Source: Salinisphaera japonica YTM-1
GTDB lineage: Bacteria > Pseudomonadota > Gammaproteobacteria > Nevskiales > Salinisphaeraceae
Direction of reading: 5' to 3'
Length of the DNA stretch: 53,524 nt
NCBI RefSeq assembly: GCF_003788585.1
Contig: NZ_AYKG01000018.1
Coordinates: 1 to 53,524, forward strand
Below the pieces are notes generated by a model. It made no database searches. It was given only the letters and a program-made list of their open reading frames with translations, and had not been told where the DNA came from. Shown one piece after another: positions 1-53,524 of this stretch. Position 1 is the first letter of the stretch; every line of letters starts with the position of its first letter. Position numbers and translations under genes: made by a program.

Positions 1-27
1 CCCCGGATACTAGCTAGATATCCGGGG
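1..27. repeat. Short perfect hairpin at window start
   Basis: Nine-base arms CCCCGGATA and TATCCGGGG pair perfectly around a loop that contains CTAGCTAG. No T-tract follows on either side, so a classical intrinsic terminator is not clear. It lies 10 bp from family A element A1. It may be the terminator of a gene outside the window, or a target-like site, because CTAG also borders the inverted elements of this window. Confidence 0.5.
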
Positions 28-37
28 CAAGACACAA

Positions 38-304
38 GGGCCTGTTGCCGTTTCATGCGAGTCCGCGTTGGCGACCGCAAATCGTGTCCTGCAAGGCGCG
101 AGTCGCAGCGTCGTGGCGTGCCACGATCAAGACTTGCAACGCTGTAGGGTGCGATTTGCGGCCCAACCCTTCGGGACAAGCGCTGTTTTGCGGCAATACA
201 GCGTTCTAGCCCCCTTACGCAGAATGACTGCGCGGCGCGGGCTACGCCTCGTCTTGCCGCAAAACAGCGCTTGGCGCGGACTCGCATGAAACGGCAACAA
301 GCCC
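38..304 (-). repeat. Family A inverted element, copy A1 (MITE-like)
   Basis: This 267 bp non-coding element has 30 bp terminal inverted repeats, 38-67 against 275-304, with 29 of 30 bases paired. Inside are two hairpin arms: 75-84 with 152-161 (CCGCAAATCG), and 177-196 with 254-273 (20 bp, perfect). A connector with TCCCGAAGGG (read on the minus strand) separates them. It is the reverse-complement orientation of copy A2 at 42137-42406. CTAG follows the right end. No transposase is encoded. The ATG of the following permease at 286 lies within the right terminal repeat, so the element has supplied or replaced the start of that gene. The family assignment is seen directly; mobility is inferred. 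Confidence 0.85.
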
Positions 305-1665
305 TAGGCCCGTTTCGACTCTGTCTGCCGTTTGTCCATTATCGCTTCGAGTGGCCGGACTATTGCCAGGGGCTGGCGTTGTGCGCGGTGGATCTGGCGG
401 CGATACCGCTCATGGTTGATCTGCTGGGCATGCCGTTTGCCGCAGCACTTGCCGTGGTGATCATGAACGGCGTGCTGTATCTGACCCATCACCTGCTGGG
501 CGACCCGGTGGTGCCCGGCTGGATCACGCCGGCCATTCCGCTTCTGATCGCCTACTGTGAGGGCTATGACCCCGGCGTGGCTCGCGTGCACGCGTTGATC
601 GCGTTTCAGTTCATGCTGGGGGCGTTGTCGATCGGGCTGGGCGCCACCGGGCTGGCGCGTCATGTGGTGCGCGCCGTGCCCACGGCCTTGAAGGCCGGCA
701 TCGTGATGGGGGCCGGGCTGGCCGCGGTGAACACAGTATTCGCCGACGACGGGCGGTTCTGGACCTATCCGGTGACGATCTCGATCGCGGTGGGGCTGGC
801 CTTTGCGATGATCTTCTCGCGCGGGTTCAACGCGCTCAAGGCCCGAAGCGCCTGGGCGGCGCTTGCCGGCAAGCTGGGTATCTTTCCGATCATCGTGTTG
901 GCGATCGTGGTCGCACCGCTGGCCGGCGAGGCGCCCTGGCCGGATCTGCGCTTTGGCTTCTCCCAGCCGGATTTCGTCACCCTGTGGGCCGGCTACACCG
1001 TGTTTGGCGTGGGCCTGCCGCCGGCCGGCTTCTTCCTGGCCGCGTTGCCCACGGTGATCGCGACGTATCTGGTGGTGTTTGGTGATGTATTGCAGTCGCG
1101 TGCGCTGCTCGACGAGGCCGCGGCCGCCCGGCCCGATCGTCCGATCGACTACTCGCCCGATCGCGCGCACATGATCTTTGGCGCCCGTAACGCCACCATG
1201 AGCGTGGCCGGCCCGGATGTGGCGATGTGTGGCCCGCTCTGGTCAGCCATGCACGTGGTGATCGTCGAGCGCTACAAGGAAGGCCGCAAGGCCATGGGCT
1301 CGATGATCGGCGGCGCCGGCTCGTTTCGGTGGGGCACGAACACCGGGCTGTTGCTGTTGCCGATCGTCTCGCTCATCCAGCCGATTCTGGGCGTGGCCCT
1401 GGCGCTGACGTTGCTCATCCAGGGCTATGTCAGCGTGCGGGTCGGTATCATGGAGGCCCGCAACCCGACCGATCTGGGCATCGCCGGCATCACGGCCGCT
1501 ATTCTGGTGACGCAGGGGGCGGCCTGGGCCATCGGCGTGGGGCTGGTGTTATCAATTCTGATTCACGGCCGGGCGCTGGCACGGCCCATGCCGAACGAGT
1601 TGTTCGACCGACCGGACGACCGGCCCGCCGATAACGAAAACGACCAAGACGACGACAGACGATGA
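286..1665 (+). CDS. NCS2-like multi-pass membrane permease
   Basis: The product is about 459 residues with roughly ten to twelve hydrophobic segments. It begins with an aromatic stretch (FEWPDY) followed by helices rich in Gly, Ala and Pro, typical of solute carriers related to the NCS2 and SulP folds. It may belong to the DUF3360 group, but I cannot confirm that by eye and the substrate is unknown. The tail (DRPDDRPADNENDQDDD) is highly acidic. The 5' end is odd: ATG 286 and the upstream TTG 271 both lie within the terminal repeat of element A1, and no good ribosome binding site is visible. The first eight residues are element-derived. The gene overlaps the next one by 4 bp (ATGA), suggesting translational coupling. 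Confidence 0.6.
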   Translation: MKRQQALGPFRLCLPFVHYRFEWPDYCQGLALCAVDLAAIPLMVDLLGMPFAAALAVVIMNGVLYLTHHLLGDPVVPGWITPAIPLLIAYCEGYDPGVARVHALIAFQFMLGALSIGLGATGLARHVVRAVPTALKAGIVMGAGLAAVNTVFADDGRFWTYPVTISIAVGLAFAMIFSRGFNALKARSAWAALAGKLGIFPIIVLAIVVAPLAGEAPWPDLRFGFSQPDFVTLWAGYTVFGVGLPPAGFFLAALPTVIATYLVVFGDVLQSRALLDEAAAARPDRPIDYSPDRAHMIFGARNATMSVAGPDVAMCGPLWSAMHVVIVERYKEGRKAMGSMIGGAGSFRWGTNTGLLLLPIVSLIQPILGVALALTLLIQGYVSVRVGIMEARNPTDLGIAGITAAILVTQGAAWAIGVGLVLSILIHGRALARPMPNELFDRPDDRPADNENDQDDDRR

Positions 1666-2252
1666 GCAAGCAAACGATGACCGCGCCGGCCCGCTGGGTC
1701 TGTGTCTACTGTGGCTCGCGCGATGGCCAGAATCCGATCTATCGCGAAGCCGCGACAGCGCTGGGCACGGCGTTGGGCCAGGCCGGCTATGGCCTGGTTT
1801 ACGGCGGCGCCCGCGTGGGTTTGATGGGCGCGGTGGCCGATGCCGCGCTGGCAAGCGGCGCCCCGGTGCACGGCATCATCCCGCGCGGATTGTCCGAGCG
1901 CGAGCTGGCCCACGACGGGCTGACCCGCCTGGATGTGGTTGAAACCATGCATCAGCGCAAGCTGGGCATGATCGAGGCCGCCGACGGCTTCATCGCGCTG
2001 CCCGGCGGGTTCGGCACGCTCGAAGAGCTGTTTGAGGTGCTGACCTGGCACCAGATCGGCTGGCACGACAAGCCGGTGGGGCTGTGTGACGTCGATGGTT
2101 TCTATGGCCCGTTGGTGCGCTGCATGCATCACATGCGCGATCAGGGGTTTGTCAGCGCGGCCAATATCGCGCGTATTGGCGTGGCGCATGAGCCACAGGC
2201 GTTGGTGGCCCGGCTGTTCGAGCCGATGGCCGCAAGCACGGATATGTCATAA
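1662..2252 (+). CDS. LOG-family Rossmann protein (TIGR00730 type)
   Basis: A 196-residue cytosolic protein of the lysine-decarboxylase-like LOG family. Characterised members are nucleotide 5'-monophosphate phosphoribohydrolases, which release free base from AMP-type nucleotides and, in plants and some bacteria, make cytokinins. The diagnostic PGGFGTLEE motif is at residues 114-122 and the preceding MHQRK at 96-100. An N-terminal VYCGSRDG and a GGARVGLMG nucleotide-binding stretch complete the pattern. It starts inside the stop of the upstream permease (ATGA overlap). Co-transcription with a permease of the NCS2 type would fit nucleobase metabolism, but that link is inference. Confidence 0.88.
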   Translation: MSKQTMTAPARWVCVYCGSRDGQNPIYREAATALGTALGQAGYGLVYGGARVGLMGAVADAALASGAPVHGIIPRGLSERELAHDGLTRLDVVETMHQRKLGMIEAADGFIALPGGFGTLEELFEVLTWHQIGWHDKPVGLCDVDGFYGPLVRCMHHMRDQGFVSAANIARIGVAHEPQALVARLFEPMAASTDMS

Positions 2253-2335
2253 CAGGCGATATACGACGAAAGTAGCAAAGCGCGATTCGGGATGATTGAT
2301 ACCGTGTCGCGCTCGCAAGTGACCCGAGGCATGGT

Positions 2336-3802
2336 GTGGCTCCTTCTCAAGACAGTATTTCGAACCGCCCCTCTGAGAGCTCGGGGATCAGTGCCCGCTC
2401 GGTGGGTCTGCTGCTCGGCCCGCTCTGGCTGATCGCCACGCTTTTGATCGGCGCGCCCGAAGGCCTGCCCGAAGCCGGCTGGCACTGTGCGGGCCTGGCC
2501 GCGATGATGGCCACCTGGTGGGCCACCGAGGCCATCCCGATTCCGGCCACCGCGCTGTTGCCACTGGCACTGGGGCCGCTGGTCGGCCTGGGGGATTTCC
2601 AGACCCTGGCCCACGGCTATGCCGACGACATCATCTTTCTGTTTCTGGGTGGGTTTCTGCTCGGCCTGGCCATGCAGCGCTGGAATCTGCATCGCCGCAT
2701 CGCCCTGAGCACGCTGCTGGCGGTGGGCTCAGCGCCCAAGCGCCAGATCGGTGGTTTCATGATCGCCACCGGCTTCATCAGCATGTGGGTCTCCAATACC
2801 GCGACCTCGGTGATGATGTTGCCGATCGGCACCTCGGTGATCGCACTGATGGCCGATCGTGAGTCGGCCGGCATCGATCGTTATGCCACCAGCCTGCTGC
2901 TGGGCATTGCCTATGCCGCCTCCATCGGTGGTACGGCCACGCTGATCGGCACGCCGCCCAACGCCCTGCTGGCCGGCTATCTGTCCTCGGATCAGGATAT
3001 TCAGATCGGTTTTGCCCAGTGGATGCTGGTGGGCGTGCCCACGGCGCTGTTGATGATGGTGGCCGCCTGGGCCTGGCTGACCCGCGGCGGCTTCGAGTTC
3101 GCGGCCAGCGATGATAGCCGTCAGATGTTGCGCGACGAGCTGGACAAGCTGGGGGCGATGACCTCGGCAGAAAAACGCGTGGGCATCATGTTCCTGTTGG
3201 CCGCCGTGCTATGGATCTGTCGCCCGCTTTTGACCGATGCCGGGGCCACGTTCGTCTCCGACGCGCTGATCGCGATGATCGTGGGTGTGTCGTTGTTCAT
3301 CATCCCGGCCAGCGACGGCAAGGGCTCACGCCTGATGAACTGGGAGAACGAGGCCAACGTGCCCTGGGGCGTGTTGCTGCTGTTCGGTGGCGGGCTGGCG
3401 CTGGCGGGTGCGATCAAGTCCACCGGACTTGCCGCCTGGATCGCCGATTCGATGGAGATCTTCGCCGTGCTGCCCGTATTGTTGCTCGTGGGGGCTGTCG
3501 CACTCGTGATCATCATGCTCACCGAGGTCTCGTCCAACACGGCCACGGCGGCGGTGTTCATGCCGCTTCTGGGCGCGCTGGCCGTTTCGGTCAACGTGGA
3601 CGTGCTGCTTTTGACCGTGCCGGCCGCGATTGCTGCCAGCTGTGCTTTCATGATGCCGGTGGCCACGCCGCCCAACGCGATCGTGTTCGCCACCGGGCGG
3701 CTCAAGATCCAGTCGATGGTGCGCGCCGGCCTGGCTCTCAACGTGGCCTGTGTGATTCTGGCCACGCTGATCCCGTATGCCGTGATCAGCTTCATCTGGT
3801 AG
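2336..3802 (+). CDS. DASS/SLC13-family anion symporter
   Basis: A 488-residue inner-membrane transporter of the divalent anion:sodium symporter family, which imports dicarboxylates, sulfate or phosphate with sodium. Both signature repeats are visible: SNTATSVMMLP from residue 153 and SSNTATAAVFMP from about 399, each forming half of the substrate and sodium site. APPNA-like loops (TPPNAL and TPPNAIVF) follow. The chosen start is GTG 2336; the first 20 residues are polar and poorly conserved, so a later start is possible. The gap of 83 bp to the previous gene suggests its own promoter. The exact anion cannot be told from sequence by eye. Confidence 0.85.
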   Translation: MAPSQDSISNRPSESSGISARSVGLLLGPLWLIATLLIGAPEGLPEAGWHCAGLAAMMATWWATEAIPIPATALLPLALGPLVGLGDFQTLAHGYADDIIFLFLGGFLLGLAMQRWNLHRRIALSTLLAVGSAPKRQIGGFMIATGFISMWVSNTATSVMMLPIGTSVIALMADRESAGIDRYATSLLLGIAYAASIGGTATLIGTPPNALLAGYLSSDQDIQIGFAQWMLVGVPTALLMMVAAWAWLTRGGFEFAASDDSRQMLRDELDKLGAMTSAEKRVGIMFLLAAVLWICRPLLTDAGATFVSDALIAMIVGVSLFIIPASDGKGSRLMNWENEANVPWGVLLLFGGGLALAGAIKSTGLAAWIADSMEIFAVLPVLLLVGAVALVIIMLTEVSSNTATAAVFMPLLGALAVSVNVDVLLLTVPAAIAASCAFMMPVATPPNAIVFATGRLKIQSMVRAGLALNVACVILATLIPYAVISFIW

Positions 3803-3809
3803 GCAGGCG

Positions 3810-4415
3810 ATGGCCCGCGCAATTGGCCCGCCCGAGCACGTACCCGAATACGATCCCACGGCGTTCATCGCCGTGGACGTGGAGACCGCCAACGCCGATA
3901 CGGGCAGCATCTGCCAGATCGGCTTTGCCCGCTTTGCCGCCGGCGCGCTGATCGACAACTGGTCGTGGCTGGTTCATCCGCAAACGTTCTTTTCCGCGGC
4001 CAATATCGCGGTCCACGGTATTCGCCCGGGCCATGTCAGCCACGCGCCGGACTGGGGCCAGATCCACGACGCGGTGTCGGCGCTTTTGACCGATCAGGTC
4101 GTTGTCTCGCATTCCAGCTTTGATGTCACCGCGCTCGGCCGTGCGGCCGAGGCCGCCGGCCGCGCGCCGATTGCGGCCCACTGGCTGGACTCGGTACGCA
4201 TCGCCCGGCGGGCGTTTCCCGAACTACGCGGGGCCGGCGGCCACGGCCTGGGGCATCTGAAAACCGTGCTGGGCCTGGAGTTTTCACACCACGATGCCGG
4301 TGAGGATGCCCGTGCGGCCGGCTGGGTGGTCGAGGCTGCGGTGGCGGCTACCGGCATCTCGGTGGCGCAGTGGCTCACGGCCGCCCATCGGCCGGTGGCA
4401 GACTTCCGGCGTTGA
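3810..4415 (+). CDS. DEDDh 3'-5' exonuclease (DnaQ-like)
   Basis: A 201-residue single-domain exonuclease of the DnaQ/RNase T superfamily, which removes nucleotides from 3' ends with two metal ions. The catalytic set is visible: Asp23 and Glu25 in AVDVETA (motif I), Asp105 in HSSFDVTAL (motif II), and His161 with Asp166 in HHDAGEDA (motif III, the DEDDh form). It resembles the stand-alone DnaQ-like exonucleases rather than the Pol III epsilon subunit, as no C-terminal polymerase-binding tail is present. It begins 7 bp after the symporter stop and so is probably in one transcript with it. Confidence 0.85.
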   Translation: MARAIGPPEHVPEYDPTAFIAVDVETANADTGSICQIGFARFAAGALIDNWSWLVHPQTFFSAANIAVHGIRPGHVSHAPDWGQIHDAVSALLTDQVVVSHSSFDVTALGRAAEAAGRAPIAAHWLDSVRIARRAFPELRGAGGHGLGHLKTVLGLEFSHHDAGEDARAAGWVVEAAVAATGISVAQWLTAAHRPVADFRR

Positions 4416-4471
4416 GCGAGCGCGGGTTGTGCATGCAACCCGAATCCGGCCTGCGGCGTATAGTTGGTGCT

Positions 4472-5428
4472 ATGTCATGGTCTGCTCGCACATTCGCACG
4501 CAACGTATCGGCCCAGGCGCTGGCCGGTGCCACCGAGCCGGTTTATGCCCGCCTGCGCGGCTGGATCGTGGATACCGTGGCCACGCGCCAGGATTTCGGG
4601 ATCGATTACGATCATCCCGTGGGCGATCAGGGCCTGTTCGGCCCGGAGTCAGTCACCTGGAAGATCCATGCCGATTTTCCGGGCATGATGGCCGGCGGCA
4701 TCGCGGCCCTCATGCTTCAGACGTTGCACCCGCGGGCGTTGGCCGGCGTTTGGGATCACTCGCGATTTCGTTCGGATGCGCTGGGCCGCTTGCGCAACAC
4801 CACGATGTTCGTGGCCGCAACCACCTACGCGCCGACGCATCATGCCGAGCGTATTATCGATATCGTGGATCGCATGCATGCGCGCGTGACAGGCGAAACA
4901 CCCGAGGGCGAGCCCTATGACGCGCGTGACCCGCATCTTTTGACCTGGGTGCACTGCACCGAAATGGCGATGTTCCTGGAAGGCTACAAGCGCTATCGCC
5001 GGGCCGATCTGCCGCGCCATGTCGAGGATGCCTATTTCCGAGAGACCCGCGTGATCGCCGAGAAACTCGGTGCCCGCGACGTGCCCGGTTCCAAGCAGGA
5101 GATGGCCGATTATTTCGTGGCTATCCAGCCCGAGCTGCGCTTCGACCAGCGATCACGGGATACTCTGGCCGTACTCGATACCATGGCCTTGCCGATCCCG
5201 GTGGCCGGCGTATCCCGGCGTATGTTTCTGGGCGCCGGGGCGGCCTTGTTGCCGGAATGGGCACGGCTGCGGATGCATCGCTCGTACCGCCAACGCGTGA
5301 TCGATCGCGGGGCGGCCGAGTCGCTGTCGCGTATCGGCCCGGTAATGCGGGCCGCCATGTCACAAGGTGTGGGCGTACGCTCGGCGGCCCGTTGCGGGGC
5401 CACGCGAGACTGTCTGAACTTTGACTGA
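4472..5428 (+). CDS. MpaB/DUF2236-family oxygenase
   Basis: About 318 residues, matching the oxygenase MpaB family (DUF2236), which includes heme enzymes such as latex-clearing protein. Family hallmarks are the WKIHADF segment, a Gly/Ala-rich helix (MMAGGIAALMLQTLHPRAL) with a conserved His, and the central WVHCTEMAMF with a second conserved His. These histidines are candidate heme ligands; the heme role is family knowledge and not shown here. Two starts are possible: ATG 4433, 17 bp after the exonuclease stop, or ATG 4472. I chose 4472 because the residues between them look unstructured. Neither has a strong Shine-Dalgarno. Substrate unknown. Confidence 0.78.
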   Translation: MSWSARTFARNVSAQALAGATEPVYARLRGWIVDTVATRQDFGIDYDHPVGDQGLFGPESVTWKIHADFPGMMAGGIAALMLQTLHPRALAGVWDHSRFRSDALGRLRNTTMFVAATTYAPTHHAERIIDIVDRMHARVTGETPEGEPYDARDPHLLTWVHCTEMAMFLEGYKRYRRADLPRHVEDAYFRETRVIAEKLGARDVPGSKQEMADYFVAIQPELRFDQRSRDTLAVLDTMALPIPVAGVSRRMFLGAGAALLPEWARLRMHRSYRQRVIDRGAAESLSRIGPVMRAAMSQGVGVRSAARCGATRDCLNFD

Positions 5429-5456
5429 GGCAGTTGATCGGGAATCCGGGGCGCGA

Positions 5457-6470
5457 TCAGCGCAGCGCCGGTCTTGGCGCGATGAACGGCGCCGGATCGA
5501 TCGCGCCGCCCCGGCTGTAGATACCGAAATGCAGATGCGGCGGGCCGCCGGCGGCATTGCCGGTGTTGCCCACGCGACCGATCACGTCGCCGGCCGAAAC
5601 CCGCGCGCCATCGTCGCTCGTGTAAGCCGATAGATGTGCATAGTAATAGCGCGGCCCGGTCAAACTGGACGATAGAAAGATCGTCTTGCCGCCCAACCCG
5701 CCGTTGCGATGTGAAACACGCCCGTCGACGACGGCGACGACCGGTGTGCCGGCCTTGGCAAAGATATCGATGCCTTCATGACGGCGGGCGCCGCCATCGC
5801 GGGCCACGCCGAACCCGCCGCCGATATCGCGCGCGGCGGCACCGGCCACCGGCATGCCCAGCTGGCCGCCGCGCGCGGTGACCAACCGGCCGGCAAAGGC
5901 CTCGAACAGGCGTGGCTGCAATACAAAGCGATAGCGGGCCTTGGCATCGACATCCACGCGATGAATCTCGCCGTCGGCGGCAACCGCGGTGACAAGCGAC
6001 CAGGTATCCGCCGCCGGATCCTGTCGTTCCAGAGTGGCGAACAGGCCGGCGCTGGTTTCGTCGCTTGTCAGTCGCCAGGCCAGCTGCTGGCCGCGTTCAG
6101 CGGCCAGGGTATAAACCGCGGCCCGGATTGTATCGTCGGCGAAGTCGAGATCGGCGCTATGGCGTGCCCCGAGCCCAACCGGTGTGGCGTCGGCCGGGGC
6201 GGCCTGCCAGCGTTGTACGCTCGGGGTATCGCCCAGACCGGCAAGCCGCAGGCGGGCGGCGTATATATCCCGGTCGGACCAGCCCAGCACGTCATGGGCA
6301 AGCCATGACAGTGCCAGGCGCGACGTGTGCTCGGCCTGGGCCCGCCAGACCGGCTTAGCCCACAGCGCGACAAGCATGACGGCGAGCAGCAGCGTTTCAA
6401 GTATGAGTCGGCGGCGTCGGTGGACGGGTGGCGATGGCGTCTGGGGCTCGGGCGGCGTGTGCATGCTCAT
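5457..6470 (-). CDS. Membrane-anchored LytM/M23 metallopeptidase
   Basis: A 337-residue protein with a basic N-terminus and one membrane segment around residues 22-38, placing the rest in the periplasm. Residues 40-200 form a lineage-specific region. The C-terminal third is an M23 peptidase domain with intact zinc and catalytic residues: His231 and Asp235 (HEGID), His279, and His312-x-His314 (PHLHFG). It is therefore a likely active peptidoglycan endopeptidase cutting cross-linked peptides. It is convergent with the MpaB-like gene and separated from the divergent porin by about 250 bp. The true start could be the second Met, two codons later. Confidence 0.82.
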   Translation of the reverse strand: MSMHTPPEPQTPSPPVHRRRRLILETLLLAVMLVALWAKPVWRAQAEHTSRLALSWLAHDVLGWSDRDIYAARLRLAGLGDTPSVQRWQAAPADATPVGLGARHSADLDFADDTIRAAVYTLAAERGQQLAWRLTSDETSAGLFATLERQDPAADTWSLVTAVAADGEIHRVDVDAKARYRFVLQPRLFEAFAGRLVTARGGQLGMPVAGAAARDIGGGFGVARDGGARRHEGIDIFAKAGTPVVAVVDGRVSHRNGGLGGKTIFLSSSLTGPRYYYAHLSAYTSDDGARVSAGDVIGRVGNTGNAAGGPPHLHFGIYSRGGAIDPAPFIAPRPALR

Positions 6471-6628
6471 GAGACCACCGCCCGGGCGTTTGGTTTAACC
6501 GGCGTGCTGCACCGCGCGCGATCCGAGGCGATGATGACAACGACATGACAGACAGCCGCGTAAGCGACAAAAAACATAACCCGCCGCGAGGCTTGGCGCG
6601 TAAGTCGTTGATAAGAGCGTGTTGTCGC

Positions 6629-6668
6629 CTGTCGCTTATTTGACACAAATTATTTACAAAACTGTAAC
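6629..6668 (+). promoter_or_regulatory. Candidate promoter with Pho-box-like repeat upstream of porin
   Basis: TTGACA at 6640-6645 and TGTAAC at 6663-6668 are 17 bp apart, giving a plausible sigma-70 promoter. Overlapping the -35 is CTGTCGC-TTAT-TTGACAC (6629-6646). This is a 7-4-7 direct repeat matching five of seven positions per half of the Pho-box consensus (CTGTCAT/AAAT/CTGTCAC). PhoB control would suit a phosphate-selective porin of the OprO/OprP family. This is inference from one site. A good ribosome binding site (AGAAGGA) lies just before the ATG at 6722. Confidence 0.4.
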
Positions 6669-6721
6669 AAAGGCGAATTAGAGTGCGTTCGTGACACAGG
6701 GGAATCACCAGAAGGATAGAT

Positions 6722-8245
6722 ATGCCCACGACACGACGTACCGGCCTGTGGTCGGCCAGCGCGCTTGGCCTGACCGCTCTCTTGTCGATGCCGCCAGCCG
6801 CCGAGGCCGCCGCCGAGCTCTCGGAGGCCGAGTGTGCCACCCGCAGCGCGGCCGGGGGGCAGCGCCTGACGCTGTATATGGATCAGGCGACCAAGCAGAT
6901 TCTGGCCGAGCCGGGCCCGAACCGCGTGCGTCTGGGTGAGTTCGAGGCGGTCGATCCCTGCGCCGACCAGGCCAAGGCCGAATACCGGACCACCGAGGAG
7001 CCGAGTTCGCTGGCCACCGTGCCGGTCGAAGCCCCGGCGCCGCGAACGACCACCGGCATTGACGACAAGCCGGCCACGCTGATGTTGACCGACGAAAGCC
7101 ATTCCTTCGAGGTTGGCTTGTCGGGGCGTCTGCACGCCGACTACAACTATGAAAACCCCAACGATTACGTCGAGCGTGACGGCGGCGCCGAGCAGAACGC
7201 GGCCACCGGTACTGAAATACGCCGGGCGCGTATCGGCGTCGAGGGCACGTTCGGCAAGGATCTGGGCTTCATGCTCGAATCCGATTTCGCTGACAACGAA
7301 GTCGGCGTGAAGGACGCGTTTCTGGTCTATAGCGGTATCGATCCGCTGGAATTCACGCTCGGCCAGCAGAAACAGGCCATCAGCATGGAGCTGCAGGAAA
7401 GCTCGAACGACATCATGTTCACCGAGCGTTCGCTGGTGAACGCTTTGACCGGGCCACTGTTTGATCGTGCCATCGGGGCCAATCTGAAAGGCTCGGGCCA
7501 CGATTGGTCGGCCCAGACCGGGGCCTATGGCGACACCATCGAGCCAAACGGCGATCGTGTGCAGGCCACCGAAGGATACGGGGCCAGCACGCGCCTGACC
7601 TGGGCGCCGATCAATTCAGAAGACTACGTGATTCACCTGGGCACGTTTGCCGGTGTGCGTGAATCGGCCGAAGACAACGGCGTGCTCGACGGGCAGCCGG
7701 CCTACAGCTACGAAAACACGCATATGTCCAATGCGCGTATCTTCGATACGGGCACGATCGAGAACTTTGATCGCGTGTATATGGGCGGGCTCGAATTCGC
7801 AGCCATGGCCGGGCCTTATTCGATACAGAGTGAGTATGTGGTCACCCAGACCGATCGCAGCGACGGCTTTGACGACCTCAACTACGATGCCGGTTACGTT
7901 CAGCTTGGCTGGACGCTGACCGGCGAGTCACGGGTCTACCGGGGCAGCGACGGCGAGTTCAAGGGGCTGCGCCCGGACGAACCCTTCGATCTGAGTGCGG
8001 GCACCTACGGCGCCGTCGAGCTGGCAGGCCGCTTCGACTATGCGGACCTGAACGATCGTGACGTGACCGGCGGCGAAGGCACCCGTGCCACCGCGGCACT
8101 CAACTGGTATCTCAACCGCCACGTGCGGCTGATGGCTGATTACAGCCGCGTCATCAACACCGAAGTCTCCCCGCTCGTCACCCAGGACGGCGGCAGCGTC
8201 GACGGCGCGGATATCTTCACCTTCCGCACCCAGTGGGCGTTCTGA
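6722..8245 (+). CDS. OprO/OprP-family outer-membrane porin
   Basis: A 507-residue protein with a signal peptide (cleavage near residue 30, after AEAA). A polar region to about residue 105 contains two cysteines, and a beta-barrel follows. Barrel landmarks of the phosphate-selective porin O/P family are GRLHADYNY, EIRRARIGVEG, FMLESDF and the C-terminal TFRTQWAF, with the terminal Phe required for BAM recognition. The family forms trimeric anion-selective channels, often for phosphate or polyphosphate. The cysteine-containing N-terminal extension is unusual for this family. It is a single-gene unit with its own promoter (6640-6668) and terminator (8274-8302). Confidence 0.8.
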   Translation: MPTTRRTGLWSASALGLTALLSMPPAAEAAAELSEAECATRSAAGGQRLTLYMDQATKQILAEPGPNRVRLGEFEAVDPCADQAKAEYRTTEEPSSLATVPVEAPAPRTTTGIDDKPATLMLTDESHSFEVGLSGRLHADYNYENPNDYVERDGGAEQNAATGTEIRRARIGVEGTFGKDLGFMLESDFADNEVGVKDAFLVYSGIDPLEFTLGQQKQAISMELQESSNDIMFTERSLVNALTGPLFDRAIGANLKGSGHDWSAQTGAYGDTIEPNGDRVQATEGYGASTRLTWAPINSEDYVIHLGTFAGVRESAEDNGVLDGQPAYSYENTHMSNARIFDTGTIENFDRVYMGGLEFAAMAGPYSIQSEYVVTQTDRSDGFDDLNYDAGYVQLGWTLTGESRVYRGSDGEFKGLRPDEPFDLSAGTYGAVELAGRFDYADLNDRDVTGGEGTRATAALNWYLNRHVRLMADYSRVINTEVSPLVTQDGGSVDGADIFTFRTQWAF

Positions 8246-8273
8246 CCCCGGGTCAAGCGTTGCCGAAAGACAA

Positions 8274-8302
8274 GCCGGGCCGATCATCGGTCCGGCTTTT
8301 TT
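8274..8302 (+). terminator. Intrinsic terminator of porin gene
   Basis: GCCGGGCCGAT (8274-8284) pairs with ATCGGTCCGGC (8286-8296) with one G-T pair, followed by six T. It lies 28 bp after the porin stop codon. Confidence 0.85.
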
Positions 8303-8345
8303 GTGTTTGGGAGAATCCGGGCACGAGTGCGCACCCGAAAGCATG

Positions 8346-8380
8346 TTATCCGCAGATGGCCGCAGATAGCTGCAGATGTG
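8346..8380 (+). repeat. Family C repeat, copy C1
   Basis: A 35 bp sequence built from repeats of CGCAGAT, beginning TTATCCGCAGATG and ending GCAGATGTG. It is the inverted partner of C2 at 8625-8670, about 245 bp away, and also matches C4 at 41411-41450. Between C1 and C2 I see no gene and no other structure. Similar CGCAGAT-type dispersed repeats occur in many bacteria, with no established function that I can state. Confidence 0.75.
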
Positions 8381-8624
8381 ATCCTGATGAGCCGAAAACA
8401 ACGCGGCCGGGTTCGAGCCAGCGTACTGCCGCAGGGTTGGATAAAAATTCAGGGATGATCGTTCAGCGCGGATGGACTATCGCGCGTCGGTGTCAGTTGA
8501 TAAAAAACCCTGTCTCACAGCTACAAAAGAGACGATCAAACCAACGACATTCGTCTTAAACACCCCGCCAAGCTCAGGCAGCCTCCAACCGAGCAATCAG
8601 CCGGTAACCCACGGCCCCACCAAG

Positions 8625-8670
8625 CCCACATCTGCGCAATCTGCGTCCATCGGCGGATAAAAAAGAACCC
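8625..8670 (-). repeat. Family C repeat, copy C2
   Basis: Reads CCCACATCTGCGCAATCTGC on the plus strand and continues to GGCGGATAAAAAAGAACCC. Its reverse complement aligns with C1 and C4, so C1 and C2 face each other as inverted repeats. Confidence 0.75.
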
Positions 8671-8723
8671 AGACCCAGGACTCGGCTAAATCGCCACCCG
8701 CTACGGCTGTAAACAACGCCCAC

Positions 8724-8753
8724 AAAAAAGCCCGCCGCTGGCGCGACGGGCTT
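8724..8753 (-). terminator. Intrinsic terminator of the SulP gene
   Basis: Read on the minus strand, AAGCCCGTCG (8753-8744) pairs with CGGCGGGCTT (8737-8728) and is followed by a run of T. It lies 27 bp past the stop of the SulP transporter at 8780. Confidence 0.85.
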
Positions 8754-8779
8754 GATCAGGCGTTATCGAAAGCGCGTGA

Positions 8780-10351
8780 TCAGGCCGGGTCGGCCTGGTT
8801 CACGCCTTCGTCACCGGAGGCCACGCGACGGCCGTCGGCGCCAACATAGGTGGCGCTGTGGCCGTCCAGGCCACGCAGCTCGACGGCGATGTTGCGCTTG
8901 GGCGCACCGTCCACGAAGTGGTTGAGATCTTCACGAATATCCGGATCCACGAACTTGGCGTTGGTGGCGTCCACGATCAGATGACCGCCCTCCGGAATCT
9001 CCTGCAGATAACCACGCAGCTCCTGACGGTTCAGGAACGACACTTCGCTACCCATGCGCAGCAGACCATGGTCGCCATTCTTCGTGAACGACAGCGCCGT
9101 GTGGTAGTGCGACTGGATCAGGAAGTAGACCGCCACGACCATGCCCGAGAGCACGCCGATGAGCAGATCCGTGGCCAGAATCATCACGATCGTCGTGGCG
9201 AACGGCAGGAAACGCTTCATGCCGGCACTGTACTGGGCGTGGATCAGGCTCGGACGGGCCAGTTTGTAGCCGGTGAACAACAGGATCGCGGCCAGTGCGG
9301 CCAACGGAATCGTCTCCAGCGCGAAAGCCAGGAAGGCGACCGAGATCACCAGCAGAATCCCGTGGATAAACGCGGCCAGACGAGTACGACCGCCGGACTG
9401 GACGTTGGCCGAACTGCGCACGATGACCGCTGTCATCGGCAGGCCGCCGATCATGCCGGCAGCGAAGTTACCCAAGCCCTGGGCCTTGAGCTCACGGTGC
9501 GTGGGCGACTTACGGCCCATCGGATCCATCTCATCGACGGCCTCGACCGAGAGCAACGTCTCAAGACTGGCCACCAGCGCGATGGTGATCGCCGAAAGAT
9601 AGATACCAGGCTCCAGCATCATCCCGAAACTGGGCAGCTGTAGCTGCTGGAACAGCGATACGGGTCCGTCCAGGCCCGGCAGGTTCACGAACTGGGCGCC
9701 GTTGAGCGCCATGCCCGAGCCCGAGAAAACCATCGCCAGGACCACACCGGCAATCACGGCCACCAGCGGCGGCGGCACGATGTTAGCCCCCGGAATCTTC
9801 TTGAACAGCCCCATCTCGAAGGCGATCAGAATACCCAGGCAGACCACGGTGATGATGACCGCCAGTGGGGCGATGCCTTCCATCAGCGGGCCGGGTGTGG
9901 TCAGACCGGCATCGGTCTTGGAGCCGTGGCCGAGTGCCAGCGGAATCTGGGTGCCGATCAGGATCAGCCCGATACCGGCCAGCATGCCCTTGATGACGCC
10001 GTTGGGCACGAAGGCACCGATGATCCCCAGCCGCAGAAAACCCAGAATAATCTGGATGACGCCAGCCAGAACGGTGGCCATCAGCAGGCCGTCAAAGCCG
10101 TACTGATGAATCACGCCCAGTACGATCGCGGTCAGGCCGGCGGCAGGCCCGGAGACCGACAGCTGCGAGCCACTGGCAAGGGCGACCACCAGGCCGCCGA
10201 TCATGCCGGTGATCAAGCCCGATAGCGGCGGGGCGCCCGAGGCGATCGCAATCCCCAGGCATAGCGGGATCGCGACGAAGAACACCACGATCCCGGCGCG
10301 CAGATCACGGCCGAAATAACGGGTGTCCAGGAATGAGGTTTCATTCGACAT
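8780..10351 (-). CDS. SulP-family anion transporter, probable bicarbonate importer
   Basis: A 523-residue SulP permease with about 12-14 membrane helices and a cytoplasmic STAS domain in the last hundred or so residues (after the helix ending near GMVVAVYFLIQSHYH). Typical segments are the first-helix AIPLCLGIAIASGAPP, the loop SGSQLSVSGPAAGLT and GNFAAGMIGGLPMTAVIVRSSANVQSGG (described by position, centred near residue 300). SulP members carry sulfate, bicarbonate or dicarboxylates. Here the gene directly follows a beta-carbonic anhydrase on the same strand, 62 bp apart. That neighbourhood, common for BicA-like systems, makes bicarbonate the most likely substrate. That is an inference from context. 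Confidence 0.88.
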   Translation of the reverse strand: MSNETSFLDTRYFGRDLRAGIVVFFVAIPLCLGIAIASGAPPLSGLITGMIGGLVVALASGSQLSVSGPAAGLTAIVLGVIHQYGFDGLLMATVLAGVIQIILGFLRLGIIGAFVPNGVIKGMLAGIGLILIGTQIPLALGHGSKTDAGLTTPGPLMEGIAPLAVIITVVCLGILIAFEMGLFKKIPGANIVPPPLVAVIAGVVLAMVFSGSGMALNGAQFVNLPGLDGPVSLFQQLQLPSFGMMLEPGIYLSAITIALVASLETLLSVEAVDEMDPMGRKSPTHRELKAQGLGNFAAGMIGGLPMTAVIVRSSANVQSGGRTRLAAFIHGILLVISVAFLAFALETIPLAALAAILLFTGYKLARPSLIHAQYSAGMKRFLPFATTIVMILATDLLIGVLSGMVVAVYFLIQSHYHTALSFTKNGDHGLLRMGSEVSFLNRQELRGYLQEIPEGGHLIVDATNAKFVDPDIREDLNHFVDGAPKRNIAVELRGLDGHSATYVGADGRRVASGDEGVNQADPA

Positions 10352-10413
10352 GTTGGGGTTTCAATCTCTTAGCGTGAACGAATGACACGATGGGCAGGCA
10401 AGTACGGCCTGCT

Positions 10414-11019
10414 TCAAGCGGCCGCAGGCTGGCTGGGAGCCGACTCACAAACCACGTCCAGATGGCCTGCGTCCAGGGCATAGACCAAACCCAACAGGGT
10501 GGGCGGCTGCTCTGCATTCTTGATCAGATCCAGGTCGGCCAGCTTGTCGATCTGGGCCTCAACGTTTCGGCGCACCATGGCATTCACGCGTGCCTTGTCG
10601 TCGTTGGCATCCAGATTGTCGCGCTCGCTGTTGTAGAGCTCGACCAGTTGCGCCAGGTGGGCATCAACGTGATCCATGCCGCTGGCCTGGCCGGAACAGG
10701 CCGCCCCCACGCCGCCACAGCCTTCATGCCCGCAGACCACGATATAAGGCACCTTGAGCGCGGTAACCGCGTACTCCAGCGCCGACATGAAGCCGTGCTC
10801 CTCGGTGGCCGCGATATTGGCCACGTTGCGATGCACGAACAGATCGCCCGGCGAGGCGTTGCACAACGTTTCAGCCGGCACGCGCGAATCGGAGCAGCCC
10901 AGCCACAGTGCTTCTGGCGACTGCCCCTGTTCCAGCCGCGCAAAGAATTTGGAGTCACGTTCCTGCATGGTGGCTAACCAGGCCTGGTTTTCGAGCAGCA
11001 AGCGTTCCTTGAATTGCAT
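10414..11019 (-). CDS. Beta-class carbonic anhydrase
   Basis: A 201-residue zinc enzyme that interconverts CO2 and bicarbonate. The zinc site is complete: Cys42, Asp44 and Arg46 in GCSDSRVP, and His98 and Cys101 in CGHEGCGG. The Asp/Arg dyad is intact. ATG 11019 was chosen because the family begins with about 15 residues before ERDSKFF; AAAGG precedes it at a long spacing. It is first in a two-gene unit with the SulP transporter, so together they could import bicarbonate and balance it with CO2 for carboxylases. An AT-rich divergent region (11020-11239) separates it from the acetyltransferase. Confidence 0.93.
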   Translation of the reverse strand: MQFKERLLLENQAWLATMQERDSKFFARLEQGQSPEALWLGCSDSRVPAETLCNASPGDLFVHRNVANIAATEEHGFMSALEYAVTALKVPYIVVCGHEGCGGVGAACSGQASGMDHVDAHLAQLVELYNSERDNLDANDDKARVNAMVRRNVEAQIDKLADLDLIKNAEQPPTLLGLVYALDAGHLDVVCESAPSQPAAA

Positions 11020-11239
11020 TGCGATATACCTTTGTTGGAAACCGAGCATCGCGGGCCGTAAGCGTCTGGGCCGGCCGAAGCTGCTCGACAAATCGGTATC
11101 GCCGAGCCTTTCACGATCCGATGGATATAAACGTATTGTTATCATATTGCACGGACGTGTCCCGGTCTGACAAGAACGATTACCGCGCTTGATGAGACTA
11201 AAAAACGTGCATAGTGAATCATTTAGCGAGGTTTCAATT

Positions 11240-11749
11240 TTGAATTCGTCCCTGGAAGCCGGCGATTCAGCATTAACGGCACGAGACGCGAAAATCAGCG
11301 ACGCACCGCAGATTCTGACGTTCATTCAGGCTCTGGCCGAGTACGAAAAAGAGCCCATGGCCGTGACCGCGACGGTGGCCGATATCGAGGCGGCGCTGTT
11401 TGCGCCCCAAGCAACCGTTACTGCACTGATCTTCGAGTACAACAGCGCAAGTATCGGCTTTGCGGTGTATTTTCAGAATTTCTCGACCTGGCTCGGCCGG
11501 CATGGCCTGTTTCTCGAGGATCTGTATATCGCCCCCGAGTATCGACGTCGTGGTTTCGGCCGGGCTGCCCTCCGTGTGCTGGCGCAACGCGCCGTCAACG
11601 CTAGGTGTGCACGCTTTGAGTGGAACGTGCTGAACTGGAATACGCCGGCCATCGATCTGTACGAGGCCGTTGGCGCCAAGCCACAGTCAGAATGGACCGG
11701 TTATCGCCTCGACGGGGCGGCGCTGCGACGATTTGCCGCGGGCGAATAG
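11240..11749 (+). CDS. GNAT acetyltransferase, SAT-like
   Basis: About 169 residues. The N-acetyltransferase fold is clear: LTARDAKISDAPQIL (strand 1, helix 1), the acetyl-CoA loop motif YRRRGFGRAAL, and the C-terminal WNTPAIDLYEAVGA. The pattern LAEYEK and FLEDLYIAPEYRRRGFG matches diamine or spermidine N-acetyltransferase relatives, so amines or thialysine-like amino acids are plausible substrates. The start is uncertain: TTG 11240 has GCGAGG eight bases upstream and gives the usual family N-terminus, whereas ATG 11192 would add 16 atypical residues. Confidence 0.78.
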   Translation: MNSSLEAGDSALTARDAKISDAPQILTFIQALAEYEKEPMAVTATVADIEAALFAPQATVTALIFEYNSASIGFAVYFQNFSTWLGRHGLFLEDLYIAPEYRRRGFGRAALRVLAQRAVNARCARFEWNVLNWNTPAIDLYEAVGAKPQSEWTGYRLDGAALRRFAAGE

Positions 11750-11765
11750 AGGCTGTCGCGTCGAA

Positions 11766-12668
11766 TCAATCCGGGCGCGGCGCCTCGTAGGCGCGATCGG
11801 TCACCCGATTATCTGGCGTCAGTGTCGTACCGATCGAAGCCAGCATGATCGCGCCAACGGCCAGCCATTGAAGCAGCCCCAGGGTCTGTCCGAGAAACAG
11901 CAGGCCGGACAGGGCGCCGACTGCCGGCTCCAGACTCATGAGCGTGCCGAACGTTGCGCGGGGCAGGCGGGGCAGCGCAATCATCTCCAGCGTGTAAGGC
12001 AGGGCCGTCGAGAGCACCGCCACGAATGCGCCCAGCATCAATACATGAGGAGACAAAAGCGCCGAGCCTGCCTCGAGCACGCCGATCGGCGCAATGAAAA
12101 GCGCGGCCACCACCGTACCCAGAACCGCGCTTTGCAAGCCGTGGCTCGCCCCGGCTCGCTGCCCGAAGACGATATACAGCGCCCAGCAAACCCCTGCGCC
12201 AAGCGCGCAGGCCACCCCGACCGGATCAAGCGGCCCGGATATCGACTGATCAGGCCAGAGCAACACGGCGAGCCCGCCGACCGCGATCACCACCCATAGC
12301 CCATCCAGGGCGCGGCGCGACGACACCACGGCCACCAGCAACGGCCCGGTGAATTCCAGGGCGACCGCGATCCCCAGCGGTATACGCGCCAATGCCTGAT
12401 ACAGCAGAAAATTCATCGTTCCCATGGCCAGCCCATACAGGATGATCGTGCGCCAGGCCCTCGGCCCGACCGTGTGACGCCACGGGCGAAACAAGGCCAC
12501 CAACAACACCGCTGCAATGATCAGGCGTATCGAGGTCGTACCGGCCGGCCCAGCCGCCGCGAACAGGCCATGGGCCAGGGCGGCCCCGCTCTGAATAGCG
12601 CTCATGGAAACGAGCAACAGGGCGACAGGCCAGAGGCGCTGGCCGAGCGGTGACGATAGATAAGACAT
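11766..12668 (-). CDS. EamA/DMT exporter, RhtA-like
   Basis: A 300-residue inner-membrane protein with ten predicted helices in two EamA repeats. It resembles RhtA, the threonine/homoserine exporter, in FTGPLLVAVVSSRR and LEPAVGALSGLLFLGQ, both typical of that subgroup. Substrate inferred only. ATG 12668 was chosen because it places the first helix close to the N-terminus. It is convergent with the acetyltransferase, 16 bp apart, with no strong terminator between them. Confidence 0.8.
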   Translation of the reverse strand: MSYLSSPLGQRLWPVALLLVSMSAIQSGAALAHGLFAAAGPAGTTSIRLIIAAVLLVALFRPWRHTVGPRAWRTIILYGLAMGTMNFLLYQALARIPLGIAVALEFTGPLLVAVVSSRRALDGLWVVIAVGGLAVLLWPDQSISGPLDPVGVACALGAGVCWALYIVFGQRAGASHGLQSAVLGTVVAALFIAPIGVLEAGSALLSPHVLMLGAFVAVLSTALPYTLEMIALPRLPRATFGTLMSLEPAVGALSGLLFLGQTLGLLQWLAVGAIMLASIGTTLTPDNRVTDRAYEAPRPD

Positions 12669-13263
12669 GATGACCAACGCTTTCAATGGTCCTGGACGGC
12701 GTGACTATCGGAGTAATCCGGCCGCAACCGTACGAACGATCGGGCTGAGTCTATCGCACAAGTCCGTAATTGGTATTTTCTTGGCCGGGCCTTGCTCGCG
12801 TTATCAAGGATCGAGTAGCCGGTCTTTAATAGATAATGAGCCCACAAAGCGATTGATAAAATAAAATACGGCGATAGCCAAGTAATATTTATTACTCAAT
12901 ATGGATGCGTACAAATACGGAGAAAAAGATAAAAGAATGAGGCATCTCTCTATCGCGTTAGGGTCAACGATCAACCCGCAATCAGGATCAAGCATAGAGA
13001 TCCGCCGGGCACGTCGATTGTCTTTGTATCTGCATGATTCTTCATATGAAATAAGTAGAGGCTAGTACCTGAATTTAGCGCAGTGGGTACGGGGTTTCGT
13101 CATCACGCGCGCCGAACGAGCGTTCGGTATCGGGCCGTAAGCCATTAGAATTAAAATAAATACCGAAAAATGATTTTGTGGACTAAGAATAGTGTTTGCA
13201 AAATAAGAGGACAGGCTAGACGATCCGCGCTCGTTTCCTTGAATGAAATGGACGAGGGGTCCT
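12669..13263. other. AT-rich gene-free region before fimbrial operon
   Basis: Nearly 600 bp without a credible gene. From about 12770 to 13210 the base composition turns strongly AT-rich compared with the surroundings, with runs such as TAAAATAAAATACGG and AATTAAAATAAATACC. A near-palindrome CCGAACG-AG-CGTTCGG lies at 13112-13127. The region probably carries the fimbrial promoter and regulator sites. I did not find paired long inverted repeats of the fimS type, so a phase-variable switch is not supported. Confidence 0.6.
13112..13127. promoter_or_regulatory. Palindromic site upstream of fimbrial operon
   Basis: CCGAACG and CGTTCGG pair perfectly around a 2-base centre. This size and symmetry suit a dimeric regulator operator. 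It lies about 136 bp before the pilin start. No regulator gene is adjacent, so the binding protein is unknown. Confidence 0.4.
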
Positions 13264-13860
13264 ATGAGCGTGCAGAAGATTTTGGCCTGTGCCGGTGCCT
13301 TGGCAGCAGCGGTTTGCGCCCCGGCGGCCGTCGCGCAGCAGGGCGGAACCATCAGTTTCGATGGCAAGGTGACAGCCGCCAGCTGTGAGATCGTCGGCGA
13401 AGGGGCTGATCAGACGGTGACCCTGCCGACTGTCTCGGTCAACGCGCTGCCCGCTGAGGGAGCGACTGCTGGTGAAACGCCTTTCGATATCCAATTGGCC
13501 AACTGCAGCCTGGCCAACAACACCGATAAAACCACTGGTTCGCAGTCGGTCACCGCTTATTTCACGCCCAACGCGAATGTGAACACCACGTTCGGCACAT
13601 TGCTCAACACCACCGATGCAGCGAGCGGCGGTGCACAGAACGTCACGATCCAGCTGGTCAACGGTGAAAATGACCAGGCGATCGATATCGGCAACACGGT
13701 GCCAACCGATGAAAGCTCGCTGGGCAACCTGCCTGCCGGTCAGTTCGACGCCGACAATGGTCAGGTCACGCTGAACTATCTGGCGCGTTACTTCGCAACC
13801 GGTCAGAGCACCGCGGGTGAGGTGAACGCCATGGCCAGTTATGTCCTGATCTATCCGTGA
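13264..13860 (+). CDS. Type 1-like fimbrial major subunit (pilin)
   Basis: A 198-residue secreted protein: signal peptide to about residue 24 (AVAQQ), then a single incomplete Ig-like pilin domain. Hallmarks are GTISFDGKVTAASCEI at the mature N-terminus (the donor strand region and first cysteine), FDIQLANCSL (second cysteine of the disulfide), and a C-terminal beta-zipper ending ASYVLIYP. It would polymerise by donor-strand exchange through the chaperone and usher encoded next. ATG 13264 has GAGGGG upstream. The stop overlaps the chaperone start by 4 bp, so the operon is translationally coupled. Confidence 0.88.
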   Translation: MSVQKILACAGALAAAVCAPAAVAQQGGTISFDGKVTAASCEIVGEGADQTVTLPTVSVNALPAEGATAGETPFDIQLANCSLANNTDKTTGSQSVTAYFTPNANVNTTFGTLLNTTDAASGGAQNVTIQLVNGENDQAIDIGNTVPTDESSLGNLPAGQFDADNGQVTLNYLARYFATGQSTAGEVNAMASYVLIYP

Positions 13861-14669
13861 TCGCTGCGCGCTTATTTAGGCAGCACCGCGATCGATGCCG
13901 GAATAACTGCAGCGTGTGGGCAAGGCTCGCACGCCTTGTTGGTGGGCTCGTGGTAATCGTTGTGGGTGCAACCACGGCCAACGCCAATGTCGTGATCGAG
14001 GCCACACGCGTCATCTATGAACAGGGCGCCCAAAGCCAGATCGTGCAGTTGACCAATCGCGGTGATCAGCCGGCGCTAGTGCAGAGTTGGGTGGATTCCG
14101 GCAATGCCGAATCCACGCCTGAAGACAGCCAGGCGCCGTTCGTGATTCTGCCGCCGATCACACGGGTAGAGGCCGATCGTGGTCAGGCGCTTCGTATCCG
14201 GTTTACCGGTACGCCGAAAGCATTGCCAAGTGATGAAGAAAGCGTGTTCTGGCTGAACGTGCTGGATGTGCCGCCCTCGCTGGGGCAAAAGCAATCAGAT
14301 CGGGACAAGAACTATCTGCAGTTCGCGATCCGGTCGCGTATCAAGCTGTTCTATCGGCCAAAGGGGCTGCCCGGTGAGCCGCGCAAAGCGCCCGACGCGC
14401 TTGAATGGTCGGTCACGACCAATACATCCGGGTCGCCGGTACTGCGCGTGCGCAATCCTACCGCCTATCACGTGACGCTGACCGCGGTGCGGTTGGGCAA
14501 GTCGGGGTCGAGCCTTGTGCCGCGCAGCCACATGTTGGCACCTGGCGCGAGTCATCGTTGGCCGCTAGGCACGTCTCCGGCTGCCGGAGCGCGTGTATTT
14601 TACGAGTCGATCAACGATTTTGGGGCTGCCACGCGCCACCACGCCACGTTTTCCGCTGCCGGCGATTAA
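13857..14669 (+). CDS. PapD-like periplasmic fimbrial chaperone
   Basis: A 270-residue two-domain Ig-like chaperone that holds pilin subunits in the periplasm. Start GTG 13857 overlaps the pilin stop. A long N-terminal stretch ends in a signal sequence (cleavage near residue 43, TANANV). Visible features are VIEATRVIYEQG at strand A1, the conserved ADRGQALRIRFTG, and FWLNVLDVPP, which carry the residues that pair with subunits, then the IKLFYRP segment starting domain 2. The unusually long pre-signal segment of about 20 residues suggests that the real start may be further in. Confidence 0.88.
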   Translation: MIAARLFRQHRDRCRNNCSVWARLARLVGGLVVIVVGATTANANVVIEATRVIYEQGAQSQIVQLTNRGDQPALVQSWVDSGNAESTPEDSQAPFVILPPITRVEADRGQALRIRFTGTPKALPSDEESVFWLNVLDVPPSLGQKQSDRDKNYLQFAIRSRIKLFYRPKGLPGEPRKAPDALEWSVTTNTSGSPVLRVRNPTAYHVTLTAVRLGKSGSSLVPRSHMLAPGASHRWPLGTSPAAGARVFYESINDFGAATRHHATFSAAGD

Positions 14670-14699
14670 ACCGCGATCAGCGGGTTTTCGGATCGTGCT

Positions 14700-17273
14700 A
14701 TGGGCCAGTCAAGATACGAGATCGCCACGCAGCGACGGGGCGTATCGGCGGCGCGTGGGGCCGGGATGGCCTTGCTGTCGTGCTGGGCACTGTCGCCGGT
14801 CTGGGCAGCGCCGGGTGCCGCGGCGCCAGCTGATGCATCCAAACCGGCAAGTGCGCAGCCCAGCGCCGTGACGTTTGATAGCCGCCTGCTCAGCGGCAAA
14901 GCCCGAGACCGCGATTTATCGGCCTACCGACAGGGCAATCCGGTCGAACCCGGCACTTATACGTTGGATATTTACGTCAACGATAAATGGCAGGGCCAGC
15001 GCCGGCTGCGTTTTCGACGGCTTCCGGATACCAAGACCGCTGCGCCGTGCTTCGAGCGGTCGGATTTGATGAGTTTTGGCGTGGATCTGACCCGCCTTAA
15101 GCCATCTGAAGACGATGCCTGTCGCCGGATACAACAATGGCTGCCGGCGGCCGCGACCCACTACGACCAGAGCCGGCTGCGTTACGACATCACGATTCCT
15201 CAGGCGGATCTGGCCGACACGATTCGCGGTGCGGTGCCGCGTAGTGCGTGGTCGCGGGGTATCGATGCCGGGCTTGCCCAGTACGACTTCGATCTCTATC
15301 AGCGTGACAGCAGTCAGTTCGACACCTCCAGACAGGGTTATCTGTCGTTCATGGCGGGCTTCAATCTGGCGGGGTGGCAGTTTCGTAGCGACCAGATCGT
15401 TCGCTGGGCCGAGAACGATGGCTTTGCCAATGATCGCACGCGTACTTTCGTGCAACGCCCGTTTCCGGCTATCCGCAGCGAGCTGACGGCAGGCGAGAAC
15501 TTTACCGACGGGCGGATCTTCGATTCGTTCGGGTATCGCGGCGTGGAGCTGGCCTCTGACGATCGAATGCTGCCGCGGGCGCAGAGAGGCTATGCGCCGG
15601 TCGTGCGCGGCCAGGCCAATTCCAACGCCCGGGTCGAAATACGTCAGAACGGTCAGCTCATCTACCAGACCAGTGTTTCGCCGGGGCCGTTCGCAATCCG
15701 CGATCTGTATCCCACCGGCTATGGCGGCGACTTGAACGTCACCGTGATCGAGGCAAATGGCCGGCGAAGACGTTTTTCCGTGCCCTATGCCAGCGTGCCC
15801 GGCCTGCTGCGACCCGGCATATCGCGCTACAGCCTCGTGGCCGGGCAGTTTCGTGAGGACGGCGCAGACGACCCGTTCGTATTGCAAGGCACCTGGCGCC
15901 ATGGCTTCACCAATCTATTGACCGGTTATACGGGCATCAATGTGAGCCAGGGCTATGCCGCGGTTACGTTGGGTAGCGCGCTCAACACGCCCCTGGGCGC
16001 GTTCGCGCTTGATGTGACCCACGCGCGCACCGAGTTTTCTGGCCGGGCCACGCAGAGCGGGCAGAGTTATGAGGCGACGTACAGCCGTAGCCTGGGCGGG
16101 TTAGGCACGACGTTGAATCTGGTGGCTTATCGTTATTCCAGCGCCGGTTATTACGAGCTGGATCGCGCGCTGCGCCTGCGCGAGCGAGACGCCGACAACT
16201 TCGACCCGTTCTTTCGTGGCCGCCAGCGCAATCGCGGCCAGCTGAGTATTAATCAGCGCCTTGGCGCGCGGGGCGGGGCGTTTTATCTGACCGGCTCGGT
16301 ACAGGACTACTGGAATCAGGACGGTACCAGCACGAACTACCAGGCCGGCTATCGTAACCAGTTCAAGCAGCTGACCTATGGTTTATCGGTCGAAAACCGA
16401 CGCTATGTCGCCGAGCGTGACGAGATGCGCGTCACTCTGAATCTGACGTTGCCGCTAGGGGCTGGCCGGGCCAATCCGGTATTCGCCAATTCGAGCACCG
16501 ATTTTGACGATGCAGGCTATGCCGGCAGCCGTCTTGGCCTCAGTAGCTCGATCGGGCGCCATCAGAACATCACCTGGAATGCCTCGGTCAGCGACCAGGA
16601 CGGCAGCCGGCCCGGGGCTGATGCCACGGTAGCCTATCGTAGCCCGGTGTCGACGCTGCGAGCCGGTTACAGTTATGGCGATGACGCCCGCCAACTCAGC
16701 CTGGGCGCACGCGGCTCGCTGGTAGCCCATAAAGACGGCCTGACGTTTTCGCCACAACAGGGCGAGAACATGGTTCTGGTGCACGCCGATGGTGCCGAAG
16801 GCGCCCGGATCGTCAATTCAGTGGGGGCCAGCATCAACGATGATGGCTATGGGCTGGTGGCCTATGCCACGCCTTATCAGATGAATCGTATCCAGCTTGA
16901 TCCCAGCAATACGCCCAACGATATCGCCCTGGAAACAACGTCCAAGGAGATCGTGCCTTGGGCCGGCTCGATCACACGTCTGGATTTCTCGACCGTGGCT
17001 GGTGATCCGATACTCATTCGTGTGCAGACCACCGATCAGCGCACGATACCGCTGGGCAGTGACGTCACGGATCAGACCAGCGGCGAGCAGGTCGGGCTGG
17101 TCGGGCAAGGCAACCAGATCTATTTTCGCAGCTATGAGAGCCATGGCCGTCTGGCCATCCAGTGGGGCCCGCGCGACGATCAGCGCTGTGTCTTCGACTA
17201 TGCCTATGACGCCGATATCGATACCGAAGGCCAGATACGTCAACTGACCGCGCGATGCGAGGACGATCGATGA
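14700..17273 (+). CDS. Outer-membrane fimbrial usher (FimD/PapC family)
   Basis: An 857-residue usher forming the secretion and assembly pore for the pilus. After a signal peptide (cleavage near residue 37), the N-terminal domain begins with FDSRLLSG and contains the GTYTLDIYVND motif. The barrel and plug follow, with ELTAGENFTDGRIFDSF and APVVRGQANSNARVEI typical of the family. Near the end CVFDYAYD and ARCEDD give the C-terminal cysteine pair. Length is at the usual lower end for the family. The start lies 30 bp after the chaperone stop and the stop overlaps the adhesin ATG by 4 bp. Confidence 0.92.
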   Translation: MGQSRYEIATQRRGVSAARGAGMALLSCWALSPVWAAPGAAAPADASKPASAQPSAVTFDSRLLSGKARDRDLSAYRQGNPVEPGTYTLDIYVNDKWQGQRRLRFRRLPDTKTAAPCFERSDLMSFGVDLTRLKPSEDDACRRIQQWLPAAATHYDQSRLRYDITIPQADLADTIRGAVPRSAWSRGIDAGLAQYDFDLYQRDSSQFDTSRQGYLSFMAGFNLAGWQFRSDQIVRWAENDGFANDRTRTFVQRPFPAIRSELTAGENFTDGRIFDSFGYRGVELASDDRMLPRAQRGYAPVVRGQANSNARVEIRQNGQLIYQTSVSPGPFAIRDLYPTGYGGDLNVTVIEANGRRRRFSVPYASVPGLLRPGISRYSLVAGQFREDGADDPFVLQGTWRHGFTNLLTGYTGINVSQGYAAVTLGSALNTPLGAFALDVTHARTEFSGRATQSGQSYEATYSRSLGGLGTTLNLVAYRYSSAGYYELDRALRLRERDADNFDPFFRGRQRNRGQLSINQRLGARGGAFYLTGSVQDYWNQDGTSTNYQAGYRNQFKQLTYGLSVENRRYVAERDEMRVTLNLTLPLGAGRANPVFANSSTDFDDAGYAGSRLGLSSSIGRHQNITWNASVSDQDGSRPGADATVAYRSPVSTLRAGYSYGDDARQLSLGARGSLVAHKDGLTFSPQQGENMVLVHADGAEGARIVNSVGASINDDGYGLVAYATPYQMNRIQLDPSNTPNDIALETTSKEIVPWAGSITRLDFSTVAGDPILIRVQTTDQRTIPLGSDVTDQTSGEQVGLVGQGNQIYFRSYESHGRLAIQWGPRDDQRCVFDYAYDADIDTEGQIRQLTARCEDDR

Positions 17274-18298
17274 AGCCGTCAGCAGGCTGTTTGTCCGCTC
17301 GTGTGCTGCTGTTTTGCATCATCTTTTTCGGTGTCATGGACGCGCACGCTGCATGCCGGGTGGATCCCGGTCTTTTCAGTAATTATTCACCCCCTGTGGT
17401 GACTCTTGATTTCAACCAGCTGGTGGTCGCGCCGAGCGCACAGCCGGGCGACGTGCTGGCGACCGCGCGCGGCAGTGTGGCGCAGCGAAGCAATCTCGTG
17501 CGCTGTAATCTGTTCGGGGGTGGCACGCGAGGCGATGTGCTGGCACCACCGAGTGCGCTCTCGCCGGATATCTTTGACTCGGGCGTGCCTGGCGTGGGCA
17601 TCCGGTTGCGTCAACGGGCCAGCAACAATCCGCGCGGGTTGTTCATCGTTGATCCTTATGAGGGGGCCAACAACAGTGGTTTCAGCAGCGGTCTGCTCGG
17701 TTTTCTGCGGCTGGATCTGCCCGAACTAGAAATCATCGCAGAAGCGGTTCGCACCGCGGAATCGCTCACCGCCGGCACGCTGCGCGGTGGCACGTTCTCG
17801 CGTTTCGTCACCGACAACGGCGATGCAGACACAATCTTCACGACCCGGCTCAACGGGCGTGTCGTGGGCTCGACCTGCGAGGTCAGCGGCCCGCGCAATA
17901 TCTCGGTGGCGTTGCCGCCGGTCTCGATCACGATGTTCGAGGCCCCTGGCAGCACGGCGGGCCAGACCCCGTTCGAGATCGCTCTGTCCTGCAACGGTAT
18001 CGAGGATGCGCGAGATCGGGTGGCGATCACGCTGGATTACAGCGCGGCAGGCGCGTTGGCCGATCGCGGCGTGATTGCCAATGCCGCCACACGTGACGCA
18101 GCGCGCGGCATTGGTATCCAGGTGCTCGACGGTGCCGAGACCCCGGCGCCGCCGAATACACCGGTCGATATGCGCGCGCTACGGTTGGGCCGCACTCAGA
18201 GCGCGCTGTCGTTCGCAGCGCGTTACTACCAAACAGAAACCGCGCCGTCGGCCGGGCAGGTACAGGCCATGGCCCGTTTCATGATCGTCTATCCCTGA
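17270..18298 (+). CDS. Two-domain fimbrial tip adhesin
   Basis: A 342-residue secreted protein with a signal peptide (cleavage near AHAAC). The N-terminal roughly 180 residues contain two cysteines and are unlike the pilin; they probably form the receptor-binding domain. The C-terminal half repeats the pilin pattern: GRVVGSTCEVSGP, then FEIALSCNG and a final MARFMIVYP, which docks into the pilus. This two-domain plan and its place as last gene of the operon identify a tip adhesin; the ligand cannot be inferred. Overlap ATGA with the usher indicates coupling. Confidence 0.82.
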   Translation: MKPSAGCLSARVLLFCIIFFGVMDAHAACRVDPGLFSNYSPPVVTLDFNQLVVAPSAQPGDVLATARGSVAQRSNLVRCNLFGGGTRGDVLAPPSALSPDIFDSGVPGVGIRLRQRASNNPRGLFIVDPYEGANNSGFSSGLLGFLRLDLPELEIIAEAVRTAESLTAGTLRGGTFSRFVTDNGDADTIFTTRLNGRVVGSTCEVSGPRNISVALPPVSITMFEAPGSTAGQTPFEIALSCNGIEDARDRVAITLDYSAAGALADRGVIANAATRDAARGIGIQVLDGAETPAPPNTPVDMRALRLGRTQSALSFAARYYQTETAPSAGQVQAMARFMIVYP

Positions 18299-18300
18299 AC

Positions 18301-18322
18301 AAGGGAATCCGTGGATTCTCTT
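18301..18322. terminator. Hairpin between convergent adhesin and MRJP-like genes
   Basis: AAGGGAATCC and GGATTCTCTT form a nearly perfect inverted repeat (one G-T pair) right after the adhesin stop. It lacks a long T-tract, so termination efficiency is uncertain. Confidence 0.4.
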
Positions 18323-18344
18323 GCGTCACGGCTCCGGCATGCTG

Positions 18345-19571
18345 TCAGCCGCCGCCATGATCGGCCGGAATCGGCTTGGCATCGGCGCTGATGCGATAAA
18401 GCACATAAGGCTTGTCGCGGGCGTCATGACCGGCGCGATACTGCGGTTGGCGGTGGAGCTGGTTGGCCGTGACGTAGATATCGCCGTTCGGGCCGATCGA
18501 GAGCGTATCCGGCCAGAGCAGGCGCGGATCATAGGCCAGCGTGGACCATTCGTGGCCGTTAGCCGTCGGGTCGAGTACGTGGATGGCGTTGTGCTCGTAG
18601 TCGGTGGCATACAGCCGGCCGGCGGCGTCCATGAGCAGGCCATCGGAGGCGCCTTTCTCGCCGATCGTGCTGACCTGTTTTTCGAGTGCTTCATCAGAGA
18701 TTTCGCGATCGCGCAGGCCGGCGGTCGGCACGCTGTAGAGCGTGCGTCCGGATAGCGCCGAGTAATACAGCGTGGCGCCGTCGGGCGAGAGCGCGATACC
18801 GTCGGCCGGAATCGCCGGCACCTTGGGTGTGCCCTGGCCGTCGTCGAGCATCATGTAGCGGCCTTCCACGATCGGGCGAAACCCGGCCTCGGCAGACGTC
18901 GAGGCCGTGCCCGAGAGCTTGCGCCAAGCCCTGCCGCTGGCCAGATCCACCACGATGATCGCGCCCGGGCCGGTGAACGATGAATCGGTGATATAGGCGA
19001 TACCGGCCGGGCCCTTGGCGGTATCGATACGCACGTCGTTTAGATACGTGTTTTTCAAAGCCGCGTTGTTAGGCAGCACGATCGTACGGTCGATCTTGTT
19101 CGTGGCGAGATCCACGGACACGAGCTTGGCGCCGCGTGCCAACGGGCCGGCCTTGTCATAGCCGCTGGCCGGCAGGACGCCCGTATCCAGCAGCCAAAGA
19201 TGCCCGTCGCCCGGTGCCACCACGCTCTGCACGCTGACCAGGTGTTCGGCCGGTGCTGAAATATCCAGCGTATTGATCTTTTTCGACGGATAGGCACGTT
19301 CTTCATCGCCAACCAGCTCGGCGACCGTATAGGTGGGGTGATCACCCCAGCGCGGGTAGGAGACGAAACGACGCCCGTCCGTGGTGACGCTCAAACCGGT
19401 GGGCATCTGGTCGTGGAACAGAAAATCAGCCGTCAGAGCCCCAATCGGTTCTGCCTGCGCCAGATCCTGCGACGATGGCTCGGCGTTTTCGTCGGCTGCG
19501 ATGGCGGTGCCCGGTAGAGCGAGCCCGGCCAAGGTGGCCAGCGTAGCCAGCGTGATCCAGTGGTTTGGCAT
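18345..19571 (-). CDS. Secreted major royal jelly/yellow-like beta-propeller
   Basis: A 408-residue protein with a cleavable signal peptide (ALPGTAIAA, residues to about 25). The body has the pattern of the major royal jelly protein/yellow family: PTGLSVTTDGRRFVSYPRW near the start, LWLLDTGVL, YLNDVRID, YITDSSF, DGIALSPDGATLYYSALSGRTLYSV, and ATDYEHNAIHVLDP. These repeat units form a six-bladed propeller related to SMP-30-type lactonases. Bacterial members have no firm function; some are considered possible lactonases or sugar-binding proteins. ATG 19571 fits the signal sequence; the frame stays open upstream but lacks a better start. Confidence 0.8.
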   Translation of the reverse strand: MPNHWITLATLATLAGLALPGTAIAADENAEPSSQDLAQAEPIGALTADFLFHDQMPTGLSVTTDGRRFVSYPRWGDHPTYTVAELVGDEERAYPSKKINTLDISAPAEHLVSVQSVVAPGDGHLWLLDTGVLPASGYDKAGPLARGAKLVSVDLATNKIDRTIVLPNNAALKNTYLNDVRIDTAKGPAGIAYITDSSFTGPGAIIVVDLASGRAWRKLSGTASTSAEAGFRPIVEGRYMMLDDGQGTPKVPAIPADGIALSPDGATLYYSALSGRTLYSVPTAGLRDREISDEALEKQVSTIGEKGASDGLLMDAAGRLYATDYEHNAIHVLDPTANGHEWSTLAYDPRLLWPDTLSIGPNGDIYVTANQLHRQPQYRAGHDARDKPYVLYRISADAKPIPADHGGG

Positions 19572-19703
19572 GTGCGTGTCCAGATGAGCGGTTATCGATA
19601 GCCTAACGGAGAACGGGTTGATCGAAGAGAGGGCCGGCGAGGCACGGTTTGTGTCATCGCGGGTTTTATGTATATTTATACAATGAATCAAGAGAGTAAT
19701 GCC

Positions 19704-19928
19704 ATGAACGAACCCAAGAATCCGGACAACGAGCCCGAGAACAGCAATCTCGAGAAAGCGCCCAAGAACTGGACCACCGGTGACGAGGCGATGACCGGGG
19801 CACAAGCCTCGTATCTGCAGACGCTGTGTGAAGAGGCCGGCGAGCGCTTTGACGAGAACATGACCAAGGCCGATGCCTCGAAGAAAATCGACGAGCTACA
19901 GAACAAGACCGGCCGCGGCGAGGGCTAG
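19704..19928 (+). CDS. DUF3072 family small protein
   Basis: About 74 residues, acidic, soluble, with a disordered Asn/Glu/Pro-rich beginning and a helical C-terminal part: KNWTTGDEAMTGAQASYLQTL, then FDENMTKADASKKIDELQ. This DEAMTGAQASYLQTL and KADASKKID pattern defines DUF3072, often found with SAP-like helical motifs. Function unknown. AAGAGAG precedes ATG 19704 at good spacing; an upstream ATG at 19683 would add seven residues. The sequence before it (TATATTTATACA) is AT-rich and probably promoter. Confidence 0.78.
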   Translation: MNEPKNPDNEPENSNLEKAPKNWTTGDEAMTGAQASYLQTLCEEAGERFDENMTKADASKKIDELQNKTGRGEG

Positions 19929-20099
19929 AACCTTTCCGTGCTTGCTGGATCAGCACAGTGCGTTAGCGTTCGGTTGGGCTTGCTAGGGCGTTTATCGTTC
20001 CGATCGGCGTAGACGCGTGTTGCGCGCGATCGAGCAGGGTGAATCAACCCGGGTCGCAGCGGCTCGTTTTGAGACCAGTACAGCGAGGACGATTCCATA

Positions 20100-20125
20100 G
20101 GCCAATCAATAGCGATTGATTGGCC
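20100..20125. repeat. Perfect 11 bp inverted repeat
   Basis: GGCCAATCAAT and ATTGATTGGCC are separated by four bases (AGCG). The arms are AT-rich in the centre and no T-tract follows, so an operator-type site or transcript stem is as likely as a terminator. Confidence 0.6.
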
Positions 20126-20251
20126 ATCGAACGGCTTTGTGAAAGTCCATCAAAGATCAGCCAGCCAATGCTGTATCTCGTGCCGGGCTCAGCTGTCCGC
20201 CATCTCCCGAACCGATCATTCAGTCGCCGACTCGCCATGCCACCAACCCCG

Positions 20252-20280
20252 CATCTGCGTCATCTGCGGATAGAAAAGAA
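20252..20280 (-). repeat. Family C repeat, copy C3
   Basis: CATCTGCGTCATCTGCGGAT followed by AGAAAAGAA. Same unit and orientation as C2, slightly shortened. It lies just beyond the stop of pepD. Confidence 0.7.
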
Positions 20281-20306
20281 TGGCTGCGCCTGCGCGGCGG
20301 GGTGTT

Positions 20307-21764
20307 CTAGCGGGCCAGCGCGGTCAGCGTGTTGCCAAGCAGCCGGTAGAACGTTTCGACCGAGGCGATATCGACCCGCTCGGCCGGCGAGTGCGCGCCG
20401 CGGATCGTCGGCCCGAACGAGATCATCTCGAGTGCCGGGTATTTCGCCCCGATAAGCCCGCATTCCAGGCCGGCGTGGAGCACGACGACACGCGGCGGCG
20501 CGCCTGTTGTTTCGGCGTGGACCGCCTGAAAGCGGGCCAGCAGGCCACTATCGGCATCGGGCGCCCAGCCCGGATAGCCATGCGCCACGCCGGGCGAAAA
20601 CCCGTGCGCGGCCAAGTGCCGGGCGATCGACTCAGCCAGCCGGTCGCGCTCGGTATCGACCAGCGAGCGGACCATGAGCTGGGCGGTGAGCTGGCCGTCG
20701 CTTAGTTGAACAACCCCGATATTGTTCGAGGTCTCGACCGTGCCGGGTGCTTGGTCGCTCATCGCGGCGACGCCGTAGGGCAGGCCTGCGAGCATGTCGA
20801 TTACGGTCTTGGAGGCTGTGGCCGTCAGGGCCGAGGTCGCGGTCGTTGTGTCCGTATCGATCCGGATCGACAGGTTTTGATCCTCGGTCACGAGCGTATC
20901 GTCCAGCGAGGCACGAAAACGCGCGATCATGTCGGTAACGGCTTCGATATCGCCGCCCGGCACTGCGATCGTGGCGCGGGTGTGGCGTGTGATCGCGTTG
21001 TCCATACGGCCGCCGTCGAGGACGACCAGATGCGGCGCGTGGGGGCTGAGAGAGGCCAACAGACGCGCCATCAGCACGTTGGCACTGGTGCGCCCGGTAT
21101 GGATATCCATACCGGAGTGGCCGCCGGCCAGCCCGCTGATCTCAATGGCCAGCAGCCTGTGCCCGTCAGGCAGGGCGGCTGTGTCACAGCGCTCATCCAG
21201 GCTGACGTTGGCGCCGCCGGCACAGCCGATACAGATATCGCCGGCCTCCTCGGTATCCAGATTCAGCAGATAATCGGCGCTAAGCCAGTCGGGCGCCAGA
21301 CGCGCCGCGCCGACCAGCGAAACTTCTTCGGCGACCGTTAATAACACCTCGAGCGGCCCGTGCTCGATCGTCTCGTCCTCGAGTATGGCCAGGGCCGCGG
21401 CCACGCCGATCCCGTTGTCCGCACCCAGTGTGGTGTCTGTGGCCATCAGCCAGCCGTCGACGACTCTAGGCCGGATGGCATCCCGGGTGAAGTCGTGCAC
21501 AACGTGGGGTTCGGCCTCGGCCACCATGTCGACATGGGCCTGGAGGGCAACGGTGGGTGCGGCCTCGTGCCCGGCCGTGGCGGGTTGGGTGATCAACAGA
21601 TTGCCGGCGGCGTCCTGTGTACAGGCCAGGCCGCGTGCCTCGGCCCAATCGACGATGCGAGCCTGTATCGCGGCCTCGTGCCACGACGGGCGCGGCGTGT
21701 TGCAAAGCACATCGAAATGACGCCACAGCGGGGCGGGCGTGAGTGTTTCAAGTGCGGTATTCAT
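20307..21764 (-). CDS. pepD: Aminoacyl-histidine dipeptidase (M20C)
   Basis: A 485-residue cytosolic zinc dipeptidase that hydrolyses Xaa-His dipeptides such as carnosine. Full-length for PepD. The N-terminus LWRHFDVLCNTPRPSWHE is characteristic. Metal and catalytic elements are visible: His and Asp in LQAHVDMVAE, the bridging Asp in TLGADNGIGVA, the Glu pair in TVAEEVSLVGA, and LNLDTEE. A lid domain follows, and HAGLECGLIG near the C-terminus supplies the last ligands. The gene stands alone between repeats; it is followed by copy C3 rather than a clear terminator. Confidence 0.9.
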   Translation of the reverse strand: MNTALETLTPAPLWRHFDVLCNTPRPSWHEAAIQARIVDWAEARGLACTQDAAGNLLITQPATAGHEAAPTVALQAHVDMVAEAEPHVVHDFTRDAIRPRVVDGWLMATDTTLGADNGIGVAAALAILEDETIEHGPLEVLLTVAEEVSLVGAARLAPDWLSADYLLNLDTEEAGDICIGCAGGANVSLDERCDTAALPDGHRLLAIEISGLAGGHSGMDIHTGRTSANVLMARLLASLSPHAPHLVVLDGGRMDNAITRHTRATIAVPGGDIEAVTDMIARFRASLDDTLVTEDQNLSIRIDTDTTTATSALTATASKTVIDMLAGLPYGVAAMSDQAPGTVETSNNIGVVQLSDGQLTAQLMVRSLVDTERDRLAESIARHLAAHGFSPGVAHGYPGWAPDADSGLLARFQAVHAETTGAPPRVVVLHAGLECGLIGAKYPALEMISFGPTIRGAHSPAERVDIASVETFYRLLGNTLTALAR

Positions 21765-21825
21765 CGATCGATCTCTTGCATGAGTCTTCGGCCAGCATAA
21801 GAGGGCATGAGGGCTTGACCAAGCG

Positions 21826-22728
21826 CTAAGCGCCGACCAGCTCGGCGTGCAGCCAATCGATCACGCGCTGCTTGTTGGTGTCGATCGCCTCGGGGGCGGC
21901 GCTGTAGACCGATAAGCCCCGGGGCAGATTCATGGCCGCGGCCAGCGGGCGGACCAGTTGCCCGGTATCGATGAGATGTTCCAGCCCGCGTTGCCAGCCC
22001 AGGGCGATACCCTGGCCCATCAGCGCGGACTGGATCACCACCGGGTAGTTGTCGAACGTGGCCCCGCGTGGCGTGGCCACGCGCGCGCCGACGCCGGCCA
22101 GCCAGTCGTTCCAGGACAGCCAGCCGTCTTTCGGGTCGTCGCGGCAGTGCAGGATATCGTAATCCGCCAGGTCGGCCGGGGTCAGGCTGTATTGACCGGC
22201 AATCGCCGGGCTACAGACCGGGAACACGGCATCAGGCACGGAATAGATCGGCGTGAGCGCGCCGGCCGGGCGCGTGCCGCATTGCAGGGCGAGATCAAAG
22301 GCGGTCTCAGCGTGGCTCAGGGGCTGGGTCGAGGCATTGACCCGCAGGCGCAGATCCGGATGACTGGCATGAAAAGCCGGTAGACGCGGAATGAGCCAGT
22401 ACATGGCCACATAAAGCTCGGCCAGAAGCACGATATCGTCATCATCGCGGCGAGACCGCAGCGTTTCGGCGCTACTGGCCATGGTTTCCAGGCCGCTGGC
22501 CACGGCGCGTGCCAGCTCCTCACCGGCTGCGGTGAGCACGACGGCGCGATGCCGCCGCTCGAACAGGGCCAGCCCCAGGTCATCTTCAAGCGCGCGGATC
22601 TGGCGGCTTACCGCGGCCTGGGTCATCGACAGCTCGGCGGCGGCCTGTGTGAAGCTCTCCAGGCGGGCGGCGGCTTCAAAAGGCAGAAGCGTGGCCAGTG
22701 GCGGCAGGCTGCGGCGTAGGCGATTCAT
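21826..22728 (-). CDS. LysR-family regulator, GcvA-like
   Basis: A 300-residue regulator. The winged helix at residues 5-65 reads PFEAAARLESFTQAAAELSMTQ, with the recognition helix AAVSRQIRALEDDLG, typical of the GcvA branch. The rest is the periplasmic-binding-like effector domain. ATG 22728 gives the normal LysR N-terminus. It is divergent from the DMT permease at 22834, with a 105 bp shared region that probably contains the LysR-binding sites. The likely target is therefore the permease gene; the effector is unknown. Confidence 0.88.
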   Translation of the reverse strand: MNRLRRSLPPLATLLPFEAAARLESFTQAAAELSMTQAAVSRQIRALEDDLGLALFERRHRAVVLTAAGEELARAVASGLETMASSAETLRSRRDDDDIVLLAELYVAMYWLIPRLPAFHASHPDLRLRVNASTQPLSHAETAFDLALQCGTRPAGALTPIYSVPDAVFPVCSPAIAGQYSLTPADLADYDILHCRDDPKDGWLSWNDWLAGVGARVATPRGATFDNYPVVIQSALMGQGIALGWQRGLEHLIDTGQLVRPLAAAMNLPRGLSVYSAAPEAIDTNKQRVIDWLHAELVGA

Positions 22729-22833
22729 GCATTTGATATTACCTGAAGTAATGCCAGCGAATCGAAATATCGTGTGACGGGGGCATGAGTCGGGCTCAGG
22801 ATTAGCCGCACTCATCCCGCCACCGCCCGCCCT

Positions 22834-23892
22834 ATGCAACAGGTCCTAATGCGTTCGACCCTGCAGAACCAGTCGTTTGGCGGCCTGGCTTATATCGTGC
22901 TGGCGGCCGTGGTGCTGGCGCTGGGTGACGGCCTGGTCAAGCTGCTTTCGGAGCAGATCAGTGTGTGGCAGCTCGTCGTACTGCGGGGGCTGGTGGCGGT
23001 GCCGTTGCTGGGCGTGTTCATGTGGCGCTTTGCGCGCCACGGTCTGCGCGCCACGCATCGGTTCTGGGTGGGGGTGCGCAGCCTGCTGCTGGTTGCGATG
23101 TGGATTCTGGTCTATCTGGCCCTGGCCGGCCTGGCGTTGCCGACGGTATCGGCCGCGCTTTATACCGCGCCGCTCATCATCACGCTGCTGTGTGCGCTCG
23201 AGCCCGGCCGGCGGCTGGCGCTGGGCGAAATCGGGGCCGTCATTCTCGGCTTCATCGGGGTTTTGGTATTGCTGCGCCCGGGCACCAGCGCGTTTTCACC
23301 GATGCTGTGGTTGCCGCTGGCCGGGGCCGTACTCTATGCGCTGGCCGCGCTGATCACGGCCACGAAATGTCGGGATGAATCGCCGCTCGTGATGTCGATG
23401 GGTGTACAGATCGCGTTTTTGGGCGTCGGCCTGATCGCGCTCGGCGTTTTTGCGGTTGTCGACATGCCGACGAGCTGGCAACAGGCCGCCCCGTTCGTGG
23501 CCCGTGGCTGGCCGGCGTTTGCAGGCATGGATCTGTCGGTGCTCGCCGGCTTGATCGTGGCGCTGGCGGTGATTGCTGTTTTGGCCAGTGCCGCCATGGG
23601 CCGGGCTTATCAGATGGCGCCGGCCCCGCTGGTCGCTGCCGGTGACTACAGCTATCTGGTGTTTTCCACGCTCTGGGGGTTTCTGCTGTTCGGCCATTTG
23701 CCGGATCAGTGGGGTGTGGTCGGTATGGCGTTGATCGCGATGGCCGGGCTGTATGCGACCCGCGGCGGCGGAAACGATCATGGCAACGGCGACCGGGCCT
23801 CGGGCCGACATCGCCTCGGGCAAGACAGCCGATCGCGCCGTGCACGACCGCGGCTTCTGCGTCGTGAGCGGTTGCCCAACGCCCCGGCGTAG
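22834..23892 (+). CDS. DMT-family permease with element-derived stop codon
   Basis: A 352-residue membrane protein with ten helices in two EamA domains (for example FRFARHGLRATHRFWVGVRS region and the last helix VVGMALIAMAGLYA). It is probably an exporter controlled by the divergent LysR gene. The last 35 residues are an Arg-rich polar tail (from GGGNDHG onward) not expected after the tenth helix. The stop codon TAG at 23890-23892 is also the first three bases of inverted element B1. The tail may thus be a read-out into formerly non-coding DNA. ATG 22849 is an alternative start. Confidence 0.8.
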   Translation: MQQVLMRSTLQNQSFGGLAYIVLAAVVLALGDGLVKLLSEQISVWQLVVLRGLVAVPLLGVFMWRFARHGLRATHRFWVGVRSLLLVAMWILVYLALAGLALPTVSAALYTAPLIITLLCALEPGRRLALGEIGAVILGFIGVLVLLRPGTSAFSPMLWLPLAGAVLYALAALITATKCRDESPLVMSMGVQIAFLGVGLIALGVFAVVDMPTSWQQAAPFVARGWPAFAGMDLSVLAGLIVALAVIAVLASAAMGRAYQMAPAPLVAAGDYSYLVFSTLWGFLLFGHLPDQWGVVGMALIAMAGLYATRGGGNDHGNGDRASGRHRLGQDSRSRRARPRLLRRERLPNAPA

Positions 23893-24058
23893 GGCGTGCC
23901 GTCACAAGATAAGCCGGCCCCTTTGGGGTTGCTCGCGCCGGACGCGCCATGACGCGTTACGGACCTTGACCGTGGCGGGCCACGCTCGGCGGCCCGCGCC
24001 TTGCCTGACACGCCCGGCGCGGGCAATGCGACGGCATATCCTATGACGGCACGCCCTA
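23890..24058. repeat. Family B inverted element, copy B1 (MITE-like)
   Basis: A 169 bp element with perfect 15 bp ends TAGGGCGTGCCGTCA and TGACGGCACGCCCTA. Pairing continues inward with 9 of 12 matches. The interior contains a hairpin module at 23965-24009 (CTTGACCGTGGC, then GGCCACG, then CGCGCCTTGCCTG) that closely matches one inside family A. No coding capacity. The reverse complement of this element aligns with the first 130 bp of B2 at 48014. Confidence 0.82.
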
Positions 24059-24084
24059 GGCCGTGGCAGACAACAAGCACGCAT

Positions 24085-24110
24085 AAAAAAGCCGGCGCCT
24101 CAGCGCCGGC
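24085..24110 (-). terminator. Intrinsic terminator of csbD-like gene
   Basis: GCCGGCGC (24091-24098) pairs with GCGCCGGC (24103-24110). Read on the minus strand it is followed by six T and serves the CsbD-like gene ending at 24133. Confidence 0.88.
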
Positions 24111-24132
24111 TCTCCAATCTCTTGCCGGTCGG

Positions 24133-24315
24133 CTAGCTCAGCTTGTCGCGAGCCTTGTCTTTCGTTTCGCCGACCTTGTTCTGGACCTTGCCCTTGTTCT
24201 TCTGGGCCTTGCCCTCGGCTTCCTGTTCTTCGTCGCCGGTCAGCTTGCCAACCTGCTCTTTAACAGTGCCCTTGATCTTATCGAGCGTGCCTTCTTTACG
24301 ATCGTCGTCAACCAT
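24133..24315 (-). CDS. CsbD-like stress protein
   Basis: A 60-residue, strongly charged, Lys/Glu-rich helical protein of the CsbD family: EGTLDKIKGTVKEQVGKLTGD, then EAEGKAQKNKGKVQNKVG. The family is abundant in stationary phase and under general stress, with an unclear molecular function. It has its own terminator and an upstream gap of 200 bp. GGAGAG precedes its ATG. Confidence 0.88.
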   Translation of the reverse strand: MVDDDRKEGTLDKIKGTVKEQVGKLTGDEEQEAEGKAQKNKGKVQNKVGETKDKARDKLS

Positions 24316-24514
24316 GAGAACTCTCCGGTTCTGTGCGGCCGGACAATCGATGACCGGCCGGATACGAAATTAAGCGTATCGATGTAACGGTGATTGAAAC
24401 CGATGGATCGACATCGACCCATGACTGGACATTAGACCTTTTTTTTAGCGTTGGCGATACGTAGCGCTATCGGCACGTTCAGCAGGCATTTAGCTAGCGG
24501 TTAACCAGCATTTC

Positions 24515-25369
24515 TTATTTTTGGGCGCTTTCGATGAAACTGTTCAGCCAATCCCGGCCCGGCGCGCCAACCTTGGATTGCCATTTGCCTTGTGCGTCCT
24601 TGTAAACCAGCGTGGGGGTACCGCTGCCGCCGGCGGCCGCCATCTGCTTGGCGTGCGCGTCCAGCACGTTCTGGATATCGGCGTCGATGTCCTCGATTGG
24701 CTTGATACCGCCGCTCTCGCTGGCCTCGTCGAAGCCGGCCTCGTTCTTGGCGAATGCCTTGGCCGGGTCGTCGGCGGTGAGAATAGCCGCAGCCCGCCCG
24801 GCACTCGTGTCTTTCAAGAAACCGACCATGGCCCATTGCAGCTGTAGCTTGTTGTTTTTGACCAGCGGGGCGGCCTGATCAGAGAACTTGTGGCAATAGA
24901 TACAGTTCGGATCGGCGAAGACATAGATCTTCGGCGCCTTGTCCGGGCCCTGCTGTACCAGATGGCCCGTTGCTTCAAGCTGTTGGGCGATCTTGGCGAG
25001 ATCGGGCTTGGGCACGTATTTTTCGGTGTAGGCCGCCGACAGGTTCTTGCCGTCCGGTGAGACGATACGCCCGACGATCAGATAGCCGTTCTCGCTGTAG
25101 ACGATCTGATGCTGGCCGGACTGAGACAACACGTAGCCGGTCAGGCCCGGAACGTCAGTCTTGAACGAGCGCACGACCTCGAGCTGGCCGGATTTGACCG
25201 ACTGCTGGAGCGCTTTGGGTAAATCGGCTACGGCGGGTTTGTCGGTACTCGATGCGTTATCGGCGGCCAGCGCGCCAGCGCTCGGGCCGGCCAGCAGCGC
25301 GAACGTGACGAGACAGGTGCCTAGCAGGCCATACCCGCGGCGAGCGATTGAAATGGGTTGGGACATCAT
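24515..25369 (-). CDS. dsbG: DsbG/DsbC-like thiol:disulfide interchange protein
   Basis: About 284 residues: signal peptide (ending GALAAD), an N-terminal dimerisation domain (VVRSFKTDVPGLTGYVLSQSG), a linker, and a thioredoxin domain with active site CIYC in FADPNCIYCHKFS. The cis-Pro loop reads GSGTPTLVY. It is a periplasmic disulfide isomerase or sulfenate reductase; the TP before the cis-Pro strand (GTPTL) and the overall layout resemble DsbG. Two adjacent ATG codons at 25369 and 25366 follow a strong GGAGAG. The partner DsbD is not in this window. Confidence 0.85.
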   Translation of the reverse strand: MMSQPISIARRGYGLLGTCLVTFALLAGPSAGALAADNASSTDKPAVADLPKALQQSVKSGQLEVVRSFKTDVPGLTGYVLSQSGQHQIVYSENGYLIVGRIVSPDGKNLSAAYTEKYVPKPDLAKIAQQLEATGHLVQQGPDKAPKIYVFADPNCIYCHKFSDQAAPLVKNNKLQLQWAMVGFLKDTSAGRAAAILTADDPAKAFAKNEAGFDEASESGGIKPIEDIDADIQNVLDAHAKQMAAAGGSGTPTLVYKDAQGKWQSKVGAPGRDWLNSFIESAQK

Positions 25370-25444
25370 CGATCTCTCCGAGACGAAAATCTTGAAACAC
25401 CGTAAATCTAGCATTAACGCCCGTTCGCCCATCTGAATCATCGA

Positions 25445-26965
25445 TCAGGGATCCGGCGCGTCATCCGCCAACGGCGCCAGCGGCAGCGCACTGCGGCTAC
25501 TGCGGGCCAGATCGCCGCCGCCGAGCGTCTTGTACAGCGTGACCAGATTGATCTCGCGCGCCAGGCGTCGCTGGATCGCGTTCTGTTGAGAGGTATAGAG
25601 CGTGCGCTGCTCGATCAGCGTATCCAGATAGCTGTCGGTTCCGGCGCGATAACGTGCCTGTGATAGCCGATACGAGCGCTGATTGGCGGCCACAAGCGCG
25701 GTTTGAGAGGTGATCTGGTCATCGATCGTGGCCCGCAGGGCCAGGGCATCGGCCACTTCACGAAACGCGGTTCGCAGGGTTTGCTCGTAGGTCTGGGTAT
25801 CGATCTCGCGCTGGATACGTGCCAGCGCCAGCTGGGCGGCTCGAGAGCCGCCGTCGAAGATCGGGACATCGATTTGTGGGGTTACGCTCCAGGAGCGATT
25901 GTTGTCGGCAAACAGCCCGGTCAGCCCGCGGGTGGCCCACCCGGTGGCCGCGGTCAGGCTGATACGCGGGAAAAACGCGGCCCGGGCCGCGCCGATCGAG
26001 GCATAGTCGCCGGCCAGGCGGTATTCGGCGGCGATGACGTCGGGCCGGTCGAGCAACACTTCGGAGGGCACGCCGGCTGGCAAACGTTCGATAACAGCCT
26101 GTTCAGGCAAACGTGCCTCGGGCAGCAGCCCGGGCGCCAGCGTGGTGCCGGCGACCAGATTGAGCGCGTTTTCATCCTGGGCCACCTGGGCGACGAGCGA
26201 GGCGATATCCACGCGTACGGCTTCGACCGCCGAGCGCGCGTTGGCCACGTCCGAGCCCGAGGCGATGCCGTAATCATGGCGCGCGTTGACCAGGCGCAGG
26301 CTGGCCAGGCGATTGGTCAGCGTGTTGCGGGCAAGTGCGAGCAGTGCCTTGTCGGCCGCCAGGGTAAGCCAGTTGGCCGCCACCTCGCCGATCAGGCTGA
26401 TCTGGGCCGTACGGCGATCGGCCGTGGTCGCCAGCAGGCTTTGAACGGCGGCCGCACGCTGATTGCGAAGACGCCCGAATATATCTAGCTCGTAGCTGGA
26501 AAACCCGATTTCAGTCGACAGCGACTCGGAGATCGCGCTCTGGTTGGCCAGGTTGCCGCTGGCGGTGTCGTCGCCGCCGGCGGTACGCCCGGAACGCGAG
26601 AAGGTGGCACTCGTGCTGGACGAAATCGAGGGAAACAGATCGGCGTTGATATCAGCGACCTGGGCGCGGGCGGCCGCGATATTGAGCGTGGCCACGGCCA
26701 GATCACGATTGTGCGATAGCGCGGTCGAGACCACCTCGCGCAGACGATCATCGATGAAGAAATCGCGCCAGCCCAGCATCGAGACATCGGCCCCCGGCTT
26801 GGCCGGCGGTGTCCCGTAGATATCCACCCCGGGCCAGACCCCCGGAATGACCGGCGCCGGTGATTCGTACTCCGGCGCCAGATTCACGCAGCCCGCCAGC
26901 GTGACCATGAGCGCGGCCGTGACAAACCCCAGGGCGAGCGTGCAGCTTGAACATCGGTGCCTCAT
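25445..26965 (-). CDS. NodT/OprM-type outer-membrane efflux lipoprotein
   Basis: A 506-residue outer-membrane factor. The signal peptide ends in a lipobox (VTLAGCVN) at about residues 23-27. Two OEP repeats follow, with the family segments WRDFFIDDRLREVV near the start, DVANARSAVEAVRVDIASLVAQ and DRPDVIAAEYRLAGDYASIG (in the second repeat). It forms the exit duct for the RND pump encoded upstream. Its ATG overlaps the RND stop by 4 bp. A longer open frame extends to 27499 but is antisense-like noise within the RND gene. Confidence 0.9.
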   Translation of the reverse strand: MRHRCSSCTLALGFVTAALMVTLAGCVNLAPEYESPAPVIPGVWPGVDIYGTPPAKPGADVSMLGWRDFFIDDRLREVVSTALSHNRDLAVATLNIAAARAQVADINADLFPSISSSTSATFSRSGRTAGGDDTASGNLANQSAISESLSTEIGFSSYELDIFGRLRNQRAAAVQSLLATTADRRTAQISLIGEVAANWLTLAADKALLALARNTLTNRLASLRLVNARHDYGIASGSDVANARSAVEAVRVDIASLVAQVAQDENALNLVAGTTLAPGLLPEARLPEQAVIERLPAGVPSEVLLDRPDVIAAEYRLAGDYASIGAARAAFFPRISLTAATGWATRGLTGLFADNNRSWSVTPQIDVPIFDGGSRAAQLALARIQREIDTQTYEQTLRTAFREVADALALRATIDDQITSQTALVAANQRSYRLSQARYRAGTDSYLDTLIEQRTLYTSQQNAIQRRLAREINLVTLYKTLGGGDLARSSRSALPLAPLADDAPDP

Positions 26966-29900
26966 GCCAGACGCTTCCAGCCGGCGCGACAGATCACGAA
27001 GAACACCGGCACGAATACCAGCGCCAGCGTGGTCGCTGCGATCATGCCGCCGAATACCCCGGTGCCTACCGAGTGTCGCGCGCCAGCGCCCGCTCCGGTG
27101 GCGATCACCAAGGGCAGCACGCCCATGCCAAAAGCCAACGAGGTCATCAGAATCGGGCGTAGCCGCAGGCCCACGGCCTCGATGGCAGCCTCGCGCAACG
27201 TTCGGCCTTCGCCCGCCAACTGGTGCGCATATTCCACGATCAGAATCGCGTTCTTGGCCGCCAGGCCAATGGTGGCAAGCAGCCCCACCTGGAAATACAC
27301 ATCCAGCGACAATCCGCGCAGCGCGACTGCAAGCAGCGCACCGGCCACGCCGAGTGGCACCACCAGCATCACTGCCAACGGGATCGACCAGCTTTCGTAA
27401 AGCGCGGCCAGGCAAAGAAAGACAAAACCGATCGACAGGCCGTAGAGCAGCGGCGCCTGGGCCCCGGCCTGTTGCTGCTGTAGCGAGATACCCGACCACT
27501 CGTAGCCGATGCCCTCGGGCAAGTCGGCCACCAGATCATCGACATGGCCCATGGCCGTGGTCATGGCGACACCCGGTGCCGGCTGACCGGAGATCTGATA
27601 CGCCGCCAGGCCGTTATAGCGCTCAAGCTCTGGCAGACCGGTGGTCCAGTGTGTGCTGGCGAAGGCCGAGAACGGCACCATATCGCCGGCCTCGTTGCGT
27701 ACATACCAACGATCCAGATCATCGGGCTGCATCCGATAGGGCGTATCGCCGGCCATGAAGATACGCTTGACCCGGCCGTCGTAGATGAAATCGTCGATAT
27801 AAGAGCCGCCAAAGGCCGCCGACAGGGTATTGTTGATATCGCCGATGGCCAGCCCCAGGGATGCGGCCTTTGCGTCATCGATATCGATGGCGAACTGGGC
27901 GGCCGGGTCGGTCGTCTCACTGCGCATCTGGGACAGCGCCGGGTCGGCCCGTGCAGCGCTCAGAAACGCTTCGCGCGCCTGGGTGAGGGCATCGCGGCCC
28001 AGTCCACCCAGATCCTCGAGCTGTAGCTCGAAGCCGGCTGCATCGCCCAGATTACGCAGCACCGGCGGGTTCAGTACATAGACCTGTGCATCGCGGATCT
28101 TGGATAGCGCAGCCGTGGCTTTCGCCGCGATGGCCTCGGCGCCGGTGTTATCTCCCGTGCGCTCGTGCCAGTCCACCAGATGCACGAAGGCGCGCCCGGT
28201 GTTCTGGCCCGAGCTGCCCGCGATCGTGAAGATTGATTCGACGTTGGGCTGGGCCTGGAAATAAGCATCCACCTGTTCCATCACGTCAACCGTGCGCTGC
28301 GAGGTGGCCCCCGGCGGCAGCTGGATCGAAACCCGCAGCACGCCCTGATCCTCCGAGGGCAGGAAATTGCCGGGCAGTACCGAAAACAGCCAGACCACCA
28401 GGGCCACGATCGCGACCATAACGAGCATCACCAGCGCGCGCGCTCGAATGGCCCGGGCGCTGAGCGCCTGTACGCCACCACGCAGACGATCCAGTGCCGC
28501 GTTGAAGCTGGCCAGCAGACGGCCCGGGGCCCGTCGCTGGCCCGGTGGCTTGAGCAGCGCGGCACACAGGGCAGGTGTGAGAATGAGTGCGACGCCGATC
28601 GAGAGCACCATCGCCGCCACGACCGTGACCGAGAACTGACGATAGATCACGCCCGTGGCCCCGGGGAAAAACGCCATCGGCACGAACACGGCTGTCAGCA
28701 CCAGCACGATACCCACCAGCGCGCCCTGGATCTCGCGCATGGAGGCCAGGGTGGCCGCACGCGGGGACAGATCCCGCTCGGCCATGATGCGCTCAACGTT
28801 CTCGACCACCACGATGGCGTCATCGACCAGCAGGCCGATCGCCAGTACCAGAGCAAAGAGCGTGAGCGTGTTGATCGAGTAACCAAACGCCGCCAGCACC
28901 CCGAAGGTACCCAGGATCACCACGGGCACGGCCAGGGCTGGAATCAGCGTGGCCCGCAGGTTCTGTAGAAACAAGAACATGATCGCCACGACCAGCACGA
29001 TCGCGATGAGCAGGGTCTCGACCACTTCGGCGATCGATTCCTCCACGAACGGCGTGGTGTCGAAAGCGGTGTGGGCTTCCAGGCCCGGCGGGAAGAAATC
29101 TTTCAGGCCGTCCAGCCGGGCATGCACGTTTTCGGCGCTGCCCACGGCGTTGGCACCGGCAGCCAGCTCCAGGCCCAGCCCGGCCGCGCGATGGCCGTTA
29201 TAGCGAGCGATTTCGGAGTATTCATCCGAGCCGATCTCCACGCGGGCCACGTCAGACAGATGCACCAGCGAGCCGTCGGCGGCGGCTTTGACCACGATGT
29301 CCTTGAACTGGCTCACCGCGGTCAGGCGGCTGCGGGCACGGATCGTGGCGTTCAACTGCTGGCCCGGGGCGGCGGGCAGGCCGCCCAGTTCACCGGCCGA
29401 GACGTTGGCGTTCTGGGCCTCGACCGCGGCGCGCACATCGGCGGGCATGAGGTTGTACTGGTTCAGCCGGTCCGGGTCGAGCCAGATCCGCAGCGCGTAT
29501 TCGGCGCCGAAGTTGCGCGCCTGGCTGATGCCGCTCACCCGGGCCAGCGGGTCGGTCAGCGTGCTGGCGATATAATCGCCGATATCGGCCTCGTCCATCG
29601 AGCCATCGGTCGAGGACAGGGCGAACACCAGAAAATAGTTGCCGCCGGATTGATACGTGCGCACCCCGCGCTGCTGCACCTCGGCCGGCAGACGGGCCAG
29701 TGCGCCCTGGAGCTCGTTCTGAACCTGGACCTGGGCGATATCGGGATCGGTGCCCGAGGTGAAGGTCAGGCGTACACGGGCATCACCCGAGGAATCCGAG
29801 CTGGACTGGATATACAGCAGGTTGTCGATGCCGGTCATCGACTGCTCGATGATCTGGGTCACCGAGTTCTGGGTGGTCTGGGCGTTGGCCCCGATATAGG

Positions 29901-30042
29901 TCGCCGAGACCGTGATCGTGGGTGGGGCGATCTCGGGGTATTGCTCGAGCGGCAGGGTGAAGATCGACAACAGCCCGGCCAGGCTGATCACGATCGCGAT
30001 CACCAGGGCAAAAATCGGCCGGGCGATGAAAAACGCTGACAT
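26962..30042 (-). CDS. HAE1-type RND multidrug efflux permease (AcrB/MexB family)
   Basis: A 1026-residue proton-driven pump that expels hydrophobic drugs and detergents. Typical start FFIARPIFALVIAIVISLAG, followed by the porter segment LPLEQYPEIAPPTI. The proton-relay acids are in VLAIGLLVDDAIVVVENVER (the Asp pair of TM4), and FVPMAFFPGATGVIYRQFSV follows. Length matches the family. It shares one base (TGATG) with the membrane-fusion gene upstream and 4 bp with the outer-membrane gene downstream, so the three are one coupled operon. No local TetR-type repressor is present, which is unusual for such operons. Confidence 0.95.
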   Translation of the reverse strand: MSAFFIARPIFALVIAIVISLAGLLSIFTLPLEQYPEIAPPTITVSATYIGANAQTTQNSVTQIIEQSMTGIDNLLYIQSSSDSSGDARVRLTFTSGTDPDIAQVQVQNELQGALARLPAEVQQRGVRTYQSGGNYFLVFALSSTDGSMDEADIGDYIASTLTDPLARVSGISQARNFGAEYALRIWLDPDRLNQYNLMPADVRAAVEAQNANVSAGELGGLPAAPGQQLNATIRARSRLTAVSQFKDIVVKAAADGSLVHLSDVARVEIGSDEYSEIARYNGHRAAGLGLELAAGANAVGSAENVHARLDGLKDFFPPGLEAHTAFDTTPFVEESIAEVVETLLIAIVLVVAIMFLFLQNLRATLIPALAVPVVILGTFGVLAAFGYSINTLTLFALVLAIGLLVDDAIVVVENVERIMAERDLSPRAATLASMREIQGALVGIVLVLTAVFVPMAFFPGATGVIYRQFSVTVVAAMVLSIGVALILTPALCAALLKPPGQRRAPGRLLASFNAALDRLRGGVQALSARAIRARALVMLVMVAIVALVVWLFSVLPGNFLPSEDQGVLRVSIQLPPGATSQRTVDVMEQVDAYFQAQPNVESIFTIAGSSGQNTGRAFVHLVDWHERTGDNTGAEAIAAKATAALSKIRDAQVYVLNPPVLRNLGDAAGFELQLEDLGGLGRDALTQAREAFLSAARADPALSQMRSETTDPAAQFAIDIDDAKAASLGLAIGDINNTLSAAFGGSYIDDFIYDGRVKRIFMAGDTPYRMQPDDLDRWYVRNEAGDMVPFSAFASTHWTTGLPELERYNGLAAYQISGQPAPGVAMTTAMGHVDDLVADLPEGIGYEWSGISLQQQQAGAQAPLLYGLSIGFVFLCLAALYESWSIPLAVMLVVPLGVAGALLAVALRGLSLDVYFQVGLLATIGLAAKNAILIVEYAHQLAGEGRTLREAAIEAVGLRLRPILMTSLAFGMGVLPLVIATGAGAGARHSVGTGVFGGMIAATTLALVFVPVFFVICRAGWKRLA

Positions 30043-31229
30043 CAGTCCGCCGATGCCGGGTTTGTTGTCTGAGCGATCAGCCGCCCGTCCTGCATGGTCA
30101 ACCGGGTCACCGCGACCGCGTCACCGGGTTTTACCTTGCCCATGCCCTGCACGATCAACCGATCGCCGGCGGCCAGACCGTCACGCACGCGCCAGCGATT
30201 ATCCTCGGTGGCCCCGGCCAGGGTGACCTGGCGCTCGGCCACATGGTCGGTTTCGTCGACCACAAGAGCGGTGGGCTTGCCGGCGCTGCTGCGATCGATG
30301 CCCTGCTGGGGCACGAGCAGGGCCCGCGTATCGATGCCCTGAACAAGCGAGGCCTGGACATACATGCCCGGCAATAGATCATGCGCCGGATTGGCCACGA
30401 TGGCCCGCAGCATCACCGAGCCGGTATCGGCATCGACCTGCACACTGGTGAACTGCAGCCGGCCGTCGAGTACCAGATCCGCGCCCTCGGGCGAGACCTT
30501 GACCGGGGCGGCCTGATCATCGTCGGTGGCCAGCGCGCCCGAGGCCACGGCCTGTTTCAGGCGTAGATACTGGGCCGCCGACTGCTGGATATCCACGAAG
30601 ATCGGGTCCAGCTGGGTGATGGTCGTCAGCGGGTCGGTCTGGTTCGTGGTGACCAGCGCGCCCGGCGTGACCCGCGAGGCGCCGATCTGACCGTCGATGG
30701 GCGCACGGAGCCGTGTGAAATCCAGATTGATACGTGCCGTCTTGACCGCTGCGTTTGCGGTCGCGATATCGGCCTTGTCCTGGGCCAGGGTGGCCTGGGC
30801 GTTGTCGCGCTCCTGCTTGCTGATGGCATCGATCGCGGCCAGCTCGGTATAGCGCTGGGCCAGCGGTTCGTCGGACTGCAGCCGTGCACGAGCCTGGGCC
30901 AGCTCGGCCTGGGCCTGATCCAGCGCGGCCTCATAGCGCGAGGACTCGATCTCATAGAGCACGTCACCGGCGGCCACGCTCGCCCCCTCGGTGAAGCGTC
31001 GTTTCTCCACGATGCCCTGAATCTGAGGGCGCACCTCGGCCTGGGTCTTGGCGCGCGTGCGCCCGGGCAGGCTCTGGCGCACGGTATAGCGCGATGCCTT
31101 GACCGTGATCACGCCCACCTCGGCCGGGCGCTCCGGGCCGGTCTGTGTTGCCGGCGAATCACAGCCGGCCAGGCACAGGCCGAGTACGCCCGCCACGCCG
31201 ATCAGCAAGGCGCGTTTGATTGAAACCAT
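30042..31229 (-). CDS. RND membrane-fusion protein (AcrA/MexA family)
   Basis: A 395-residue periplasmic lipoprotein adaptor. Lipobox LCLAGCDSP is near residue 20. Domain order: barrel-sandwich PQIQGIVEKRRFTEGASVAAGDVLYEI (positions about 65-90), a coiled-coil hairpin rich in Gln/Ala/Glu, then the lipoyl return LRAPIDGQIG and the beta-barrel. It couples the RND pump to the outer-membrane factor. Two starts are possible: ATG 31241 or ATG 31229; the latter gives the tighter basic n-region (MVSIKR). Confidence 0.92.
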   Translation of the reverse strand: MVSIKRALLIGVAGVLGLCLAGCDSPATQTGPERPAEVGVITVKASRYTVRQSLPGRTRAKTQAEVRPQIQGIVEKRRFTEGASVAAGDVLYEIESSRYEAALDQAQAELAQARARLQSDEPLAQRYTELAAIDAISKQERDNAQATLAQDKADIATANAAVKTARINLDFTRLRAPIDGQIGASRVTPGALVTTNQTDPLTTITQLDPIFVDIQQSAAQYLRLKQAVASGALATDDDQAAPVKVSPEGADLVLDGRLQFTSVQVDADTGSVMLRAIVANPAHDLLPGMYVQASLVQGIDTRALLVPQQGIDRSSAGKPTALVVDETDHVAERQVTLAGATEDNRWRVRDGLAAGDRLIVQGMGKVKPGDAVAVTRLTMQDGRLIAQTTNPASAD

Positions 31230-31362
31230 AGGAATGATCATTACACAGGCAAGTCTACCCGAGGCGCGCCGGGGGCCGGCATACGCGCCGTGCGCGATTG
31301 CCAAGCGGGGACGCGGGCGACTGCGGTAAGATCGAGGTCTGTAATTGCCTGCCAATCTCGCG

Positions 31363-32145
31363 ATGAACGATTCCCGTGACGGCTCGGATCAGCCCGGGTC
31401 TGCCCATACGACCGTAGATTTCGGATACGAACAAGTCGATCGCGCGGCCAAGCAGGGCCGCGTGGGTCAGGTCTTTGATTCCGTGGCCGACAACTACGAC
31501 GTCATGAACGATCTGATGTCCATGGGCGTACATCGGCTGTGGAAGCGTTTCACCATCAGCCTGGCCGCCCTGCGCGCGGGCGACAGGGTGCTGGATCTGG
31601 CCAGCGGCACGGGGGATCTGGCCGCCGGTTTTGCCAAGAAGGTGGGCCCCACGGGCCGCGTTCTGATGTCAGACATCAACGCCGCCATGCTGGCCAATGG
31701 GCGTAATCGCATGATCGATCGGGGCATTGTCTCCAATATCGATTATTGCCTGGCCAACGCCGAAAAGCTGCCCTTCGCTGATGATTCGTTCGATGCCGTG
31801 ACTATCGCCTTTGGCCTGCGCAACGTCACCGACAAGGATGCGGCCCTGGCCGAAATGGCGCGCGTGACGCGCCCCGGCGGCCGCACGATCGTGCTCGAGT
31901 TCTCCAAGCCGGCGGTGCCGGGGCTGGGCCCGATCTATGATCGTTATTCGTTCTCGGTGCTGCCGTGGCTGGGTAAGAACGTGGCCCGCGACGAAGACAG
32001 CTATCGCTATCTGGCCGAGTCGATTCGGATGCATCCCGACCAGGAAACGCTCAAGGACATGATGACCAACGCCGGCTTCGTGCGCTGTGGCTATCACAAC
32101 CTGACCGGCGGCATCGTGGCCGTGCACCGCGGGTACGCACCGTGA
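31363..32145 (+). CDS. ubiE: Ubiquinone/menaquinone C-methyltransferase UbiE
   Basis: About 260 residues. SAM-dependent C-methyltransferase of quinone biosynthesis. Motif I is [12 protein letters not shown], and the family signatures [19 protein letters not shown] and FGLRNVTDK are present, as is the late [20 protein letters not shown] 31363 was chosen over the longer open frame as the family begins about 20 residues before the YEQV segment. The stop overlaps ubiJ by 4 bp. Divergent from the RND operon. Confidence 0.95.
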
Positions 32146-32783
32146 GTGCGGGCCAGACACACGAGCGCCAGCATTTCGCCAGCCTGCCCGGCCCGGCCCG
32201 CGGGGCCGCCGAGATCGCGCTGAACCAGTACCTGGGTGCCGATGAAGCCGCGCTGGCGCGGGCCGCGGCGTTGGCCGGCCGCTCGTTGTCGATCGGCCTG
32301 ACCGATCTGGGCCTGGCCGTGACCTTCGTGGCCGAGGCCCACGGGATACAGATTGTGGGCGCGCCGACCGGCGAGCCCGATGTCTATCTGGCCGGGCGCT
32401 CGGCTGATTTCGCGCGTGTGTTCTTCGCGGCCGGCTCGCAGTCGCTCATGGGCGCGGGCCTGCGGATCGAGGGCGATATCGGTATCGCCCAACAGTTCGC
32501 TGATCTGTTCGCTCGGGTGGATTTCAATATCGGCGATCTGCTGGATGCGCGTTTTGGCCCCGTGGCTGGGCATCTGCTCGAGCGCGGGTTCAATACCGCG
32601 TCTGGCCTGTTCGCTCGGTTTCGTGCCGAGTTCCCGAGCCAGGCGGCGGAATATCTGCGCGAAGAAACCCGCGACGTGGTGGGTGCGTATGAGCATGAGC
32701 GCCTGGCCGACGAGGTGGTCTCGTTGCGTGACGACATCGAGCGTGCCGCGGCCCGACTCAAGCGCGTAGAAAGGAATCGTTGA
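32142..32783 (+). CDS. ubiJ: Ubiquinone biosynthesis accessory factor UbiJ
   Basis: A 213-residue protein with an N-terminal SCP2-like lipid-binding domain (residues about 20-120, [17 protein letters not shown]) and a C-terminal coiled coil ([21 protein letters not shown]). UbiJ binds the isoprenoid intermediates in the soluble Ubi complex. It starts with GTG in the ubiE stop and ends one base inside the ubiB start (TGATG). The position between ubiE and ubiB is diagnostic in gammaproteobacteria. Confidence 0.92.
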
Positions 32784-34438
32784 TGGCCTTTAAATCGGTG
32801 GATCGCACCCGTCGTCTGTTTGAAATACTGGCCACCGTGCGCCGCTACGGCCTGGGCGAGCTGGCCGGTGATGCCGCCCCCCGTTGGCTGGTGGGGGCCA
32901 AGAAAGATCACGATGCCCCGGTCGCCGAGCGCCTGCGTCTGGCCCTGGAAGAGCTGGGGCCGGTGTTCATCAAGTTCGGGCAGATGCTCTCCACCCGGCG
33001 CGATCTGTTGCCGCCGGGCATGGCCGAAGAACTCTCGCGGCTGCAGGACGATGTGCCGCCTTTCAAGGGCGCCAAGGCCCGCGAACTGATCGAGGCGGCC
33101 TATGGCCATTCACTCGATAAGTTCTTCGCCGAATTCGACGAAGAGCCGATGGCCGCGGCCTCGATCGCCCAGGTGCATGCCGCGCGTCTGCACCCCCAGG
33201 GGGACGAGAAGGGTGAACAGACCCAAGGTGCTACGGTCGTGGTCAAGGTCTTGCGCCCGGATGTCCACGAACGCGTGGTGCGCGATGTGGCCGTCATGTA
33301 CTGGCTGGCCGGGCTGGCGGCGCGTTTTCATCCCGAGGCCGAGCGGCTGCGCCCGGTCGAGATCGTGGCCGAGTATGACCGCATCATCTCCGACGAGCTG
33401 GATCTGCTGCGTGAAGGCGCCAATGCCAGCCAACTGGGGCGGAACTGGGCCGGCTCGGATCTGATCGTCCACCCGACGATCTATTTCGACTACAGCACCG
33501 AAAACGTGCTGGTCATGGAGCACATGCACGGCACGCCCATCGACGACGTCGAGACGCTGGTCGCGGCGGGGGCCGACTTCAAGGCGCTGGCCGAGCGCGG
33601 CGTGGAGATCTTTTTCAAGCAGGTCTTTCGCGACAATTTCTTCCACGCCGACATGCATCCGGGCAATATCCAGGTCCAGCTCGATAACCCACAACGCCCG
33701 CGCTATATCGGCCTGGATTTCGGCATCGTGGGCTCGCTCACACCGCAGGATCAGCGTTATCTGGCCGAGAATTTCCTGGCGTTCTTCAACCAGAACTATC
33801 GCCGGATCGCCGAGCTGCACGTGGAATCCGGCTGGATGCCGGCCGATACCTCGATCGAGGATTTCGAAGGCGCGATCCGTACCGTCTCCGAGCCGATCAT
33901 GAACAAGCCGCTGGCCGAGATATCCTTCGGGCTGTTCCTGTTGCGGCTGTTCAAGATCGCGCGTCGATACAACTACCAGGTCCAGCCACAGCTGGTGCTG
34001 CTCCAGAAGACCGTGCTCAACGTGGAAGGCCTGGGGCGGGATCTCTACCCGCAGCTGGATCTATGGGCCACGGCCAAGCCGATCCTCGAAGGCTGGATGC
34101 GCAACCGCGCCGACCCGAGACGGGCCGCCGAGCGCATGCGTAACCAGTTGCCCGAGATCATGGATGCGCTGCCCACGCTTGCCCCCAAGCTCATGGCTTA
34201 TGCCCGCGACGGCGAAACACCCGGCAGCCGTCGCCTGACCCAGTCGTTGACGGATATCAAGCACGAGCTGACCTCGGCCCGCCGTGCCATGCGCTGGACG
34301 CTGGTCGGCACCGGGCTGGTGGTGGCATCGGCCCTGGTTTTTGTCTATCCGCCGATGCCGCACTGGGTATCGATTGTCGGCGGCGTGGCCGGGCTGGCGG
34401 CCTGGATACGCGCCTGGCGCGGCTCGGCCCGGCAGTGA
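32783..34438 (+). CDS. ubiB: Ubiquinone biosynthesis kinase-like protein UbiB
   Basis: A 551-residue atypical kinase (ADCK/ABC1 family) required for coenzyme Q biosynthesis. The family-specific KFGQ segment is FIKFGQMLSTRRDLLP, and the Ala-rich loop replacing a glycine loop is AAASIAQVHAA. FHADMHPGNI and LDFGIVGSL correspond to the catalytic and DFG loops. Two C-terminal membrane helices end the protein. AAGGAA precedes ATG 32783. Third gene of the ubiEJB unit. Confidence 0.95.
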   Translation: MAFKSVDRTRRLFEILATVRRYGLGELAGDAAPRWLVGAKKDHDAPVAERLRLALEELGPVFIKFGQMLSTRRDLLPPGMAEELSRLQDDVPPFKGAKARELIEAAYGHSLDKFFAEFDEEPMAAASIAQVHAARLHPQGDEKGEQTQGATVVVKVLRPDVHERVVRDVAVMYWLAGLAARFHPEAERLRPVEIVAEYDRIISDELDLLREGANASQLGRNWAGSDLIVHPTIYFDYSTENVLVMEHMHGTPIDDVETLVAAGADFKALAERGVEIFFKQVFRDNFFHADMHPGNIQVQLDNPQRPRYIGLDFGIVGSLTPQDQRYLAENFLAFFNQNYRRIAELHVESGWMPADTSIEDFEGAIRTVSEPIMNKPLAEISFGLFLLRLFKIARRYNYQVQPQLVLLQKTVLNVEGLGRDLYPQLDLWATAKPILEGWMRNRADPRRAAERMRNQLPEIMDALPTLAPKLMAYARDGETPGSRRLTQSLTDIKHELTSARRAMRWTLVGTGLVVASALVFVYPPMPHWVSIVGGVAGLAAWIRAWRGSARQ

Positions 34439-34448
34439 TCGGCCCGGC

Positions 34449-34979
34449 GTGAACCGGGGGCAAAACCTGTCAATCCGTGCGGCGCGGCCGTCGCCGCGGG
34501 TCACGATTCCGCGGGTCGTGGCCGGGCTGGCGCCGGGGCCGATCGATGCCCGGCGCGCGCTCACGGTAATCGATGCGGCCAGTGCCGAGACCGCGTATGA
34601 CCTGCATCGTCAGGCCATGGCACCCAGCGCGCCCGGGCCCTGGGACGAGACCGAGCGCCGGGCCGATTTCAACCAGCTGCTGGCCCGCGTGCCGAGTTTC
34701 CTGATCGAGATCGACGGCGCGATCGCCGGGTATCTGCAGGTCCTGCCACGCCGCGAGGTGTTGCACGTGGTCAATATCGGGCTATCGGCAACGTGTCGTA
34801 ACCGAGGCCACGGCACGGCCCTCATGCGCTGGCTACAGACACAGGCCCGATCGCGCGACTGTGGGCTGCACTTGAAGACCTATCGCGGCAATCGCGCGGC
34901 GTTGGTGTTCTATCAACGCTGCGGCTTCATCGAAAGCCACCGGGACGCACGTCACCGGTGGCTCGATTGGTGGCCCTAG
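34449..34979 (+). CDS. GNAT acetyltransferase
   Basis: About 176 residues from GTG 34449, 10 bp past the ubiB stop. The GNAT core is visible: EIDGAIAGYLQVLP (strand 4), the acetyl-CoA motif CRNRGHGTALMRWL, and a C-terminal NRAALVFYQRCGFIES. The first 35 residues are low in structure, so a later start is possible. Substrate unknown. It is convergent with ctpA; only 15 bp lie between the stops. Confidence 0.75.
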   Translation: MNRGQNLSIRAARPSPRVTIPRVVAGLAPGPIDARRALTVIDAASAETAYDLHRQAMAPSAPGPWDETERRADFNQLLARVPSFLIEIDGAIAGYLQVLPRREVLHVVNIGLSATCRNRGHGTALMRWLQTQARSRDCGLHLKTYRGNRAALVFYQRCGFIESHRDARHRWLDWWP

Positions 34980-34994
34980 CCCCTAGTCCTGGCC

Positions 34995-36644
34995 CTAGCC
35001 CTGGCCCGAGCGCACGTCGCCCCAGCGGCGTGCGTCCTTCCGGGGCGCGTCGGCCGCGGGCGTCTCGGTTTCGTTGTTGCCCTCGTCGGCGGGGCGCAAG
35101 GTATAGAGCCCGCGCAGCAGCGTAAGCGCTTCGTAGAGGCCATAGTCTTTTTCGGCCAGGCTCTGCTCGTCATCAGCCTTGGCCTCGGCCTCGGACTCAG
35201 AATCAGACTTGGATGATGCCGCCGACGGCTTGGCTGGCTTGTTGCCGGGCGAGGTCTCACCGGCGGCTTGGTCGCCTGCCGGATCGGTCGTGTCGTCGTC
35301 GCTGCCTTGTTCGGTGTCCGGGGCCAGGGTGGTGGCTGCCGGCGTCGTCGTGTCGCCGGCGGCGCCGGTATTGGTCAGCGCGCCGGGCAGGTCGGCCTCG
35401 CTGTAGCCAAAGCCGGCCGTGCGGTCGGCGGGCGTGATCTTGACCGAGGCCAGGGCGATATCCGGGGTGATGCCCTCGGCCTGGATCGAACGCCCGCTGG
35501 GGGTGTAGTAGCGTGCGGTGGTGAGTTTCAGCGCCGAGCCGTCGTTCAATGGCAACACGGTCTGCACCGAGCCCTTGCCGAAGGTGTCCCGGCCCATGAC
35601 CACGGCCCGGCGGTCATCCTGCAACGCGCCGGCCACGATCTCGGCGGCCGAGGCGGTGCCTTCGTTGACCAGCACCACAATGGGGGCAGCGCTCAGCGCA
35701 TCACCCGGCGTGGCCTTGAAGACGTGCTCGGCCTCGGCGGCGCGCCCGCGGATGGTCACGATCGTGCCGTCCTCCAGAAACAGATCGGAGACGTCGACCG
35801 CGGCGGTCAGAATGCCGCCGGGGTTGCTGCGCAGATCCAGCACGACACCGCGCAGGGTGTTGTCCGTGTCCTGTTTGAGCTGGTCGAGGGCTTTTTCGAG
35901 ATTGTCGCCGGTGTCCTCGGCGAACTGGGTGATGCGCAGATAGCCGTAGTGATCGCCCAGCACGCGCGAGTTCACGCTGGCGACCTCGATATCGGCCCGT
36001 TCGAGCTCCAGCGTCATCGGTTTGTCCTGGCCATCGCGCAGGATGGTGAGCGAGATCTTGCTGCCGGCATCGCCGCGCATGGCCTTGATGGCCTCGGGCA
36101 TGGTCAGGCCCTTGACCGGCTGACCATCGATTTCGACGATCATGTCGCCCGGCTGGATGCCCGCCTTGGCGGCCGGCGTGTCATCGATCGGCGAGACCAC
36201 CTGCAGATAGCCCGACTCCATCTGGACCTTGAGCCCCAGGCCGCCGAACTGGCCGGAGGTGGCGTCCTTGAGTGCTTCGTATTCCTCGGGGTCGAGATAG
36301 GCCGAGTGTGGGTCCAGGCGCGAGACCATGCCGTGGATGGCGTTGTCCAGCAGGGTTTCGTCATCCACGGGCTCGACGTAGCCGGCCTCGATCTGGTTGA
36401 GCAGCGCGGTGAACTTGCGCAGCGTCTTCAGCGGGAGGGTCGGTGCGCTCGTCTTGTCGGTCTCGTCGGCGGCGGCCGTGTCGTTGGCGGCGTCGTCGGC
36501 CGGCCCGGGCGCCTGCTGGGGTTTTGTATCAGCGGGTGGGTCGGTGGCCGTGTCCTCGGCCGGCTGGGCTTGGGCCACGGCGGGCAGGCCAGACAACAGG
36601 CAGGCGATGAACAGCCCGAGCGATGCGCTTTGGCGGATGGTCAT
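34995..36644 (-). CDS. C-terminal processing protease CtpA (S41)
   Basis: A 549-residue periplasmic protease. Signal peptide to about residue 27 (AVAQAQ), an Asp/Pro-rich linker, then helical MVSRLDPHSAYLDPEEY, a PDZ domain (KAGIQPGDMIVEIDGQPVKGL, at about residues 185-205) and the S41 core. The catalytic Ser lies in NEGTASAAEIVAG and the Lys in DTFGKGSVQTVLP. The last 130 residues are an Asp/Ser-rich disordered tail, longer than usual. It stands directly downstream of envC on the same strand, with 76 bp between them, as in many proteobacteria. Both act on cell-wall remodelling. Confidence 0.92.
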   Translation of the reverse strand: MTIRQSASLGLFIACLLSGLPAVAQAQPAEDTATDPPADTKPQQAPGPADDAANDTAAADETDKTSAPTLPLKTLRKFTALLNQIEAGYVEPVDDETLLDNAIHGMVSRLDPHSAYLDPEEYEALKDATSGQFGGLGLKVQMESGYLQVVSPIDDTPAAKAGIQPGDMIVEIDGQPVKGLTMPEAIKAMRGDAGSKISLTILRDGQDKPMTLELERADIEVASVNSRVLGDHYGYLRITQFAEDTGDNLEKALDQLKQDTDNTLRGVVLDLRSNPGGILTAAVDVSDLFLEDGTIVTIRGRAAEAEHVFKATPGDALSAAPIVVLVNEGTASAAEIVAGALQDDRRAVVMGRDTFGKGSVQTVLPLNDGSALKLTTARYYTPSGRSIQAEGITPDIALASVKITPADRTAGFGYSEADLPGALTNTGAAGDTTTPAATTLAPDTEQGSDDDTTDPAGDQAAGETSPGNKPAKPSAASSKSDSESEAEAKADDEQSLAEKDYGLYEALTLLRGLYTLRPADEGNNETETPAADAPRKDARRWGDVRSGQG

Positions 36645-36720
36645 GTCATTGATCTCGAGTCGGGCCGCACAGGCACAAAATGCCGGTCGGCGATCGTCTT
36701 GAATGCGGTCGAAGATAGCA

Positions 36721-37875
36721 TCAACCGGCCAGCCAGCGCCGCGGGTTGACCGGCGTTTCACCGCGCCGGATTTCAAAATAGATGCCGCTGGTGTCATGGC
36801 CGCCGCTATGGCCGGCGGTGGCGATCGGCTGGCCGGCCTGGACCGCGTCACCGACGTCGACATAGCTGGCCGCCGCATGGCCATAGAGCGAGTAGTAGTG
36901 CGCCCCGTGGTCGACGATCACGATCAGCCCGTAGCCTTTCATGTAGCCGACATAAACCACGCGCCCGCTGGCCACGGCCGAGACCGGGGTGCCCTGACGG
37001 GCCGCGAACCACTGGCCCTGCCAGCGCAGCGGGCCGCCGTTCTTGGTCTGGCCGAAAGCCGCCAGCGTGCGTCCGTCGACGGGGGGATGCATACGCCCCT
37101 TGAGCGAGGCGAAGCTCGCCCCGCGCGGGGTTTCGGGCAGGTCGGCCAGCTGGGTCTGTACCGATTGCAACAGCCGCTCGAGATCCTTGGCCTGATCGCG
37201 CATGTCGGATAACGAGCTGCGTTTCTCTGACAGCGAGCGATCAAGTGCGGCCAGGGTCTGTTTCTGTGCGGCCTGGCTTTCTTTCAGCCGGGCCAGGGTG
37301 GCCGCGCGGGTGCTGCGCTGATCGGCCAGTTCGCTCTGCTCGGCCTCCAGCGATTGTTGGCGCGCGGCCAGACGGGCCAGGATCTGCTTGAGGTCGTTGA
37401 CCTGCTCGCCCTGGGCATCGGCGAAGTAACGATAGTATTCCAGCATCCGGCCCAGCCGCTCGGGCGACTCGCCCGATAACAGCAGCCGCATACGGCTGAT
37501 ACGCCCGGTTTCATAAGCCGCGCGCACCTGGGCCCGAAGCGCGGCCAGCTCGTCGGTCAGGCGCGCGCGTTCGGCATCACGCTGCGCGGTGAGTTTGTCG
37601 ATCCGTGTTTTCTGGGTGGCGATATGCGAATCCAGCGTGTCCAGGCGTTTGCGCGTCGTGCTGATGCGCTGCTGGGCCTGGGCCAGGCTATCGGATAGAT
37701 CGCTGCGCTGGTTCGAATCCGATGCGATCTTGTCGCGCACGGCCTCGATGCGATTGCGCAGGGTCGAGAGCTCTTTTCGGGCCGTGGCCCCCTCGTCGGC
37801 CGCCAGCGCAGGCTGGGCCGTCGCGCAGGCAACCGCCACGAGCAGGCAGGTCGTATAGGTGGCGATCGATCGCAT
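36721..37875 (-). CDS. envC: Murein hydrolase activator EnvC
   Basis: A 384-residue periplasmic protein: signal peptide to about residue 25, two long coiled-coil segments (residues 30-110 and 155-245) and a C-terminal LytM domain. The LytM domain lacks the zinc histidines: the HLHFG position reads GIYFEIR and the first ligand site is replaced. It is thus catalytically inactive, as EnvC should be; it activates amidases AmiA/AmiB at the septum through FtsEX. ATG 37875 fits the signal peptide. Forms a unit with ctpA downstream. Confidence 0.9.
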   Translation of the reverse strand: MRSIATYTTCLLVAVACATAQPALAADEGATARKELSTLRNRIEAVRDKIASDSNQRSDLSDSLAQAQQRISTTRKRLDTLDSHIATQKTRIDKLTAQRDAERARLTDELAALRAQVRAAYETGRISRMRLLLSGESPERLGRMLEYYRYFADAQGEQVNDLKQILARLAARQQSLEAEQSELADQRSTRAATLARLKESQAAQKQTLAALDRSLSEKRSSLSDMRDQAKDLERLLQSVQTQLADLPETPRGASFASLKGRMHPPVDGRTLAAFGQTKNGGPLRWQGQWFAARQGTPVSAVASGRVVYVGYMKGYGLIVIVDHGAHYYSLYGHAAASYVDVGDAVQAGQPIATAGHSGGHDTSGIYFEIRRGETPVNPRRWLAG

Positions 37876-38029
37876 GCCCGCGATTGTATGACAGCTTGCG
37901 TGGGCCGCGGCATGTACAAGGCAGGCGATCGAGTCTCGCGGGTATGCAATAATCGCGCACCGCGTATCGCCCGGCCTTGGGTCGGGGCGATTCTCGGGTC
38001 GTTTCAATTGCCGTGCCGGGCCGTTTTCT

Positions 38030-38455
38030 ATGGATCAGCTGTTCGAATTCATCGCCGCTCACCCGCTGCTCTGGGCAGCCCTGGCGGTGATCGTAATCGT
38101 CTTCATCGCCAACGAGGTCTGGCGCGGGGCCACCGGGCGCGGCCCGATCGCCCCCGACGAGGCGATCCGTCTGATGAACAGCGAAGACGCGGTCGTGGTT
38201 GATACCCGGTCCAAGGCCGACTACAAGAAAAGCCATATCATCAACGCGCGTCACGTGCCGCTGTCGGGCATCGAGTCGCGCGCGGGCGAGATCACGAAAG
38301 ATACAGGCAAGCCGGTCGTGGTCTACGATGCAGCCGGGACCCAGGCGCCCAGTGCCGTGACCAAACTCAAGGCGAAGGGCTATGAGCGGGTCTATGCCCT
38401 GAAGGGCGGGTTCAACGGCTGGCAGGCCGATGGCCGGCCGGTCACGCGCAAGTAA
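38030..38455 (+). CDS. yibN: Membrane-anchored rhodanese-like protein YibN
   Basis: A 141-residue protein with an N-terminal helix (residues 10-28) anchoring a cytosolic rhodanese domain. The domain shows VVDTRSKADYKKSHI and GFNGWQADGRP, but the active-site loop reads VYDAAGTQAPSAV with no cysteine, so sulfur transfer is unlikely. A non-cysteine loop is known in YibN relatives. It lies upstream of secB and gpsA, the same order as in enterobacteria except that grxC is absent between yibN and secB. It probably acts as a binding or scaffold protein in membrane protein traffic; inferred. Confidence 0.85.
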   Translation: MDQLFEFIAAHPLLWAALAVIVIVFIANEVWRGATGRGPIAPDEAIRLMNSEDAVVVDTRSKADYKKSHIINARHVPLSGIESRAGEITKDTGKPVVVYDAAGTQAPSAVTKLKAKGYERVYALKGGFNGWQADGRPVTRK

Positions 38456-38472
38456 TTTTTCAAGGAGCAATC

Positions 38473-38952
38473 ATGGCCGAAGAGGGCAACGCCGAGCAGC
38501 CGCAGAAACAGGTCGGCCTGCAGAAAATCTATGTTCGCGACGCCTCGATCGAGGTGCCGGATGGCCCACGTGTGTTCACCGTGGCCTATAACCCGGAAGT
38601 GAACGTGGATCTGAACACCCAGATCCAGAATCTCTCGGAAGAGACCCATCAGGTCTGTCTGACGGTCACCGTCACCGCCAAGCAGGACGAGCGCACGGCC
38701 TATATCGTGGAAGTCCAGCAGGCCGGCGTGTTCCAGCTCGACGGCTTCGAGGAGGCCGAGCGCGACCAGATCCTGGGCGCTTATTGCCCGTCGGTGCTGT
38801 TTCCCTATATCCGTGAGGCTGTGGGAGACATGGTTCAGCGCGCCGGGTTCCCGCATTTTCTGTTGCAGCCGGTCAACTTCGACCTGCTGTATGCCCAGCA
38901 TCGCGCCAACGAGGGCCAGGGCCCCAGCGATGCGAGTGCGGCCACGCACTGA
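38473..38952 (+). CDS. secB: Protein-export chaperone SecB
   Basis: A 159-residue tetrameric cytosolic chaperone that keeps preproteins unfolded and delivers them to SecA. Diagnostic stretches are QKIYVRDASIEVPD, FTVAYNPEVNVDLNTQ, the AYCPSVLFPYIREAV segment and GFPHFLLQPVNFDLLY. AAGGAG lies eight bases before ATG 38473. 17 bp after yibN and 6 bp before gpsA, so one transcript. Confidence 0.96.
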   Translation: MAEEGNAEQPQKQVGLQKIYVRDASIEVPDGPRVFTVAYNPEVNVDLNTQIQNLSEETHQVCLTVTVTAKQDERTAYIVEVQQAGVFQLDGFEEAERDQILGAYCPSVLFPYIREAVGDMVQRAGFPHFLLQPVNFDLLYAQHRANEGQGPSDASAATH

Positions 38953-38958
38953 TCCACG

Positions 38959-39969
38959 ATGACGGCCCCGCTACAGCGTTTCGCGGTTCTGGGCGCGGGC
39001 TCGTGGGGCACCGCGCTGGCCGTGCAGCTGGCCCGTCGTGGCCACACGGTTGCGCTCTGGGCTCGTGATAGCCAGGCAATCGCCGCCCATGAGGCCGCGC
39101 GCTGCAACACGCGCTATCTGGCCGATACACCCTGGCCGGATACGTTGAGCGGCGAACCGGATCTGGCACGTGCCGTGGCCGGTGCCGACGACGTGCTTGT
39201 GGTCGTGCCCAGCCATGCGCTGGCGGATTGTCTGGCCGCGCTGGCGCCGCACCTGACGCCCGATCAGCGTGTGCTGTGGGCCACAAAAGGCCTGGAGCCC
39301 GACACAGCGCGCCTGCCGCACGAAGTCGCGCGTGCCGTATTGGGCGATACGCGGGCCATGGGCGTGCTGTCCGGGCCCAGTTTCTCGGGCGAGGTCGGGC
39401 ACGGGCTGCCCACGGCGGTGACCATCGCCTCGGAAAACGATGCGTTTGCCAATGACATGGCCGCGGCGTTTCACGACGGCATGTTCCGGGTCTACACCGC
39501 GCGCGATGTGATCGGCGTGGGTGTGGGCGGCGCGGTCAAGAACGTGCTGGCGATCGCGGTGGGCATCTCCGATGGCCTGGGCTACGGGGCCAATGCCCGG
39601 GCGCTTCTGATCACCCGGGGCTTGACCGAGATGATGCGCCTGGGCGCGGCACTGGGCGGGGCGCGTGAAACCTTCACCGGCATGGCCGGTCTGGGGGATC
39701 TGCTTTTGACCTGTACCGACGACCAGTCGCGCAATCGACGCATGGGGCTGGCACTGGCCACCGGGCAGAGCGTGGACGCAGCCGCCCGCGAAATCGGCCA
39801 GGTGGTCGAGGGGGTGCGCGTGGCCCGCGAAGTGCATCGCATGGCTATCGCCCACGGCATCGATATGCCGATCGCCGCCCAGGCCTATGCCGTACTCCAT
39901 GAAGACATGGCCGCCACCACGGCGGTACGCCGTCTGACCGACCGCCCGTATCGCGCCGAGGCCGAATAA
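38959..39969 (+). CDS. gpsA: Glycerol-3-phosphate dehydrogenase [NAD(P)+]
   Basis: A 336-residue enzyme that makes sn-glycerol-3-phosphate from dihydroxyacetone phosphate for phospholipids. The NAD fold begins with VLGAGSWGTALA. LSGPSFSGEV and the catalytic Lys in GGAVKNVLAIAVGISDG are present. Full length. Its 6 bp distance from secB and the conserved order yibN-secB-gpsA support co-transcription. The next gene (40096) is 126 bp away and acts on phospholipid head groups as well. Confidence 0.95.
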   Translation: MTAPLQRFAVLGAGSWGTALAVQLARRGHTVALWARDSQAIAAHEAARCNTRYLADTPWPDTLSGEPDLARAVAGADDVLVVVPSHALADCLAALAPHLTPDQRVLWATKGLEPDTARLPHEVARAVLGDTRAMGVLSGPSFSGEVGHGLPTAVTIASENDAFANDMAAAFHDGMFRVYTARDVIGVGVGGAVKNVLAIAVGISDGLGYGANARALLITRGLTEMMRLGAALGGARETFTGMAGLGDLLLTCTDDQSRNRRMGLALATGQSVDAAAREIGQVVEGVRVAREVHRMAIAHGIDMPIAAQAYAVLHEDMAATTAVRRLTDRPYRAEAE

Positions 39970-40095
39970 GCGGGTGCCACGCATCGTGTAAACTTCCGAG
40001 CCGGTCGTAGACAGCAACGGGTCTGCGAGCGGCCGGTCTGTCTGCCCGGCCCCGGGGATGTTTTCAGGGCCGTTTCAAAGAATACTAAGACGCTT

Positions 40096-40716
40096 ATGGC
40101 GAACTGGGTCACTTTCGGACGTTTTGTCCTGTTGTTCGTGCTGCTGGCGATCATCTATTCGAATGATCCGGCCTGGCAGCTGATCAACGCGCCGCTGACC
40201 GTGTTCATCATCGCGCTCGACGGCGTTGATGGTTGGGTGGCACGGCGCTTTGGCGAGGAAAGCCTGTTTGGTGCCACGTTCGATATCGCCATCGACCGCA
40301 TCGTTGAGACCGTGCTCTGGGTGGTGTTGGCGCATCTGGGCTTTATCGGGGTATGGATTCCGCTGTTGTTCATCATTCGCGGCAATCTGGTGGATGCGAT
40401 TCGGAGCAAGGGCGCGGCCACCGGCACCGCGGCCTTCGACATGATGCAATCGCCCGTGGGGCGTTTTCTGGTGGCCGGGCGTTTCATGCGCGGTTTCTAT
40501 GCCGTGCTCAAGGCCGTGACCTTTGCCTGGATTCTGCTCTGGCAGCCCTTCGACGTGGTCGCACCGGACTTCTGGGCCGCCAACGGCGTCTGGCTGAGCG
40601 CGATCGGCCTGGGGCTTGCCTGGGCCTCGGCGGCGATTTGTGTTGCACGCGGGTTGCCGGTCATCATCGAGTTCTGCGTTAACGCCCGACCGGGTGCCCC
40701 CCGGCCCAAGACTTGA
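40096..40716 (+). CDS. CDP-alcohol phosphatidyltransferase
   Basis: A 206-residue membrane enzyme with about six helices. The catalytic signature is complete: Asp45-Gly46-x2-Ala49-Arg50-x8-Gly59-x3-Asp63-x3-Asp67 (DGWVAR and GATFDIAID). It transfers a phosphatidyl group from CDP-diacylglycerol to an alcohol. The acceptor cannot be read from sequence; glycerol-3-phosphate (PgsA-like) or another alcohol is possible. The upstream 126 bp is likely promoter. Downstream it is followed by a HAD hydrolase after 1 bp, so that enzyme could dephosphorylate its product, as a PGP phosphatase would; inference. Confidence 0.85.
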   Translation: MANWVTFGRFVLLFVLLAIIYSNDPAWQLINAPLTVFIIALDGVDGWVARRFGEESLFGATFDIAIDRIVETVLWVVLAHLGFIGVWIPLLFIIRGNLVDAIRSKGAATGTAAFDMMQSPVGRFLVAGRFMRGFYAVLKAVTFAWILLWQPFDVVAPDFWAANGVWLSAIGLGLAWASAAICVARGLPVIIEFCVNARPGAPRPKT

Positions 40717-40717
40717 C

Positions 40718-41380
40718 ATGCGCCTGATCATTTTCGATATCGACGGTACGCTGGTGAGCGGTGCCTCTTCAGAGGCCCGCTTTGCGCGTTTTCTATGGCA
40801 GCAGGGCGCGCTGGGGCTGCGTCAGCTCGCGGCATTCGCCTGGTTCACGCTGCGCTATCTGCCGCGTTTCGGCCGTCACGTCATGCAGAAGAACAAGGCC
40901 TATCTCTCGGGGCACAGCGAGCGCCATATCGCCGATCTGGCGACACGTTTCGTGGCCGAGGTGTTGCCCGAGGTGCTGTCGCCGGCGGTGGTCGAGCGGC
41001 TGCGGCATCATCAACAGGCCGGTGATCGTGTGGTGTTGCTTTCCGGGACGCCGCAGTTCATCGCCGATGCGCTGGCCGAGGCACTCGAGGTGCGCGAGGC
41101 GATCGGTGCCCGCTGCTGTACCGAAAACGGCGTGTTCACCGCGGCCCCACCGCGACGTCATCCCTACGGCCCGACCAAGATCGATGCCGCCGAGACGCTG
41201 GCCGCCCACGCGAAGCTACCGCTGGACGAAGCCGTGGCCTTCGGGGATTCGATCAACGATGCCTATCTGTTTCGTGTTGTCGGCGAGGCCATCGCGGTTG
41301 AGCCGGATCGTCGGCTGAGCCGTGAGGCCGTTGGCGCGGGCTGGGAAATCATCACGGGCCAGGCCTCGCCCATGGCGTGA
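40718..41380 (+). CDS. HAD-IB family hydrolase (phosphatase)
   Basis: A 220-residue HAD phosphatase with nucleophile Asp7 and acid Asp9 in IIFDIDGTL, motif II in VVLLSGTPQF, and motif IV in AVAFGDSINDAYLF. A helical C1-type cap lies between residues 15 and 90. SerB/PSP-like class. It starts 1 bp after the phosphatidyltransferase and is in the same unit. Its role may be phosphatidylglycerophosphate or another phosphate ester; not determined. Confidence 0.82.
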   Translation: MRLIIFDIDGTLVSGASSEARFARFLWQQGALGLRQLAAFAWFTLRYLPRFGRHVMQKNKAYLSGHSERHIADLATRFVAEVLPEVLSPAVVERLRHHQQAGDRVVLLSGTPQFIADALAEALEVREAIGARCCTENGVFTAAPPRRHPYGPTKIDAAETLAAHAKLPLDEAVAFGDSINDAYLFRVVGEAIAVEPDRRLSREAVGAGWEIITGQASPMA

Positions 41381-41638
41381 GGGGCGCGGCTGTGGCGGGG
41401 CTCTATCTCTTTCTTATCCGCAGATGACACAGATTGCACAGATGTGGGCTCGGCGGCTTAATGGCCGGCGCGGGGATGACAGCCAGCTGAGCCGGACACG
41501 AAGGCTGGGTATTGGCGGCCTGGCCTTCTTTTGCCTCCTGCCGAGCGTTTTGCCGGGCTGGCCATCGGTCGCCATTGATCGGCCCGTCGACCGGCTTGAT
41601 TCAAGGCAACAGGCGTATACGCAAACCGCAAGTAACAC
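41381..41638. other. Gene-free gap holding a family C repeat
   Basis: 258 bp between the convergent HAD hydrolase and trmL. It contains copy C4 at 41411-41450. The rest shows no coding signal and no clear terminator. Confidence 0.55.
41411..41450 (+). repeat. Family C repeat, copy C4
   Basis: TTCTTATCCGCAGATGACAC, continuing AGATTGCACAGATGTGGGCT. The most regular copy of the family; C1 has the same direction and C2 and C3 the opposite. Confidence 0.78.
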
Positions 41639-42103
41639 CTAGTCGATGCCGGCTGCGCCCGTGAATCCCAGCTGGCGCCAGGCCTCGAAGGCGATCACGG
41701 CCACGCTGTTGGACAGGTTCAGGCTGCGGTTGCCCGGCTGCATGGGCAATACGATTCGGGCACCGGCCGTCTCGCGCCGGATCGCTGGCAGGCCGCGTGT
41801 CTCACACCCGAACAGCAGGGCATCGTCGGCGCGATAGACAATATGGTCATAGCGCGTGTCGCCGTGGCGCGTGGCCGCCAGCACGCGCGAATCGCGGTGA
41901 GCCGCGCGCCAGGCATCGAAATTCGCCCATTCGTGCACGCGGGCGAACTCGTGATAATCCAGGCCCGCGCGGCGTAGCCGTCGATCGTCGAGCGCAAAGC
42001 CCAGCGGATGGATCAGATGCAGCTCGGCGCCGATATTGGCCGCCAGGCGGATGATGTTGCCCGTGTTGGGCGGGATCTCGGGTTCGTGCAGCACGATATG
42101 CAT
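41639..42103 (-). CDS. trmL: tRNA (cytidine/uridine-34-2'-O)-methyltransferase TrmL
   Basis: A 154-residue SPOUT-fold methyltransferase that methylates the wobble ribose of tRNA-Leu isoacceptors. The start MHIVLHEPEIPPNTGNIIRL carries the NTGN tRNA-binding motif. The knot region FGCETRGLP, IVLPMQPGNRSLNLSNSVAV is typical. Full length. Element A2 begins 33 bp upstream of its ATG, so its promoter must be in or beyond the element. Confidence 0.94.
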   Translation of the reverse strand: MHIVLHEPEIPPNTGNIIRLAANIGAELHLIHPLGFALDDRRLRRAGLDYHEFARVHEWANFDAWRAAHRDSRVLAATRHGDTRYDHIVYRADDALLFGCETRGLPAIRRETAGARIVLPMQPGNRSLNLSNSVAVIAFEAWRQLGFTGAAGID

Positions 42104-42136
42104 GGCGGGGCGACCGAGGCAGGCAAAGATATAGTC

Positions 42137-42406
42137 TAGGGGCTGTTGCCGTTTCGTACGAGTCCGCGCCAAGCGCTGTTTTGTGGCAAGACGAGGCGTA
42201 GCCCGCGCCGCGCAGTGAATCTGCGCTAGTGGGCTAGAACGCTGTATTGCCACAAAACAGCGCTTGTCCCGAAGGGTTGGGCCCAAAATCTGGCCATGCC
42301 GCTGGCTCACCTTGATCGTGGCACGCCACGATGCGACGGCTCGCGCCTTGCCTGGCCAGATTTTGGGCGCCAACGCGGCGCTCGTACGAAACGGCAACAG
42401 CCCCTA
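42137..42406 (+). repeat. Family A inverted element, copy A2 (MITE-like)
   Basis: A 270 bp element with perfect 26 bp ends (42137-42162 and 42381-42406), starting TAGGGGCTGTTGCCGTTTCG. Arm I is 42170-42189 paired with 42247-42266 (20 bp perfect). The connector TCCCGAAGGGTTGGG follows at 42267-42281. Arm II is 42281-42296 paired with 42353-42368 (16 bp perfect), with an inner hairpin ATCGTGGC/GCCACGAT. It is inverted relative to A1. The right end TA(G) read on the minus strand is the stop codon of the DUF2007 gene. No coding capacity. Confidence 0.9.
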
Positions 42407-42745
42407 ACGTCTGGCGACATCGTTCGGGCGCTCGTGCTGACAGCGCCAGCAGGCGGCGAATACGCCTTCGATCGGCTCGCCGCAGCCCGGACAGACCCAG
42501 TCGCCGGCCTTGTCCAGCGTGTCGGCCTCGAAGGCGCGGACCACCTTGCGTGCGGCCTCGGCCGTGGCCAGCGGTACCCAGACGCTCGGGTAGACGTTGG
42601 CCGGCAATTCACCCACACCGCCCCATAGATAAGCCCGGCGCACATAGGCCTCGTGGCCGTGGTCGACCAGCAGGTCTTTCACGATCTCGGCGTTGATGGG
42701 GTCGGGCGCCAGATAGACCTGGCAACAGCCGGCTTCGATGCGCAT
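42404..42745 (-). CDS. DUF2007 and zinc-ribbon small protein
   Basis: A 113-residue cytosolic protein. The N-terminal half (VYLAPDPINAEIVKDLLVDHG to SVWVPLATAEAARKVV) is a DUF2007 putative signal-transducing domain of the PII-like fold. The C-terminal part has a zinc ribbon (CPGCGEPI, then CWRC). No function is established. ATG 42745 was chosen; an earlier start would add 23 residues. Its stop TAG is formed by the last bases of inverted element A2. It is divergent from the gene at 42826. Confidence 0.8.
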   Translation of the reverse strand: MRIEAGCCQVYLAPDPINAEIVKDLLVDHGHEAYVRRAYLWGGVGELPANVYPSVWVPLATAEAARKVVRAFEADTLDKAGDWVCPGCGEPIEGVFAACWRCQHERPNDVARR

Positions 42746-42825
42746 GGATACCTCGATAAAGAGCCAATTGACTTGCCTTGGCGCTTTGCTACGCTGCAAG
42801 ACGTTCTCTTGCAAGACGACTGGTC

Positions 42826-43176
42826 ATGTCCAAACCCGATAATAATAACCGCGTGCTGGCCGTGTTCGTACTCGTCGCGATGCTGCTCTGCATGCCGCTG
42901 ACCGCGACAGCGCAAGACTCGGTCCGGGACGCTCCTTACACCTACAATGCACGCACGCCTTCGGCGGGTGCCATGGCTTTTGATGCGGTCATCGTGCGCC
43001 CGTTGAGCCTGGTGGCCACGGTGGGCGGCATGGGGCTGTTCATGATTTCGCTACCGTTTTCCGTGATCGGCGACAATGTCAACGAGTCCGGCGATCGTCT
43101 GGTCGGCGAACCCGGGCGTTATACCTTCACGCGTCCGCTCGGCGAATTCGAGCAGGCGTATAATAGGGACGATTAG
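42826..43176 (+). CDS. Conserved small secreted or membrane protein
   Basis: A 116-residue protein. A hydrophobic segment at residues 10-28 ends in ATAQ, a likely signal peptide. A second hydrophobic stretch (VIVRPLSLVATVGGMGLFMISLPFSV, positions about 62-86) is probably a membrane segment, followed by NESGDRLVGEPGRYTFTRPLGEF. I do not recognise a named domain. It lies 17 bp before a DUF4105 gene, and the pair probably acts together in the envelope. Confidence 0.65.
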   Translation: MSKPDNNNRVLAVFVLVAMLLCMPLTATAQDSVRDAPYTYNARTPSAGAMAFDAVIVRPLSLVATVGGMGLFMISLPFSVIGDNVNESGDRLVGEPGRYTFTRPLGEFEQAYNRDD

Positions 43177-43193
43177 TCAGGCCTGCATGTCGC

Positions 43194-45200
43194 GTGCCGG
43201 CATTGATTCCTCCCGGCACGAGAGACGGCTTCTTGGGCATCCGATTGTCTTGGCGCTTTGTGGCGCTTGTTACTGCGGTTTTGATGGGCGCTCCCGTGAT
43301 CTCCCAGAGTGCGTCCGTCCAGGTCACAGACCCGGCGCGGGTGGCCACACTGCAGCAGCGCGCTGCTGACCAGCATCTGTCGCGGGACCCGGTCTGGCGG
43401 GCGCTCGTGCACTACGAGCCCAACTGGATGCGCGGCGGCGTTCACAGCGAGGTGGCTTCGCCGTGGTTTTTTCTGGCCGGTGAGGCCGGGCATACCGATC
43501 CTGCGGCCGAACTTGCGGCGAGCATTGCCGGGCTGTTTGATGCCACGCCGATCGGGCCGCGAGAGATCGCCCCGTTCTGTCTGTTCATCGCCCGGCGCAA
43601 GTTTCTGGTCGACAAGCTGGGTATCGATACGTCGGGCCTGCCGGTGAATAAATGCCAGACCTACGAGCGCTGGCGAGCCATGGTGGCCCCGCGCGAAGCC
43701 AGCCTTATCTTCCCGGCGGCGTTTCCCAACAGCCCCTCGTCAATGTTCGGGCACACACTGTTGCGTGTGGATTCCAATCGACGCAAGAACGCCACCGAGT
43801 TGTTGTCGTATGCGGTGAATTTCGCCGCCGCCGCGCCCGAGGACAAGCGCGGGCTGGGCTTCGTGTGGAACGGGCTGACCGGCGGCTATCCCGGTGTGTT
43901 TGGTCTGTTTCCCTACTATGAAAAGGTCAAGCAATACGCCTGGATCGAGAACCGTGATGTCTGGTCGTACACGCTCAAGCTGCAGGACGCCGAGCTCGAT
44001 CGCATGGTCGATCATATCTGGGAGATGGATAGTGTCCGCTTCAACTACTACTTCCTGAACAAGAACTGCTCGTACCAGCTGTTGTCGTTGATCGACGTGG
44101 CCCGGCCCAGCCTGCGTCTGACCGAGCAGTACGACTGGTATGCCATTCCCTCGGATACCATCCGCTCACTGGCTGATGTGCCCGGGCTGATCGGCCCGGC
44201 CCGGTATCGGCCGTCGATGGAGGCGATCCTGCGTTCGGAAACCGCGCAGCTTTCCGATCACGAGCAGTTGCTCGCCCGCGAGATCGCGCACGGCGAACGT
44301 GCCCCGGATAATGCCGAGATGACCGCACTGGAGACGACGCGCCAGGCGGCCGTGCTGGAGGTGGCCTACGACGCGTTGCATTATCAAACCGCCAGCGAAG
44401 AAATCGAGGCGGAGATGGAAACCGCCGAAGCGAAAGCCTATGCCAACGAGATACTGGCCCGGCGGGCCGCACTCGGCGGCCGATCGCCATTTGAACCGGT
44501 CACACCGCCGGCCCGTTCGCCGGATACCGGGCATCGCTCGCTGCGGGTGAATGCGTCCACGGTCTATGCCGACGACAACACCAGTCTTGCCTTTCGGATT
44601 CGCCCGGCCTATCACGATTTGCTGGATAATCCGGGTGGCTATACCCGCGGCCAGGCCATCGATTTCGCTGATCTGGGTTTTGCCATCGACCCGGACGAGG
44701 GTGATCTCGCCATCACCGACTTCACGTTGCTCTCGATCACCTCGTTATCGCCGCGGGATGCCTGGTTTCAGCCGGTATCGTTTACCGTCGAGACGGGCGC
44801 GCGCCGGCGGCCCTCGGGGCGTGTGTTCACCGATGCCCCCGACGATCTGGGCTTTTTCTTACAGGGCGGACCGGGCCTGGCCTGGGGCCAGGGCGATCTG
44901 ACTGCTTATGTGTTCGGCCAGGTATCGATCGATGCCAATCCGGGTCTGCAGCCGGGTTATGCTTTGGGTGCGGGGCCGTCCGGCGGTCTGCTGTATTACC
45001 CGATACCTGGCGTGCAGGTGCGTCTGGATACCGGTTTGATGCCTTATGCCGCAGGGGCTGACGGCCATTACGGCTGGGCACGCCTGGATGCCCAGGTGCC
45101 CCTGATCGAGGATTTCGCGCTGCGCTCGGGGATCGAGTACGAGAGCACCGAGTACAACGATGGCCTGCGTTTCAATGTCGGCCTGCAGGCTTATTTCTAG
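43194..45200 (+). CDS. DUF4105 domain outer-envelope protein
   Basis: A 668-residue protein with a probable signal (residues 18-40, ending SQSAS). Residues about 150-310 are the DUF4105 domain: AFPNSPSSMFGHTLLRVD, LSYAVNFAA, and FNYYFLNKNCSYQLLSLID carrying the conserved His and Cys that suggest an NlpC-like hydrolase fold. The last 250 residues look like beta strands ending in GLQAYF, which resembles an outer-membrane barrel. A surface hydrolase role is plausible but unproven. The start (GTG 43194) is uncertain. Confidence 0.75.
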   Translation: MPALIPPGTRDGFLGIRLSWRFVALVTAVLMGAPVISQSASVQVTDPARVATLQQRAADQHLSRDPVWRALVHYEPNWMRGGVHSEVASPWFFLAGEAGHTDPAAELAASIAGLFDATPIGPREIAPFCLFIARRKFLVDKLGIDTSGLPVNKCQTYERWRAMVAPREASLIFPAAFPNSPSSMFGHTLLRVDSNRRKNATELLSYAVNFAAAAPEDKRGLGFVWNGLTGGYPGVFGLFPYYEKVKQYAWIENRDVWSYTLKLQDAELDRMVDHIWEMDSVRFNYYFLNKNCSYQLLSLIDVARPSLRLTEQYDWYAIPSDTIRSLADVPGLIGPARYRPSMEAILRSETAQLSDHEQLLAREIAHGERAPDNAEMTALETTRQAAVLEVAYDALHYQTASEEIEAEMETAEAKAYANEILARRAALGGRSPFEPVTPPARSPDTGHRSLRVNASTVYADDNTSLAFRIRPAYHDLLDNPGGYTRGQAIDFADLGFAIDPDEGDLAITDFTLLSITSLSPRDAWFQPVSFTVETGARRRPSGRVFTDAPDDLGFFLQGGPGLAWGQGDLTAYVFGQVSIDANPGLQPGYALGAGPSGGLLYYPIPGVQVRLDTGLMPYAAGADGHYGWARLDAQVPLIEDFALRSGIEYESTEYNDGLRFNVGLQAYF

Positions 45201-45202
45201 CC

Positions 45203-45760
45203 GTGGCGGGCGTGATCGACGACACCGGCTGGCTGGGCGGTATCCGGCACCTCCCTTCGCCCAATCACGATGCGCGCCCGGCGGACACATCGGTTGATGC
45301 GCTTGTCATTCACGGCATGACCGTGCCGCCGGGGCATTTCGGCCATGATCATGTCGCCGCTCTCTTTACCAATCGTCTGGCGCCGCGAGATCATCCGGTA
45401 TTCGCCGAACTGGCCGGCCTGCGTGTCTCGGCCCATGCCGTGATCGAGCGCACGGGACGAATCACGCAGTATGTGGGCTTTGAGGCGCGGGCCTGGCATG
45501 CCGGGGTGTCGCGCTTGGCCGGGCGTGAGCGCGTCAACGATTTCGCCGTCGGCATCGAGCTGGAAGGCACGGACGACTGTGCTTACAGTCCCTGGCAATA
45601 TCGCGCGCTGGTCTGGCTCATCGGCGTGCTGCAGGCGCGCTATCCGGCGATCACTGCCGAGCGTATCGTCGGCCATGCAGATATCGCCCCCGGGCGCAAG
45701 ACCGACCCGGGGACGGCCTTCGACTGGGTGGCTTTGCGCAATGTTGTTGCCACGGGGTAG
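45203..45760 (+). CDS. ampD: 1,6-anhydro-MurNAc-L-alanine amidase AmpD
   Basis: A 185-residue cytosolic zinc amidase that recycles anhydro-muropeptides and so lowers beta-lactamase induction. The family order is present: SPNHDARP, LVIHGMTVPPG with the first zinc His, SAHAVIERTGRI, and GHADIAPGRKTDPGTAFDW with the second His and Asp. It starts with GTG two bases after the DUF4105 stop. Full length; no local ampE or beta-lactamase gene. Confidence 0.92.
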   Translation: MAGVIDDTGWLGGIRHLPSPNHDARPADTSVDALVIHGMTVPPGHFGHDHVAALFTNRLAPRDHPVFAELAGLRVSAHAVIERTGRITQYVGFEARAWHAGVSRLAGRERVNDFAVGIELEGTDDCAYSPWQYRALVWLIGVLQARYPAITAERIVGHADIAPGRKTDPGTAFDWVALRNVVATG

Positions 45761-45817
45761 GGGCTGGCAGTCCCATCGCTTATCATGCGCCCTGATCATC
45801 GAGATAAGGACCAGCCC

Positions 45818-46627
45818 GTGAGCGAGGAATACAGCCGTTATCTGGACGTGGCCATTCGAGCGGCCAGGGCCGCCGAAGATGTTATTGCCCGGTATTACCG
45901 CACCGATATCGATGTGACCCGCAAGGCAGATGCCTCGCCGGTCACGGTGGCTGACGTCGCGTGCGAGCAGGTGATCAAGCAGATCTTGGGCGAGGCGTTC
46001 CCAGAGCACGGCTTTTACGGCGAGGAGCTCGGGCGTGAATCGATCGATGCCGATTATGTCTGGCTGATTGACCCGATCGACGGCACCAAGAGCTTCGTGC
46101 GCGGCTATCCGATGTTTTCGACCCAGATTGCGCTCATGCACCAGGGCGAGCTGGTCGTGGGGGTGTCCAACGCGCCGATGTACAACGGCGGCGAGCTGAT
46201 GGCCGCGGCCAAAGGGGCGGGCGCGACGATGGACGGTCAGCCTATCGCGGTCAGCGCCGTCGAGGCGATCAGCGAGTCCAGCCTGTCGCTGGGCAATATC
46301 GGGGCGCTGGGCGCCTCACCGGCCTGGGACGATATCGGCCGGCTCGTGGGGGACGTGCACCGGATCCGTGGCTACGGCGATTTTCTGCATTATCACCTGT
46401 TGGCCGGCGGCGCGATCGACATGGTGATCGAGTCCGATCTGAATATTCTGGATATCGCCGCACTGGCGGTGATCATTCGCGAGGCCGGGGGCGATGTAAC
46501 CACCTTGGACGGTCGCCCGCTGGATCTGGAATCTCGTACGCTGCTGGCGACCAACGCCCGGCTGCGCGAGCCTGTCAACGCGTATCTGACCGGTTGGGAC
46601 GATACGCGCGACGGCCCGAAGGGCTAG
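45818..46627 (+). CDS. IMPase-family phosphatase, probable histidinol-phosphatase type
   Basis: A 269-residue magnesium phosphatase of the inositol monophosphatase family. The metal site is complete: Glu in FYGEELG, WLIDPIDGTKSFVRG, and the later Asp in LNILDIAALAVI. The stretch RGYGDFLHYHLLAGGAIDMVIESDLN is typical of the HisN/ImpC-type histidinol-phosphatase branch, so that reaction is most likely; CysQ-like activity is an alternative. GTG 45818 has AAGGA seven bases upstream. It ends four bases before the convergent HAD gene. Confidence 0.82.
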   Translation: MSEEYSRYLDVAIRAARAAEDVIARYYRTDIDVTRKADASPVTVADVACEQVIKQILGEAFPEHGFYGEELGRESIDADYVWLIDPIDGTKSFVRGYPMFSTQIALMHQGELVVGVSNAPMYNGGELMAAAKGAGATMDGQPIAVSAVEAISESSLSLGNIGALGASPAWDDIGRLVGDVHRIRGYGDFLHYHLLAGGAIDMVIESDLNILDIAALAVIIREAGGDVTTLDGRPLDLESRTLLATNARLREPVNAYLTGWDDTRDGPKG

Positions 46628-46631
46628 CCGA

Positions 46632-47312
46632 TCAGACCAGCGCCGGCGGCTCGGCGGCCCGGAACGATACGATCGACCACCCTTCGGCGCGCGCCCGCGC
46701 GGCCAGACGCTCATCCGGGTCCACGGCCACGGGCCGATCGGCCCACTCCAGCAGCGGAATATCGTTGTGGGAATCCGAGTAGAACGTTACGCCGTCGATC
46801 GCCGGGCCGGCATGCTCGGCCAGAAATGCTTTCGCGCGCTCGATCTTGCCCGCCTGAAACGACGGCACGCCGGCGATATTGCCGGTATAGCGTCCGTCGA
46901 TACGCTCGGGTTCGACCGCGATCAGATGGTCGACGGCCAGTAGATCAGCGATCGGGGCCGTGACAAAGGCATTGGTGGCCGTGATGATCGCAATCAGATC
47001 GCCGCGCTGGCGGTGATAAGCCAGCACGCCGCGCGCATGAGGCGCGATATGGGGCGCGATGCGCTCTGCCACGAAACGCTCTCGCAGGCTGGCCATCGTC
47101 TCGTGGCCGTGAGTCATCAGTGGGCCCAGGGCGAAACGCTGGTATTCGTGGATATCGAGGGTGCCTTCGGCGTATTGCCCGGCGAAACGCTCGTTGGCCG
47201 CGGCATAGTCCGCAGCTTCTACCCAGCCGGTATCCACCAGGAAACGATTCCATTCGTAGTCGCTGTCGGTTGCCAGCAATGTCTGGTCGAGATCGAAAAA
47301 AGTCAGATGCAC
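46632..47312 (-). CDS. HAD-IB family hydrolase (SerB-like)
   Basis: A 226-residue phosphatase with Asp7/Asp9 in FFDLDQTLL, a helical cap with YEWNRFLVDTGWV, motif II ITATNAF, and motif IV FYSDSHNDIPLLE. This subgroup is commonly found next to rppH in gammaproteobacteria, as here, divergently. It resembles phosphoserine phosphatase relatives, but true SerB has an ACT-like N-terminal region that is missing. Substrate unknown. Confidence 0.85.
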   Translation of the reverse strand: MHLTFFDLDQTLLATDSDYEWNRFLVDTGWVEAADYAAANERFAGQYAEGTLDIHEYQRFALGPLMTHGHETMASLRERFVAERIAPHIAPHARGVLAYHRQRGDLIAIITATNAFVTAPIADLLAVDHLIAVEPERIDGRYTGNIAGVPSFQAGKIERAKAFLAEHAGPAIDGVTFYSDSHNDIPLLEWADRPVAVDPDERLAARARAEGWSIVSFRAAEPPALV

Positions 47313-47533
47313 GAATTATCCAGCGCTTGATGAGATGACGACCGGCATCTTCGCGCGAATTCATGGCCGGCGAAACCACGCGGGCGAACCGAAACGATGC
47401 GGGCGCGCGCATGCACGGATTGTCGGGCAAACCATGGCCGGCGGCGGTCGCTGACGAGGGGACAAAACCAGTTTTTTCGTTTCTTGCCGATTTATGAAAG
47501 AATCAAATCAGTATTTTTACCGAAGGTATCAAC

Positions 47534-48016
47534 GTGATCGATGCACAAGGATACCGCGCCAATGTCGGCATCATCCTGAGCAATCCTTCAGGTCAGGTGT
47601 TCTGGGCCAAGCGTATTGGGCAGCAATCCTGGCAGTTTCCTCAGGGTGGCATCCGTCGCGGAGAGCATCCTGAGGCAGCGCTCTATCGGGAGCTGGAGGA
47701 AGAGGTCGGGCTGCGCCCGGAGCACGTCGAAATCATCGGCAGCACGCGCAACTGGCTGCGTTATCGGCTGCCCAAGCGCTATATCCGGCGCCACAGTCAG
47801 CCGCTTTGCATCGGCCAGAAGCAGAAGTGGTTCATGCTGCAGCTTGTTGCCGACGAGTCTTGTGTGCGTTTTGATGCCTCGGCCAAACCCGAGTTCGATG
47901 GGTATCGCTGGGTCGATTACTGGCACCCGATCAGCGAGGTCGTTTTCTTCAAGCGTCATGTCTATCGCCGCGCGCTGGACGAACTGGCGACCTGCCTGGA
48001 AGAGACACCGACCTAG
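47534..48016 (+). CDS. rppH: RNA pyrophosphohydrolase RppH
   Basis: A 160-residue Nudix enzyme that removes pyrophosphate from mRNA 5' ends to start decay. Complete Nudix box at residues 38-60 (GGIRRGE, then REL, EEVGL). RppH markers WQFPQGG and QKQKWFML are present. GTG start, with GAAGG nearby. The upstream region is AT-rich. The stop TAG at 48014-48016 is the first three bases of inverted element B2, and there is no other in-frame stop before it. Confidence 0.95.
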
Positions 48017-48311
48017 GGCGTGTCGTCATGAGATATGGCCTCGCATTGCCCGCGCCGGGTGCGTTGGGCAAAGCGCGGGCCGGCGAGTGTGACGGGCCAC
48101 GCTCACGGGCTGCCAGTGGCATGGCACATTCCGCGCGAGCAACCCCCAGAACATAACGATGAGCCGGTGGCCGAGCTACAGCAATCCGGCGTTATGTTTC
48201 ATCTGCCTGGCTCGCTCACTCACGTGGAATGATCACGCCTCACTCGCGATGACTTGTCTTGTTGCGGCTTGGCCCCCGATGCGCGGCCTCACCTTGTGAC
48301 GCGACGCCCCA
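48014..48311. repeat. Family B inverted element, copy B2, with internal insertion
   Basis: Left end TAGGGCGTGTCGTCA; right end TGACGCGACGCCCCA (48297-48311), 12 of 15 paired. The first 130 bp aligns with the reverse complement of B1, including GCATTGCCCGCGCCGGG and GCGCGAGCAACCCC. About 130 bp is then inserted (near 48146-48283) before the right end. Within the insertion AACATAACG (48150-48158) pairs with CGTTATGTT (48190-48198). B2 looks like an older copy, since its ends are less well matched. Confidence 0.7.
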
Positions 48312-48366
48312 GTCCGATATTGACAGCGGCCAATGACAGTATGAAACTGAGTCGGCACGACGGTAG

Positions 48367-48395
48367 TTGACAATCATTCGCATTCAGAGTGTACT
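48367..48395 (+). promoter_or_regulatory. Promoter of bfd-bfr with Fur-box-like site
   Basis: TTGACA (48367-48372), a 17 bp spacer, and TGTACT (48390-48395) form a good sigma-70 promoter. GACAATCATTCGCATTCAG (48369-48387) matches the 19 bp Fur box at 11 of 19 positions and overlaps the spacer, so iron-loaded Fur would block transcription. Bfd is usually Fur-repressed. GGAGG at 48401-48405 is the ribosome binding site. Confidence 0.6.
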
Positions 48396-48413
48396 GCCGT
48401 CGGAGGTCAGCTT

Positions 48414-48662
48414 ATGTATGTCTGTATCTGTAACGCGGTCACGGACTGCCAGATTCGCAAAGCCTACTGCGACGGCGCCTGCAGCATGCGCGCACTACGC
48501 GAAAAGCTGGGTGTGGCCGGCTGTTGTGGCCGCTGTGCGCCCTGTGCCAAGGATGTGTTGACGCAGTGTCGCCAACAGAACGCGCGCCAGGAACAGGCTG
48601 GGCAACGCGTGCCTGTCACCCGCGACGATGAGCTGACCGAACCGGTGGCCGTCGCCGGTTAG
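48414..48662 (+). CDS. bfd: Bacterioferritin-associated ferredoxin
   Basis: An 82-residue [2Fe-2S] protein that passes electrons to bacterioferritin to release stored iron. Cluster ligands Cys4, Cys6, Cys38 and Cys41 (VCICN and CCGRCAPC). The first 55 residues form the BFD fold; the last 27 are an Arg/Gln/Glu-rich extension, slightly longer than usual. Its promoter overlaps a Fur-box-like site. It is directly followed by bfr on the same strand, the functional partner. Confidence 0.94.
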   Translation: MYVCICNAVTDCQIRKAYCDGACSMRALREKLGVAGCCGRCAPCAKDVLTQCRQQNARQEQAGQRVPVTRDDELTEPVAVAG

Positions 48663-48734
48663 CGCTGCCTGATTGTTGTCCTCGCCGGGCTCGGCTAATC
48701 TGGGCGGGAATCCGCCGGCCGAACAGGACCCCTT

Positions 48735-49244
48735 ATGAAAGGCGACGCTAACGTCATCAAGCATCTGCAGGAAGCGCTCAAGCTGGAGCTGACCGCGATC
48801 AACCAGTATTTCCTGCATGCCCGTATCTACGAAGACATGGGCTTTTTCGAACTCGGCAAGCACGAGTACAACGAATCGATCGAGGAAATGCAGCACGCCG
48901 ATCGATTCATCCAGCGTATTCTGTTTCTCGATGCGCTGCCCAACCTGCAGGATCTGGGCCGGCTACGCATCGGCGAGCACCCCAAGGAAATGCTCGAATG
49001 CGATCTGGCCGCGGAATACGAGGGCCACGCGCACTACAAGGCCGCGGTCAAGGTCTGTGAAGAGGCCGGCGACTACGGCACGCGTGATCTGTTCGTTGAG
49101 ATTCTGTCCGACGAAGAAGAGCATATCGACTACATCGAAACCCAGCTTGGCCTGATGGAATCGATGGGCGAGCACAACTATCTGCAGTCGCAGACCGGTG
49201 CCGATATCAACCAGATTCCGGAAACCGGCAACCCCGAGAAATGA
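48735..49244 (+). CDS. bfr: Bacterioferritin
   Basis: A 169-residue heme-containing ferritin forming a 24-mer shell. All di-iron ligands are present: Glu18, Glu51, His54, Glu94, Glu127, His130. The heme-ligand Met52 (EEMQHAD) is kept, so heme binding is expected. Length is slightly above the usual 158 because of a C-terminal extension (SQTGADINQ onward). Placed 72 bp after bfd; possibly co-transcribed or with its own start. Ends at the bidirectional terminator 49273-49313. Confidence 0.95.
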   Translation: MKGDANVIKHLQEALKLELTAINQYFLHARIYEDMGFFELGKHEYNESIEEMQHADRFIQRILFLDALPNLQDLGRLRIGEHPKEMLECDLAAEYEGHAHYKAAVKVCEEAGDYGTRDLFVEILSDEEEHIDYIETQLGLMESMGEHNYLQSQTGADINQIPETGNPEK

Positions 49245-49272
49245 CCGGGCCTGTCAGGCGATAATCCGGGAT

Positions 49273-49313
49273 AAAAAAGCCCGTCGCCTGTTGCCAGGCG
49301 ACGGGCTTTTTTT
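49273..49313. terminator. Bidirectional terminator between bfr and hemJ
   Basis: AAAAAAGCCCGTCGCCTG pairs with CAGGCGACGGGCTTTTTT around TTGC. A and T tracts on both sides allow it to work for both convergent genes. Confidence 0.95.
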
Positions 49314-49329
49314 CAGGCGCGGCGGTCAA

Positions 49330-49755
49330 TCAGAACGGTTTGACGATCGCCAGCACCACGATGGCCACGAGAAAGAATGTGGGCACTTCGTTCATCAGGC
49401 GGAAATAGCCGGCCGAGCCGCTGGCCCGGTCTTCGCGGAATTTCTTGACCTGGATCTGGCACCAGCCGTGAAAGCCCAGCAACAGCACCACGAGCAGGAT
49501 CTTGGCGTGAATCCAGCCGGTGTTCATGAACCAGCCCCAGCCCAGCATGCCGATCAGCCAGATGCCGAAGACGATAGTGGCCACGGCCGCGATCGACATC
49601 AGGATCGAGAGCCGTTTCTCCATGATCTTGAAGCGCTCGCGCCCCACGGTGTCGCTCGCCTCGGCGTGGTAGACGAACAGCCGCGGCAGATAGAACAGCC
49701 CGGCGAACCAGGCCACCATGAAGATCACGTGAAAAGCCTTGACCCATAGATACAT
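49330..49755 (-). CDS. hemJ: Protoporphyrinogen IX oxidase HemJ
   Basis: A 141-residue inner-membrane protein with four helices. It oxidises protoporphyrinogen IX to protoporphyrin in heme synthesis. Start YLWVKAFHVIFMVAWFAGLFYLPRLFVYH (positions 2-30) holds the conserved His (about residue 9) and the Arg/His pair, and WIHAKILLVVLLLGFHGW the second conserved region. Next to bacterioferritin, another heme protein, across the shared terminator. Confidence 0.92.
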   Translation of the reverse strand: MYLWVKAFHVIFMVAWFAGLFYLPRLFVYHAEASDTVGRERFKIMEKRLSILMSIAAVATIVFGIWLIGMLGWGWFMNTGWIHAKILLVVLLLGFHGWCQIQVKKFREDRASGSAGYFRLMNEVPTFFLVAIVVLAIVKPF

Positions 49756-49846
49756 GACTTGTCTCTCTTATCGAACCCGGCAAGCGGGCTGGGATGATTA
49801 ATGCACGGTATTGTACCCAGCCCGGGCCAGACGTACCGGCGTGCGG

Positions 49847-51724
49847 CTAGCGCCGATACGTCGCGGCCACAGTGGCCGGGGTGAGAATGCCGTAGGGAAT
49901 GGGTTTGCGGCCGGTCAGCGCGCTGTTGCGCTGTACGATCAGAGCCTCGGCCTCGGTGGACTCGAACTGATCATAGGCCTCTTGCAGACTGGCGCGCACA
50001 TCGATCGAGAAGGTATCGGCGCGATGGGCCGGGATATCCATCAGATCAATGGCATCGTCAGGGGCGAACGCTGCCAGCAGCTCCTCTCGGGTCTTGTCGG
50101 TCTTTTGTTTATCGGTCTTCGTCATGTCAGCCGGTGCCTCGCCGGCTGCCTGTTCACTGCGATGGGCGCGCTCGGCCAGGGCGCGCCCAAGCTCGTCGGG
50201 GCGCATGAGCTGCAGTCGGCCCTCCTCGGGGCGGATCAGCAACCAATCGATCTTGGCCGCCAGCGCGCGCGAGACCGTGGCGTAGGTGGTCTGGGCGTCC
50301 AGGACACGGAATTTACGATTCATGGTGGTGAGTACGCTGGCCCGACGCAGATATTGCGATACCGGGTCATTGCGATAATCCAGGCCGCGACGGCGCAGCA
50401 GCAGCCGGAAGATCGAGTCCGAGACCGCCACGCGGCGCGAAATCACCAGCGCGGTGATGATCACGAGCATGCCCGGGACCACGATCGTCGTCTGGCCGGA
50501 AAGTTCCAGCAGGGCGACCAGGGCCGACAGCGGGGCCTGTAACACCGAGGCCATGAGCGCGCCGATCCCCAGCAGAGCATACAGCCCGCTCTCGCTGATC
50601 GGCAGGCCCAGGTGCTGGGCCGCGGCACTGCCCCAGGCGCTGCCCAGCGCGGCCCCGGTCACGAACATGGGCAGGATGATCCCGCCGGGCATGGCCACGG
50701 CCACGGCCATCAACGTGGCGACGAGCTTGGCGATGCCGATACCAAAGGCCGCCCCGACGAAGAACTGCCCGGCCAGGGCCTGGTTCACGGTCTCGAAGCC
50801 CAGGCCCATGATTTCGGGGAAAACCGCTGCCAGCAAGCCTGTCACCAAACCGGCCAGCGCCATGCGCAGACTGACCCGGATATTTGAAAGTGCCGGGCCC
50901 AGCGCGCCGGCAGCCCGCACGAAGCCGCCGCCCAGCGCGCCGAAGACCGCGCCCATCAAGGTCATGACCGGCAATTCCACGGCATGAAAGTTTTCTGCCG
51001 CGCCGGTCAGCTGTGGGTGCAGGTTGGGCAGATCGAGTGTGACCAGCGAGCCCGTTACGGCTGCCAGAATGATCGGGGCAAAACCGGCGATCGTGTATTC
51101 CATCATCACCACTTCCATGGCGAAGATGACCGCGGCCAGCGGGGTGTTGAACGAGGCCGCGATACCGGCGGCCGTGCCGCAGCCCACCAGCGTGCGCACG
51201 CTGTTGTTGGGCAGGGCAAGACGCCGTGCCAGCCAGCTCCCGACATAGGCCCCGCTGTGCGCGGCCGTGCCTTCGCGGCCCACCGATTGCCCGGTGGCGA
51301 TCGCGAACGCCGACCCCGCCAGGTCGATCACCGCGGCCTTGAGCGGCAGATAGCCCTGGTAATACATCAGCCGCTCGATGATATGAACGATGCCGTTTTC
51401 CAGCGACTTGAGCCACCATTCAACGATTAGACCCAGTAGCAGAGCGCCCACAAGCGGCACGGCCAGGCGCACGGCCAGGTCGGCGCTGACAAACGTGCCG
51501 CCGGCGTTGCCGAACAACGCGAATATCGGCAGCCGGATGCCCTGAATCGCGCCGTAGAGCAGCAGAATCACGCCGCCCGATAGCGCGCCCGTCAGCCCGC
51601 CCAGTACACAAAGCAGGCCAAGCCCGGGCGTGTTCTCGACATCCGCCAGCTGGCCGCGCCAACGCTCGACCGCCCGTGACCACTGGGCAGCCAGGCGGCG
51701 TCGCATATGGTCGCGTTTGGACAT
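49847..51724 (-). CDS. ClC-family chloride channel or Cl-/H+ antiporter
   Basis: A 625-residue membrane protein. The pore motifs are visible: [14 protein letters not shown] (helix B), [18 protein letters not shown] with the gating Glu, and [15 protein letters not shown]. The C-terminal 150 residues after the membrane core (from YLRRASVL) are cytosolic and resemble a degenerate CBS pair with a Lys/Asp-rich linker. Transport of chloride or fluoride is family knowledge; the internal proton Glu cannot be settled by eye. It is divergent from argC. Confidence 0.88.
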
Positions 51725-51798
51725 GGGGCGGGTCTGGGGTTGCCAATATCTCGCGTGTAGTATGCGCGTGGTACTGGCAACGAAACAGGTCTAGCCTC

Positions 51799-52845
51799 AT
51801 GACAGGCACCCAACGCATCGGAATCGTCGGCGGCACCGGCTATGCAGGCGCCGAACTGCTGCGCCTGCTGAGCCATCACCCGCAGGCTGAGATCACGGTG
51901 GTCACGTCACGCGGTGAAGCCGGTACGCCCGTGGCCAGCGCGTATCCACAACTCGACGGCCTGACCGATCTTGTCTTCGAAGCGCCGAGCGTGGAGACAC
52001 TGTCGCGTTGCGATGTCGTCTTCTTTGCCACGCCGCATGCCGCGGCCATGCACGATGTGCCGGCGCTGCTGGCAGCCGGCGTGCGCGTGATTGATCTCTC
52101 GGCTGATTTTCGCCTGCGTGATCCCGCACTCTGGGCGCGCTGGTACAACGCCGAACATGTGGCGCCCGAGCTGATCGAGCGAGCGGTCTATGGCCTGCCG
52201 GAATTGACCGGCCGTGCGGCAATCGCCAATGCTGATCTGGTGGCTTGTCCCGGCTGCTATCCCACGGCTGTCTTGCTGGGCTTCATGCCGCTTTTAAAGG
52301 CCGGTATCGTCGATACCGAGCGCCTGATTGCAGATGCCAAGACCGGCGTATCCGGGGCGGGCAAGAGCCTGAAGCCGGGTTTTCTCTATGCCGAAATGGC
52401 CGATTCCTTCAAGGCCTACGGTGTGGCTGGCCATCGCCATCTGCCGGAAATCGAGCAGATGCTGGGCCAGATGAGCGCGGATAAGCCCATCGGGCTGACG
52501 TTCGTGCCGCATCTGGTGCCCATGATTCGTGGCATTCACGCCACGCTCTATGGCCAGCTGACAAGCAACGAACATGATCTGCAGGCGCTGTATGAAAACG
52601 CCTATGCCGATGAGCCGTTCGTGTCCGTGCTGGCCGCGGGCCAGACGCCGGAGACCCGGCACGTGCGCGCCACCAATCAGTGTCGTATCGCTGTTCACCG
52701 GCCACAAGACGGGGCTCAGGCCGTCGTGTTGTCGACCATCGACAACCTGGTCAAGGGCGCGGCCGGCCAGGCGGTACAGAACTTCAACCTCATGATCGGG
52801 ATCGACGAAACCACGGCGTTGACACAGATCGCCCCGATCCCGTGA
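51799..52845 (+). CDS. argC: N-acetyl-gamma-glutamyl-phosphate reductase
   Basis: A 348-residue enzyme of arginine synthesis, reducing N-acetylglutamyl phosphate with NADPH. NADP fold [12 protein letters not shown] at the start, catalytic Cys153 in [11 protein letters not shown], and [10 protein letters not shown] with the catalytic His. Full length, type 1. ATG 51799 was chosen over the long open frame because the family starts right before IGIVGG. Other arg genes are not in the window. Confidence 0.95.
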
Positions 52846-52983
52846 GACAATGACCCAACGGGCCGACAGACCCGACACCGACTGTCGCGATGTGGCACAA
52901 CACGTAACGTTTGTATTGCATGAAACGCTGATGCCCCCCATGTCGTATGATGAACAGTCGCGGGTTCGACAGGAACAACGCTT

Positions 52984-53358
52984 ATGAGCACTACCGAAGT
53001 CACTGAAACAACGACCGCCGATGCCCAGGACGATGCCCTGGTGTTTACCGACGCGGCCGCGCTGAAGGTCAAGGAACTCCTCGAAGACGAGGCCAATGAC
53101 GCGCTCAAGTTGCGGGTATTTGTCTCGGGCGGTGGGTGTTCCGGCTTCCAGTACGGCTTTACCTTCGATGAAAACGTCGAAGACGGCGACACCCTGATCG
53201 AAAAACAAGGCGTGTCCCTGCTCGTCGACCCCATGAGCGTGCTCTACCTCATGGGCGCCGAAATCGATTTTTCGGATGGGGTCGAAGGCGCGCAGTTCGT
53301 GATCCGTAACCCCAACGCCACAACGACTTGCGGCTGCGGTAACTCGTTCGCGGTATAA
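52984..53358 (+). CDS. erpA: Iron-sulfur cluster insertion protein ErpA
   Basis: A 124-residue A-type Fe-S carrier. Ligands Cys52 (GGGCSGF), Cys116 and Cys118 (TTTCGCG). Essential in many gammaproteobacteria for IspG/IspH maturation. Placed after argC with 138 bp between. The 3' 56 bp (53290-53345) recur at 53469-53524; see the separate entry. Confidence 0.95.
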
Positions 53359-53376
53359 AAGCCGACCTGCGCGCCT

Positions 53377-53469
53377 TCGTCCCCTTGAGGGGACGATTCG
53401 CCGCAGGCGAATAGGGGTGACAAATAATCCCAAAAGCTTTGCGCCAGCAAAGCCCGCGCGAATGCGCGG
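53377..53469. repeat. Array of four short hairpins
   Basis: Four perfect stems in a row: TCGTCCCC/GGGGACGA (53377-53396), ATTCGCC/GGCGAAT (53396-53412), GCTTTGC/GCAAAGC (53436-53453) and CCGCGC/GCGCGG (53454-53469). Loops are 3-4 bases. The first could end erpA transcription but has no T-tract. The pattern suggests a structured repeat or a small RNA; the type is not recognised. Confidence 0.65.
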
Positions 53470-53524
53470 CGCAGTTCGTGATCCGTAACCCCAACGCCAC
53501 AACGACTTGCGGCTGCGGCAACTC
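53469..53524 (+). pseudogene. Partial duplicate of erpA 3' end
   Basis: The 56 bases repeat 53290-53345 with one difference (C at 53519 for T at 53340), silent in the Gly codon. No start lies in frame just before it, so it is a fragment, running off the window edge. It may be a target duplication by an element carrying the hairpin array, or an assembly artefact near a contig end. Confidence 0.7.

Follow-up and report, generated by a model that had tools for sequence, protein, structure and literature searches.

Two repeats in the window, the whole 53,524-nucleotide stretch of Salinisphaera japonica YTM-1 DNA that was analyzed, had been described in a sequence-only reading as members of a structured family with compensating base changes, suggestive of selection on structure as single-stranded DNA or RNA. 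This raises the questions of what these repeats are, how they move, and in which form, if any, their fold is maintained.

Both repeats are present where that reading placed them and represent two copies, A1 and A2, of the same ~270-bp element (element A), in which a long outer stem encloses two arms with a small CCCGAAGGG hairpin between them (Table 1). The shared fold and connector are borne out, with one correction concerning orientation: A2 runs opposite to A1, and hence the connector TCCCGAAGGG reads on the + strand for A2 but on the - strand for A1. The limits given for A2 (42137–42406) already included the flanking dinucleotides, which had been omitted from those of A1 (38–304; here 36–306). 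Predicted folding is far better than that of shuffled sequences, with z = -12.3 for A1 folded as RNA and z = -16.0 for A2 folded as DNA, values equaled by 0 of 200 shuffles in either case. The paired differences between the copies are likewise confirmed. The outer stem has ATGC/GCAT in one copy and GTAC/GTAC in the other; arm I has GCGG versus GTGG, its partner changed too; and a base of arm II differs but stays paired.

Table 1. Positions in the window of elements A1 and A2, their parts, and the family B element
Feature	Position	Strand	Remarks
Element A1 including both flanking dinucleotides	36..306	-	Left TA mutated to AA at 36-37; right TA at 305-306
A1 outer stem, one strand	38..67	-	38-54 is the IS-shared end, TA excluded
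A1 arm II (limits approximate)	68..166	-	Fold prediction
A1 mini-hairpin connector	167..175	-	CCCTTCGGG on +, CCCGAAGGG on -
A1 arm I (limits approximate)	176..274	-	Fold prediction
A1 outer stem, other strand, and other IS-shared end	275..304	-	
Family B element, 169-bp one-armed relative	23890..24058	-	Outer stem, CCCAAAGGGG hairpin, and one arm
Element A2 including both TA duplications	42137..42406	+	TA at 42137-42138 and 42405-42406
A2 outer stem, 5' strand	42139..42168	+	
A2 arm I (limits approximate)	42170..42266	+	Fold prediction
A2 mini-hairpin connector CCCGAAGGG	42268..42276	+	
A2 arm II (limits approximate)	42277..42373	+	Fold prediction
A2 outer stem, 3' strand	42375..42404	+	

Mobility and Probable Partner Transposases of Element A

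Element A is multicopy and dispersed, as MITEs are. At least 37 near-full copies were identified in the genome of YTM-1 itself (40 of 113 candidates were scored), on both strands, and a search of this genome with the outer-stem ends, allowing ≤3 mismatches, returned 163 matches compared to 4 with a reversed-pattern control. Each of the 14 Salinisphaera genomes searched contains matches. A core-pattern search also recovered relatives in Beta- and Gammaproteobacteria, where the copies have a common four-helix architecture and spacing with stem sequences turned over. Plasmids yielded no match in blastn searches with A1 or with a Delftia copy as the query, one stretch matched among viral contigs, and no published description of these elements was found in the literature.

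Evidence for transposition comes from the insertion sites. An empty paralogous site in the complete genome G008, 98.6% identical to the filled site, has a single TA, demonstrating at this one filled/empty pair the target site duplication characteristic of MITEs. TA is present at both ends of 76 of 121 copies, and the base preceding the left TA is other than C in 26 of 97, which indicates a duplication of TA rather than CTAG. In genome G009, three copies are 99.6–100% identical with differing flanks, in line with recent movement.

An autonomous partner with the same ends, for which the earlier reading had proposed a search, was found among IS5-family insertion sequences (ISs) with DUF4096 transposases. 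The outer 19 bases of element A match the ends of 859–864-bp ISs of the same genus (L401, L403, L406, L408, and L412), giving the terminal inverted repeats in common with an autonomous IS that define MITEs; the ends of L321 from Pelomonas match as well. L401 and L403 end in TAGGGCGTGTTGCCGTTTC, L403 with a single-base change at one of its two ends, and L408 and L412 in TAGGGCGTGTTGAGGTTTC. Open frames of 269–271 residues are found in L401, L406, and L408, interrupted frames in L403 and L412, and two overlapping frames in L321. The partner transposases contain the Pfam domains DUF4096 and DDE_Tnp_1, and NCBIfam assigns them to the IS5 family (NF033580; E = 1.8e-79 for L401 and 1.2e-76 for L408). 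Two overlapping frames, as in L321, and TA duplication upon insertion are also reported for ISPsp10, an IS5-family member of the IS427 group, in the part of its description considered here (PMC4133298). Likeness to the six ISs is confined to the ends, the interior yielding three 14-base matches to one copy (E = 0.37), and element A has no transposase gene. MITEs typically, though not obligatorily, have an interior left over from the IS after deletion; none was seen in element A.

The match between elements and ISs is in part genome-specific. Elements fit the IS of their own genome best in G006 (mean 1.71 mismatches per 19 bases versus 2.29 for the next genome) and in G001 (1.50 versus 2.94). 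For G003, represented by 2 ends only, the best match lies elsewhere than its own IS, and the elements of G012 mismatch the one IS delimited there, an IS of the family B kind. In 6 of the 14 genomes of the genus, among them that of YTM-1, G008, and G009, which has the recent copies, no DUF4096 transposase was detected; in such genomes the partner has been lost or is of another type. A search for unpaired ends in G008 (119 ends; control 1) led to six inspected stretches that are remnants or variants, with no new IS among them, and of 20 stretches among the ends listed, five carried IS630 copies.

RUP elements are moved by an IS630-type transposase and REPs by RAYT, and since the target is TA, such enzymes are conceivable movers of element A. 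CTAG is the insertion site of IS630 copies in the genus; a far relative, L310 from a Verrucomicrobia-labelled MAG, has ends 5–6 of 22 bases from the IS630 ends TAGTGTCCTGT, and in L357 an element-type end adjoins an IS630 fragment. IS630 matches, however, came from just 5 of the 14 genomes of the genus and 8 of the 28 further genomes that carry the element, and where IS630 was delimited in Salinisphaera, its ends (TAGTGTCCTGT and TACTAAYCCG) are unlike the element ends there. Apart from L310, with its IS630-like ends, and L357, IS630 was rejected as the Salinisphaera partner on these grounds, no host IS630 transposase with the same ends having been found in the genus. Although Y1_Tnp genes are present in 14 of 14 genomes, 0 of 30 Y1_Tnp loci examined (of 37 matches) contain an element, and RAYT was rejected because of this lack of adjacency. 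Mobilization by either enzyme type is highly improbable. Judged from sequence comparison, element A is most likely a non-autonomous ~270-bp transposon (MITE) mobilized in trans by IS5-family transposases (DUF4096/DDE_Tnp_1, TA target); these enzymes would recognize its terminal repeats, paired in the outer stem.

Covariation and the Form of the Fold

Copy sets were delimited in two ways. A free end-finder assigned ends to 115 of 145 pattern matches, with 84 lengths of 263–275 bases, 16 shorter (several visibly cut within the true ends), and 15 longer. The wide set relied on a second end-finder tied to the expected spacing, which admits ~253–288 bases only, so that its narrow length distribution is partly imposed. 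The latter found no ends for 37 of the 145 matches, of which 19 scored 0–2 (18 at a DNA edge) and 18 scored 12–16 (some being longer-armed copies); the end threshold was reached by 8 of 600 random anchors. Of 102 distinct copies kept, 95 passed the anchor filter, and 62 remained after removal of redundancy. The Salinisphaera fold set contains 84 of 121 copies and omits those with alternative arm segments.

Across the 62 diverged copies of the wide set, 77 of 112 pairs covary above each of 34,366 off-structure column pairs, a background that has the same phylogeny as the tested pairs. Covariation is strong in both arms, 61 of 93 pairs beyond the IS-shared ends exceed the background, and a second alignment of 46 copies revealed two-sided changes in 71 of 85 pairs. 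The structured family with compensating changes, a proposal that hinged on further copies and on covariation persisting in an alignment, is upheld on both counts, genome- and genus-wide. Changes in the outer 19 bases concern terminal repeats that the transposase must recognize at both ends and, taken by themselves, do not argue for a folded strand. The ATGC/GTAC change lies just past these bases and no part of either arm overlaps them, so that both the change and the arms retain their evidential weight. Much the same predicted branched fold persists where most stem letters have changed.

If the fold acted as RNA, the branched structure in read-through transcripts would serve as a terminator, processing site, or small RNA. 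The stability of the A1 RNA fold is consistent with such a role, as are the positions of the 39 copies with readable gene directions (of 115 sites; 76 unreadable), 14 of which lie between convergent and 3 between divergent genes. A first count over all pairs on the CCCGAAGGG strand of the 84 Salinisphaera copies gave 394 G:T versus 159 A:C cells, and strand-specific RNA selection was apparent at first. It was unsupported once poorly paired columns were dropped: with the count limited to pairs that are ≥75% Watson-Crick, no bias is left in Salinisphaera (22 versus 35 columns, p = 0.11) and in the wide set (24 versus 24). Singletons are balanced similarly (18/20 and 27/21, respectively), arm II leans toward A:C in Salinisphaera (15 versus 52 cells), and the unfiltered wide set shows 258 G:T to 295 A:C. 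Copies are found on both strands, and the window and 5 other loci have no Rfam match at the gathering score. A function as RNA is thus distinctly unlikely. As no robust one-strand G:U signature exists, folded DNA is favored, and of the two forms originally suggested, RNA is unsupported by the G:T versus A:C test.

Pairing could also be neutral, since template switching or gene conversion between arms can keep long palindromes perfect without selection for a fold. Paired changes show no strand preference, as this explanation would have it, and arm segments are interchanged between copies. Yet bulged motifs within the arms are conserved, uncorrected; the spacings end–connector–GCGTTGC–CGCCTTG–end agree to 1–2 bases in most free-end-finder copies; and arms I and II differ from each other in sequence. 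Gene conversion alone leaves the conserved bulges and spacing unexplained, and neutral pairing appears rather unlikely. Some copies contain arm segments with no apparent complementarity, which indicates that not every copy depends on pairing for its persistence. Under selection on folded DNA, the arms would be kept as folds of a single DNA strand or as a cruciform in supercoiled duplex, and folding would place both element ends side by side as ready-made double-stranded termini. Docking could take place at the conserved bulged motifs GCAAGGCG/GCAACGCC.

Relation to Known Elements and Implications

MITEs are usually seen as decayed insertion sequences confined to one host group. Correia/NEMIS, RUP, and ERIC elements, as far as the source covers them, are MITEs of ~100–200 bp with long stem-loops hosted by single genera or related groups (PMC2229807). 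Element A is similarly short, non-autonomous, and foldable, with terminal inverted repeats and TA ends, but differs from them in its 270 bp, its outer stem with two arms and a mini-hairpin, its occurrence in two classes, and its sequence turnover. MITEPye1 of Paracoccus yeei, linked to the IS1182 family and present in 1–3 chromosomal copies, likewise has ends that match same-host ISs and a predicted RNA folding, whereas the portion of its account considered here describes no conserved core with changing ends (PMC11578231). REPINs, of the REPIN/RAYT system, are also palindromic miniature mobile DNA in chromosomes (PMC3116915); element A differs in having no Y1 transposase adjacency (30 loci) and instead has TA duplication and IS5 ends.

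The ends of family B match a different IS5-family element of the genus than the partners of family A, with 2 and 4 differences per 19 bases from the closer end of IS L404, compared to 7–9 from the family A partner ISs. Tentatively, and with somewhat less than even confidence, the core (the arms, the CCCGAAGGG mini-hairpin, and the bulged GCAAGGCG/GCAACGCC) may be regarded as an independent selfish folded-DNA module that switches transposases via changed terminal repeats. A lineage changing from one IS to another would keep the core and gain matching ends.

In two bacterial classes, element A retains a demanding branched architecture as its stems and ends change, and ISs with matching ends are found in the same genus. 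The natural IS/element pairs provide material for a transposition assay and render two questions testable, namely whether a transposase benefits from DNA secondary structure within a non-autonomous element and how such elements pass from one transposase to another. If the module interpretation holds, these elements would constitute a class of structural satellite transposons distributed over Beta- and Gammaproteobacteria, in which a two-armed form (family A) and a one-armed form (family B) share a genome and have the ends of different ISs.

Folded repeats in the window and beyond

The two repeats to which the sequence-only reading had assigned a shared fold are real, fold strongly, and represent one element, inverted relative to each other; both were located, although A1 spans 36-306, not 38-304, once flanking dinucleotides are counted. 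The neighbours of A2 are a SpoU-type methylase gene on one side and a DUF2007 gene on the other; the minus strand encodes both, and the stop codon of the DUF2007 open frame starts at 42404-42406, inside the right end of A2. At the contig end, a 56-base direct repeat (53290-53345 and 53469-53524, 98% identity, 179 bases apart) could stem from duplication of a gene end or from the assembly.

Copies of families A and B in the window
Feature	Position	Orientation	Description
A1	36-306	opposite to A2	flanking dinucleotides counted in
A2	42137-42406	opposite to A1	flanking dinucleotides counted in
Family B copy	23890-24058		outer stem, CCCAAAGGGG hairpin, one arm
Family B degenerate copy	about 48009-48146

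The claim of a repeat family is borne out by further copies throughout the window's genome (G000, 3.26 Mb), where blastn gave 37 full or near-full matches to A1 and three truncated by contig boundaries, with 40 of 113 candidates scored. An outer-stem pattern matched there 163 times versus 4 with a reversed control, and many of the outer-stem ends looked at sit at contig ends. Matches occur in 28 of the 61 genomes searched, including 14/14 from Salinisphaera, and are weaker outside the genus.

A core pattern that combines the connector with two motifs from the arms matched 29 of 85 genomes of the window's order (control, 0) and at least 116 stretches when 84,980 species genomes were scanned. 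The matches listed include Delftia, Acidovorax, Pelomonas, Variovorax, Herbaspirillum, Nitrosomonas, Sulfuricella, Stutzerimonas, Bowmanella, and Pseudoxanthomonas, and a few metagenome-assembled genomes labelled Verrucomicrobia, Acidobacteria, or Chitinophaga, labels that are perhaps binning errors. A match labelled "Rhodospirillales" (L261) appears to correspond to G047:C45, from the same order as the window. The element had no Rfam match, and no description was found in the literature, sequence words included, a scope outside which lay ISfinder and most subscription journals.

The arm of family B carries the same CGCGCCTTGCC motif as family A. In G000, 29 family B matches (itself and partials counted) ranked above the first family A cross-match, and the cross-matches reach 79-88% over 45-62 bases of arm; judged directly from these, the two families are akin.

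Insertion sequences that share the element ends

The autonomous partner with the same ends envisaged by the sequence-only reading was found in the genus, as IS5-family insertion sequences (ISs) of 859-864 bp. Both Salinisphaera proteins scanned, from L401 and L408, belong to that family; these two ISs and L406 have an open transposase frame, and those of L403 and L412 are interrupted. Of the 14 Salinisphaera genomes, 8 contain DUF4096 transposases. In six with family A copies, including G000, no such partner was detected, and active movement in G000 is therefore only putative.

The ends shared with family A are TAGGGCGTGTTGCCGTTTC in G007 and G003 and TAGGGCGTGTTGAGGTTTC in G006 (two copies delimited); the IS of G001 has GAGG at one end and GATG at the other, and the elements of that genome include the same mixture. 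A Pelomonas IS (827 bp, running to the contig end) has TAGGGCCTGTTAACACTA at both ends, a type also present on several beta- and gammaproteobacterial family A elements. The elements of G006 and G001 match the IS of their own genome best, which those of G003 (two ends compared) do not.

Similarity between ISs and elements is confined to these ends, namely the outer 19 bases including TA, within which the GCC, GAGG, and GATG types follow the ISs. The ATGC/GTAC change described earlier lies just inside the shared ends and the arm changes well inside, and both therefore need a cause other than the IS ends.

The ends of family B differ from the closer end of L404, an IS of G006, at 2 of 19 positions on the left and 4 on the right, and from those of the family A partner ISs at 7-9. 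The IS delimited in G012 is also of family B type, and no DUF4096 gene was found in G000, host of the window's family B copies.

An IS630-family element (L102 58-1204, G000:C9; ends TAGTGTCCTGT) is inserted in CTAG at the edge of one family A copy. In a Verrucomicrobia-labelled metagenome-assembled genome, a core copy (L310 5825-6103) has IS630-like ends, TAGTGTCCTGTCTC, and may be a case of the core joined to a different IS family. Family A elements in four genomes (G000, G006, G008, G013) follow GGCAAGACACAAGGG, before which lies a palindrome of the CTGGTAGCTAATCAG type (window 1-35, where it reads CCCCGGATACTAGCTAGATATCCGGGG; L120, L140, L141, L153, L348), as if a second small element travelled with family A.

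Conserved architecture and covariation

Of 115 copies delimited by a free end-finder, 84 measured 263-275 bases, as did 100 of 102 in a later set for which the finder permitted just ~253-288 bases; random anchors reached its threshold in 8 of 600 cases. The connector, GCGTTGC, and CGCCTTG keep near-constant mutual distances and, in most copies, near-constant distances to the ends. Outside Salinisphaera, the first 30 bases have a median identity among themselves of 11/30, and their pairing with the 3' end of the same copy averages 27/30 versus 12 after swapping ends, the former value being biased upward because outer ends were selected for complementarity. The arms, unlike the outer ends, were not picked in this way.

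Arm segments occur in interchangeable versions mixed among copies (L014, L015, L066-L070, L074), either a long strand able to pair or a short piece, such as GCCCATAAAAATTGAAGATGGGC, that is self-complementary, and the mixing sometimes apparently leaves an arm base unpaired. A remnant in G008 (L331, ~60 bases from 1142) retains only the outer stem and has neither arm.

Covariation was scored by a corrected G-test across 62 diverged copies, whose alignment ran between sequence anchors. Predicting the structure from these same alignments works in its favour, against which the safeguard is a background of 34,366 column pairs, each more than 2 columns from any structure pair. The covariation that the sequence-only reading proposed as a check is present, with 77 of 112 consensus pairs scoring above every background pair: 16/19 in the shared ends, 10/12 in the remainder of the outer stem, and 51/81 in the arms and mini-hairpin. 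Structure pairs make up 19 of the 20 top-scoring column pairs in the whole alignment. Kinship does not explain this result, since the same phylogeny underlies the background pairs. A second alignment of 46 copies, made by another route, gave 85 pairs, with two-sided changes in 71. Neutral palindrome repair could be a source of the paired changes, but by itself would not preserve the bulges and spacing.

If one RNA strand were under selection, that strand should show more G:T than A:C. When every pair in the Salinisphaera copies is counted, G:T exceeds A:C (394 versus 159), an excess stemming from pairs with poor Watson-Crick conservation. Restricted to pairs that are at least 75% Watson-Crick, G:T versus A:C is 22 versus 35 columns and 18 versus 20 singletons in Salinisphaera, where arm II leans to A:C, and 24 versus 24 columns and 27 versus 21 singletons in the wide set. 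With this restriction no strand is robustly preferred, and the RNA option raised for the selected structure was not upheld.

Mobility and a probable satellite role

The copy L118 in G008 has an empty counterpart in the same genome (L120; 98.6% identity, 501 bases without net gap) with a single TA. Two remoter counterparts, L131 (G006, 80%) and L193 (G013, 71%), align across the joint with minor gaps and without the TA. TA is kept at both ends in 76 of 121 copies, most commonly flanked by C before and G after. Three copies in G009 are 99.6-100% identical, with unrelated flanks.

Separate evolution of core and ends is indicated most clearly by related cores that carry the ends of two different ISs. 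Family A is best read as a transposon satellite, with ends defined by a transposase and an interior retained for the shape into which it folds. A folded strand would set both element ends together, and in the simplest mechanism folding would turn those ends double-stranded.
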